Shown here: piece by piece, positions 1 through 64,000 of the stretch | How positions within the stretch are numbered: the stretch's first letter is position 1 | How the letters are laid out: the number at the start of each line of letters is the position of its first letter | Origin: Micrasema longulum | Taxonomy: Eukaryota > Arthropoda > Insecta > Trichoptera > Brachycentridae | DNA length: 64,000 bases | Assembly: GCA_022494885.1 (NCBI GenBank) | Contig: JAGVSM010002916.1 | Span: 62,001 to 126,000 of the forward strand | Direction of reading: 5' to 3' | Translations under genes and position numbers: made by a program | Notes under the pieces: model-generated | Told to the model about the DNA's origin: nothing | Databases searched by the model: none | The model's input: only the letters and a program-made list of their open reading frames with translations

Positions 1-445
1 CCGCGAAGCTCCAATACTTTTTTTTGGGATAAGTATTGAAAAACGAAAAACATAATAATAACTTTTATTTGATTTGTTGAGCATTTTTGTATGTATTTTT
101 TTATTATTTTTAAAAACCCGTTTTATAATAAATGTGATAAGACCTAGTCATGTTATGTCTCGTCTTGTAAGTGTGGTCATCATGAGCTTTTTCAGGTTGA
201 TTTTAAATCTGTCTCCAGTGTAATTTTTCAAGTGATTGTAGCGTATAGTATTTTTGACTGTCCTACGTTCGTTTTTGCTTTTTTAATGTGGTAATGTTGT
301 TGTTATCTGGTATTATATTTGTATATGTCAGCATTTTTGTTGAATGTTATGTCTTGGTAGTAATATTTTTACCGTGTTAATTTTCGTAAGGTTTTTTATA
401 TAAAACAAGTCTATTTTTTGATACAGTTCAGTCGTAGGGATCTGG
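1..445. other. AT-rich flank, no gene
   Basis: T-rich low-complexity DNA. The first 20 bases (CCGCGAAGCTCCAATACTT) resemble 2611-2630, so the window may open inside a repeat. Confidence 0.6.
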
Positions 446-456
446 TAGGATATGTT

Positions 457-1104
457 TTCAGGCGTTGCCTAGTATGTAGGTGAAATAATTCCATTAGATG
501 AATCTCACCCGCATAAATGAAGGTTTCAGCTCTTTAACTTCACAAACATCAACAGATGAAAGAATTTAAGGAATATAGATGTTAAAATATGGGCAGAATG
601 GTGAATGTTACACAGTGTGTAAAGTGGCCACTTAAACCAGCCATTGATAGGTCATAAGCCCTGTAGATGCCTAGACTTCTATATTACCTTCTCTTAAATG
701 TTCTTCATCTAGTTGTAATATGTTAATATAAACAGCTCCCCAGGGAGTTGAATCCAGTCCTTGTCTACTAAAATTTGGACAAACTCAAAATATTGTTGAT
801 AAATCCACCTGGCCATGAAAAAGTATAGAAATTGATAAAATAACATTTTCAGGCGTTGCCTAGTATGTAGGTAAAATAATTCAATTAGATGAATCTCACC
901 CCCATAAATAAAGGTTTCAGCTCTTTAACTTCACAAACATCCACAGATAAAAGAACTGAAGGAATATAGATGTTCAAATATGCGCAGAATGGTGAATGTT
1001 ACACAGTGTGTAAAGTGGCCACTAAAACCAGCCATTGACAGGTCTTAAGCCTAGACGTCTATATTACCTTCTCTTATATGTTTTTCATCTCTGTTGCAAT
1101 ATGT
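457..1104 (+). mobile_element. dimeric dispersed repeat (family A/B) with target duplication
   Basis: Two head-to-tail copies of an A module (starting near 457 and 848, offset about 391 bp) separated by a B module (about 740-840). The whole is bounded by the same 11 bp, TAGGATATGTT, at 446-456 and 1105-1115. A-module landmarks are GGCGTTGCCTAGTA, GATGAATCTCACCC, GTTACACAGTGTGTAAAGT and CCTAGACTTC. Family members recur at 3003, 28080 (inverted), 53440-54250 and 60786-61410. The class is unknown: no terminal inverted repeat or poly-A tail is obvious. Confidence 0.7.
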
Positions 1105-1647
1105 TAGGATATGTTGTATGTTAGTTTAATTATTGTATTTTTTTGTCTTTGTATCCTAGTTATGTCTGTGTTATTCCCGGTTTCTCAAAAGGCGATCGTA
1201 AAGTTTTATTTGTTTTATCATAAACTTAGTTCATCCTTATTTTTCCTTTTTTGGTGTGATGTGGTTAATTTAGTAGTAATTATAAAAAAATATAACTTAC
1301 AACCCCTGCTGGCACATGTACATAAAATAGAATTTTTTTTAGTCTCCCACCATTCTGATGATGTCGGTTACTTCACAACCCGGACATATGTAAATAAAAA
1401 TATAAATAAAAGTGTTTTTATTATTTTAACACTTATTTTTTCTTTAATTACCGACTGGTTTTAAATCTACACAAGCTCCCTTATTAAGGTAGAATTTGGA
1501 AATCAATATTATCCTATTTTTACAGTTTAACAGTGCCTAATAAATAGTAAATCTAATTTTTATAAAGGTAATAAGTGAAGTTGTATTTTGTTTTTGTGGA
1601 GGTATAATTTGAGAAGTGAGAGGGGTTGACATTCAAAGCTTTAAATA

Positions 1648-2319
1648 GACAAAGGTCAGTCAAAAACTATGCCTCCTAGAAGAAAGGAATTTGAACTTTC
1701 TTCTACAATCTACTATAGTAATTATTTGATGCGTCAACAGTCGGCAGCACTGCAGTCGCTTGCAAAATGGCTGACATCGTTGTTTGTATGAGACAGCGTT
1801 CTGTGATTGAATTCTTGAATACAGACGATGTAACGCCCATTCGCATGTATGTAAGACAGAAAAATGTGTACGGTGATACAACAGTGGATGTCAGCACTGT
1901 AAGACGATAGGTTTGTCTGTGCAATGAAGTTGGAAAACAAACATTGTAGGCTGACAAAAAGCAAAGCGGCAGGCCGTTGACTGCAGTGATTCCACGCAAT
2001 ATTCCGCAATCATTCGTGATGACCACCGGATAGCTACAGAATTATGGTGTCGCATTCTCTCCCCCAGTAAAAGCAGTGTTATGATGAAATTTTGGCAACT
2101 GAGAGACTCAAAAGTTTTTGCTTTTTACCACATGTATTTCACATACATGTCTTCGTTAAAAGATGGACCAAAACTGTTGAAATGGGTGGAGATTATATTG
2201 AAAAGTGAAAAATTTATTGTCGATACGTGGTTTTTAACATATGCAATTTCATTTTATTTGTTAAAATTTGTGGATAATTAAAAGGAACTTGAGGCATTCG
2301 TTTTTGGTTGACCCTTGTA
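1648..2319 (+). mobile_element. internally deleted mariner-family element
   Basis: Ends are inverted and about 28 bp long: GACAAAGGTCAGTC at the left matches the complement of TTTTTGGTTGACCC at the right, with TA dinucleotides outside. The interior begins with a degraded transposase N-terminus (RQRSVIEFLNTDDVTP, then VYGDTTVDVSTVRR) typical of the SETMAR-type HTH. It then jumps to a C-terminal remnant containing GGDYIEK. Length is about 670 bp, roughly half that of a full mariner, with stops and frameshifts. It is non-functional. Confidence 0.75.
1765..1910 (+). pseudogene. mariner transposase N-terminal fragment
   Basis: MADIVVCMRQRSVIEFL through STVRR reads open for about 48 codons, then hits a TAG where a Trp codon is expected. 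It is the helix-turn-helix (HTH_48-like) part only. The catalytic DDD core is absent. Confidence 0.65.
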
Positions 2320-4520
2320 TATATTTTTGCTTAATACATTTTTAAATAAATCGTGAGAAAGTGTTTTTTTTATCTTGATTAAATTAGATAAAACTAAATA
2401 TCGGTAATCTGATGCAATCTTCCTACTTCAAAATAATCGATTTGTATTTCATAGTACCTTGTGTTTATCATAAATCACCAGTAATCAATTATCTGAGCCC
2501 AAGTGATGTGCGAATAGCAATGTTTGATTTGTTTTTTTAAATAAAAATTGGTGCTTGTGAAAACCCTTTTTTTACCCTCTGTAATTAAAGTAACAAGTTA
2601 AAAAATCTTGCCGCGATGTTCCAATACTTGCAGACAGATGCAAAGTTGCCGATTAAAAGCTCGTACTTGACACGTGGTTGATTTGAATGGCTTCAATGAG
2701 ATCACACTGTTTTTCAAATGAAGTTTAATAATTAATCGGGATTCAATATAAGCACATAACCATAAACTTTTCAAACTTTAAATATTATAACTAATATAAC
2801 TAAGCATAAAACCTAATGTTATTTTTAAATGTAGATCCTTATAGTTTAAGTAAGTTGTATTTATTTTTATACGAATAGTTTAATCATATGTTTTTTTATG
2901 TGAAGGATCTTCACGGACAAGCTATATAAATTGACTTGGTGAGTCTTGTAATAAAAAACATTACAAAATGTACGTATGTAACTAATGGTGTTATTGTATT
3001 AAGATATCAGTTGAACTAGCCAATAACAGATCAGGAGCCCTGTAAATGCCTAGATTTCAATATTACCTTCTCTAAAATGTTCATCATCCCCGTTGTAATT
3101 TGTTAATATACGTTTGTTTAAAAGGAAATTTAAATGATGTGTCATAACCCGTTTCGACTGTTCATGTCGACAAAGATGCCTGGAGGCTTTATGTTGACAC
3201 TATATGCTCCAACTAGGTAGCGGATATGGAATGATGAAGATGATTGGTAATATCAGAACAATATCACATACAACATTAAATAACTTGACAATTACAATCG
3301 CTACTAATAAACCAGGGACTGATTTTGTACAGTAAACTGTCTGACGAACTAAACAAAAGACGCAGACAACCTTTTTAAAAGATGTGAAAAATATTATCAT
3401 TAACAAAGAGTATGACATAAAAAAAAATGGTAAATGAATGTTATATTCCGTAAGGGCTTATAAATTAGTTACAAATAGAAAATGTTTATTTTTATCAAAA
3501 TATCTGAAATCGTAACGAATAAAACTCATTCTCTGCCCGGCAAAAAGTGTGCACGCCATAAACGCCGTTCGACAAACATGGCCAGTAGTAATTATTGTAG
3601 TTCGCGGAACAAGGTTGTGTTCTGATATTTGGGTGAAAAGCGGGCGACATCCCACCTGTCATTTGGCGGGACCGGGACCAGACCGGTGCGCAGTGGCGAC
3701 GCAAGGTGTGCCAAACTGCGCACTACGAGCTCCTTTCTCCAACCAATCTAGTCTATTATCTCTCTTCTTAAGATTTTTTCACCTCCACAGCGATTGAAAC
3801 ACCCGGCGCGCGCATGTGTCTCCCGCAACTGATAGTTCCCGATTGTGTTTCTAAGATGAACACGCGCTAGATCGACAGATGCGAATCGCGTCTTTAATGA
3901 CTAAATTCAATACCAGTATCACCTGCTTCTTGAAGCGACTTTTCACTAAAACGGCACTATGCGTATTTGAAAATGATTAAATCATAGTTTTGTAAATGAT
4001 GCATCCGTGTATGAGAGTAATTAGCATATTACATTTTCTTAACCCATTAATTTATTTTCATAAACAGAATCCAATTATTTTTAAACCAACAGAAATTTAA
4101 ATAAAGACAGCGCATTTATTTTATATTTATTATTACCATTGTTTTTTCAAATCAACATCCTATTGATTTTAAATGCGTTTGTGTGAATGTTGTAAACGCG
4201 CCGGCACTTGTTAATCGATCTGTAGGTAAGTACGACTTTGTATTTTAAAGTAGCGTTCACATGAGGACAGGAAAATATAATTATGTCTAATGCATTATAC
4301 TCGTCTGAACCCAGCTTTAAACATCGCAAATCCGAAAGAAGACATATTTATTTCCTAAAATCGTTTTTTTAATGAAAAAATTGGTTTTAATAATAGAACA
4401 TAACTTTTTTAATTCGTGGTAGTTTTTTCCAAGTCGTTTTTTTCTCTTTAGTCTTTGAGTAAATTCATTTTTCATAATATCCTTATGGCAAAAAATAGGG
4501 CGCGTTTCATTTTTTTTGTT
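2320..4520. other. intergenic, AT-rich with one GC-richer island
   Basis: Contains a partial A-module repeat at about 3003-3118. A GC-richer, CpG-bearing island at 3530-3880 shows no supported frame and could be regulatory. Otherwise I see only AT-rich DNA. Confidence 0.6.
3003..3118 (+). repeat. partial copy of the A-module repeat
   Basis: Shares GAGCCCTGTAAATGCCTAGA and the following TTACCTTCTC ... GTTGTAAT block with the repeats at 457-1104. Confidence 0.6.
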
Positions 4521-4529
4521 TAAAAAAAT

Positions 4530-4665
4530 ATATTTGAGGTTTGAGGTCCTACTATTTACCCAAATATTTCAACTTTCATACCATTTCCAAAATTTCCTTA
4601 AATTTTCTTTAAAAAGTGCTGAATAAATGGGAATCGAGTTGTGGTAGAGGGGGGATCCGGCTCAA
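4530..4665 (-). repeat. degenerate SINE-2 copy
   Basis: TTTACCCAAATATTTCAA at the left and GAGTTGTGGTAGAG at the right match the body and head junction of the copy at 9205-9416. Divergence is high. Confidence 0.45.
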
Positions 4666-4884
4666 TATTTTTTACTTGCAACATGATTTATCACTGCTTT
4701 TGTAATTGTTTATGTTTATGTTAGTGTAAGTAAACAAGTATTGCGGTTGAAAAAAAACATTGTCGTCCTTATTTATTAGAGAACAATATTAATTTAATTT
4801 AGTTCAGTGTAAAATAATCGAATATTGACAAATAATTAATAGTTTGACTCATTAATGTTTGTTGATTTGATCCCCAGTTAAGTT

Positions 4885-5925
4885 GTACTGTGATCAAGAC
4901 GCTTGACTCACGCACGGAAGGTTCCGGGTTCGATTGCCGGTGAGAACACAAAAATTAAAATGTGGTTTTTCTCAAGCCTGGGTGTTCTGTGATGTAATTG
5001 ACCACTGTAATTCGGCCTCCTGGCCTGTTGTAATGCAAAAAAAAAAACAACCAAACCATCATGCCGTTTTCCCGTAGTGGTAGGCAGAGAGAATAGAACA
5101 CCATATCTCTCAAACCTCGCTTCCTCTAAATTCATACATCTTCTCATGCACGCACGCCGATTATTCCTCCTCTTGACATGTCCATCTTCAAGTATTTGAT
5201 GGACTTGATCGCGCCTTGTCTTTCTTGGTCTTCCTCGTTTTCTGCATCCATCAACGTTCGCATCGTAGATCAGCCTTACACAGTTCACGGATCTCGACAT
5301 TTGTGCACCTATCATACATCGTTTTACCACATATTCGCCCGAGGGATCGCATTTCAACAGCATTTCGCCTACTTTCATCAACATTTTTCCAATTCCATAC
5401 TTCGCTCCCATACATTCGAGTTGGCACTAGAACTTCATTGTGAACTGCTAGTTTTGTCTCCTGCCGTAAACATTTGTTTGCCAAAGTAGACTTTAGTGTA
5501 CCGTTCACCCTCTTCCCGGCAATCACCCACCTTTCAATATCTTTCTTAGTTTTTCCATCCCTAGGAAACATACTTCCCAGATACACAAATTCTTCTACCT
5601 GATTCCGAATATCTCCGTTCACACTGATCTTACATTTAGTTGTACTTTTATCCCTTTCAAAAACCGTCACTTTTGATTTATCAACATTTGTAAACAAATC
5701 GCTTTTCTTGCAATACATCGTAGACTTTTGTTACCAAGAATAATTCTTATAGGTCTTCTTTGCTGTTAGCAAGAAGCACGGCATCATCAGCATACAGAAG
5801 ACAGTAAATAGATATACCACTTATTTTTGCTCCTATTCTTACATCTTTCACTTCTTTCATACAGTTATCGATGTATATGTTAAACAACTATGGTGACATT
5901 ACACGTTCCTGTTTGACTCGTTATT
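4885..5925 (-). pseudogene. broken non-LTR retrotransposon reverse transcriptase (3' part)
   Basis: On the minus strand an RT palm fragment precedes YADDAVLLAN (catalytic YADD at 5783-5794). After a frameshift near 5720 it continues with EEFVYLGSMFPRDGK, DIERWVIAGKRVNG, AVHNEVLVPTRMYGSE and NAVEMRSLGRICG. Another shift leads to RGRPRKTRRDQVHQIL, NRRACMRRC and TGKRHDG, the usual tail of this insect LINE type. An in-frame TAG interrupts the palm near 5889. The 3' UTR runs to about 4885, where a GGTTCGATTGCC tRNA-like B-box follows. There is no endonuclease part; it is a 5'-truncated dead copy. Confidence 0.85.
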
Positions 5926-5929
5926 TATT

Positions 5930-7180
5930 ATTTTTTTTAAGAAACAATTTCCACTCACAATCTGCAATTAAATTAATTACCTAATCGAATTTTCAATCGA
6001 GAAAAAAATTATGTTTTTCTTTTAATTTCCCATAATGGAACACATGAAGTACATTAATTTAATATTGCTCACCTTTTTAATTATCATTGTTTATACCCGA
6101 GATGTTTATTTTTACGCTTCGACAGTTTAATTATCCAAAATATGCAGCTAATTTAAATTTATCATTTTCACATCCTTGGAAATAATTCATATTATTAATA
6201 AAAGGCCTTAAAATACTTACCGAATACTGTATATTCATTTTTATAGCAATATTCATCATTAATTTATTTTATCGCTTCCTCAAATTCGGACGACGCCATC
6301 AAAGCACAATTTATTAATTCCCATCGAAAATAATTATAATGGCTGCCTTTTTATGTATAATATCGTGTATAATTGCTTTATTTGACTTGATATATATTTT
6401 TTCAATAAATCGTTTTTAATTAACAAACTCGATGACGCAAATAAGCACACTCTTGATTAAAAGAACCTTATTTATTAGTTTCCAAATGAAATATTTATCA
6501 ATAGTGTAGAAGATACTGAATTTTTTTTTATTGTTTTTTCAACGGTGTCTTGAGTCTGTAGTCTGATAAAAAGAAAGGAAATCATACAAATTTGAGATTT
6601 TAAAACGCCATCATTTCAAAATCACGCCGTTAAATAAATTAAATAATTTTAAAATATGTAAATTTGTTCTAGAGTATTTCCGATAAAAAGTACACTTTGA
6701 TGTTTTAGATAACTAAAATATGATTACTTTTAAGCAATTAAAAACATTTACATTTTCAGAATAATGCAATGAGGATAGGAGGATAAAAGATATAATACTC
6801 AAAACGAATAAAAATCTTAAGAATATAACAAATATTTGCTTTGAGTAAAATCAATAAATATTTTTTATTTGTTGACCGGTTTTAAAAAATTATATTGTTA
6901 AAAAAATCCAAAATTAAATTACCAATTTAAGTTAAAATTAAACTTTATTTAATTATTTTTTGTTTCGATCTTTAAATAGGGCAGATATAAATATATTCTT
7001 ATGTGTGCTTTAATAATAACAATTAACATAATTTTTAACTAATTTTACACATGTTTCTTTACCTCCTGTTTGAATTTAGATTTTTTTTTCTTCATAAATG
7101 ATTTCTCCATTTCATAATATTTTTTTACTCCCTTATATTAAATTGAATTTTGTATCTTAACCTTTTTTCCGAATGGGAGT
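5930..7180. other. AT-rich intergenic DNA
   Basis: Very AT-rich, with no supported gene or recognised repeat. Confidence 0.6.
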
Positions 7181-7184
7181 CCGA

Positions 7185-7275
7185 TGTTATAGAATCACTT
7201 TGTAAAGCGCCCTTGAGAGGGCTTGTATTACGTAAGTGGCGCTATTTGAGTTATCCGTAATAAAAATTATAATAT
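7185..7275 (+). mobile_element. 3' terminus of an L2-clade LINE
   Basis: ATAGAATCAC, TGTAAAGCGCCCTTGAG and GGCGCTATTTGAGTTATCC, then an AATAA-type tail. The same ending follows an RT fragment at 53155-53245. Ending in GGCGCTATATAA plus short tandem repeats is characteristic of L2 LINEs. Confidence 0.7.
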
Positions 7276-7307
7276 TCATTATTTATTTGACACTTTATGT
7301 AATATAC

Positions 7308-7405
7308 AAATAAGGGCGGGCATATTGCCTTAATTGAAGCAATTTCTTCCTACCAACCCAAACCGTTCTGTTTGAGAAAATAACAAGTATGTGGACATAT
7401 TTGAA
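7308..7405 (+). repeat. dispersed repeat, copy 1
   Basis: GGGCATATTGCCTTAA and CCCAAACCGTTC ... TTTGAGAAAAT recur at 11187-11275. Class unknown. Confidence 0.6.
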
Positions 7406-8165
7406 CAGAATCTTATAATGTATATTTGTGCACTATGTGTTAGGTTTATGTGTGCATCCAGCAACTGATCTGCACCAATAATAGTGCACCCAAGTGATCA
7501 ATTTTCGTACATCTGTCGGCGCGTGCCGTATGGTACCTACTTGAGATCTCTTCTTTCTCATCTAGAGAGCAGGTGGTGCTTTTTGGGTAGCATTACTCCC
7601 ATTCCACTGCTGACTGCTTGTTGCTAGTTCGTGTCAGAACTACGGGACGGAAACCTGATTAAAAAGGATGCTCAGGAGCTGCCGGAGGGGCTTGTATGCT
7701 CCAACTGGAGAGTAGACATGGAACGATAGCTCCCATTTCAACCAAAATACAGAGGGAAAATAATGTGTATTAGCTGATCGAAATATATCGTCGGGGAAAA
7801 GAAAACGTTACTAGGCGACATGTCGTCACTTCAGTTAGTTTTTATCCAACAGACCAAAACACAAATCTGCAAAAACAGAGTTTAAAGTTTTTTTTACGAA
7901 CTAGGCATTAATAATGACCGCAAACTGAAACAATATTATTTTTCAAAACCCTTAAATAATTTGATTTTTTTAAAAAATTTAATTTAAAAAATAAAAGCTT
8001 TCTTAGAACTCCTGTACACTTAACTCAATTTTGTTAAAAATGGTCCGTTGGACAAAAAATAAGTAAAGCGACGATCTAGTTTTTTTTTATTAATTAAAAA
8101 ATCTTAAATATATACATATTATTTTAGCGTAATTCTTACATAATTTAAATCAAAATCTATATAAA
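7406..8165. other. intergenic, no gene seen
   Basis: Contains a CTTGTATGCTCCAACTGG-type block at 7690-7720 that resembles 3190-3225 (TATGCTCCAACTAGG), an unclassified dispersed repeat. Confidence 0.5.
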
Positions 8166-8170
8166 ATATC

Positions 8171-8428
8171 ATTAGCATCATTCCCTTTCCGCACGAAATG
8201 GTGCATAGGGCACTGCATTAGTACACCAATCGCAGCGTATCTTGATGATTTTTGTTACATGAAGATAAGATGAACAGTATTACGTTTCAGGTACCAGTCC
8301 AGGGACTATGACATATTTTAGTGTAAAACACCCTTCAAAACAAATATTTCAAATCAACCATGTCGGGAATCGAACCCGAGACCTCTTGCATGGTAGGCGA
8401 ACGCGCTGACCACAAAACCACGGGGTCG
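8171..8428 (-). mobile_element. SINE-1, near full-length
   Basis: Read on the minus strand, a tRNA-like head has an A-box region (TGGTCAGCGCGTTCGCC) and a B-box (GGTTCGATTCC), best resembling tRNA-Gly. The body contains AGTCCCTGGACTGG and ATCAAGATACGCTGCG. Other copies end in a GAT-repeat tail. Confidence 0.75.
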
Positions 8429-8429
8429 A

Positions 8430-9200
8430 CAAAATATACATGATAGAAATTCTATTATCAATAAAACAACGCCTTTTTTGGGGTCAAACCTAGAAATTTA
8501 AAAAAAATCAAACTTTGAAAATTCCCACTAACCACAAATAAACACAAGCGCGTGCCAGATACCATGTTACTATTATTCTAATAAAAATAAACCCTTTCAT
8601 ACTTTTACATTTTTTCGTCTAAACACGTATTTTTTTTTCTTTTCTTTCGCTTTGCATCTGTCTATCTTCTACCGTATGCCTCTCGAAACATCTTACGCTT
8701 TTTTCCTGACAAAAACCTTTTTTCGTATCAATGAGGCACAGAATCCCGCGTTTTTAGTTACAGTAGTACCTACATGCATTGTGCTCTCAAACTGCACATG
8801 CAGCGTGCAGTATCTAAACTAAAACATTAATAATGCAAAATATTTTACGTGCACAAAAAATAGTCATGAAAGATTTCGATCAGGAGAATTTGTTTGAAAA
8901 ACAAACCAGGTGCCACCGGGCCATGTGTTATATAATAATAATAATAATAATTTAAAAAAACTTTATTAACCCTAATACATACAATGTGATAAACACAAAA
9001 AAATGTATTCTTAAATAAAAGAAAGGTATACGCGGTTAAATAGCGGACTTATTGCCACTAGCAATTTCTTACAGTCTGACCAAAAACAAATAAAAAATAC
9101 AATGAAAAAAAAAAAATTAAAAAAATAATATAAAAATATGAAAAATCCAGAAAACATAAACATTAAATTTGTTATGGTGTCTTTTGTTTAGGTTATTTTC
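8430..9200. other. intergenic, no gene seen
   Basis: AT-rich with an AAT microsatellite at 8932-8952 and poly-A stretches. Confidence 0.55.
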
Positions 9201-9204
9201 ATGC

Positions 9205-9416
9205 AATACTTGTTTTTTTTCAATAAAAAAACAAATATTTGCGTCCTTATAACTTACCCAAATATTTAAATTTTGGTGGCCATTTTCAAAGAGTTGTAAA
9301 TAACTCACTATTAGAAAATGGAAATCAAGTTGAGGTAGAGTAGGGATCGAACCTCGTACCTTTGATCCGTGAGTCCGCAACACTAGCCACGGGACCACAA
9401 TCCGATTCAATTGCAT
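9205..9416 (-). mobile_element. SINE-2, near full-length
   Basis: On the minus strand: GTGGTCCCGTGGCTAGTG (A-box region), AGGTTCGATCCC (B-box), then CTACCTCAACTTGAT, GTTATTTACAACTC and AAATATTTGGGTAA. The same modules recur at 13215, 17040, 17850 and 4530. Confidence 0.7.
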
Positions 9417-9994
9417 CTTACAAATAAATTTTTTTACATGTTTTCACTAGAATTTTTTTTTTTTTTTGGGAAGCTGATTATAAATTTTGACTGCCATGCA
9501 TGTGGGTATAAATGTATAAATGATTGTTTCGTCAATGGAATTCATAATTTATTTTTATTTCTGATGTTATGAAAGTGGCTTTTAAAATTTTTTTATTAAT
9601 CAAATGTTTTTGTAAAATTAAAAAATATTTTTAATAAAACTATTAGTCACTAACGCCATTGGTTATGGATTATTTATCAAATATAAAATGAATATTTTTT
9701 TTGGATGCGCCATACTACCGCTATCGATATTTTATTAGAATTTTCGCAACTTACCAATCTAAAAACTCACCGCTTACTACTGGTGTCCATTACAGTAATT
9801 TTATAATATCAACATTTTTTAATTTCTTAACTCTGACGCCAAGTCATCAAAAATTAATTCCAAAACCAAACAATAGCACCGCTTGTTTAAAAGTTATTAC
9901 CCATACCAAGTACTGCAATATTTCACAACACGAAAGGATTGTTAGTGAAATATTGAAGTAAAAACCACCTCACAAAAACGAAAATTTATATTTC

Positions 9995-10060
9995 ATGTTG
10001 ACCCTAACAGGAATCGAATCCAGGACCTTAAGTGATCGCACCACTAGCCAAAAGCTGATG
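9995..10060 (-). repeat. tRNA-like SINE head
   Basis: GAATCGAATCCAGGACCTTAA is a reverse B-box. CACCACTAGCCAA follows at the A-box position. No body is recognised. Confidence 0.5.
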
Positions 10061-10479
10061 GACGCTCGAATTACTGGTTCTTGGATTTGCGTTATCTTTA
10101 AATTCTTTGTCACTGAACCCATTATACAAACGAATGCAATTACCTACCTTGTACTGGGGTTCTTGGCACCTCATTGTTCGAAACTTCTCTCGCGGCAGGC
10201 AGGATCATATCTCGTGGTCAGGAAGGATCGGCACTGGTCGGTTTCTTGATTATTAATATGCGATAACACGACACATTGGCTAAAACAAATTATTCGCAAT
10301 CGCACTGGGAATATGAAATCACATGTTCACTCGGTGACAGTTCGGTTGAATTTATGTCCGAAATATGGTACCCACAGTAGGAATTACACAATTTTTTCCA
10401 GGGTCAAGTAATTAGCTAATAAATCTAACGCCGCAATATAGTACATGTGCTATACACAAACACATATAGTAAATATGGT

Positions 10480-10540
10480 GTAACCATCAAGCATGGTAGG
10501 CGAACACGCCAACCATTACCCATCAAGGTGGACTTTTCTC
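10480..10540 (-). repeat. fragment of SINE-1 head
   Basis: GCATGGTAGGCGAACACGCC matches the anticodon/A-box part of the SINE-1 head at 8390-8410. The B-box is lost. Confidence 0.5.
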
Positions 10541-10544
10541 CACT

Positions 10545-11185
10545 TGATTTCTTTTTTTAGGGTTTTTACCTGAGAGTAGCCATCGAGTCGAAAACGCTCT
10601 TCCAGGATTCTGGTTCTATTTCACATACGGAACTGATTCTATATCTGCCCGGACGCAGACAACCGCATAAATCAAGTTAAAATTATATTCAGTAAAAAAT
10701 ATACAATAAGTTAGACAATGGATTAAATTAATGTAAACTATAAAAAAAGTGTCATTAATAGAACTGACAGTAAAATACGCTGTTGGGTAGCCATAGGTAA
10801 ACAGTAGCAAGGTTATATACGTGAACCCTTCACAATTTAATAAGCACTTTAGTAGGGCATGTGTGTCATTTATACTACACATCCGGTATTCATAACTTTT
10901 AAATGAGACCAAGGTCAGTTCGTCCTAGAATTTTTTTAAAATTTTAACTTACGAGTGTTGCCAGATATCATTTGTTAATTTTTTAAAATCAAAAAGTACT
11001 CACCCAGCTAAATAGTCAGATATTCATATTTAATAATCTCACAATTTAAATTTTATCTATCCAGAAGTGATTCTGGCATCATGAATGACGTTAGAATCGT
11101 TTTATATTTAAGCAAATGTTTAGAATTTTTTATATTTTATTTGATTTAAACACTTTATATATATATATATATTTACAGTTTCATA
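10545..11185. other. intergenic, no gene seen
   Basis: AT-rich, ending in a short (TA)n tract at about 11157-11172. Confidence 0.55.
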
Positions 11186-11186
11186 A

Positions 11187-11275
11187 GCATAAGGGTGGGC
11201 ATATTGCCTTAAGGAAATCCTACCTACCCAAACCGTTCAATTTGAGAAAATCATTGGCATATGAACAAATTGTTG
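11187..11275 (+). repeat. dispersed repeat, copy 2
   Basis: GGTGGGCATATTGCCTTAA and ACCCAAACCGTTC match the copy at 7308-7405. Confidence 0.6.
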
Positions 11276-11567
11276 GTATATTATAATATTTTCATTGTAG
11301 AACAAAATATTACTAAACATGTAATTTAAAAATAAAATAAAAATTGACTTAATATCTACACTATACTGTGAAGAGAGGAGGGGGTAAAGAGGAAAGGAAA
11401 GGCGAAGGAGAAAGTAAAAACTCAAATCTTCAGGAAGTGACATTTCATACGTGATTTGAGTGTAAATAAAGTCACTTCTTTTGTAAAAGTATAAATAAAT
11501 CAAATAAATGTACGGCTATAGATCCAAATAACTATCGACAGATGAAAAGACATGTAAATTTCTATAA

Positions 11568-11815
11568 TTTTCATCATCATCATCATTTTCTTTCCGAACC
11601 TAATGGTGTATAGGACACTGCATTGATTACACCAATCGCAGCGTATCTTGATCATTTTTGTTACAGGAAGGTAAGATGATCAGTTTTACCCTTTAGGAGC
11701 CAGTCCAGGGACTATGAAACATTCTAGAGTAAAAACACATTTTTCATATAAATATTTTGAGGATCGAACCCATGAGTTTTTGCATGGTAGGCAAACGCGC
11801 TGAGTATTACACCAA
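11568..11815 (-). mobile_element. SINE-1, near full-length with triplet tail
   Basis: CATCATCATCATTTTC at the left is the complement of a GATGATGATG tail. Then come the body (CAATCGCAGCGTATCTTGAT, GCCAGTCCAGGGACTATGA) and the degraded head (GGATCGAACCC, GCATGGTAGGCAAACGCGCTG). Confidence 0.75.
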
Positions 11816-11824
11816 AACTATTTT

Positions 11825-12405
11825 TTTTATTACCTCTAAAATAATCTTCGTCTCGGTTAAAATGTCAATTGTGTTTTCAAATGGGTCAGTTTAGATTACT
11901 ACTACAGTGTCCATCTGACGCCATGTTTGCCCGTCAATCAATCACGTTTACGCGCGCAATTCGAAAAGGGGCGCCAAAGTGCACAATATTCTGAATTGGA
12001 AACCTGAGTGTTTCCCGCTTTAATGTGGATATTAAATAAACCGCGCGACTGCGCGAGTTCCTATGTAATATAGACCCAATAATATTAATTTAGTTAGGGG
12101 TGAAACACATCGCAAAACGACGACACACCGAGACATCAATGTTCGAAGCATTAAAGTAAACATAACAAAACATGATTTTTATAATTTGTTTAATATGTTA
12201 ATAGTACAATCAAATGATTTTATTAGTACATATTTGTATTTTTACACACCTTCCTAAAACTATAATATCCCTCCCTAAAACAATAATATCATAATAATTT
12301 AAGTTCATAATTTAAGAAAAACTTTTTTCATACTCGTTTTGTAGCGGTTGGCAATGTTCGACACCTGTGTAGGTCGACGTGAAATATTGATTAAAAAGGT
12401 GGTCC
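11825..12405. other. intergenic with a GC-richer stretch
   Basis: 11930-12060 is GC-richer (ACGCGCGC and ACCGCGCGACTGCGCG) with no frame; it could be a distal regulatory element. The rest is AT-rich. Confidence 0.5.
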
Positions 12406-12407
12406 TA

Positions 12408-12560
12408 CACTGCAATATTTCATGTTCTTGGACTGGACCCTGAAGCGAAATGCTGATTTTACTTTCATGTAACAGGTGATAAAAATGCGCTGCATTTTGA
12501 CTGCAATAAAGTGGCCTATGCACCACTGGGTGCGGATAGTCGAACGATGATGATGCGATT
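12408..12560 (+). mobile_element. SINE-1 body, 5'-truncated
   Basis: TTCTTGGACTGGACCCTGAAG, then CATGTAACAGGTGAT and ATGCGCTGCATTTT, ending in GATGATGATG. This is the SINE-1 body in + orientation without the tRNA-like head. Confidence 0.65.
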
Positions 12561-12693
12561 CCAAAATTAGGGGTGACACGGGGAAATTACGATAGTAAAT
12601 GTGAAATGAAAATAAATAATATTTCGTTCGACAAATGTAAAATAGTATGTAGCGTATAGTCTCAAAACAGCCCGACAACATTAAATAGAATAG

Positions 12694-12790
12694 GTAGAGT
12701 CGTCGCCAGTAAATAATGCCTACTCTAACACATATTTAACACTGCGGTCACTATGTGAGCGTGGGCATTCCCATCTGGCGACGACTTTAC
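12694..12790. repeat. 97-nt inverted repeat (hairpin)
   Basis: Arms 12694-12723 and 12761-12790 pair over 30 positions: GTAGAGTCGTCGCCAG faces CTGGCGACGACTTTAC, and AATGCCTAC faces GTGGGCATT. They are interrupted by a short mismatched block, around a 37-nt loop. Function unknown. Confidence 0.7.
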
Positions 12791-13069
12791 CTTCCCACCA
12801 ATTTACAAATGGTAGTATACTATAATATTATACTAAACATTTATGATAAATATGAAGAGTATTCAAATCTGGGTGATATTATATATTTTTGTACTGCACT
12901 TTGCCACAAAACTTCAGGAATATAATAATGAGGAAGTTTAGTAGTTTTCTTTATTTTTTATTTGTTAATAATAGCAACTTTATGTGTATCGTATAATCAG
13001 CGCTATGATTTTTTTAAGTTATGTATTTCTAAAATGAATCCGCGTGTTACGTCTCAAGTTTTTCTCGGT

Positions 13070-13530
13070 CAGTTCTGCCGATTGGTCCGTTGACGGCAAC
13101 AAATCTTCCACAATTCTCTTATCATTGGTTAATTCATATGAACTAGTGACGTCGTTCAAAGCAGTTCGAATATTTAATTAAATTATTTTTTAAAAATTGT
13201 TATGTACATTTTTTAAAGTTTTTTTTTAAAGAGATATTTGCGTTTTTATGATTTACTCAAGTACATAATTTTGAGCGCCATTTTCAACGAGTTATAAATA
13301 ACTCAGTATTAAAAAATAGGAAGCAAGATGGGGTCGAGTGGTATTCGTGAGTCCGAGACACTAGCCACGGGACCACAACCCGATTCAAGAATTTGATTCA
13401 ACCCGATTTTAAGAACCTTTGCCGTATAATTCAATGACTTTTAATTTTTACCGCGGGTAAAAAAACATTTTTTGGATCCAATTTTCATTAGGGCTGAAGT
13501 TCCTCACTATAAATTTCACTTTAATACCCG
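13070..13530 (-). repeat. unclassified dispersed repeat with nested SINE-2
   Basis: GAACTAGTGACGTCGTTCAAAG at the left and TTTTTGGATCCAATTTTC / GGGCTGAAGTTCCTCA at the right recur in the opposite orientation at 63178-63340. There the intervening SINE-2 is absent. Confidence 0.55.
13215..13395 (-). mobile_element. SINE-2 copy inserted in another repeat
   Basis: GATTTACTCAAGTACATAAT, GAGTTATAAATAACTC and GACACTAGCCACGGGACCAC match the 9205-9416 copy. Part of the B-box region is lost. Confidence 0.65.
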
Positions 13531-13534
13531 TTTA

Positions 13535-14589
13535 ATTATTATTTATTTTCCCAGTTTTATTTACAATTATCCGTAAAATGATTGAACGTCTTAAATTTTT
13601 TTTTTCGATGTTTTAAAAACATCTATGCAAGTATGCACCCCTATTATTTGTAGTAGTGCTGTATTATGGCTATAAGGTTGGGTAGTGTGGAGTAGGTACG
13701 CAGCTGCGCTTTTATCACCTGCCAATTCACTCGGTCAAAACAATTGACCCATACACGAGCCTTGTGACGAAACGATTTACTTAAAAATCATTATTTTTCA
13801 CTCTGTAGGTAGGTCCAAATTTAATAACTTTCAAGACGTTTTAGCCGCTATCTACTACTACTATCATTGCGCTATTTCAGCAGGGGTAGGCAGTAGACAG
13901 AGAGAATGGAACGCCTCACACGTCATTACTTTTCCTAATTACTAACGAAATCGTGTCTGATTTTCTCATTATTATTTTCATGTCAAAGAACCAAATAAGC
14001 ATTATTGTGGCGGTCATTTTTAGCTAAATAAAACCTACCTAAAAATTATTTCGGAATAAGTAAGTACCCATATTTTTTATTTTAAATATCTAGGTAATGT
14101 TTGTTTATTAGAAAAAAAAATTCGCAATGTATGCAATGAATAATTTTCAGGAGTTTCCTAAAATCACTTTCGCGTAAATTGTATTTTCAGAATAATATTG
14201 TTTTTATAAAATTACTTGTTTGATTTTTCATGTTTTAAATGTTTTTTATTACATGTTCTACTATACGTTGATATGCCATGTATTTTTAATGATGTTTTTG
14301 TTATGTACAATAAATATGGTGATATGTATGTTGTTATGTGTTATGGGTACATATTTTATTCGTCCCAACTCATTTGTGATTTGTGTCTTGATAAATGTTA
14401 CATAAATATATTGCGAATAAAATAAAATAGCCCTAATCAAAATGAAATACCTGCAAAAAATCATCCTGTTTCATTCCCCTATTAAACTCGGTTACACCTT
14501 TCGCGTGTCATTTTTTTACAATCTTCTGGATCCTTGCATTTTGTACGGCGTTTATATTATGCAGCGGTTATGGGTACCATCTATGGGTG
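13535..14589. other. intergenic upstream of Delta
   Basis: AT-rich. Short frames at 14216-14464 lack any family resemblance and overlap on both strands. Confidence 0.55.
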
Positions 14590-15148
14590 AAAAAAACAGT
14601 CGGGTAGTTCGGGCTTTTGACCGCTAGAGGCGCTATAAGTCCTCGGGAAGCGAGCACCGTGAAGTTAGCGCGTCAGTCTATCGCTAGCCACGTTTGGGAT
14701 ATGTTCGGTCGGTTGTCGCAGCGGTCCTGTACTCACGAAACGTGTGTGATTGTTTTGCGAAACGGGACTGATCGCTTCGCACCGATTTATCTAATCGATA
14801 ATTACGCATTTTTTTAAACTACCCGCTACGTGTTTTAATTCAGTGTACTGTGAAATACCGGTGCCGTTTTCGACTTACATCGTGATCGAATGTGCCCTCA
14901 ATGGATAACAACAATATTCGGAATTTTCGCGTGTGTGTATCTTAACTCGTTGAATATCGTGTTTTTTGGAACCTGCGAGGATCTTAGCGAGAGTGTGACA
15001 CAACGAGTTTTTTTGTTTTAATTTTGAGTTTGTCATTCTACGACTTGTGTTCTTGTTTAGTGTTGAGACTGTGTGAGCCGGTGTCCTATAAGCCGCAGCG
15101 GCCCTTCCGGTCGCGTATGGCGGGATTTTGGAGAACCTAACATCAGGG
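14590..15148 (+). promoter_or_regulatory. Dl: likely Delta promoter and 5' UTR
   Basis: Composition rises from very AT-rich flank to about half GC just upstream of exon 1. An initiator-like TCAGTC (14673-14678) has a partial DPE match at +28 (TGTTC, four of five). A TATAAG at 14634 lies about 41 nt from that initiator, too far to be a normal TATA box. The true start site cannot be fixed from sequence, and a further upstream non-coding exon is possible. Confidence 0.35.
15117..15140 (+). other. short upstream ORF in the presumed Delta 5' UTR
   Basis: An ATG with G at +4 opens a seven-codon frame (MAGFWRT) that stops at TAA, 8 nt before the Delta start. If transcribed, it would require reinitiation or leaky scanning to reach Delta. 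Confidence 0.45.
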
Positions 15149-15205
15149 ATGATGATGGCCACCTGGCTCCTCGTCCTCGCTCTCGTCTTCTGCTGCACTC
15201 TTCAG
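15149..15205 (+). CDS. Dl: Delta coding exon 1 (signal peptide)
   Basis: Codes for 19 residues, MMMATWLLVLALVFCCTLQ: a hydrophobic signal-peptide core after three tandem ATGs. The first ATG is chosen because it has a G at -3 and no upstream in-frame ATG runs into it. The donor is CAG|GTACCT, phase 0. The next exon joins in frame and continues with VSGSGLFELRL, the usual start of mature Delta. Confidence 0.9.
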
Positions 15206-18200
15206 GTACCTTCTACCGTCCATCTTCACCGTCTTCGCACCCGCGAACTGTCACCGACTTACCACTTCAAACTTTGTCGCTGTGTGCTCGATCTAAAACT
15301 TTTACCCGTCATTTGAAAGTTAGAATTCGCGATTCATCATTTGCGTGAATGAAAAAGGCTAAGTTATATCACTTTGTAAAAGTTCAATGCATTTTTCTAC
15401 AAGTATCTACCAAACTTTTACAAAGTAGGGTACATTTTAATTCATAAAAACCATAAGGATCCAACCAAAAAACTAAAATTACGCACGCGGTAAAAACGTT
15501 TGCGTTTGTCGGTAAACAGTTTTTTTTTAAATTGGTATCCCTGTTTTTTCGTTAATTGTGCTAATTCAAATTTAATTCATTCACCGTTTAGGTAACAAAC
15601 ATAATAAATTTTAGGAAATCTATTTTTTTATTTCCATTTATTATGAGTAAATGTAATTTTTGCACAGTTTTAAAATATCAAGTATTTTTAATATATGTAT
15701 TAGAAATCTCAATTCGAAAATCTTAATACAACGTTCAAATAATTATTTGACAGTAAAATTCAAATAAGTTTTTATGTGACTAAAAACATTTAAAATTAGT
15801 ATGACTGATAAAGATTTTGTAAGGTTTCTTTAAATGCAACGCATTTTTGTTTAAACACATTTTTTTATAAATAATATTTTACCTCAGACAAGCATCGTTA
15901 CTTGTTATTTACCCGGTTACACCAGTAAAAAAACATCAGATTCATAATCATTCAAATAATTTTAATGATGTACGGTGTTTGTACTAAAAATCAAACATTT
16001 TTTTCGTTAAAAATACTTCTAGTTTTGTTCCAACTGATTCTGACCGACCGGACGTGTTCGAATTCAGATTTTGTCCATCGTATTTTATTTTTCTCAAGGA
16101 TACGTTTTTTATTTGCCTCTATCTGCCAGTTTTTTTTTTAACCGACATCATTGGACTCTGATTAATTAAAGTTTATTTATATTCAAATTAATTTAAATGC
16201 CAATAAAGTCAAGTTTTGGCCCATAATAAAACTCGTAAGAGATAAACCGTATCGAGACCCGTCAAAAATAACCGATCAATCAACATTACGTGTGCACCAC
16301 ATTCGATTTGTTTTAAATGTTTTGTTTTACTTGATCCTCGTTTTTTGATATTATATTGATAAATATAAATACAAAACGGTATTTGTAAAAAAAATATGAT
16401 CTTTCAAATCTACCAGAGAAAGACAACACGAATGTTGGCCCATGGACCCTGTAAACTGCCTTCGGGCTGAACCTTTTAACGCTGTATCAATATTATTGTT
16501 TTTTTTTGTTTTTTAATTGTCATGATTGAGTCATTATTTTTAAAACCTATAATAGTTACACTGTTTTGCATTAAAAGTGATTTCTCGCGTTGCAGACGTG
16601 TGCACGAAAATAATTTTTATAAAAAAAATCATTAAAAGCTTCTTACTAAAATTAACTTATATTATGCATTATCGTGTTTTTAAATGCCACAAATACTTAG
16701 TGCAAAATGTTATATCAGTAGAGCCAAATACGATGTAAACTACATCTTTCAAATAATATTTATCAATCTTTATTTATTTATTTTTAAGCAGTAACATATT
16801 GGGTACCAGTAAAACTTCCAGCGGGTAACGTTGTTCTTTAAATTTGCTGTCTGCATTATCTTTTTTTGTAAAAAAATAAAAATTGCATTCTAAAGTGAGG
16901 TTTTGCCTTTTTAAAAGTAAAATTGAATAAATAAATAAAAACAAAACAAATATTAGTAAGTAATATGTATTATTATAGCTATGCAAAATTTATTTTATTG
17001 CGTTGTATTTTTGGTACTTTTTAGCATCTCGGAATTTTTCGAATTAAAAAAATAAATATTTATGTTCTAATGATTTACCCAAATATTTCAATTTCCAAGA
17101 GCAGTAAATAACTCTATTAAATGTAAATGTTTCGTGATGAACCAAAATATGGATTGTATTTATAAGTAAAATTTCTGTGTTATTTTAATAAGTTATGTAT
17201 ACCTGTCATAGAAAATAGAAATCCCATTCCTAATTCTAATTCCTAACTTTATATCATAATAAATAAGTACTTTCTTCACGGGCACGTTACGGGAGAGTAT
17301 CTTTATTTTTGTGCAATTGAAAAAACTTCATAAAATGTTTTATTTACCTTCTTCACCTACGTTTAATAGTTCAAATCTTGTTATTGACGTCATTTCACAG
17401 AAATAGTTTTTTTTTCCCATATCGACAAATATCTCAATGAATATCGGTACTTATTACTACCGTACAGTACGGTACTTAAAATCTGATTATATGTTATCAT
17501 TTTTAATTTTATAATATGCATTATTTGCGTTAATTATATGAACCCTCAAATCAACATTACTATAGTGTAGGTATTATGGATATAGCGTTATTTTTGAAGG
17601 GCGCCATACAAATGATTTTATGCAGCACTAAATTGAATTACAAATAAAATTTACATACTAATAATAGTTTATCAAGATGATTTCCATATTGTCATATTTA
17701 TAATGTTAATGTCAAATGTTGGAACTTATCTTAATATCTTTTTGCGATTTATTTAACTATATTATCCCGTTTAAATAAAATAGTAATTATTTGTAATTTT
17801 TATAATTTTTGTTTATCTGCGATCCCGCGGCAGTGTCGCGTACTTGCGTATCTGTTTGAACCCTGCTCTACCACAACTTGATTCCTATTCTTTGAATGTT
17901 ATTTACTATTCGAAAATCACCACGACATTGAAATATTTTACTAATCATAAGAATCAAAATATCTACTTCCCTTTTTTTTAAATAAACAAATGAAATCTTG
18001 TAAAATAATATACATTACATAGGTACATGTCATTAATTTTGTGATGTTATGAATTTTTTAATCTCGATTTAGACATGGCAAATTCGTATCATTCTGAATT
18101 TCATTTGAGAAAGGGAATTTTTGTATTCATGTCTCTTGATGTTTTATTATTATTTCTATAGAAACATTTTTAAGGCACTTAAATCTATGTTTTTAAGAGT

Positions 18201-21200
18201 ATCTTGTATCACTAACTGAAGATTATTGATTTTACATGCTTACGCATCAACAATTAAACTTTTTTATTTGATGTAGATGATAGTTCGAATCGGATTGGAA
18301 TATTTTGATATTTTAACATTTGTTATCGTTACTTTATGAGTTGTAATGAAACATCTCGCTTCCATTTTCTGGCAAGTGCGGTGTACGATGCACAGATTTA
18401 TAGTTGACTTTATTTATTCGTCTTTACCTGTACCGCTCCCGCTAGCGTGCGCGTGTATCGGTGCAAGGTGTGCGACCGCATCTGTATGTGTGTCTCTATA
18501 CTGTACACGATCATCACTTTCCCACGCTCGCTGCGCATCCGACCACAGTCCTCGCGCGGAGACCTCGCCCGTCTCTCTCCTGCGCCCGCATCCGGAGGCG
18601 CGAAGGACCGAGATGCAGCCAGACCGTCCGGCACTGGTATTCCGAGGCGAGATCGCCCGCTGCGCCGCCGACTGGTTATTCATACCGAACGGAAAGGCAT
18701 CTCGAGCTTTATCGAATCGCCTCGCTCTAACTTCCGGCGAAGTGGTACCTCTAAAGGAGACGGATGCATCTCGCGCTATTCCGTCCGTCTTCTCCCTCGA
18801 AGTTTTCGCGGCTCTGAGCTTTTTGTACTTCGTATGAACATTTCTCGCATTCGTCGGGATGTGTGGATGTCCCCTGAAGAGATTATTTATCTCTTTGTTC
18901 GCTCCCTGATTCTCTTGTTTCACAGAATGACTACATCGCTTATTTAGACAAACCCCTGTAATTCCATGATCTTGCGTGTATTTTATTTAACGTTTCCGAT
19001 AGTTTTTTTCGCATTACTCTACCATAGACCATAAGGATTCTCAGCATAAATGAAGAAATATACGTTTTTTTGTATCGTCAGTTAAAAATACAATATAAAG
19101 TAGAAAATCTTCCGAAGTTTTCTCACATGACTCGCAATGAATAAAAGATTTACAGTCAAGTTTGTGTCTGTTTGTTTTTTTACGTTATTTGCCTATCGCG
19201 ATGGATGGCAAAGTACTAACTTCTATCTGAATTATTCGAGTTTGTCTCTGGCCTTTTTTTATTCTCCAGGTTTAAAAATGACTTCTTCATTGGATTTACT
19301 TACTCCGCAAGTTGAAAAGCACTTTTATTTTAAATGTAATTTGAATTAGTTTATACTTTACTTATGTAAGTAGCGAAGTACCATTTACCGTAAAGTCGCG
19401 TTGTTTGGGTCTTCTGCCACTCGTCATTTAGTGTATTACTCTTTCCGACCTGAAGATTTATCTCCGGTAAGCGGGTAGAAATGAGACAAGAAGTTATTGG
19501 CCAAATATATTATCACGAGACATCTCCGATAAATATCACGCCGTATTTCCACCTGTATCGCGATGCAGTCGGAGAGAGGCGCTTTGCAAAACCCCTTTCG
19601 GGAAGAAGTATGGAGTTACAGCGAGCGAAGGCGATAAATTAAACAATCCTCCGCGAGAAACCGTCCAAACCCCGGCATTTATTGCCATTTATTTGTTTCT
19701 TTTTTCAATCAATTAACAGAATTTAAATTATGGCCCCTTGACACGCACGATCCCCGTGCGAAAGCCTCGGATCGCATTCGCAATTTCGCCATCCTGTTTT
19801 ATTTTCCCGATAAGCGAGTAGGTATATGGAACACGAATCCTCGCGAACTTTTCCGCTCGTGTACATAATATATGTATCTCTCGGTTTTATTATTATTATT
19901 TCGACATCTCGATATTGTTTCGTTTGACATATTAAAGCAAATGAGTATTCCAATCGATTTTAATGCCACACATGAACGCAATGCTCAACTGTCATGTTTT
20001 TTAAAACGACACAGAGTTGAAAGACATTAAAGTTTTACGGAACAGGGCGATGAGAGTGGTATTTAAGTGTGGTCCGTTTACCAGGATTGAAATTTTGTTA
20101 GAGAAATTAAATATCCTGGATACTAAAAAGAGAATTCTGTTAAATATTCTGACTTTTATTTACAAGTTAAAAACAGACTGCATATAAATATTAAAAACTA
20201 TTAAGCCTTTAAAGAAAGTCTCAGGAAAGCTGTAAGCGTCTTAACTTGTCGAACCAAATGCTTTTTGTGTATTACGGATAGTGATAAGTAATTTGTACAA
20301 TGTGTATATTTATAGATAAATTTAAGTAAGATATATTTATTTATAGTGTAAATTTAAGTTAACTTGTAAATTTACAAACTAAACTATTAAATACAAATGT
20401 CACAAATTAGTCAATTCATCATTATTTACATTTGAGCATCTTTACTCGAGTACCAAGGACTTCGCTCCGACAGCGACAGCGACATGACGTTTGTAAGCGG
20501 GATTTTTTCGCCCCTCAATCAGACTCAGTCTATCATAGCTTCGCGCTTACTCCACCGGCCCGTCTGCCGTCCACTATCCGCGTCCAGGCGAGGGGTCGCC
20601 AGCACCGTTACGTGTGTAGTGTATGCGGTACATCCCTCCTATGGCCTCTAGCCTCGGGCCGCGAGACGCGAAACAGCGCCTCTTATCGCGATGTCTGCTG
20701 ATGTGGTCCTCCAATCTCCATCTTCCCATGCGTGCCGGGCCGGACTGTTAACAGAACATTTTGGAGATTCTCAATTTAGATTTAGATCATTCCGATGTTC
20801 TGTTTATGTAGATTCGCTATTTTAGATACGATTGGCAAAGAAATATTATAAATTATCTACTTACTTTTACGTCGATATTCTCCCGAGAGATTTGATTTTA
20901 GATGTTTCTTCTGTTTCTGATATTTTGTAGGAAAGCGGAATGAAGGTCTAGAAAAAATAGCCGTACTTTTGCACCCGCGAAGAGGGAAATATCACACACG
21001 ACGAATACCGATCAAAATATATGAAATGGATTTAGAATAATTAATTGTATTTTCAAAATCAATATGGATACTGTGGAGAAATGTTTTCATACATAAATGT
21101 AAAAAAGAAATTTAATAAAAATACGTTGCCAGAAAAACGCGACGTGTTTGGCCTTGGTTGTTGTGACGTCAAGTATTAGGGGCGTGTCCAATGAAATGAC

Positions 21201-24200
21201 CGTTTTTGCGGGAATATAAAATTACAAATTTAAAAATATTTTTTATGCTTTCGAATAATTAGCAAAATATTTTTTTTTACTTGAACTTTATTACTTTAAA
21301 AATGTTTTTTTTTAAACCTAATATTTCCCTATTGTTGGAATTGGAGAAAAATATTTGCAGTGTGGTCTAAATTTGTTAATGTCCCATAATGAGTCGGTTT
21401 CGTGACAAGCGGATTACTTAGTACGCTTCACTGGACCCTGCTAATCCGAGCTCTGTGTGTTCCGAGGATTACAGTCTGGTCCACTTAACGGGCCATTTGT
21501 TCCGTCCTCCGCCGCCAAAGGCGCCTAGGCATATTAGGAAGCGCTATTTAATGTATTTAGCCCCGGGTTATTTTTACTAAACTTCCCGACCGACTGCTCC
21601 ATTGTACCGCACTTACTTTCCACGATTTGAAACACTAACCACCTACCGCTGTATAATCATATCACTTAACATCACTCGAAGCGATTACCGATCATCCGGC
21701 TAATGGAATGTTTTTATGTTTGTTACTGTCGAATTTGTATTTAAAAGGATTCGAGTGTTGTACCAACTTTGTCATTATTGAAAAGCCGGAATCATGTTTT
21801 TTTCACCACGAGTCGCGCTAGCCATTGTTTCCAAATATCGTACGCGACTGCTAATTACATATATTCGCAATTACTCTCTCCTCCCCGCCTCGCTATGTGC
21901 GGTGTGGTCCGGAATAATACGAGATGCGAGGTGCATCCTTCCCCTAATGCATTCCTCGTCCATCGGAAGTGAAGACTACTTTTTGTTCTGCGCGTACCTA
22001 TTCTCTCGCGATGAATGCACTTCGCATCCAGATGAAGTACTCATTCCTCGCCTCTTCCTGCACGCTGCCGTACTGCGGTGTGGATTATACAAGCAACTCA
22101 GGTACCGAATCGTGATTCAATGAGTGAGATGCCTCCATTCCGGTTTTGTCGCGGTCTTGTTCTTTTTTCATTTATCCTGTAGGTTTCAGCACGAATTGGA
22201 TGCGAGTTGCGCAATTTTAAAACTTCGATTCATGATATGCTTTCATTGTATACGTTTCTGAATGTGTATTACTAGCGAATTTACTTTACCCATTTCACAC
22301 GTATGATCGAAATCCGTACGGTACGGTAAAATTAGGGTGGATTTTTTATTTTTTTTTATTTTTAAATTCAGCGGCTACTCTAGTCTAAAATGAAATCGAG
22401 TGAAGATTAGTCGACCTCGTGATATACTGGTTAATGCGTTTGCCTCTCATTAAATAAAAAAAAATATTTTTACGATGACGAAAATCGATCCATCCTATTA
22501 AATTGTATCGTTCCATTTTTTAAAAATCCGAATCCCGGCCTTTAAGATTACAATATTTTTTATTGATATTTTTATTTCAACGCATACTTCCCTACTTAAT
22601 TTCATTTACATTTACAATACCAGTACAAGCAGTTCTAAGTACATTGAATGTGACGTGCGTTACGAACATGTTTCGAGTTATCGAAAGTCTTCGTTTTTAC
22701 TCTTTCGAATTTGTAGCATCGGCAAGTTGATCGACCTTTTATTTCATTCAAGACGATGAGTAATTTCGGCATAAATTTTCTCCGCGTTTCAGTATAATCA
22801 AGTAAACCTTACTACATAGTTTTTCTGCGCGTATATTTCTCCGTTGCGCGATAAATATTTACGTTTTCTTTATTTCCCGCGTCGCGTCTGTCTATAGCGC
22901 CGGCGATGTGAGCAATTCCGAGTATTTAGTGCTCGAGATAAATTAAATTATGCCCAGTTTACGCTCCGCTCTGCATGAGATATTCGCTAACAGTCGCCTC
23001 GATCACCCCGCGCTCGGGCGATAGTTTAAAGCCTCGGATCAATTTGCTATGATTTTTTATCAATTTAGAAAGTCCCCGAACCTTCTTGTTTCGCTCGTCT
23101 ATATAATTGGATGGTTAAGACAAAGGTATTATCTAACCCGATTACCGCGATTGTCTCCGCGTTGGGTGTCCCCAGACCTCAAGCCTAGCGCTCTCCATCG
23201 CCCGATAGCAGCCTCTCGCAATAAGAGTTCGCGGTTCCGTTTGACTGACCACTCTCGTCTTTGTGTTTTCCGCGTAATCGTTCAACTGGAGGCGCGCTCC
23301 TGCGGGCCTCGGTCCCCGATATGAATGGCCGATCCGCAATTAGCTTCGGTTATTGTTCTTTGTGACCGATTACCTCTAATCGGATCTTTGTTTTTCGCCA
23401 CCGGTATCTGAATGGGCGCGGATTCCGTGGGAACTTCTCCGGCCCCCGAGTATTCCGGAACAATAACGCGCCTGTCGTAATGAAACTATACGGAGGTAAC
23501 CGCTCGCGCTGGCGCTGTTTAGGAGAACCGACAAATATTTGAATACGCCTCGAACAACTAAGCGATTTCCGTCAATCTCGGCCGACCACTTGATCAAATA
23601 ATGGCGTTCACGTCTTCATAAGTCTTCTGTACAAACACTTCACTACGTATTTACTTCACACGGAGTTGGGATTTCTTGTTTTTTTTTTGCGCTGACATTG
23701 ATTTTAATTCCCCGCGTTTATGTAACGCTTACAATCTATAAAAGCGGTGAATAAAATTTTAGTACAATTCGGGACGGGAAAGTTTCCGGCGCCTCTCGGT
23801 GTCGTCGTGTGTCGGCTCCAACGGACTATTTCTAGCGAAAACATTTTTATCCTATAATAAGTTACGCATTTTGAAGTGTATATCCATTCTAAATTTAATC
23901 TCGACTCGAGAAATCTTTCGGTAGGTAGGTACTTCCGATTGTTTTTATTTTCTCCGAATATCCAGAAGTATTTTAGTCCAGTATTCGGCGTCCTCCGCCC
24001 TCGAACGGTGCTCCCGTCCCATGTCCGACTTTTCACTGCACAACTTTCCCGTTACTCCCAACGTCTTATTCGTACAAACATCGCTTTAACAATTAATTGT
24101 TAACATCGACTTGAAATGATTTTAGTATGATTTTACAAAATGGTTTTTAACTTAACTCAATGTAAAGATGTTCCCATAAGCGTGCCTAAGCCAAAATTAA

Positions 24201-27200
24201 AAGTTCTTTTCAATTTATTTCACCTTTTTGAATGAAGTATCTGAAGTAAGTGCAAAACATTTGTCTTTTTATCAGTTTCTTATGGCTGATTATTTGCCAA
24301 CTTGTAACTCCAATACGGTCTGGAATCGAATCACTCGAGGCTGTTTTGTAATGCATCGCTCGTCTCGGTTTGTAGTTTAGGCTTTGTACGGGAGCTCTCG
24401 GTGTAGGAGTGTTACGGCGACGATACTTCGGGGGATTTATAAAGAAGGTAACCTCGAAATCAATCACTGCCTAACACTTTCGCCGTAGAGTGGCTTAAAC
24501 CGTGTCATCTCTGACGCTGACAAAAGCGGGCGAATGCACCGTGGGAAGAAAATCACTAGGACTAAATTGACTTCGATTACAATATTGATTCCCGCTGTGG
24601 GCGGATACGGCAAGTCTTCTCGTAATCCCCGCTTCATTAGCGATCAATATCCGGCGTTCGGCTCCGACTGCCCTCATACGCGATCCAATAAATAATTCCT
24701 ATCGAGGTGTACCGTGTGTCTGGTTTCGCAACAGCCGCCCACGCCCGCGACTGGTGACTAGCTGATAGTCCGCTCTTGCGTCACAGCGGGGCTGTCCTTT
24801 CGGTTCTCTCCTCGTTCCCACACCTCGCCAAGTGAACCTTCCCCGCGTGAACAGTACGCGGAATCGAATATAATGCACCACCATTGCGCTTCTCTAGCGC
24901 CGAGTCGTGCACTCTGCGCTTGTGCTCGTGTCTGTTCGTCCTCTAGAACAGATTTGCAGTGCCATGGCGCGATGACTCAGCCGCGAGAGTACCTACATTT
25001 ACTAATGTGGAATTTTAAGGTTTCGAATGAGAACGTTTCACGGTTGTCTGAATACGATTTACGGCGCATTCGGTAAAGTCGAAAATTTGCAGAGGAATTC
25101 AACTGACATCACCGCCGCCAGTTTATTCTAAACTGTGACTTCGCGTTCGGAATAACATGGGTGACCTATAATAATCATTTTAATTATATGTTCTGTCGTA
25201 CCTATAATAATTTACGCTATTGTGTTTCAGTGCAGCGATATTCGGCGACAGTTGGTAGTAATAAGCCCCGTGGGATGTAATTTTTCCGGCACACAGTAAC
25301 ACACAATTGAGGGTAAACGGCAAGAACGGGATTATTACCAAATAACTAAATTAATTTACAGGAGATCAAAATGAAAAATGAAAAATAAACCTCATTTGTG
25401 GGACTCTGGGTTCGTGTATTCAATAAAAATAGGTTTTCAATTAATGCAATATTTTCAGAAAAGAACAAACAAAAACGTCTACTTAATTTTTTTTCAACTT
25501 AGAAAATAAGCTCGCTGCAGCAATCGTCATTTTGACAGTTTTTTTTTGCCAGCCGTTTATAAGACAGGGACCTACAATTTGTTGGTCGATCATGGCATTT
25601 ATATCTCGAAAATCGAAAAAATGCAAAGTGTACCCTTCAATTGAGTAGTAATCCTAAAATAATTAAGTCGCGCAGTACCTAACATATAAAAAAATCGTGC
25701 GTTTAATTTATCGAAGAATACTTTCATATTTACGCCTCTAAAATAATAAAAGTAAGCAATTTTAATATCACGTTTTATTTATTGTTTCCATACGCATGTT
25801 TGGCGCTCATGGGCTAAATGTACACTATGGGGTAAATTTTATTTGATCCACCGTACCAACATAAAAAGGTGTAATGTTTCAGTGGCTTTCATTATATCAA
25901 CTATCGATCGAGCTACCCGTTTCCATAACGTTTAATGTACTCAGTACATTCATAAAAAAATATTCTGTCTAACACAAACAACATTTAGTTTGATCGACAC
26001 CCGCCTTTTATATTATAATTAGTTAATCGTTTCAATGTGTAAAAAATATAAACACTTGAGATAACTGTAAATAATTGGCCACAACTAGTGTGTTCCGTTC
26101 GCTCATTGCTAGAAATTTTATCGAAGCAAATGCGAACAAATGTACCTACTATAATATGCACACATGCCCAGAGCACGGTGGCACGCTGGAGGGTCCTCTC
26201 CTATCAACCAACTGTCAATATACTTTAGAACAAACCGACAATGGTGTTTGATTAACCCCGCGGCTTCCTCGTCACTACCCCCATGTTTCGCCACTTGCTC
26301 TCTACACTCTGGTAAACACACTTTCACCCCAACTTTTCAACCCCGTATGTATTTCGTCCTCAGCAGTCCTACTGAATAGTGCGTTACCGAGTTCGCGGCA
26401 CAATATTACGCAACCTCTCACCATTCCCTCAGCCCCTGGTATTCTATACAAGAAACATTGTTTGTTTCAGTTTGTTTAGAGCCAGACGTTTCGCCTTCTG
26501 CACTATCTTGTTTGCTTCTCGCATGGGGGTGTTCTGTTTTAAACGGATGTGTGCACAAGTCTACCTTTTAGAATATGTCGAATACTATAGAGGGAATGTG
26601 TGAATTCATGAAACCCCTAGTTTTTTTTATCCACTTCTAAGAAACCACAGTGGATTCCGTTTTATGACTCGACTACTAAACTTGAACACTTAAGTACTCG
26701 AAATACTGATGTTTAAAACTTCACGAAAACTTGCAAAATATATCAATTTAAGGGCTTTACTCATAAACTTAGTAAAAATTGACGCCTAGGCATAGCGGTA
26801 GAATACGGATGGGAACACCAACCTTATTATAGTGGTAGAATAAAGATGGTATTCTTATCATTATTCTACCACTATGCCTAACGTAACACTATTCCAGGCT
26901 TAAGTAAAGCCCTAAGTAATTATGAATAGTTTTACAGCGTTTAATAGAAATTGACGTAGAAATGTTAAAGATGTAAATTTGGAATCAAATATAGAAATGA
27001 ATTAATTCCTAGACGAGCAATTTCTCAATTCGCGATCGCTAAATGATGTGTTCGTCTCGACCCACAAAAACTCGTTTCTTTTGTGATTCATGAGAAAACT
27101 GGTCTCGAAAACTCGAATAGTCAGTCTAGCCGCGAAAACGATATAATAAAGGGTATGAAAAGAAGTAGACTAGGTGTTGCGCGGATTAATGAAGAGTAAT

Positions 27201-30200
27201 GAGGATATTATGTTGGTCATCGTCAGCACTGGCACTGGGAGCTGGCGCTGGTGGATCGCGCATCGATCGGCCGCGGCCGGCAGCGACTGCGACTCGCCCG
27301 GCGGTGTATTTTATACTTTTGGGGTCGGTTGATGCGGGATATGAGGAATGAATAATTACCGCCATCGGAATTCTAGGAAACTTTTCCGCTGTTTGTTAAG
27401 CAATTTTGGCTGTCTCACGCCCGCTAGACTCGTTGACCTTGTGCGCTGTTTGCATTTTATTTTAAGCGATCGATTATCCGCGATGATCAGCTAGCGGCTA
27501 CGACTGTTCATAAATTATTCACTTATCCGGGCGTTAGTTTTTCCCGCTCGTTATTTACAAACGATTTATTATATTTTCCGATATCGATGTTAATCTTTTG
27601 TTTCCCGTTTCAGGTGTCCGGCTCGGGGTTGTTCGAGCTGAGGCTGAAGACGTTCACCAACGCGCTGGGCAGAGGGCGAGGGGGCGCGTGCTGCTCGGGG
27701 GGGCGTGTGCCCCCCGGCACGCCGTGCCCCACGCCATGCCGCACGCGCTTCCGGGTCTGCCTGAAACACTACCAGGCCAACATCGACCCCACGTCGCCGT
27801 GCACCTTCGGTGACGTCACCACTCCTGTCCTCGGAGACAACTCCGTCAACATCTCCGATTCCGGAGTCGAGGGGTTCGTCAACCCCATCAGATTTCCCTT
27901 CGACTTCGCCTGGCCGGTAAGCTTTCCTTTTATTAATTAATGTAATCTATGTCGGTATATTAATTTACCCAAATAACAAGCTCATTGCAACAATGATAGT
28001 TTTCGCATAGTACTCTTGCGCAATTTACTTAGATAATTTATTAATTAAAAAGACAACAGGATGGAGAGCATTTTGGAGAAGGAAATATGGAAATCTAGGC
28101 ATTTACTGGGCTTATGACCTACCATTTTCTGGTTTATGTGACCGCTTCGGACACCGTGTTACATTCACTTCAATTATTGTAACTTTTGCGGGTTTCGTAC
28201 CGGTTGCAGCAGATGGTTTTCACAGAAAAGTGTAGTGTTTACCTGAGTCGAACCATCCCTTCCTAAGTTAAACCCGAGTGAGTAGCGATAGTGAGTAGGT
28301 AATAGGTACCTTGACAGGCGACAGATGGCTCTCGTCCCGTCTTGGCTGATGGATCTTTACCGTACCGTTCTGGACTCTGAAAAAACAAATCCAGCCAATC
28401 GTAACTGCACTTCCTCGATTCGATTTCTACAAAATAACAGCTCTGTTTTTTTAAACCTCAAACTCACACCCCTATTTAGTGACATCTTCACAATACCTAC
28501 AAATTAGTTTAAAAATATAACGTTACATTCAAGTTGATTGTCTTAAAATGTATATTAATTTTAAAATAGGTCACTGAATAAGAAAGCGTAGAGTAAATAG
28601 TTTGACTGAATACATTGTGGTTATTTTTCCTGTATTTCAACTAACGGTCGGCTGAATTGTACAAATAAACTCGTGTGAAATTCAATTACCGAATAGCCTC
28701 TTGAAGGTTTACGAAGCCGTAAAAACAGTATTATGGATTTACTAAGATCTGATTCTTTGTTTTATCGACACTAAAGTGATCCATTAGTACCAATTACCGA
28801 TTAAAGTTTGATTCGGAATGGGGCGTTTTTTTATGTTTTTCTCGCCTCGCAGATGTCGGGCGGAACTAGTTTTCTGGCTTCACCGGGACCATGTTGTCGG
28901 GAAAAGGATTAACCCGACAACTTCGTTTAGCCATAAGGTATAAATCCGCATGCAACTGTTGCATTTACAGTTGCGAAGCACTCCATGCGTAGCAGTAGAT
29001 CGATACTTATTTGGTTGATAATATAATCTATCATTCATTGAAATACTCTAATGTCTTCATTATTCATCTCGCGTATGGATCTTACAATGCACGCGGTACT
29101 CATTATCGGATTAGGTACAAGTAATTCTAATAGAAATAATTGTAAAACCACTACCAACAACTGATTGAATCAGCAACGACTATTATGTTACGTATGTATG
29201 TATGTATCTTGTGTTTATCCATCACTGGAAGCAGATGCCAGGTTTCTAGTATTTTTTACGGGGCAATTATTCGCTTTGCCGTTTGCGATGATGATCCCTC
29301 ATTGTTACTCGGTAATTTATCGGTTAAGAGTTCACTCCAGTTGTATGGTAGAAGTCATTGTACACACACTCACACAGGTAACGGCATCTTCTTGCTATTG
29401 TGGTAATCATAATTACCTGCCTCCGATTAACTGGTACTTAATTTCGGTCTAAAGGCATTAGGAATTAAATCGGATCATTAAGCAAAAGATGCTATAAACA
29501 TAAACCATTGCCGTAATTACAGTCTTGCTCTATATAATTTTAAAACAAATGTAAAATTGCTTTCTTCACTATCCACATTGTAATGACACACTTATTATTC
29601 TGGTCAATACGGTTTCACTGTTTCAGTTACGTGTTGGTAGACCATTGCGTGCTAGTTTTTCCTCGAATTCTCGTAAATTGTAGTTAAAACTATCACAAAA
29701 TCCAATCCGGGAAAAATTAATTTCACGTTTATAAATACATTTAACATTAGCTTTGACGATGTCAAATGAGCTCCAAATACAATTGCTAATAAACGCATTA
29801 ATCTTGACGAATTACAACCATGTTGTTTTAGATTTAAACAATCACTAAAATAGACCAGATCTTGTCTTGGGATAGTGTTATTATTTTAATTTTTTGTTCT
29901 AGTTTAATTTTTCTTTACTTTTATTTTATTTCAATTTTACCTGTTAATATAAAAAACAAAAAAAAAATCGGTTGTTAAATAGACTGAATAAGTCCGTAAA
30001 AAATAAAATACTAATAAACATTAAATAATATAGATAATGTATTACTTTACTTTAAAATTTATTCCCATTTTATAGTACTTAAATATAAATACAAGACCAA
30101 GAATTTCGACATCCCTTACCTAAATGTATGTACTAGGTTAGTATCCTTACTATACTAGCAATTTACAATGTAAACTCAGAGGGATAAAGCATATTTGCCA

Positions 30201-33200
30201 CTTGAAATAGTATCTTCCACTTGGGTTTTTTTTTTTCTATTTCTTTAATATTTGTTCAATGTTCCTTGGCAAACGTTTCGGAAATGGTATATCCGTCTAA
30301 ATAAATGTGCATCGGACTTATTCCCCTATTGAGATTTCCTTTGAAACACTAGACGTGTGGGAGATTTTGCCGATCGGAGATTAATGACCATACGGTAGCC
30401 AGTAAGTGTATTGTAAAATATTTGCACGTGTAATAACTTTAAACCACTATTTTTTTTAGTAAAATTTTAGGTTTCCTAGTTCGTGTTCAACTAAATATTA
30501 CAAATGTCAGATTGTTTGTGGTTTTTAGGTTGTTAAAAAAAAAATTGCGACATAATGTTTAATTTTATTTTATTAACATATACGAATATAATAATATAAA
30601 TTGGGGATTGTATATATAGTCCAGTAGGTATGTCTGTCTGATCCCGTCCACTCCTACGCTAGAATTATTACTCGATGTGTCTCGATTGATAAATTGTTAT
30701 TTTTTCCCTTGGTTTGACATAAAAGCTAGTTTCACACGGTCTGTCGCGCGGTCTAGTAACGGAATGAATATCGGCCGTTCACGGTTTCGGTTTTACGAGT
30801 ACACAACTAGGGAATGACGCTGCCGGGATCCGAACCCATTGTCCGATGGACGTGCGGTACTAATCCTCTATCTTCCACACCTCACGACCTGCGTTTTGCC
30901 ACAGACGGAATCTCCACATCTACGGAGATTTTTTAGAAATACTTTCAAAAATCCAAACTAACCCTACCGGTCATAATTATTAGTAAATATCTTTGATTTA
31001 AATATTTATTGGAGTTTGATTTTGAACTAATACATCGCTTGATCCTCGGTAAGAGGTAAGACCACTGGCAGAACGGAGAGATCTCTGCTCCGCTTGGCGC
31101 CGTGTCAAATGGGCTTTCAAATGTCGACCGATACAATATCGCTATAAATAATCGACTGAGTACCAAAACGAGAAAATATCGCACTAAACATGGAATCTCT
31201 TTATTTTTTTCATCTCGTCTTTCAAATTTAAACATACAAAGTCTATCTATGTATTTTATGTCAAACGTACATCAGCCAAATCTCGATTTACATATTTGCC
31301 GCGAATTTAAAGAGAAATACATGTCTCGAAATTAAAGTATCATTTTCGTATTTGACCTCTCGAGACAACCTTAATGTGCGGCCCGTTGGCGAGCTTAAGG
31401 CATCTTGACTGCTTAATTGCTGTCGATCAATTAATAGCAAGACAGGACAAGCCATCTGTCTACAGAACAAGGAATTAAAGCAATGGGCCTTTTCCGGTCA
31501 GCTGTTGCAATGGGTCGCATCTTTAAATCTGCAGAGCGTCCTTCGGATCAAACGGTCTTAACAGAGACATCACAATGCATATGTCTGTTTTAATCGATTC
31601 ATCCAGTTCTTCACTGCTGGTCGTAATACTTGCCTTTTTAACACCAGTTTTCGTGTTACCGGCAGATTTGGTATTGTTTTTGGAAGCTGTAGAATCGGCG
31701 TGTTCTATCGATCATGTCGTACTTTGTCATGTATTCACGTATTCCGTTTACCCGGAACTGTCCTGTAGATTTACGAGCGTTCGGGACTTTTATTGCTCTA
31801 CCCCCGCTCCTGTCTATAGTCGATGATATTTTTACAACACCTCTTTCACGGCGATTCATTTCAGTACAGGCAGCTCGTAAAATAATAAATAATACATTAA
31901 AAGTCCCTTTGTCCAGAATCAGTAGCTATTTTGCTTTATTCGCCCCGGAGAATAGAGTGACGATGGCTGTATGAAAACGGAACGGCTAATCTGTACAAAA
32001 AGTGACAATGACCACTCATAAAGATGTTGAAACTTAATGATTATATGACTCTGTCGTAAATCATCGTCCAATTTCAGTATGCTTCTGCATTCACTCGCTC
32101 AAGACATTCCTCGGCTTCATTTCGGAGACAATTCGAGGCGTTTCTCAGTTCCAAATTAGCGATTCGTTTCGGATTATTGATTTCCAGGTAGCGATGTTAT
32201 ACAATTGCGGGCGTCTCTTTTTCTTGTTCAATTTTCCTAATGATGATTTGTGCCAATCGATTTCTCGCTCTATCAAATCCTTTATTTACACCGGGCTATA
32301 AAAAATCTCAACGAGCGTTTCCATTTCAGCAATTGTTCGTAAGTTTTTCCCCTAAAGATTATATTGTTGTTGCACCTTGGAATCCGGTTATGTGCATGCA
32401 TTTTACAAAATACGTTTTTTTCGTCAAAAAAACATTTCAACCACAATTATATGCACTAAAGTATGCTCTAAAAAACTATCAATGTTCCCAGACATCTATC
32501 TACTCAAGTCTGCGATGTTTATTGTTTCTCCTGAACATTTTTGTGAATAACACGGCAACGACGATGTATTCTTAACGATAATACGTTTAAATGATAATAC
32601 GTTTTGAATTTCCTCGGGTCAATTAAGTTTGTAATGGGGCAAGAGTAAATAATCATCATGCCATACTTTATTCTGACGAGACTAGCCATGTGTTCCCGTA
32701 CCAGAAGGTTTTATGGGTAAAGAAGATTCAGCACCAGTCGAGATGTAGAATAATTCATATCGACCGAGCACTTGAGCTTCTACCGTTACGCGTTGGTGTT
32801 GACCAAATAGGTAACACATCCACTAACTTTATGTCATACACTCAATATTATAAAATACACTCAGTTTATGTCATGTTTATTTTCGTAAGATGCTTATTAA
32901 TTAGGCATTAAATGTTAAATTTACATATACATATTTGATTTCACGTAGCAAAACATTGCGAATTACTTTTTAAAAAGCAATCGTGCTTTATGCGTAGTAT
33001 ATATATGTCGTGACATCCATTTACGTAGTAATAAGAGAACTGAGTGCTAATTACCACGTCCTGTTCCCATGAAACATCACAGGTGTCAGTTTTCATATAA
33101 TGCGCTATTTTTTTATTTAAATGCTTTTCATTTAGATCCAATTATTTTCTATCTCAAAGGTTACTACGATACTATAACGCGAGAGAAAATTTAGCGAACT

Positions 33201-36200
33201 CCTTAAATCTGATAGGACAGTAACACTTACCCGGACCGGTTTAATGGGATGCTGTAAGCTGCACCTAAAGCTGTATGCGGCTCAGCCACCCTCCCTACTT
33301 CACCTGTCGCGACAACAAGATGCATCTCCACCGAGAATTTAAGATCCTGTACCAGATAGGCTCGTGGATTTTATTTCCAGTCAGTATTTTGTATTTCCAC
33401 TTGTTCCTTTTTGACAAGCGCGCTTGTTATATGCGGTCATATCTCAGCCCCGTTAAATATTCCGATATCTTACTTTTTATCTCCCCGAAGGAAAATATAT
33501 TCTTGTATTTCCACTTTCTGTGTCGGGTCATCTGAGGGTTTTAATTTTATTAAAAAACGTTTAATTAATAGTTATAAATTGCCACAGCCTCCACTGACAA
33601 TTTTACGGCGCTGTAAATCGTTTTTGTTTCGAATAATACTATACTCGTCATGAATCAACTACTCGGAACGGACGATACCTACAGCTTCGTTGGTACTTTA
33701 TACGAGTCAGTATTAGCATTATTGGCCGACAAAACGTATTGTAAGGTGCACTTTTATTGCATTGTCGTATTTAAATTGCGTTTCCACAGTTCGGTGGCGT
33801 TTTCGTTTAGATGCGCTCTTATAATACCCACGCGTCCGCAAATCGCTCGATCCTCTTTGGCTGGTCGCGAATCGGTTCACACGGCTCGCGACTGGCATTA
33901 ACGATTCCTTTCATTTCGTGCTTTTTATTAATGAAAATATAGGAAGGTCACCGAACAATAATATTGTCGATATTCAATGGCATTCAGATAAATTTTTCCC
34001 AGGCTTCGGAACAACGGAGTTAGGTACTAGGTACGTCTAATTATATTACAAAAAGCGGACATATTACGGAAACAAGCGCGGGAGTGTTAGTCGCTTCGGC
34101 CTAAATACACCCACACGCCGAGATTCACGTGCTGGTTACTGGGTCAGAAAGGGTGAGGAGTACGCGTGGGTCGTCAGCGCCGCAGCAGCCACCACCCCGC
34201 AGGACGCTGGACGCAGAGGACGCCGGTCGCTCGCGCCGTGTGCCCCGCGCCGCCAGCTATCGTGGGAAGCTGCCACGGGCGCGGAATGCGTCCCCCATAT
34301 TCGATTAACGTATTAATTCCAATTGAAATTTCGTACGGCTAAAATTCGCCGGTGGGAACGGCCGCGCGCATTCCGATCGCGTAGGAGCGCGTTGCTTTGA
34401 ATACACTACGGCTTTTTAAAAGAGCCAACCTCCTGGCTGTGAAACGCGAACCCGTACTGACTGAGTTTAACCATTTGTTAAAATCCGCCGAACAGTCCAT
34501 ACTACTTGGTGGAAATTTTATTAACTGTTATAATGCCCTTTCGATCATTTGCCAACGGACTCGTGCCGTTTCGGTTCTTACTGTGGACCATGGTTTAGGC
34601 AACCCCGTGTCCTGCACATTTTTGCCTATCAAAGGTTTTTTAAAGTCTTATGTGAACGGAAACGAGACATAACGATTTTAAACGTACTAGTATATTGCTA
34701 AAACAACCTGTATTTTTTAACTTTTTAATTGGATAATGCAGTAAGTTTATGAAATAATAGTATGCTCTCAATTGATGTGTTTTCACAAAATTAATAAATA
34801 CGTAATAATAATTTTTAGGCCAAGAAATTAGGAAAATTATGCATAGTTGCTTCCCGTACTTACATACATAATTATCTTTAATAATGCAATGTTTCGTATT
34901 TATATTGAATTTTGGTATCTTCATTTATCGGTGCTTGAAATAGTCGTCCTATTTTTTTTAACCGGGCACACAAAACACTTAACTGTCTAACGATTCGCAG
35001 AATCAACGTTTTTAACATATCAATAAAGTATGTTGCCCATGCAAAGCGCGTCCTACCTCGAACGTTAAAATGGAAAGCGACCCGCGAAACATTCCGATTA
35101 TTTGCCTTGTTTGACATCCTCGGGTAATGCCTACACACGTGTATGTAGAAATAAATATAATTATTTGATTAATGCAATCGAGCTATTTATTTGGAATAAT
35201 TGAAGTCCGCTTTTAACCGCGCGAGTGAAGAGCAGTTAGCAAACAAATTATTTAAAACAAACTGAAGACCACTTGAGAAAACATATTAAAGCCTCATTCC
35301 TCTCCGTCCGTTCTATTATTTATCCATCCACTCCACGATGTGTGTCAATATTGATGTTGTCTCTCGAGAGGATCTCGGGTTTTGTTTCTTATTTGCCTAA
35401 ACATTGTCGGTTGTCGGGCCGGTCGTGTCCGTCGCAGGTAGGTGTGTGCGTGTGCGTGTGCGTGTGCGTGTGCGTGTGCGTGTGCGTGTGCGTGTGCGTG
35501 TGCATGTTGTATTCTAGCGACCGCCGAGCGATACATTTTTTTTATTTATTTTCATTTATAAATCCTTAAGGATTACACACATTCATATTCTACTGTTAAT
35601 GATAATATTTTAAACATCTTTTGTAAAGATTGTCTGAGTTTCTTGTTTAGTTTTGTCTTGTAGTTTGTATAATTTCAGTCCCTGGTCAATTAGTCTCGGC
35701 CGTCCTTGTCTCGTTTTAAAAAATTGTATATGGTATTATTCTGATATTCTTGTATTGTGTCTACGCGTTTAATACATTTTTTCAGGTTTTAGTTATTCAA
35801 CTGCAGTATATCCATTGGCATCTGATGAACGGTATTGTTTGTTTCATTCAGCGCTGAATCCGAAGGGATGAACTCCTCGGGACGAATTCGCTCCACCGAT
35901 TCGCTCTCATTGTGACCTTACGGCTTACCCACCCCGAACGATGGCCGCGGGGCACTGTCGCGAGCGCGGACACGGACACCCCGACAGCCGTAGCTGACCT
36001 GACCAGTCGGTCTGCCGACCGGTGGTGACCGGTGACCGGCGGTAGTACATCCACGATCGATCATCGTAAGCGATTGCGAGTGCCGAGCCGAGCGCTGCGC
36101 TGCACAGACATTTCTTAACCCCGGTGACCCACTAGCTCCGCACTGTTCTTTCCTCCGGAATATTTGATCTGATGTCTCGTTTTCTCTTCCACAGGGCACA

Positions 36201-39200
36201 TTCTCTCTCATCGTCGAAGCCTGGCACGACTCCAATGAGACCTCACGATCCGGTGGTAAGTCCAATTTTTTATATTATTATTTTTAATTTATTTGAGGTT
36301 AAGTATTTATTGGAGATTTTAGTGAGGCGTAACTCTTTCTCGAAAAGGGATTATGGCTCCTATCGAATACGCTCTCAATTAAAATTCTCCGCTCGGATTA
36401 TCTTATAAGATTTTTTATTAAATTCTTAGCCCGCCTTTAATTACCGCGGGGAAGATCTATTATACATCACGCCAATTAATACAGGAATCTCCGAAAAGCC
36501 ATTAATAATGTTGGGAGCCTCGCGACCGCCCCGTGCTCAGCGTGTACGTTATTTTCTGGAACTGAACATGGATTTTCACGCTCCGTGTTAATATGCTTTG
36601 TATACTTTCAAATTCCTATAAACTTGGAACACCTATTGCTTATTACTGGTCTACTGCACACAGCTACAGTTACGCAATTATGCATTCTCTGATATATAAT
36701 ACTAACTCGAATTCACCAGGCAACACTAGTTTTAAGACCCCTTTCTACACATGTATAAATATGTTGGTAAAGTTAAACATCTACAACTAATAGTAAAATT
36801 CCTCGATGAATTGAGTTGAATCGCAACAAATTAATGCTGTTAATATTAATTTGAGATCTTACTATGCGAGTCTATAAATGTAGATATTCAAAATCTTTTA
36901 GCCTGTCGAATGATGAGCATGAGTAATTTAATTCGATGTCGTCTGTTACGTCACAGCCATTCATCGGAATAACGTTTTGGCATTCATTTCTCGATAGCTG
37001 TGTCCTTTTAGAGGGTGTCGTGTCGTGTATTGTGTCGTTGACAGTGTGACGGTGACGGTTCACACTGGTCACACGGTTGCCAGTATGTCTCGCATTAGGT
37101 ATTCTTCCGTCGTCCAGATCGAATCCGTTTGCTGCACGCCGTTTCGAACTTTATACCGATATGCACACTGCTGCATTTGAACTTTTAGTGTCCCGGTGTA
37201 ATCGCAGCCAACGTTTACTACGCGAGCCTTCTAACAACGAGCGTTAGCTGTTCAGCTGAGAGCCTTCTCGCGAGTCCTTGACTTCTTCCTCGTTTTAAGC
37301 TTCGAGCCGCGTAATGGGATCACAATCGTAACACATCATGTTTGCGTCGGGTATTTACCGTGTTCTGTCATTTGTTTGAATCAATTTACATACCTCTAAC
37401 TAGCGCATTGAATTGATTCGCGCACTTCGCAGTGAGACGGTATCTTCGCTCAATGGGAGAACGGCAATTATCTCTACAAAATCTCTTGTACACTTTCAAA
37501 TGTGTCAGCGAGTGCAGCTCGGAGCGTACATTGGGTAACGCAACAACGGCGCTGTTTATAGGCCGGGCACAGGCCGCGACAGGTTGTTGATATTAACTTA
37601 TTTATGACAAGACACACGGCGCGCGTATGACAATCGCACTAAACCCGTTCCATGTGCGAGAGACGGAACGCGCCGCCTGCGCCTAGGCCTGTACTTTACA
37701 CTCTGTAGGGCCGGCCCGTAATCTGTGTTCATCGATCTCGATAAATTATTTATATCTTCGAGCTCTACGTTATATTATTTCCAGATTCACTACCTAAAAT
37801 TAGTGTTCACCACAGCGTGAAATTCTAATTGATTTACTTACTACTCTTTTAATTTCGCAATTTTGACTGTTCCACTTTCAGTTATAACAGGCGATTAATA
37901 CTCTTTCCCAATTAAAGCTATTAATTGGATGATCTAGGTAGCTGTGTAACCTATTGTGTGCCCCTAATGTTTCTGATAATATTTCTGTTCAGTCATTACT
38001 CCACTTACTGGTGCGTATCAGTTTGACTCTGCCTGCTCTTCAGACATCTCCGTTCAGCATTCATTTCGATTTGCGGTTGCTTATTATTGGGATTGCTTTT
38101 TCTACATTTGTCGAATCGAGTGTTTTTTATTTTTCGTTCCCGGTTTTTTTGTTTTCTTCCGCCACCACAGCGAGCCGTGATGTACGCATGGGTGTCGAAC
38201 CCGAGACCTCTAGTCCAAACCGACTCGCAATTATTATTGCCAACTGACCGAAACCTCTCGTATTTTACTTTCAAATTGCTTATTAAGTTTTCCGTTTGTT
38301 TTTTGGCACAATTTCGCGATAGATTTTCCCAAACCGCGAAGCCCGCTAACCTCGTGTACGATTTTATTATTTACCTATAAAAATATCATAAGCGTGTATT
38401 AAGTTACTTTTACAGTAACGACATCAATCACCTTTAATCTAAGACAATGAACATAAAAAGTAAAAAAAGAAATTCAAATATAAACTGAGAAACTATAACA
38501 ATAACGTAATTGGATAATTGCCGTTTGAACAATAAAAAAATATGTTTTTAAATACGTAAGTTGTTAAAAATAAAAATAAAAACGAATTATGTTTTTTAAT
38601 AATAATAATAAAATTGAAAATAAAAAATTTGAAATCGAACAAAAAAAAACTTTGAACAAAATGTATAAATTTGTGTGAATGAAAATAGGATTTCAACCCG
38701 GGCTTAGGTGGTTTTTATTTTACAGTACTTACTGCTTACCATTGTTTAAATATTTTAACTGGTAATTAATGGCGCTCTTTACCCCCTTTACTTGTTTCAA
38801 TATGTTTTCTGAGGAAACATTTCCTGAAGAAACATGTGCGTGACATCCGTCACCACCTCTCCCTGTAGTAACCTTCCTGCATCCTCGTGTTTATACCGAG
38901 ATTAGGTCCCCGCATATGGCTTACCTCCGATCTTTCTGGTAATAAGTAGCTTATCATATTAATTAAACACAGGAAGAGGGTGTTGTAATATCTCGTTCGC
39001 TCGCCTCAGATGTTCCGTTATTAAATATAAACCTGCCGCTTATAGACCCTCCTAATAAAAATAGAATATATTCGTATAGGTAGGTACCTGTTATTTAACT
39101 TTGTTAAGTTACACGCTCTCGATTTGTAGGACAAGTTACGATGCGTTATTTTTAGTAAAAATATTGTTTACTTGGGAGATTTCTCGCTTTATACCTGTTA

Positions 39201-42200
39201 GTTCTTATAACCTATACCTATATCTATAATATAATGTTTAACGCGGTGATTTATCGCGTATGCGCGTGGAACGTACAACGCACAACCTAGTAGAGAAAAG
39301 ATTTCGTGCATCTGCTAACATACTATCTAAACAACAAATATCTTGGACAAACATTCCGTTTAAAGAAGGGCCGCGTGCCTCGCCCTCCGCTCGCCGAGAT
39401 CTTTCCCCGAAGATTCTTTATATCGCGGACGAAAATGACTCTTAGGTCTGCCTTAGAGAAGCCTATAATTGCACAAGTCCGAAGCCAGGTGTCGGTTGTA
39501 TCTTTGCGCAAGATGTACCCCGCAACAAAAGAATTCCAACGAGAGACTTCTTCTATTGTAATGATTGCGAGTTTTCTATTATTATGGCGATAACATTTTC
39601 TTTGGCAATTGTTTGCACGCGCACAGCTTCTTATTGTATGTCTCCTTCCCGCTTTTATTGAATGCATTTTTCCCGTCATTTCTAAAACGCTAAATCTTAT
39701 AATATTTGAGTAATGATCCATTTCTGAAGCGCGGGGAGACTTTCTGAAAACAGCTGTCGAAAAATATTTCGTATTCCTTAATTTCTCTCATAAATCTACA
39801 TAGATATATTTGTTTTTTTTGCTTGAACGAAGAATGATATTTTTTGACTCTTTCAATGCGCTGTGATTCTCATAATATATAATCAGAAATGGAGTACCTT
39901 CGTAATACTGTTATAATAATTAGCGTAGTCATAATATTCACCGCAAACGATCTCCCGGTAACGAACGGCGAAAAATATTGCGGTCAGTTGGAAGTATTCT
40001 CATTAAATTCCCTGTTCGTCCGAAGTAATATTTCACTTCGAGACTTTGTTCTTCTCAGGGAGCCGTCTCTTGCGCTCCGCCCTTCGAACTCCTCGACGCC
40101 CACTTCTGGTCTCCCTATCCCTTCAGCTTCTACGGAATTTTTAATTATTATTATTTTTGGGCGCAATACCTAGCTTCGTAAGGTGAGCACCCTCCAAATC
40201 CGATTGTTATAATTGGTTTTAGAGGTACACAATGAATGATCGTGCCCGCCATGAAAACCTATAATCATTTTAACATATATCACTCGACCCGCTCTCCGTA
40301 TCTTTTAAACATTCTATTTGATATAATTGGTTCCAAAACCATCGATGCGGTCGCTTATTTGAATAGTGATTCGTAAACTTTGATACTCGCTGAATATTTA
40401 ACTCATCGCTTCGAACTAAAAACTATCGATAGCACGCTACTAAATCCTGTAAGTCGGGAGGGTTGTCCTCGGGGCTCCTTCGTCCCTCACTTTCGATTTC
40501 TTTCCAATAACGCACAGAGCGCCCACCGAGCATGAATGGAAGCGAGATCGTCTACAAAAAGTCGGAACTGGCCGCGGGCCAGGACAGGTAATGGCTTCCA
40601 TCACGATGGAAGTTTCGGACAGCCACGGCAAGAGCGGCACAAACAATACCGTTGCGTGAGGCGCAGACGGGCGCGGGCGGCTCGGGCCAGGCGTGTGGAG
40701 CTAGCCCGGGGCTCCACCGCCCGAATAATTATAGAATTAAAGGCACACACGAAGCCAGTAGCCGATGGAGATCTTGCCCGGAGCTAAAATATTATATTCG
40801 GACAGTCAAACGTACGCGTTATAACTCGTTAGGCATTATGTTTATTATTCAAATCGATCCTTAAATGCTTACAATGCGTATCCGGTAACGATTTAATAAC
40901 TCTATGTTGCGCATGAAATATTCGGGATGAGGAAAAAACATCGGGACAAGCATCATCGGCTCATCTCGCAACAATCGGGAGTGATGATCTCGTAGAGATT
41001 AATAAACTAGTTGTTCATTTTCGCTCTCTAGATATACTGATTCGACCCTCATTTTTTTGTTTGCATGCTTGGAACGTTAATTTATATTTGGTAGATCGCG
41101 TTAAAAGCAAAGTATGCTTGGATCACTAAGGTTAATAATAACACTCATTAGGACCGCGTGGTGCGCTAGTTCCATAGCTCACCCTTGCAGTGGCTGACCG
41201 TTAGCGCGGTCGCTGGGACTACGCGAGCTCGCCACTCGCTCCGCCCCTTTGCCTGAACTCCCGATCGCTGATCCGCACTCCTGTTTATTTATTTTTATCT
41301 TACTCCGCCCGCCGATCTCATCTCTACTCATAATTACATATTATCCCACAGCCTCCTTGAGTGGTGCGGTACCTCTCACTACCCCAGACCACGGAATTAA
41401 CTCCACCGCGTATTATCTTAATATTTATTCCGTGCTTTTGAAAACCCCCGTTTTGCCGCCGCCTTCCATTTAAAGGTTAACATTGTTTTTTATTACGTAT
41501 CAAAAGAAATTACATGGGTCGATTAAACATTAACAAAATGTTATTATTGACATCGTAAATCGTAAATTAATAAGTCATTTGCATGTAACGCGTCATTTGA
41601 AAATTTACGTTAATTTTCATCCAGGTAATAAATGTTGTCATTGCATCTCAAAATAAACTTAATCGTAAGAGGTCCAGCCGTATGTCCAAAGTATTTTTTT
41701 CTGAAATTATCCTACTCTAGATATCGGCCACTCTGCCTCCTGGTTTGTGACTTTCCTTGCGACCGGAAGGTTAACAGCGTGGGAAAGGAACTCGGAGTTA
41801 AAACGCTCGAGGCGGGGTTCGCGTAACCCGCACCTCCTTTTTCTTGGCCCATAAGTTGGCGTGAATCGATGGGAAGTTGCATGCGCGAAAATGATCTCCA
41901 TGCAACTCTTAAACATGATTACGAACTACTTTTACTAAACTTGCATTAATTTATCTAGATTCTAACCATATTGTTTGTTTTAGGTGGCTCCAGTGGAACT
42001 CTGATCTCGAGGATGAGCAAGCAATCGATTCTAGGAGTCTCTGATCAATGGCAAGCTGGAGAACACCGCTCGGCTGATTCCCTCAGGGTACTGCGCTACG
42101 AGTATAGGGTGACCTGCGATGCCCATTACTACGGTCAAGGATGTGCCAGTCTCTGTAGACCTAGAGATGATAGCTTCGGCCATTACACTTGCTCTCAAAA

Positions 42201-45200
42201 TGGAGAGAGAATATGCCTTTCCGGGTGGCAGGGAGATTACTGTTCCAAACGTAAGTACTTACTATTTTTCAATACCTTTAAAATAATGTGTTTCTTATTA
42301 CCGTTATGGCCGTTTTTTTTAGTTTAATTTAAAATTTAAGACAGTATCGTCATCAGGTAGTTAAGTGTACGAGTTTAGTTCTTTTAGACAGTTTTACATG
42401 ATAATTTCGCATTATAAATAAACAAATCCGCCATTTTTTAATATTTACTCGTTCCCAATAACAGTGTGTGGCCATCTTTCTTTTATTCTGATTTTTTCAT
42501 GAGAAAAATTTATGAATTTTAAATTTCACGCGATCAATCAGTAAGTGCAATTAGATGGTTCGCCGATTAGGCCCATCCAAACATGCGATACTCGCTCAAA
42601 TATGAAGTTTTTTTGCACTCGCCACATCACAAATCCGGGACCAAATCGCATCGGAACTAAAAAATTATGAGTATTACCTACGAATCCTACGAAATAGAGC
42701 ATTTGCTCTCCATTCATCCGTACTAATGAATTCAATTCGTAAATTGACGCTATCGTATGAGCATTTTTAATTTGGCTTCCTCATTATTTTCCCTCTCGTT
42801 GTTTGCTTGTTAAATATAACTAACGTTGTTCTGTTGCTTGTTTTGTTCCTTACCGTCATTATATCAATGAGTAAACTAATCGGATTCCAACGATCGAAAG
42901 ACAATAACAATCAGGAAGATATAGGCACCGAGCAAGATATTGTTACTGCGGGTGGTCAACGTAGGAATAAATAACTTTCTGGTTGTAGTCTAAACGCTAA
43001 ACGTAAGTATTACAGAGGGAAATAGTACGCTCGATCTCGCTAAGTCTATTCAATCGAGCACATCCCGCATGTTCTTTATGACTTTGTGTATTTCACCTGC
43101 CTTCTTTCCATCCTGCCAACCCTTGCTTGGGTATCTTATTGAACGACCGCTGTTGTCCGGCAAGGATTCAGTTCCCACACTGCTTGCAGCCATTAAGCCG
43201 CTATTACAGCTGCCCTTTGCAGCGCTCTACGGCTCCTGTTATTAAAAGCCATTTTTAAAAAACGCTTTCCTTCGAAAACGCGATGTTTTTGTTGCGGTTC
43301 CGAAATGAACACGGACGTTTGGCGTGATCGGATCGCATTAAACCCTTACATACGCCTTTCATATCTGTTTGTTTTCTGTCGTGCGAAAGATTTCTCTCGT
43401 TCTCGATGATATTATACAACTACTTAAAACTTTTTGAATGCATTTTTTAGGTAAACTTATATCATTATTTAAACGTGGAAAAAACGGAAATGCTTCTCAA
43501 ATATGCTAAATTATGAAAACATTTCACCCGGAAAAGATATCGTTTTAAAGTAAACAGGGGTAGACAAAAAATGATAATGGTGCGTAGTGCACATGTACAC
43601 ATACTAGTCGTAGCCGGGTGTTCCCAACAAAGGGACTGGTGTTAGCTAGAATGAGATGCTCGCAGCGGCAGCGTGGGAAGGTTCTACCACCTACAACTAC
43701 CTGCTGCGCCCGAATTGGAACAAAAAACTCTTTCTCGCGATCTAAATAGGATGTTATTTTAATAATCGTGTTTTGGTTTCGTTCTTGGGCATATTGCATC
43801 CGTCGTGTATTTAATATTCGCAGTTCGATTGTCGTCCAACTAGATTACTTGAGCTTATTTCAATGTTTCATGTTATACATGAGTGCTGTCAATGATTGCG
43901 CGATAAATGCCATACCGCACTTAGCGGGACCGAGAAAGCTCTCTGCCAACCACAAAGAGTTCAAAAAACGCATTAAAATGAAACATCCGAACCTCCATCC
44001 GGTGGTTAACTCGGTACCTGTTGCCTCCCCTCACCGCTCCATCATCCCACGCCGGCAATCTTAATTGCTTGTTTTGGTTTTTGTCTTATAACATGCAGTT
44101 AATTTTAGAACGACTCGCTTCTTCTCTCCGGTCGCTCTCGACTCGATAGCACGACGTGAATCGAGTGACGAATTTACTACAAACAATCGAAATAAGGACT
44201 TTCATTATTTCAATAACGATGCGATGAACTTTGAATTTGACTTGTAACATATCAGATTGTACCGTGGTGGTATTTCACATATGTTTTCATCCATCTTCTC
44301 ATATCTTTCGATCAGAATCTACTCAAATGGACAGCGCCTCTTTATTTGTCCGGTTCGATAGATCCGTAGTATTCATGTTATAAATGATGGTGGATATTTC
44401 ACAATCAGTTGATTTATAACAGTTTTATACGTATCGCAACATTCATTAAACATGCAATAACTTCGTTACTGATTTTGAAAATTTACTGTATTACGCTTTT
44501 TCATATCGACTTAACAACTTTTAAAAGTATCGAAAAAATTACATCGCTTGGCCATTGACTGTATCGTAGAAATTATACATTTTTGATCAGCAGCACCTGC
44601 TAATGCTTAAAGGGCGGTCTTGCTCCAGTGACGTTACTACCGCACGTGGCCCGCATCATCAGTACTTTTACGCGACAAAGGTTATCAGGTCGTGTTTTCA
44701 TAGCATCGTTCTTATACCTCTCGCTTACCCTAACAGTGCAGTACATATACACACGAGTGTATCCCTTTCGCTGTTGGAAATGCAAGGGTTACAAACATGG
44801 GACAGCTGTGTATAAGTTGTAGTATGATGACCTCAGTGGATAAATGTTAGATTAAACATTTAATGGAAATATGTTACGCAAATCCTATAAATAACTAACG
44901 TACATAATATATTGACCGAATCGCTCAAAGCAGGTATTCAACGTTTCTTAAGATTGCAAAGCAATTATAAAATACGATTGAATCAAAAGTTCACAAATAT
45001 GTGTTTGTATTAGATAGGACTAGTCTCGTACTTTGTTGGCACAATTACCCTCTTTTATGCCCCCTATCTGCTTATACGAATAGTACCTAGGGGAATACGT
45101 ACACAAGTCTAAAACGAATAATGCATGTAGTTTGTAACGGTCGTTTTCGAGTTATCACCACGGCTACATTTTTCTAATGTTTATTTTTTATCGGAGTAAT

Positions 45201-48200
45201 ACTTGTCCCGGTATTTTTTTCTCAAAATTTTCCAACTAACATAAAATGATGTATTTGTAATATGTACATAATCTGGCCTTCACACGACTATAATTAGATC
45301 AGGCGAGTATTCATGATCTTGATGATCTTTCTTCACCTCGTACCAAAATGAAATCATATTTAAGGAAAACCGAAAGTTTGTCGTAGATCAGCTCGGATTC
45401 CTAACTCATTCGGCGATGGAAATTGGGTTTTAGTGTCGGCAACGGGCATCCCTGTGTCTGACAGTAAATAAACAAATATAATGTTTGTGGCGCGAGACTG
45501 TAGCATTTATGTCGAGTTTTATCACTACCGTGTATTTATAACGTTTGTGCGGCCTTTAATAACGTCTTACTATGCGAGACTTACTGCATCAAAATTTTTA
45601 AAGATGCAATCAGTAACTGTTGCGAAATGCAATAATATTTTTAGCAGAATTTCACGCAGTCTCCTGCCACACACGTGCTACGGATTTAGCTTGAATCTCG
45701 TCCTTTTTTCGTCGTGATGTGTTTTATTTTTCTGTCTGCTTTTAAAACTTAAATTGCTCTTCTTTCTCCGACCGAGTCAACTAATTGTGTGCTCTTTTTG
45801 TCCACAGCTCGCTGCTTGCCTGGATGTGATTCCGACCACGGCCATTGCAACAGACCAGACGAATGCATGTAAGTATACCAATTTTTTACTTTGTATAAAA
45901 GTTAAAAGTTTACATTTAAAAAATTCCGCTCATTTTCTCTGTCACCAAATCCAACTTTTCATTGTCTGCCGCAGAACCGTCGAGCAAATACTCGTTTGAT
46001 AATACTCACTCGGTTGATACGTCGATAGTTGTGTCTGCGGAGGCCGTTCGGAATCACCTGCCTCGCGCATACCTACCAATCCATTCGTAAATAATATCCT
46101 CAGTCCATAATTCTCATTCTAATTCCGAAGGCGTAATTCCTTCGCAGCATGTTGTCGTGCGCATTTTTTACAGCCCCATACCGGTATCGCGAATGTTGTA
46201 ACGAGGTGCATAACCCGAAGTTGCAAAACACGAGAATCGCGCTCATTCCGACCAATATTAATCGCGCTTATCATTACCGATTTGCGGAATATGTCAATTG
46301 CGTTCGAACGTTCAATTCGATGGCGCCCGTTTTTTGTTATCTCAATTCGCTCGAGGATCTTTCTGTAAACCGCTCTGCCTATCAATCGCGAGCTTTATTC
46401 CGAACCTACTGCAAAACCGGCACTCGTTTATGCGACGCGCTTGTGTTTTGTATCGTTTTCTTATGTCCCACTGTTCCATTGATCGGATATGTGATATGTC
46501 GATGAGACCACATTGTTGGATGTTTCATTCACCATTACAATCTCCTACCAAGGTACTCTTCTCTCTCTTATAATATCAACATATTATCGTCTGCTTCGTT
46601 ATAAATGCGTAGTTAACGAGAAACGAGTGATGATTTTAAGTAGGTAGTAGTTTTTAAAAATAAAAAATATTTTTAAAAAAAAACATAGATCACGCAAAAC
46701 GGATACACGTTGAATTGAAAATAAAGCGAACTCTTTCGTATTCTCATCTTTCCTAAATCTGTTTTTCATTGTCTACGATGTGCTCTACTGGTTCCCACTT
46801 CCGCCCGTTATAGACATTGAATACGTTAACGATCATCGCAACGTCTTCGCCCCTCCGCTTTCATTCCTCATATCAAATCTTTACAAGGGTGGTCTTAAAA
46901 TCAACCCCTCTTATTGTGTGTTAATGAAGCATTAAATGACTCGAATAACTTTTGTTTTCTCTTAAATTATTTTTCCAAAAGAAAAGTTCTAAGGATTTGT
47001 ACATGAACTCTTTGTAACATGTTTTGAACTTAATGATAAATAATACATTGCAATATGTAATCGGTAAAGGAAGTCCATTGGCGCCCCTCTCCACTTGACT
47101 AACTTCCGTGGCACTTGTACTGACTACTTCATCCCGAAGCTTTTTAATCACTCCGCATTCTATGATTAGTTCATAATGTAGCTTTAAATTAGTAAAGTGT
47201 TTCGTCCATCGAATTATGAGAACACATACAAATATACATATATATTCCAGTATATGTATGTGAAAATAGCACATGGTCTAGTAAATTTTTCCATTAATGA
47301 ATTATTTTCTATCCAAATATCCTTAAAAATAGTGACGCTTAATTGTCGTTGCAGCGTGATCGGCAATCGCTGGATCATTGATCGATGTGGAAGGTTCTTC
47401 GCGGCCTCGCCTTGACCCCGGCCACTCGCCGTGGGAACGCGCGCCCCGAAGAGCGACTATCCTCTTCTCTCCATATCTAACCATCTGCGGACTAAGAAAG
47501 ACGGCGACTGGCAGATCGCGAGGAATGCTAAATTATTGCGCATCCCGAGATGCGCGCGGACTTAGTTATTTATAGGTCATCCTTTTTGCTTTGTATCCAC
47601 TCCGCGGTGGGCAGGTCTGAGGGGAGGCGGTGGTTAATCGGCTCCGCCCGATTCACTTCGTAATTTTTAGAACTTTATTATTAACAATTTTATTATTTCG
47701 ACAAATCATTAATATTTATCTTCTTTCACAGATGTCATTCTGGATGGGTTGGCCGATTATGTGACGAATGCGAGAGATACCCAGGCTGCATGCACGGAAC
47801 CTGTCAAAAACCCTGGGATTGCCTCTGTGACGAAGGTTGGGGTGGTCTCTTCTGTAATCAAGACCTCAACTACTGCACAAATCATAGACCTTGCCAAAAC
47901 AATGGAACTTGTTTTAACACCGGTCAAGGATCTTACACGTGCGCGTGTCCTGCTGGTTTCACGGGAACAGATTGCGAACTGGAAGTTGATGGTTGTTCTA
48001 ACAAGCCCTGTAAAAATGGCGGGAAATGCAAAGAAGGTGGTTCCCATTATCGCTGCGAATGTCCCGAAGGCTGGAATGGGGCCCATTGCGAAACGCCTTC
48101 GCGCACCTGTTCCGATAAACCCTGCACACACGGAGGAACTTGTCACGTAAGGCACGGAGGCTATTCCTGCTCGTGCCCCCCTGGCCGCACGGGAACTGAC

Positions 48201-49419
48201 TGTGAGAGAGAAATGGATGACTGTGCTTCGTCTCCGTGTCAAAATGGCGGAGTGTGCAATAAGCTATCAACAGGTGGCTTCACGTGTAAATGCCCTGCCG
48301 GTTTTGTCGGTGATCGTTGCGAAACTAACGAAGATGATTGCCACGGTAACCCGTGCCTGAATGGTGGTACTTGTGTAGATTTAGTCGGTGCGTTTAGATG
48401 CCAGTGTGTTCCTGGGTTTATAGAGCGGTTGTGCCAGACCAAAGTGAATTTGTGCTTAACTCTTCCGTGTGCGAATGGTGGCACTTGCTCAGACTTAGAT
48501 AATGACTATCGTTGTTCCTGCCGTGCAGGATTCACGGGAAAAGACTGCAGTGTGGATATTGACGAGTGCCTGTCGTCTCCTTGCCTCAATGGAGGTACGT
48601 GTATAAACAGAGTTAACAATTTCACGTGCGCTTGCGCCGGTGGCTGGAGCGGATGGCGGTGTGACGAATCAGCTTACTCGGAAGGAGCGGCGATGGCGGG
48701 CTCCAACAGGGCAGGGGCCGGCAGTCTCTCCCGTCAAGTGGCAACTGACGGGACGCTGTCAGCGCAACACGTGGCGGCCATCGCGGCTCTAGGCGTCGGG
48801 CTACCAGTTCTTCTAGTGTGCGGGGCAGTCGTGGCTGCCTGTCTTCAGCGACGGCGTAAACGAAGGCGAGCGGCGGCTGATCGAGAAGCGCGCATGCAAA
48901 ATGAGAGAAACGCTCATGTTTCGCTGTCGAAACGCGACCCCCATGTGATCAAGAACACGTGGGGTAAGTGCATCAACAATGTGACGGCTTCCAACAGTCA
49001 CGTGTCGGAGCTATCCGAGTGCCAGAACGCGCACAATGTGAGCCTCGCGGAGTCCGAGTGCTCGGGTAAAGGGGGCGGAGGGGGCCCCCTGTCCCGCGCG
49101 CGCTCGCACAAGCAGCTCAACACGGAGTCGGCGGCGCGCCTGCTCTCGGCCAGGCTCAGTCTGCTCTCGTCGGACTCACTCTGTACAGCGAGGTAAATAT
49201 ACATTTTTTTCCGTATATTTTCTACTAAAAATCAACCACATGTTATAATATTTGAACATCCTTCTCTCCCGATATGTAATATTTTGTCTAACGTGATTGT
49301 TTCTTCGTTACAGTGATGCGTCCCTCGTGAAAAGGCCGACGGAGAAAGCGTCCGGTATCTACGTCATAGAAGACCACTACCTCAGGCCGGATCCCGGGAC
49401 GTTTGCCACGCAGGTCTAG
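15149..49419 (+). CDS. Dl: Delta, DSL-family Notch ligand (7 coding exons, 771 aa)
   Basis: Joined exons are 15149-15205, 27614-27916, 36195-36255, 41984-42250, 45808-45868, 47732-49192 and 49314-49419. They total 2316 nt with consistent phases 0,0,1,1,2,2 and GT-AG at every junction. The product is a type I membrane protein that binds Notch on neighbouring cells and drives lateral inhibition. Visible parts in order are: signal peptide (about 1-21); MNNL domain (about 22-125); DSL domain with its six cysteines at 185, 194, 198, 210, 218 and 227; nine EGF repeats between 232 and 560; a membrane segment at about 597-620; and a basic stop-transfer run at 623-629. The tail keeps NERN (640-643, the Neuralized-type NxxN motif) and IKNTW (656-660, a conserved Delta motif linked to Mindbomb), and ends in ATQV. 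The tail is shorter than in Drosophila. Domain order and nine EGF repeats separate Delta from Serrate/Jagged, which has more repeats and a cysteine-rich domain. Confidence 0.97.
17040..17125 (-). repeat. SINE-2 fragment in Delta intron 1
   Basis: GATTTACCCAAATATTTCAA and GCAGTAAATAACTCTATTA match the SINE-2 body; the head is missing. Confidence 0.5.
17850..17990 (+). repeat. SINE-2 fragment in Delta intron 1, opposite orientation
   Basis: TTGAACCCTGCTCTACCACA, AACTTGATTCCTATTC and GAAATATTTTACTAATCATAA follow the SINE-2 order from the B-box outward. Confidence 0.55.
18519..18526 (-). promoter_or_regulatory. exact Su(H)/CSL site in intron 1
   Basis: TTCCCACG on + (CGTGGGAA on -) inside a GC-richer island. 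It matches the high-affinity Su(H) consensus YGTGRGAA. Confidence 0.5.
20005..20405 (+). pseudogene. LINE reverse transcriptase tail in Delta intron 1
   Basis: A frame from 20011 reads ELKDIKVLRNRAMRVVFKCG, then RIEILLEKLNILDTKKRI and NILTFIYKLKTDCI, ending in TAA at 20185-20187. The RNRAMRV...LLNxLxxIYKxK pattern is the region after the RT thumb in jockey/CR1-type LINEs. It is a 5'-truncated remnant with probable 3' UTR to about 20405. Confidence 0.7.
22324..22450 (+). repeat. SINE-like repeat (family 3) in Delta intron 1
   Basis: CGGTAAAATTAGGGTGGATT is identical to 57668-57687. Both copies continue with a CAG-GACTACT-type block, a GTGGT...GGTT...GCGTTTGCCT tRNA-like A-box region, and CATTAAATAAA. 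Confidence 0.6.
23426..23433 (+). promoter_or_regulatory. exact Su(H)/CSL site in intron 1
   Basis: CGTGGGAA in the 22860-24110 GC-richer island. Confidence 0.5.
24540..24547 (+). promoter_or_regulatory. exact Su(H)/CSL site in intron 1
   Basis: CGTGGGAA, with a TTCCCACA variant (TGTGGGAA on the other strand) 275 bp downstream at 24815-24822. Confidence 0.5.
26751..26913. mobile_element. foldback MITE in Delta intron 1
   Basis: 163 bp with long terminal inverted repeats. The left end AGGGCTTTACT and the internal TAGGCATAGCGGTAGAATA are mirrored by TTATTCTACCACTATGCCTA and AGTAAAGCCCT at the right. A second internal ATAGTGGTAGAATAA (26829-26843) makes a perfect 15-bp stem with 26861-26875. 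Flanks are TTA-rich. No coding. Confidence 0.7.
27614..27916 (+). CDS. Dl: Delta coding exon 2 (MNNL domain)
   Basis: Codes for residues 20-120, phase 0 at both ends, with acceptor TTTCAG and donor CCG|GTAAGC. It holds the MNNL (Notch-ligand N-terminal, C2-like) domain: FELRLKTFTN, the CC pair, then TRFRVCLKHYQ and the FPFDFAWP strand found in insect Deltas. The exon is much more GC-rich than its flanks, with many C/G third positions. The loop between the CC pair and TPC is Gly/Pro-rich and seems specific to this lineage. Confidence 0.95.
28080..28165 (-). repeat. degenerate A-module repeat in Delta intron 2
   Basis: ATCTAGGCATTTACTGGGCT, CTTATGACCT and CGTGTTACATTCAC are the A-module landmarks in reverse, much diverged. 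Confidence 0.55.
30815..30890 (-). repeat. possible tRNA-like SINE head in intron 2
   Basis: On the minus strand, GGATTAGTACCGCACGTCC precedes ATGGGTTCGGATCCCGGCA, a near B-box. No body is recognised, so this is tentative. Confidence 0.35.
34261..34268 (+). promoter_or_regulatory. exact Su(H)/CSL site in intron 2
   Basis: CGTGGGAA followed 91 bp on by GGTGGGAA (34351-34358), with homeodomain-type TTAATTCCAATTG sequence between them and a CACGTG E-box upstream near 34127. Confidence 0.55.
35442..35503 (+). repeat. TGTGCG hexamer microsatellite in intron 2
   Basis: About ten GTGTGC units in a row. It creates artificial (VC)n and (HA)n frames on the two strands, which are not genes. Confidence 0.95.
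36195..36255 (+). CDS. Dl: Delta coding exon 3 (end of MNNL)
   Basis: This 61-nt exon codes for GTFSLIVEAWHDSNETSRSG, a near-invariant Delta/Serrate block. It enters in phase 0 after TTCCACAG and leaves in phase 1 at G|GTAAGT, splitting a glycine codon. Because 61 is not a multiple of three, skipping it would shift the frame. Confidence 0.95.
36256..41983 (+). other. Delta intron 3 (5.7 kb)
   Basis: Non-coding. GC-richer blocks occur at about 36890-37740, 39340-39620, 40440-40790 and 41150-41460. A possible tRNA-like SINE B-box remnant sits at 38185-38205. One exact Su(H) word is at 41778. I see no gene. Confidence 0.85.
41778..41785 (+). promoter_or_regulatory. exact Su(H)/CSL site in intron 3
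   Basis: CGTGGGAA about 200 bp upstream of exon 4. Confidence 0.45.
41984..42250 (+). CDS. Dl: Delta coding exon 4 (DSL domain)
   Basis: Codes for residues 141-230. It holds the Notch-contacting DSL domain: RVTCDAHYYGQGC, LCRPRDDSFGHYTC and GWQGDYC carry the six DSL cysteines. The acceptor is TTTTAG and the donor C|GTAAGT (phase 1). The segment before the DSL domain (SKQSILGVSDQW) matches the spacer seen in insect Delta. Confidence 0.97.
42251..45807 (+). other. Delta intron 4 (3.6 kb)
   Basis: Non-coding, with GC-richer stretches at about 43140-43330 and 43590-44060. It contains an exact Su(H) word at 43672 and a weaker variant at 43172. No recognisable transposon is seen. Confidence 0.85.
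43672..43679 (+). promoter_or_regulatory. exact Su(H)/CSL site in intron 4
   Basis: CGTGGGAA in a GC-richer stretch. A TTCCCACA variant lies 500 bp upstream at 43172-43179. Confidence 0.5.
45808..45868 (+). CDS. Dl: Delta coding exon 5 (EGF 1, first part)
   Basis: Another 61-nt exon, giving PRCLPGCDSDHGHCNRPDEC. The acceptor is GTCCACAG and the donor AT|GTAAGT (phase 2). The cysteine pattern C-x3-C-x5-C continues into CHSGW of exon 6 to complete EGF repeat 1. An unspliced reading of this stretch gives a meaningless frame, so it is easy to miss without phase matching. Confidence 0.95.
45869..47731 (+). other. Delta intron 5 (1.9 kb)
   Basis: Non-coding, with a GC-richer block at 47400-47630 holding an exact Su(H) word at 47430. 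The frames running through 46119-46573 are not supported by family resemblance. Confidence 0.85.
47430..47437 (+). promoter_or_regulatory. exact Su(H)/CSL site in intron 5
   Basis: CGTGGGAA about 300 bp upstream of exon 6, in a CpG-containing block. Confidence 0.45.
47732..49192 (+). CDS. Dl: Delta coding exon 6 (EGF 1-9, membrane segment, most of the tail)
   Basis: This 1461-nt exon starts after TTTCACAG, entering in phase 2. EGF repeats by first and last cysteine are: 1 (232-260), 2 (263-291), 3 (298-331), 4 (338-369), 5 (376-407), 6 (414-446), 7 (453-484), 8 (491-522) and 9 (529-560). EGF 9 begins DIDEC, the calcium-binding type. The membrane span is about 597-620, followed by RRRKRRR. 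The tail has NERN, IKNTW, a cysteine/histidine-containing linker, and SHKQLNTESAA, which matches the KQLNTD block of Drosophila Delta. The donor is AG|GTAAAT. Reading through it gives TAA at once (49194-49196). Confidence 0.97.
49193..49313 (+). other. Delta intron 6 (121 bp)
   Basis: Short terminal intron with donor AG|GTAAAT and acceptor TTCGTTACAG. The donor's TAA is in frame with exon 6, so unspliced transcripts would stop at residue 737 and lose the last 34 residues. Confidence 0.85.
49314..49419 (+). CDS. Dl: Delta coding exon 7 (C-terminal end, PDZ-type motif)
   Basis: After acceptor CGTTACAG the split codon AG|T gives Ser737, then 34 residues and TAG at 49417-49419. It reads DASLVKRPTEK, then GIYVIEDHY, and ends TFATQV. 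The last four residues fit a class I PDZ ligand (x-T-x-V), as in vertebrate DLL1/DLL4 (ATEV). This supports the exon as real even though it is short and follows a 121-bp intron. Confidence 0.9.
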
Positions 49420-50962
49420 CCGCCGGCTGAACTTCTAGACTTAGTAACACTGTACATAGAGAAGCTGCCAATTTGTAATTATCGAACTGTGAATACGCGA
49501 AGTGAATAGACTATTTAACCAATTCGAACAACTGCGCGCGGTGTCGCGTCGGCATGACGACGGGTTTGTTCAAACGAGAGAGTGCTTGACGCGAGAGGAC
49601 TGTTGTACTCTTAGTTGGAGTGATTTGGACTAGTGCGTACTAGGGAAGTGACTCGGTTGAAGAAGATTCAGTGGACGGAAGTCAGACAGTCAGGTTTCGG
49701 TCTCCGACGACTCCGCGTACAGGACCTGTACAGCTGCATAGACTAAACTAATTTATTCTGCATGTCTTACCCGCTAGTTTTTCACGAAGGAAATGTTTAG
49801 ATTTAAGGTGTATCTATGATTAAATCCAGGGCTGTGCGGCCCCGTGCCTCGTGTATATATATACATTCTGTAAATAATATTAGTCCCGAGTATAGAATGG
49901 ATGGGGCTTATTAGCCTGCTAGGGGGGTGACCGCTGTTAGCACTCGAGTTGTCTTCTTCCGTCTTGGTTATCGACCTTTATAGCATTGTATTGTTATACA
50001 TTTTACTTGTAATTGATTCTCGATCTAAATTTGTGTTCAAGAACGTGTGTATTCGTTTTATACACAGCATGTCCTTTTTATTTTAACAATTTTTAAATTG
50101 TGAAACTTATCGTACCTACTATTTTATAAATATGTTCATTCTCCAGTCTCGATTCTTCACTCTTCGTAATTCAGTGTAGAATCGTGACTGTTCGAATGAC
50201 TGATGTTTTACTGTTGATTGTTTGATTATGTCTCTTTATATGGTAATTGCATGTTAAAGATTATCGTAATTGAAAGTTGATAGCATTTTGGGAAGAAGAC
50301 GGCATGTGTTATGATCTCAGGCGAATCGAAATATCGACATTTTGATTCGTCTAACTCCCCGACTTACGAGCCCTGACATTTGCGAAAGTGAACATTTTAA
50401 AATGATGTGATCATGTTTTCTTAAGATTAAAAATATAATTTTACTTTTTTTTTTACTAAGTCAAGTCCCACTGAATCTCATTTAACGTGTTTTAATAACT
50501 TGATGTTATTTTGTAGAAGTCTTTCTGATTATACATATTATTAGTCTTGCTCCTGTGCCTCTGGAGAACATTCAGGTCTCATTGTTCGGTAGACAAGTCG
50601 CATCGAGGACACTTATTCCGACAACTTCCTTGCTCTGAATGTATTGCGGACAAAACTGAATATTGACTGATACTTTTATTTAGACTTTGTCCCCACTTTT
50701 TAACTAAATAAATTTTTACGTTGTTTTTACAAAATAGTCAGTATTCGAAACAGAAGTAGTATTTAATTTTTCTTCTTTTGAAGACATCGATGTTGAAATG
50801 TACGATTGTTGTATCGCTAAACCATGTTCCTGTTATGTAAATTATAAGTAACTTAATACGATTAGTTAAGTTGATGAAAACTAAGTCATTATAAACAAAA
50901 ATTATATCTAAAGTTTTATATCTAAAATCGCGACATCCGTTCTTTAAATATGCTCTCATTAA

Positions 50963-50968
50963 AATAAA
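50963..50968 (+). terminator. candidate proximal poly(A) signal
   Basis: AATAAA about 1.54 kb after the Delta stop. It would give a shorter 3' UTR retaining one Pumilio-like and one K-box-like word. Confidence 0.35.
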
Positions 50969-52085
50969 GTATTATCATTCCAAATACCTACTTACTTTGC
51001 TCTACGGGTTTCATTAACTTATATTATCATTAATTAAATAAATTATTCATGAATTTTTCTTCCGAAACGCTCGATTCAAATTTTAGTAGAACGATACTTA
51101 TTGTATCGGGTGTCCCGATTTTATCGTGTAGATTGTTAAATTTCACATCTTGTACTTAGCCAAATAGTTATTATATCGAATCATAATTAAATATTCCCAC
51201 TAGGAAACTGTTACTCAAATTTTAATTATAAATTCCAGTTGATAAATTATTATCGAATCAAAAGACTTAATGAGCGGATACGTTTTATTGTGACTCGCGT
51301 CTCATTCAAGGTATTTAGACAGAAGAGGCCAAAAATAATCAAACCAAAAAATATAATAAAAATGTTCGCATTTTGAAAAAACCTTGATCTGTCGATTTAC
51401 CCGCAGAGCCGATATGATGATATCCGCTTTTTTAAATAAAATAAATTAATATATCGATATCCTGTACTTTGTAAAATAAATATGGCCAGATCTAGACATT
51501 TTGTAATTATTTATGTAAATATTGATTAACCGACACATTGTCGCAATCAAGATCATTAATTATAGTATTTGTAATTAAAAGAAAATATAATTATATCAAT
51601 TATCAACATCATCATGTTTATTTTCATTTTGTAGTAATTCCAATTCAAGGAAAACCGATTTTGAAAAAAGCCTGTTAATTCAAAATTAGTTTAATTCTTG
51701 TAACTGAAGATGCAAATCAACCCTTTTTTGTAAATTATTATTTTTGTTATTAATATTATTATTTCTTCGCCCTTGTATTGTCTGTGTTCTAATTTATTAT
51801 AATTTAATCATTTTTTGTAAAATTTTCGACTGTTAAATAATTTAATTTATTCCTAAATTATTTGAATCATCGTGTCATCATGTATCGATTATATTACATG
51901 GATTTATTTTGGGTTGTTATTTGTACTTTTCAGTGTACAAGGAAACACTGTTTGCGAGAGGGTCTGTAATACAGTGTAGGAATATTTTCTCTCTGTATTG
52001 CTAACTATCCCCTACTTATGTGATGGTTCCTGATACATAATGTGACTACATAATAAAATTGAAAATGTGCGGTATTAAAAATGTT

Positions 52086-52091
52086 AATAAA
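52086..52091 (+). terminator. candidate distal poly(A) signal
   Basis: AATAAA at the edge of the repeat-free tract, 34 nt after another AATAAA (52052) and about 100 bp before the tRNA-like SINE. Confidence 0.35.
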
Positions 52092-52204
52092 ACATTGTTT
52101 ATTAAAAATATTTTTATCTTTGATTTTTCCCACACCCTGTACCCCACCCTACAAAAAGTGTACTTTTATTACTTATAGTACAATTTAAAAAAATATTTTT
52201 TTGA

Positions 52205-52290
52205 AATTTATGTCGCCTTAGTGCAGTACCACTGTAACACATTGTATTAAGGATCCCGGGTTCAATTCCCGAACGGGCACCATTTAAGGA
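52205..52290 (+). repeat. tRNA-like SINE head just beyond the Delta 3' UTR
   Basis: CCTTAGTGCAGTACCACTGT (A-box region) and GGGTTCAATTCCCGAAC (B-box arm with 5-bp stem). The acceptor ends do not pair as in a working tRNA, so it is called a SINE head. Confidence 0.55.
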
Positions 52291-52349
52291 ACGAAATTTA
52301 GCATTGCCTAAAGCAACTGACGAAATGCGGTAAAGTAAAACAAAGTTGC

Positions 52350-52440
52350 ATTTCATGTTGTCCGCCTCGTGGTTAGTGCATTTGCCTACCATTCTTAAGG
52401 TCCCGAGTTCGATTCTCGGCAAAATCAACGTAAAAAACAT
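52350..52440 (+). repeat. second tRNA-like SINE head (SINE-1 type)
   Basis: CTCGTGGTTAGTGCATTTGCC, TACCATTC and GAGTTCGATTCTCGGC follow the SINE-1 head layout seen at 8361-8428, in + orientation. Confidence 0.6.
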
Positions 52441-52649
52441 TGGATTTGAATACGTAAAATATGATTGATTGATATACCTATTCACGCCGCCCAAAATATT
52501 TAAACAATAATAAAATAAAGCGGCTGAACTTGGTAATTCATTAAGCGTTTTTTTTGTGAAAAAAATTGGTGAAACACGAGATAACTTCGATGATTTCGAA
52601 AATAAAGCCAAACTGTCCTGTATATGAATACGAAAGAGATTTTTGACGC

Positions 52650-53245
52650 AATCGGAAGCGTAAGCTACTTCCTGGTGAGACTAAGCCGCAGCGAGACTTA
52701 TTTTCGGAATCTCTAAGTTCAGTCATATCACTCCACTACTTCGGGAGCTACACTGGCTACGTTTTCCACAGAGGGTCGAATACAAACTCTGTTGGCTTAT
52801 GTATAAGTCACTGCACAACTCGGCTCCGGAATATCTAAGGGAACTATGCATTCCAGATGAACTAGCTGACAGGCGTCTCACGCTTAGATCAGCTACGTCT
52901 ACGGCGAGAGGAAAAGTTATTATACCTCTACGCAAACAGCGCACTAAATTTGTGAACGCGCATTTGCGGTCGCAGGCCCTATGGCATGGAATGCTCTCCC
53001 AGCAGAGGTGAGGCTGTGAAAGTGAAGTGATGTTTCGGAAAAAACTTAAAACCCACTTGTTCTCTAAATCATTTGAATAAATCCGTAGCACGTGACAACA
53101 AAATCAATTATTTTAGTTAAATTACAAATTTAAAAGCTTCAATTAAATTAACTTTACAATAGAATCACCATGTAAAGCGCCCTTGAGGTATTTTATTACG
53201 AAAATGGCGCTATATAAGTTATCCACAATAAATAAATAATACGGA
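52650..53245 (+). pseudogene. L2-clade LINE reverse transcriptase C-terminus and 3' end
   Basis: Translations give CGSE/AARLIFGIS-type sequence, then LHWLRFPQRVEYKLCWLMYK, SLHNSAPEYLRELCIPDELA, DRRLTLRSATSTARGK and ALWHGMLS. This is the HWLP...APxYL...LRS...WN layout of L2/CR1 LINEs, broken by frameshifts. The 3' UTR ends in TGTAAAGCGCCCTTGAG, GGCGCTATATAAGTTATCC and AATAAATAAATAA, identical in plan to 7185-7275. 5'-truncated. Confidence 0.85.
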
Positions 53246-53439
53246 TGGAGAGATGCAGCAAAAGAATGGTCGGGAAAACCTCAGAACCACTACACTTGAA
53301 AGGGGCGGCTGGTACAACACGGCCTAGGGCGGCCGAGACTGCAAATCCGCCCCTGGTTGTAATGAGCGCAAATGATACTCGTACAACAAGCTCATTTAAT
53401 AATTTCAATTTTAAGCAAGTTTGTCTTGCATAGTATATG

Positions 53440-54250
53440 ACCAACTCCTTTAAGGGGGCGGGCCATTTTTTCTTTTGCAAATATTTCGGGGGCAAATAAA
53501 TCCAGCCAGTCCGCAAGCATTTGGACATACTCAAACATTGTTGAATTACTACCTGGTAAAAGAAGAAGTATAAAAATTGGAAAATTGTTTTCAGGCGTTG
53601 CCTAGTAGGTGATTTGGTTCAGCCGGATGAATCTCACCCACGTGATTCGATTTCATTTTATTTATTCCTATATATGTACATTACAAAATGGAATACCTTA
53701 ATTCATACATATAGAAATAATTAGGCATATATAAAAAAACACATTAGTATACATAATATACAAAGAATAATATGTTAAAAAAGTAAGAGAATCTTGTAAC
53801 GAAAAACTCCCTCAGAGACGTGAAAAATGTCAATGTCCAAAGTGATATTGTTTAACATAGAGATAGCCCTTCCAACAGGCATAACCATTGGCAGGTTGGT
53901 CCTGTATATTGGAATGCGAAACATTCTATGCTGACACTGTCTAAGGTAATTATCAGGAACATAAAAGCCAATGCTCCGCATAATTTCAGGGTTGTCAATA
54001 ATACCGCGCAACAATCGAAAGAAGTGCGTTGTTAAATACACATTCCTTCTAGTGATAAAGGTTTCAGCTCTTTTACTTCACAACAGATGGAAGAGTTGAG
54101 GAAATGTGGATGTTCAAACATGGGCAGAATGGTGAATGTTACACAGTGTGTAAAGTGGCCATCTAAACCAGCCAATGACAGGTCATAAGCCCTGTAAATG
54201 CCTAGACTTCCATATTCCCTTCTCAAAAATGTTTTCCCTCTCAGTTGAAA
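53440..54250 (+). repeat. dispersed A/B repeat interrupted by a LINE fragment
   Basis: The B module (AATCCAGCCAGTCCGCAAGC, TTTGGACATACTCAAACATT) and the start of A (CAGGCGTTGCCTAGTAGGTG) end near 53645. A resumes near 54057 (AAGGTTTCAGCTC) and runs through GTTACACAGTGTGTAAAGT to about 54250. The gap is filled by the minus-strand LINE end below. Confidence 0.75.
53650..54050 (-). pseudogene. CR1/jockey-type LINE 3' end, minus strand
   Basis: The minus-strand frame 54041-53775 reads RLLRGIIDNPEIMRSIGFYV, PDNYLRQCQHRMFRIPIYRT and NLPMVMPVGRAISMLNN, the conserved C-terminal cap that follows RT in CR1/jockey-type LINEs. A second copy is at 63340-63636. It is nested in the A-module repeat. Confidence 0.75.
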
Positions 54251-54361
54251 TAAATTGAAAAATAAGTATCAGTTCAGTTCAGTGCTGAAATACGGCGTTT
54301 ATTGGCAAAATATTAAAGTATATAATTGCAATACAAAATAAAACAAAGTATTCGACATGTA

Positions 54362-54560
54362 AACATTGCAAGTTAATAATCCTAGCAGCTTCTGTAGATA
54401 CATAAATGCCTGTTCTAAATTAAATTATATAATATATGTAGCTTTAGAAGCAAACTTACAAATCTCCATTGAAGGAGTTACTGAGATATTCGCGAAACAC
54501 TTTGAAAAAAGATTTATGAGATTTCCAATTATGTTTCACCAACTCAATGGAGAATAGAGA
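54362..54560 (+). pseudogene. LINE linker fragment between endonuclease and RT
   Basis: Reads NNPSSFCRYINACSK ... GVTEIFAKHFEKRF, matching the NPKxFWxFIN ... EIAxxFAxHFxxVF pattern found just upstream of RT in jockey/L2-type LINEs. Only about 60 codons remain. Confidence 0.6.
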
Positions 54561-54720
54561 ATGCTGAAAATTTGCAATGTCAAGTATGATTGAAATTTGG
54601 TTTTGCAAAATTGAGAGACGGTTTTGAATTACGCCATTATTTAAGTAGGTAAGTTTTTATGTATAGTTTATTTTGGCTAACTAATTTTCTGTTTTTGGTG
54701 GAGATTTCTAAGTTTGCTTC
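54447..54720. repeat. 22-bp inverted repeat inside a LINE remnant
   Basis: 54447-54468 (GAAGCAAACTTACAAATCTC...) and 54699-54720 are complementary at 21 of 22 positions, 230 bp apart. Confidence 0.65.
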
Positions 54721-54724
54721 AAAT

Positions 54725-55900
54725 ACCCTCATATACACTAAAATTAATACATTACAATATTAATAAACATGAAGACATTACAATACTTAAAACATTAATG
54801 AAAAAGTTAAAAATTAAAAAAATTCATGATTGGAAGCATTTCTGAAGGCTTCTTTCGGAAGACCCTTTAGCTGCTCTGTTGTGGCCCTCTAAATGTCGGG
54901 ACAGGTTTGAAAACGTTTTCCTTTTAGCAGGGTTTTGTTTGGGACGATTAAAGTGATTGATTTGATATTCACGATTTAATTCAATGAAAACGGTCTGACA
55001 AAAATCCAATTTCATAGTCCCACTGGCTAGGTAATCGAAGCGGGCCTTCTTTTTTTTATTATTATCTAAGAAAAACAATACATTTCCATGTAGCAGGATT
55101 AGATTATTTAGTTTAAGTTTATTAGCATTTTTTTTTCAAATTGAATTTTAATAGTTTTGATGATAATCTATAATTTATCTAAAAATTGTACCAAATAGCT
55201 TACAGTATCAATAGTAACAATAATAACGTTAAATAAATTGTCGAATATTGATGCTTTTAAACTTTAAATACAATTTGTTGTGACCTTAGAATAATAAACT
55301 AATACAGTAGTCGCCCATACGGAGGAACACCATTCTATGATTATTGACCACGAGTTTAGCTACTTTTTATTACAGCAATTCAACGGGCCGTAGGTACCTA
55401 AGTTAAGAATTTGCAAGCGGAAACCGAAACCGTCCATTACACGTTTATTGTCAAACTAAAAACCAAACTACAATCAAACCAACAATTTGGAACGCTTTTG
55501 TTCTTTGCAAAAGAGCTTAAAGGCTTCTCTAGAGAATTATTTCTCTGAGGTTATGAAAGATTAATCATTTTTATTTTTGTTGTCCTGCGTTTTAACGATG
55601 AATCAAAACGACGAATATCCCTTTCAACCCTTAGTTACGTCTTCGCTACAACTCCCAGAACTCAGACAAATGCCACACACAGACAGATCAGATCAGTCAC
55701 ACGAGATTAGTTAGATGAGAAAATGATCAATGTTTACTACCTTCGTGATCCATGGCGGGTTAGTTTACTGCTTAGATCTTCCGATAAAGGACCGAGAGAT
55801 CGATTCAAAGAATGTCTATCATCGAGAGAAAGAAATTAGGAACGGTTGGTAGGTACAAGTTTTTTTATCGTAAAAACTTTATAAGTATTATTTATTTTGT
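54725..55900. other. intergenic, no gene seen
   Basis: AT-rich. A minus-strand frame at 54824-55078 reads like a degraded LINE or unknown fragment (CFQS...RHLEGHNRAAKG) but I cannot assign it. Confidence 0.45.
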
Positions 55901-55914
55901 TTTATTCAAAAATA

Positions 55915-56135
55915 CACTATCATCCTCATTCCCCCTACGAGCAGCGTATTTAGATCATCTGTTACATGAACGTAATGCGGTCAGCCTTACGCTTTATATG
56001 CCAGTCCAGGAACAATGAAATATTGCAGTTCAAACAACGTTGGAATATTAATTCCACATCACTTTTGTCAGAAATCGAACACAGGACCTTAAGAATAGTA
56101 GTTAAGAGCGTCAACCACTACACAACGAGACGTTC
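55915..56135 (-). mobile_element. SINE-1 copy
   Basis: GAGCAGCGTATTTAGATCAT, GCCAGTCCAGGAACAATGA and AAATCGAACACAGGACCTTAA are the body and reversed B-box of SINE-1. Confidence 0.65.
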
Positions 56136-56139
56136 TTAC

Positions 56140-57115
56140 ACTTATCTCCACTCGATTCCCTGATAAGGTTTTTTATAAATTTCTGATTGATCTAAATGAA
56201 ACTTAAAAAACAAACCATTTTTTTAGTAGAACATAGTTTTCTTCAGCTTTTTTATCATAATCATTTTAATTTTAATATTGAGAAAATATTGTTCAGCAAA
56301 CGCTTTACAATCTACAACAATGTCCTTTCTTCACTATTATAGGCTAAATTATTTTCCATGATAAGTCACGTTCAGGGAACAAGAAAAGAATTTTATTTTT
56401 AAACTTTTTATTATTTTTTTATAAACTGAACATTCAAGATACTTAATAAAGAAAATACTAAAAAAATTCTCATAAAGTCACCTACCATATATTATGATAA
56501 GAGTACAATTTGAAGGCATATTAAACAAACTAAGGTATTAGATATTGTTTTTTTAATACATAAAGTGTGCCTGCGCATCAAGTCACAATACGATATTATG
56601 TGAACAAATTGAATAAGGTAAGTAATTGGAAATAATTATTTTTCCCACAGCTGTTCAATTCACATACACAGCAACATACGCTTTTTCTTAATTATTTTTA
56701 CATCTTGAGATTTAATTAATATGATAAACGTTACTTTAATACGTTCATTAATCGTAAGAGAGGTTTTTATCTACAGCAATCAGACCGAAAACAAAGATAT
56801 TTTCGTAAATCAAACATATCTTACACTTATATTAGCTATAAAATAGGAATACAATGAACGGTAACTAAATATATATGGATTTACTCACACGTAACATTTT
56901 AATAGAGTTAACAGTGGTAAGGCTGTGAAAATAAGAAGGTTAATCTTTCAGCCCGGCGAATATTATAATAAACTTGTCATAATTAAAATCTTATAGAAAA
57001 TACAAACATTTGTAAAATTCAATATTCCGACTCGTAGATTGAGAAACAATGAAGTACTGTTCATCGATCAGCATAGAACAAACTATGGCCTAAATTCTCC
57101 AATGACCCGCCTTTG
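56140..57115. other. AT-rich intergenic DNA
   Basis: No gene or repeat recognised. Confidence 0.55.
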
Positions 57116-57125
57116 TCGTATTGTT

Positions 57126-57215
57126 AACTCAAGACAGGATCTGGACTTTTTTGGTTTAAGTTTACAACGATTTAAACGAGCACTAAATAAATAGTCCAGA
57201 TCTTGTCTCGATGTC
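57126..57215. repeat. imperfect palindrome around CCAGATCTTGTC
   Basis: CAAGACAGGATCTGGACTTTT and AATAGTCCAGATCTTGTCTC form an inverted repeat with a 45-nt spacer. A diverged half (GACCAGATCTTGTCTTGGGA) lies in Delta intron 2 at about 29854-29873. Confidence 0.55.
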
Positions 57216-57320
57216 CCTTATGTTTGTCAATGCTTCTTTTCTTTTTTTAAATGTTTTAAACTATTCTTTTATTGTAATATTTAAACCCTATAAATTGTAT
57301 ATACATGGACAATGTCCGTT

Positions 57321-57590
<270 letters not shown>

Positions 57591-57667
57591 GACAAGTAAG
57601 GTCTACTAACAAAAACTAGGATAGGCAGAGGCCCATTTGTATCGGCCAAATCCACACTACGCCGATG

Positions 57668-57815
57668 CGGTAAAATTAGGGTGGATTATTACATTTACAT
57701 ATGTTTTTTATTCAGTGACTACTGTCAGGAAAAAAGCTCCACAATAAAATCAAGATATATAAGTCAGCCAGTGGAGTGGTTGGGGCGTTTGCCTGGCATT
57801 AAATAAATAAAAATA
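57668..57815 (+). repeat. SINE-like repeat (family 3), second copy
   Basis: CGGTAAAATTAGGGTGGATT through GGGGCGTTTGCCTGGCATTAAAT, matching 22324-22450. Confidence 0.6.
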
Positions 57816-57829
57816 ATAAATCACTTTTT

Positions 57830-58600
57830 TTTTATTTGCAGTAACCTTATATACTTCCGATAGTCTCACTCAAATAACGATCTTTCCAGAGTTGAAGGAT
57901 CCTGCTTCTTACTTTCCTTTTAGCAAAGCTGAGCGGGAAATTGGTGAAATCGGGGGCTGTCTTCTTGAGCGTAGCCTCCCGAGCCTTTTCGTCAGACTTT
58001 TCGTTGCCAAAGATTCCGCTTATTTTATTTTATTTTATTTTATTTGGGATTTTTACAGCTATTACATAAACAAAATAAGTAAAAAAATCTTAACAATACT
58101 AAATCCAATTAAAAAAATCCACTGTAAATATAATGACACATAATATATATGAAAAGAAGTTTAGTAATTGTATTTGTGTGACGTTTGTATTTATGTGTAT
58201 GTGAATGTGTGTATGCGTGAATGAATGAGGGAGAAGATACATGTGCGTGTGGGAATGAATGAAGGAGAGGGTGCGTGTGTGTGGGTGCGTAAGTATAAAA
58301 AAATAATTGTTTAAAACTTGTAAATTGTATTAAAAATGGTACAACAAAGAGCTTAGTAAAAAGTTAGAAACCTTTTTGTTAAAATTCAAATGACGAAATG
58401 ATATAAATTGTTTTTTTTTTTAAAGTATGTTAAATTTCAAAAACGTATTCTGAAAAAAAAAAGAAAAGCATTTTATTTTAAAATTTAATATTTATTTTAA
58501 AATTATCCAGCCGATGTACACGTCCTGGTGTCTGCATCGTAGATTCTGGATATCTGTTCTGATGTCCATTACAATTTCGGTCAGTTATTGCATGGACGCC
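57830..58600. other. intergenic with simple repeats
   Basis: 57880-58010 has a GC-richer patch of uncertain origin. A TTTTA pentamer run is at about 58020-58046 and a TG/GAATG-rich tract at 58170-58290. No supported gene. Confidence 0.45.
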
Positions 58601-58614
58601 AGATTTGCAATCTG

Positions 58615-58815
58615 TTAGTAACTAAAATATTTTTCCCTACCATTTTTCATGCCGATGATTTCAGGAGAATGTAGAATGCTGGTTACGAGCTCTCCCAGAT
58701 GCTTACGGGTCATGGTGGGTTCATGAGCTACCTGCATCCCTTCAAGCTCTCCGAGATTGACAGCTGCCCATGCGACGATGAAACTCCTTAAGATGTCCCT
58801 CACTGATGCATTGCC
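58615..58815 (-). other. unrecognised protein-like frame (possible exon or element fragment)
   Basis: The minus-strand frame reads KRGNASVRDILRSFIVAWAA, VNLGELEGMQVAHEPTMTRK and HLGELVTSILHSPEIIG. Composition and third-position use look protein-like, and the flanks are AT-rich. I do not recognise the family. It has no convincing start and could be an exon, a retrocopy or part of a transposon. Confidence 0.35.
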
Positions 58816-58824
58816 TCTTTTTCA

Positions 58825-59054
58825 GCTTTCAAAGACAACAGCTGGAGGCGCGATGCAGATGCGAAGATCTATGCGACATACCATCGGTGATTGGTAATAA
58901 AGAACTCACACCAGAGGTAGTATCATACATGGTCAATGTAGTGCAGGCAATTGAAATAAACCAAAGTAGGAAACAAAATGCCGAACACTCCTCGAGTGAA
59001 ACGGAAGACCTGTTGACTACTGCCAACAGGTCGGCTTCTCCTGAAAAGTTTTAA
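58825..59054 (+). other. unrecognised frame, possible terminal exon
   Basis: After a good acceptor (CCTCTTTTTCAG, ending at about 58826) the + strand is open for about 75 codons. It contains RQQLEARCRCEDLCDIPSVI, NKELTPEVVSYMVNVVQAIE and SSSETEDLLTTANRSASPEK, then TAA. The polar, acidic/serine-rich end resembles a real protein terminus. No upstream exon of the same gene is seen in the window. It adjoins the minus-strand frame above, and only one of the two is likely to be coding. Confidence 0.35.
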
Positions 59055-59059
59055 GTGGT

Positions 59060-60515
59060 TTTCTCTCCGCATGAGCAAATGCTGATAAGTTTCTGATTGG
59101 CTCACATTAGTATATCCTTCCTGATTCCAACAGTTTAGATAATTTTTAAAGAAATTTAATTGCAGAAAACCTTGAATATTATAAGCAAGGTAAATAAGAA
59201 AGCAATTCCCATATATATATTTTTAAAACTTGTATATACATTTTTTGGGGACAGAGGCACAGATTATAGTGACACAATCAGGAACGACCCGAGTGAGCCG
59301 AAAATCTGTGTTGAGTTGGGGCACGGCTTATTCCCTTAAAAAAGTATAAAAAATATAATCATAAAAACAAAATATAAAACACTCGGGTATATTTAAAAAA
59401 ATCGTATACATTTAGACCCTTAATTTACTATGAAAAATAAAATAACAGAAGACTAAAACATATTATTAAACTGTATTCTTCATCCGCCTGGACACGGACG
59501 GGGAAATCATTTAACTATTCATGATCATAAGTTTGATGTAGGTACCTACGTGATTCTTTTGATGTTTTTTTTAACGGCATTATTTTAATTTTAAATGGAC
59601 TATTTTTCACCTTTTCACATCATTTTGTTTATGGTTTAATTTAGGTAACGTAAGTTTGAAAGCGTAAATAATTTATTTTGATTTCTTTGGGTCGTACCGA
59701 TTGCGAGTTTAATAAATTTAATTGGATAATCGCACTTCGTAAACACTGATTTATTTTTTTAAAACGTGTATTTTGACGCGTGTCAAAATCTGAATGATCG
59801 TATAAATAATACTATTTAGTTCGGCTTTCATTAAAACGCGTCATTTATTTGTCATCGTGTCTCATTTATGGAAAATACGAGGCTCAAGAGTAAATATTTA
59901 TCTACGATAAATAATGTCTTCACAGAGAGCCGAAAGAATTTCCGTACTTGATGGTGACTTCGGCTTAGCCAACATTGCGATACAAGGTGTAGGCACTCGG
60001 GGCGGTGTCACCAGTTACAAGACTCAACCCTTCGTTTCGTGACATTTTTTGAAAAATCATTATCATCAAATCAAAATGACATTTTAAAAAAATCACTTTG
60101 ATAGCATTTTGTGTAGCCGATTACAGGAAAAATAATTTTGCAAAACAGCGTTTAAATGTTTATATTTTAATCAAAAATATATATCTTACAAATATGCACC
60201 ATAATGACGATAACAATAAAAACATACTTAATAAAATTTAAGGAACTTCTATAAAATGAAATCAGACCCGGAATGATTTGAAGCAACTTTTTTTGAAGAA
60301 CTCTTAATTTTAAAAAAAACACTTTTTATTATTTAAGTTTCATAAATTACGCGCTCCTCAAGTCTTGAATGACTCGTAATTGCAGTTATTTTCCTCAATA
60401 AACTGAAAACATTTATGCATAAGCTGAGAAGAGATTAATTTAATCGAATTATTTTACATACTATGAACGCCTGAAAACGATTTTCGATTTTTTAAACATC
60501 GTCCACTGCGTTTGT
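59060..60515. other. intergenic, no gene seen
   Basis: AT-rich except 59870-60050, where a short open stretch exists without family resemblance. Confidence 0.5.
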
Positions 60516-60517
60516 AA

Positions 60518-60665
60518 ACCAAATGCAGCGTATTGCGATCATCTGATGTTTCAAAGTAAGGTGATCAGTCTCACGCTTCAGGTGCTAGTCCAAGAACAAT
60601 TAAACATTGCAGTTTAAGCAACCTTTGAAATCAGTATTTTAAGTCTACTCTGCCAGGAATCTCCA
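60518..60665 (-). repeat. SINE-1 body copy
   Basis: GCAGCGTATTGCGATCATC, AAGGTGATCAGTCTCACGC and GCTAGTCCAAGAACAATTA match the SINE-1 body; the head is decayed. Confidence 0.6.
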
Positions 60666-60785
60666 AGTGTCTTAGTAAAATAAAACCTCAAATACATGTA
60701 TTTGATATTTAAAAAATATGACATATCTGGGTAGGCAATCATACCCAAATACAAGTAAAGAGCACATTCATAACAATGTTTTGAT

Positions 60786-61410
60786 TATGTCCAAATGTTT
60801 GCAGACTGGCTGGATTTCCATTCTAAGGAGTTATTTAGATCTAAATGTTCGGCCTCGCCTAGTAGGTGAATTGGTCCAGCCAGATGAATCTCACCCACAT
60901 TGTAAAATCTACAGCTTTTTTACTTCACAAAAGTCAACAGATGGAAGAGTTGAGGAAGTGTGGGTGTTTAAACATGGGCAGAATGGTGAACGTTACACAG
61001 TGTGTAAAGTTGCCACTTAAACCAGCCAACGACAAATCATAAACTCCCTAAATATTTTAATTTATTTGAACAGAGAGGGAAAACATTGTTGGTAAGGGAA
61101 TATGGAAGCCTAGGCATTTACAAAGCTTATGACATGTCATTGGCTGGTTTAAGTGGCCACTTTACACACTGTGTAACATTCACCATTCTGCCCATGTTTA
61201 AACATCCACATTTCCTCAACTCTTCCATCTGTTGACTTTTGTGAAGTAAAGGAGCTGAAACCTTTATTAACCTGTAAGTGCCTAGACTTCCATATTCCCT
61301 TATCAACAATGTTTTACCTCTCGGTTGAAATAAATTTAAATATGAATAACTCCCTAGGGAGGAAATCCAGCCAGTCTGCAATCATTTGGACATACTTAAA
61401 CATTGTCACT
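60786..61410. repeat. A/B dispersed repeat in inverted arrangement
   Basis: 60786-60845 is a B module in reverse. 60850-61050 is an A module forward, about 61075-61262 an A module in reverse, and 61270-61410 an A end plus B forward. The forward and reverse A modules form a long near-perfect inverted repeat with a short centre. Confidence 0.75.
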
Positions 61411-61414
61411 AAAT

Positions 61415-62026
61415 ATTCCCTTCTCAAAAATATTCTCCTCTCTTTTGCAACAAGTTAAGTTTTATATTGGAACGGGGTATGTACCCTTGTTAGCTGGGTA
61501 AATTGAACGTAAAATTGTATTTTTGATAAAAGGTGTAAATAAATAAATAAATATTAAAAGTGTGTTTCGTATTTTATGTTGGTGTTCGCATAATGTTATT
61601 GGCTCAAGGAATATGCTGTTTTCTGCACCATTTTTTTTATCTTGCTTGTTACGAAGACAACCTCCCGGTGAGAGATGCACGAAGAAAGTCAGAAGATGGC
61701 CGAGGTCACGAGTTCAGAACGCTTCGGATTCTTACTTCTTGCATTTCAGATTATTAATTAAGGATTAAGGTCATCACGTCTTCCATACATATTTATCACT
61801 TTTGGATGCTCTTTTAATGACGCAGCATTCTCAACAACAATTTATTATTTTCTTTCTCACTCGATCTTTTTATTTTTGATCATAATATTCAATTAGGGAT
61901 TCCGAATCTTGTGCATTGAAAACAATTGAAATATCAAACATTTGAACGCCGCTTTTTGAAAAAAATGATTCAATAATTTATAATCTATGTTGTAAGTATC
62001 ATATTCAACGGCGGCCCTAGTGTACA
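61415..62026. other. intergenic, no gene seen
   Basis: AT-rich; contains AAATAAATAAATA at about 61538. Frames near 61560-61760 are unsupported. Confidence 0.5.
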
Positions 62027-62034
62027 GATTAAGT

Positions 62035-62846
62035 CAGTGTTTCCCAGCCTTCTTTATGCCATGCGACACCGTAGTCTTTTCAAAAGTCAGATGCCTCACC
62101 GGCATCATTTTTAATTAAACAGAGGTAAATTTTCAAATCATATTGTAATGTGTTTGTAAACATATGAATCCCTAATGGAATTAAATAAAACCTATTCGAA
62201 TATGTATATTATAACTGAAATGATTACAAAACACAAATTAAAAATGAAATTGAGTAGAAATAATTGAAAACAATAATAAAACACGAGTGACAATTGATAT
62301 TGAGTACAAACACATATCTTGACCCCTAATTCATGATTAAATTAAGTTACGCATGCTGCAAACAAATTATATGTCCGGATCTAACTTAGTTCATTCCAGT
62401 CTTAGGTCCCCTCTATACCTCTATTAGTTATATCCAATCGATTTCGTTTTTTAATGAGTAAATCGCTTCTGGCGCTAAAACCACATTTCACCAAATAAGA
62501 TAAGGGAAAGAGTAATAATAACTTTCTGGCATGCAAAGTAATATTTCCTAATATACTATCTTTATTTTGTGTTAGTGTCTTCGCAAATCCATGTCATTAT
62601 TCCTACATCCTGCACAGTTTCTGTGTTTTAAGATAATTATTGAATTTGTAACGGGTTTCATTCTATTTTAATTACAATTTGGCGTATATTTCAATTTTGT
62701 ACATCTCAGGCATATTTTTGTATGACTGATGAGTATTCCCCTTTATATGTGGAATGCCGACGTGTCTCATCTCTGAAGCGTGGTGCCCCATCTCTGAGGC
62801 TTATTGCCCAACCGGTAGGGCGTACGCCCCACCTTGGGAAACACTG
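62035..62846. mobile_element. non-autonomous hAT-like element
   Basis: 812 bp bounded by CAGTGTTTCCCA and its exact complement TGGGAAACACTG, the classic hAT terminal motif. Flanking octamers GATTAAGT and CAGTAAGT agree at six of eight positions, as expected for an aged 8-bp target duplication. The inside is AT-rich without transposase. Confidence 0.8.
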
Positions 62847-62854
62847 CAGTAAGT

Positions 62855-63170
62855 GGTGACACGTATAAAAAAAGCGTTTTTCTATGATTTCATTCAGTTT
62901 TACAACAACGAAGTAGTACAGTTCAAAAGCTGTTAATTATTTGTCTTCACCTTTTTTTACTGATAAGTAATTTTATTCCTTTTATGTACATATGTTATTT
63001 TTGAGTTTTGGAGTAGAGTGGTGGAATGGCGTATCTTTGTTTTTGCAATTTCAGTATTTTTTTATTCCTAAATATTTTGTGGCATTTAGGTAAAAGCTAG
63101 TTAAAATAGAATTAGTTGAAATAAAGTTAGTAAATAAAAGTACAGTGCAGGTCAGAGTTGTCAAAAATAG
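62855..63170. other. intergenic, no gene seen
   Basis: AT-rich, no feature recognised. Confidence 0.5.
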
Positions 63171-63177
63171 TCAAGTA

Positions 63178-63340
63178 ATGAGGAACTTCAGCCCTACGGG
63201 AAATTGGATCCAAAAAATGTTTACTTTTGCGCGGTAAAAATTAGAGCACTAAATTTTACTGCAAAGTTTCTTGAAAACGTTAAAAAAAAAATCAAAATAA
63301 AAACAAACTACTTTGAACGACGTCACTTGTTCATATGTAA
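63178..63340 (+). repeat. second copy of the unclassified repeat at 13070-13530
   Basis: GAGGAACTTCAGCCCTA, AATTGGATCCAAAAAATGTT and TTTGAACGACGTCACTTGTT occur in the same order as the complement of 13070-13530, but without the nested SINE-2. Confidence 0.6.
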
Positions 63341-63636
63341 TTAATTCAATTAATTTATTTGCAATATAACATATACATTACAAAAATATATTCAATACGT
63401 ACATATTATAAAAAAGAAAAAAAATACACGAAAGAGACTCATGTCAAAGTAGTAGAAGAATCCTGCTCCGGAAAACCCCTTCGGATACATGGAACAGATC
63501 AATATCCAGAGCGATGTTTTTCAGCATAGCGGTAGCCCGTCCAAAAGGCATAACCATAGGCAGGTTGGTCCTGAATATCGGAATATGAAACAATCTATGC
63601 TGACGCTGTCTTAGGTAATTATCAGGAACATATTAA
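63340..63636 (-). pseudogene. CR1/jockey-type LINE 3' end, second copy
   Basis: The minus strand encodes a close relative of the cap at 53775-54041 (DNYLRQRQHRLFHIPIFRTN, then LPMVMPFGRA). The copy breaks exactly after TAATTATCAGGAACATA, where a different LINE starts. Confidence 0.7.
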
Positions 63637-63910
63637 TGCGTTTGTAGTGTCTAGAGTCGATTATTGTAATAGTATATCTACGCAGGGCTACCAATAAACA
63701 TAGTAACTCGTCTACGGTCTGTATTAAATGCCGCAGCGAGAATTATTTTTGGAATCTCTATACAAGTCATATCACTTCTGGAATTACACTGGATACGTTT
63801 TCCACAGAAGGTGGAATACAAACTCTGTTGGCTTATGTATAAGTAACTGCACAACTCTGCTCCGGAGTATCTAAGGGAACTATGTATTCCAGATGAACTA
63901 GCCAACTATG
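63637..63910 (+). pseudogene. L2-clade LINE RT C-terminal fragment, second copy
   Basis: AFVVSRVDYCNSI, then a LNAAARIIFGIS block and LHWIRFPQKVEYKLCWLMYK with in-frame stops, then PEYLRELCIPDELA. It is closely related to 52650-53245 and extends further 5', but is cut near 63905. Confidence 0.75.
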
Positions 63911-64000
63911 ATATATTTTGTTACCCTTTAAATAATATGGATTTTTTAAATATTTTTTAAAATTTTTTACATCCTTTTTTAACTACTATTTAAAAAAATA
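63911..64000. other. AT-rich window end
   Basis: No feature seen. Confidence 0.6.

Follow-up and report, generated by a model that had tools for sequence, protein, structure and literature searches.

The introns of the Delta gene in the caddisfly Micrasema longulum are enriched in words of the Su(H)/CSL kind: the consensus YGTGKGAA occurs there 17 times against 3.4-3.9 expected, a four- to fivefold excess, and seven of these occurrences are exact copies of the word CGTGGGAA. This excess suggests, but does not prove, a direct feedback of Notch signalling on the gene of its own ligand. The window, i.e., the whole stretch of DNA that was analysed, comprises 64,000 bases, and the background for the counts was provided by shuffles and Markov models of this same window, together with its own flanks.

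The gene in the window is an insect Delta on the plus strand. In a protein search, the product of exon 6 had 78% identity, with 100% query coverage, to the protein P0001 of the caddisfly Arctopsyche grandis, which was the closest protein among the best 120 of 2734 matches; the other named insect Deltas in this set had 45-59% identity. The EGF and the Delta/Jagged EGF families of Pfam were matched on exon 6, and the best solved relative of its product was Delta-like protein 1. No DNA relatives of this exon were found among the phage records or viral contigs scanned. Residues ~19-779 of P0001 were collinear with the plus strand of the window by tblastn. The assignment of the gene to Delta in the original prediction is thus borne out by the identity to the caddisfly protein, by the collinearity of P0001 and by the Delta/Jagged EGF domains of exon 6. 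Exons 2-7 were delimited by tblastn of P0001 combined with the GT/AG splice sites, which gives the following model:

15149..15205, plus strand, coding part of Delta exon 1 with the signal peptide MMMATWLLVLALVFCCTLQ, placed by reading, with the GT donor at 15206 and without a transcript or tblastn match
27614..27916, plus strand, Delta exon 2
36195..36255, plus strand, Delta exon 3
41984..42250, plus strand, Delta exon 4
45808..45868, plus strand, Delta exon 5
47732..49192, plus strand, Delta exon 6, with EGF repeats, transmembrane and cytoplasmic parts, placed also by the protein match and Pfam
49314..49419, plus strand, Delta exon 7, with the C-terminus ...FATQV and the stop

The range 15206-49313 of the original prediction extends from the first donor through the last acceptor of the model. 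The gene body has a GC content of 0.395 vs 0.33 in the flanks and a CpG observed/expected ratio of 1.41 vs 1.06-1.11. In 4-kb windows, GC is ~0.36-0.47 at ~18000-50000, a span that begins within intron 1 and ends with the gene, and ~0.30-0.35 in the flanks and over the initial 3 kb of intron 1. Local composition as the cause of the excess of Su(H) words was ruled out by block shuffles; repeats were also rejected, the sole family of direct repeats of at least 30 bases in the gene body, a GTGTGC array at 35432-35509, being without any site. No inverted repeat pairs were found in the gene body. The arrays and other features of the window are as follows:

35444-35507, tandem array of GTGTGC in intron 2, 10.7 copies
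57321-57588, AATA array of 66.8 copies in the right flank
8355-8427, minus strand, tRNA-like match barely over the Rfam cut-off (29.2 vs 29, E 0.054)
4908-5730, minus strand, two overlapping ORFs in different frames, of 172 and 159 aa, without a Pfam match

The tRNA-like match is possibly the head of a SINE, and the pair of ORFs looks, by eye, like a broken transposable element. From the 27 ORFs listed, five of the nine in the flanks and one intronic ORF were compared with Pfam and gave nothing above the cut-off, the sole sub-threshold match among them being DUF5657 (E 0.043).

An exact-word scan of both strands returned CGTGGGAA at these positions of the window:

18519..18526, minus strand, CGTGGGAA, intron 1
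23426..23433, plus strand, CGTGGGAA, intron 1
24540..24547, plus strand, CGTGGGAA, intron 1
34261..34268, plus strand, CGTGGGAA, intron 2
41778..41785, plus strand, CGTGGGAA, intron 3
43672..43679, plus strand, CGTGGGAA, intron 4
47430..47437, plus strand, CGTGGGAA, intron 5

These are exactly the seven positions, and no others in the window, that had been listed in the original prediction, which had also placed them solely within the Delta introns, with at least one in each of the five long ones, and had reported none in about 29 kb of flanks; the scan agrees on both counts, with three copies in intron 1 and one each in introns 2-5, and with no copy in either the left flank (15,205 bases) or the right one (14,687 bases). 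The absence from the flanks, taken alone, is weak evidence, because only ~0.4 copies are expected there. The earlier expectation of 0.4-0.8 copies also proved right, since Markov models of orders 0-3 give 0.57-0.86 for the gene body and the doublet-preserving shuffles of the introns, made over their full length or within 500-base and 200-base blocks, give 0.63-0.73. In each of these three settings none of 300 dinucleotide-matched shuffles reached seven copies (0/900 overall), the intron bounds in these first doublet shuffles starting 94 bases late. The main counts were repeated on introns delimited by the final exon bounds and shuffled in blocks of 300 bases, with the GTGTGC array left out, and the seven copies then stood against 0.67 expected, with 0/1000 shuffles reaching this number. 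For the whole window the expectation is 1.38, and seven copies were attained in 0/100 shuffles.

Of the 420 rearrangements of its letters in which one CpG is retained, CGTGGGAA itself is found seven times in the gene body and each of the other 419 at most four times. Of the 3520 8-mers that match it in having five G/C and a single CpG, only four phases of the GTGTGC microsatellite outnumber it. In the ranking of all 32,896 8-mers with the array masked it is the 1st at Markov order 3, the 4th at order 2 and the 14th at order 1, the words above it at the lower orders being mainly A/T-rich. Chance together with selection may account for the excess, if a lucky word was picked by the reader out of many windows and known motifs scanned by eye, and the probability multiplied by 32,896 words amounts to 0.07 to 1.1, varying with Markov order and masking; as a blind 8-mer search, the excess of CGTGGGAA is not secure. 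However, it is secure for a word that the pathway of the gene itself names, and it draws its weight from this and from the neighbour-word test given below, in which CGTGTGAA, uncounted in the original prediction, is also enriched; chance with selection is considered unlikely on these grounds.

The logic of this test is that, if Su(H) causes the excess, the other words bound by Su(H) should be enriched and the poorly bound ones should not. In the available part of PMC4176381, the highest-affinity consensus of CSL is [T/C]GTG[G/T]GAA, and CGTGGGAA is the best word, with a Kd of 0.06 uM vs 0.50 uM for TGTGGGAA, in line with the earlier designation of CGTGGGAA as a high-affinity Su(H) word. Among the 24 one-letter neighbours of CGTGGGAA, only CGTGTGAA has p <0.05, being found in the introns six times vs 0.96-0.99 expected (p 0.003; 0/1000 shuffles with the final bounds); its enrichment agrees with the published CSL consensus, which admits G as well as T at position 5. 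Taken alone, neither TGTGGGAA (2 vs 0.6-0.7, p 0.12-0.14) nor TGTGTGAA (2 copies) is significant in the introns. Besides the seven copies of CGTGGGAA, the word scan gives ten sites of the consensus YGTGKGAA:

22294..22301, minus strand, CGTGTGAA, intron 1
23655..23662, minus strand, CGTGTGAA, intron 1
24815..24822, minus strand, TGTGGGAA, intron 1
26597..26604, plus strand, TGTGTGAA, intron 1
28672..28679, plus strand, CGTGTGAA, intron 2
30731..30738, minus strand, CGTGTGAA, intron 2
33876..33883, minus strand, CGTGTGAA, intron 2
38672..38679, plus strand, TGTGTGAA, intron 3
43172..43179, minus strand, TGTGGGAA, intron 4
45279..45286, minus strand, CGTGTGAA, intron 4

None of the 17 sites overlaps an exon of the model, none of 1000 shuffles reaches 17 (maximum 11), and the flanks hold four sites vs about 4.16 expected. 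By over-representation, YGTGKGAA is the 1st of 3360 permuted patterns (P 7e-7). The broader YGTGDGAA is found 18 times in the introns vs 5.2-5.3, and its narrowing to YGTGKGAA is partly post hoc, having come after the panel counts and the consensus of PMC4176381. With A at position 5 (YGTGAGAA) there is no enrichment in the introns (1 vs 1.8). YGTGMGAA (3 vs 3.9) and RGTGKGAA (3 vs 2.7) are likewise at the background level there. The preference for G/T, but not A, at position 5 provides a compact test that the motif excess tracks a known binding preference. Outside the consensus, YGTGKGBA, which differs at position 7, is mildly raised in the introns (14 vs 6.7, p 0.007), still so after removal of the GTGTGC array (13 vs 6.5, 17/1000 shuffles), and the neighbours of CGTGTGAA, CGTGTGCA and CGTGTGTA, are weakly raised, with p of 0.02 and 0.05 that become 0.12 and 0.05 with the array cut out.

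A panel of 45 words was counted in the introns, three of them being overlapping Su(H) forms and POU and Nub/Vvl being the same word twice; the three Su(H) forms had the top z scores (7.5, 5.6 and 4.2), followed by a Gli word (2 copies), the proneural E-box and the M-CAT word. The panel, the neighbour-word and permutation tests and the tests of site surroundings used intron bounds a few bases off the final model.

Zinc-finger proteins of the Ikaros kind read TGGGAA, and a factor of this sort, with a motif overlapping that of Su(H), might have produced the excess, the more so as TGGGAA itself is raised (24 vs 12.4-13.4). However, the excess lies in words that begin with C or T and carry G or T as their fifth letter, those beginning with a purine being at background, and a reader of TGGGAA would not select CGTGTGAA, which makes such a factor very improbable. 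An intronic motif acting in the RNA, on its splicing or its stability, would fit the six of seven CGTGGGAA copies that lie on the sense strand (two-sided p 0.125), but the whole set of 17 consensus sites is split 9 to 8 between the strands, and this explanation is hardly credible.

The surroundings of the seven CGTGGGAA words are distinct. Within 100 bases on each side, mean GC is 0.534 vs 0.386 for the introns overall and 0.426 around 304 control words of the same letters (p 5e-5), and there are 19.4 CpG per 200 bases vs 12.7 around the control words (p 0.0005); the surroundings of the ten weaker consensus sites are not GC-rich (GC 0.39). These GC- and CpG-rich settings might resemble enhancer cores within an A/T-rich intron. 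They are also what would be met if CGTGGGAA were common in all GC- or CpG-rich introns, or in the open chromatin, of the species, whatever the gene, a genome-wide property that accords with the richer composition of the gene body than of the flanks, the introns examined being those of Delta. However, the 200-base block shuffles retain local composition and yet expect 0.67 copies, and the low counts of the CpG-keeping permutations speak against it too, so that this explanation is judged improbable, if slightly less so than chance with selection.

The arrangement of the 17 sites is dispersed. An opposed partner 5-30 bases off with no more than two mismatches, as in SPS pairs, was found for one site of 17 (chance 0.17 per site), and there was no homotypic clustering, with at most two sites in 1 kb and five in 2.6 kb (p 0.36). 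The proneural E-box RCAGSTG is raised in the introns (13 vs 5.6; 15 in the flanks), and it lies within 150 bases of one of the 17 sites, the median distance being as random (p 0.40). Nor were the sites closer to the M-CAT word than by chance. As separate observations, the M-CAT/TEAD word CATTCCT is found in the introns eight times vs 3.2, e.g., at 17225, 21950, 22042, 27344, 32105, 35295, 46862 and 47521, and once in the flanks; CATTCCTC is more strongly raised than CATTCCT (7 vs 0.6-1.1); and CTCCGCCC, an Sp/KLF-like word, has 5-6 copies in the gene body vs 0.2-0.5 expected.

The sites in the Delta introns are, judging by the word statistics, very probably for the most part genuine Su(H) sites under selection, and three or four of the 17 would be chance occurrences at background rates. 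The best reading of the data, which we hold to be probable, is direct CSL control of Delta through these candidate intronic sites, and the earlier claim that Notch acts directly on Delta through its introns is partly supported. The introns would hold ~17 dispersed consensus CSL sites, selected and situated inside intronic enhancers, the seven CGTGGGAA copies being the strongest word. Single Su(H) sites in several such enhancers would make Delta a direct target of the nuclear switch of Notch: without the signal, Su(H) with Hairless would hold the Delta enhancers down, and once the signal is present, NICD and Mastermind would take the place of Hairless on the bound Su(H), leading to derepression or activation. 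CSL sites can equally serve default repression, and, as to the sign of the net effect on Delta, activation and repression are each given less than an even chance. It is only tentatively proposed that the caddisfly Delta is a direct multi-enhancer target of Notch, in which single high-affinity sites in every long intron would serve graded feedback or default repression by Hairless, bypassing the relay of E(spl) and the proneural genes. Whether insect Delta is under direct Notch control, or under that of E(spl) and proneural genes alone, bears on whether a tissue forms a checkerboard (lateral inhibition) or a spreading domain (lateral induction), and the 17 named sites open this question to tests in a non-model insect. 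As a regulatory lead the finding is solid and of an ordinary sort; it does not amount to a system of a new kind.

Among the papers listed, none deals, by title and abstract opening, with intronic Su(H) sites of an insect Delta gene; 'Su(H)' is unsearchable as a term and most subscription journals lie outside the search, so that this is not evidence of none in print. The mouse Dll4 is described, in the accessible part of a review (PMC10952167), as a direct target of RBPJ via enhancers that include an element of intron 3, and for this Dll4in3/F2 enhancer the abbreviations of its table appear to record motif, binding, mutation and knock-down evidence. According to the available text of PMC5508205, Dll4 is sustained by a Notch-dependent positive loop. 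Mouse Dll4 is a precedent for CSL input into a Delta-family ligand gene through an intron, such input being predicted in the caddisfly. However, Dll4in3/F2 is one enhancer, tissue-specific and partnered by ETS/SOXF factors, whereas the caddisfly sites are single, spread over 30 kb, known from sequence and without a nearby partner word of the two tested.

In the E(spl) genes of Drosophila, the Su(H) sites are promoter-proximal and often paired, unlike those of the caddisfly Delta, which are intronic, unpaired and not near E-boxes. The words are of the same kind, the fly E(spl) consensus being given as C/TGTGA/GGA in the part of PMC1310631 available, with A or G at position 5 where the caddisfly sites have G or T. 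The Notch targets grh and dpn of Drosophila have, by the accessible text of PMC4725341, enhancers in their introns to which Su(H) binds, and they resemble the caddisfly gene in having Su(H) words, here candidate sites, in introns. Unlike Delta, grh and dpn act downstream of Notch and are not ligands.

In the loop of lateral inhibition, Notch activates E(spl), which represses the proneural genes, which in turn activate Delta. Such a loop is described in the available part of PMC5446262. The proposed control shares with it the dependence of Delta transcription on Notch; however, the loop is indirect, and the caddisfly sites would add to it a direct, second and faster step.
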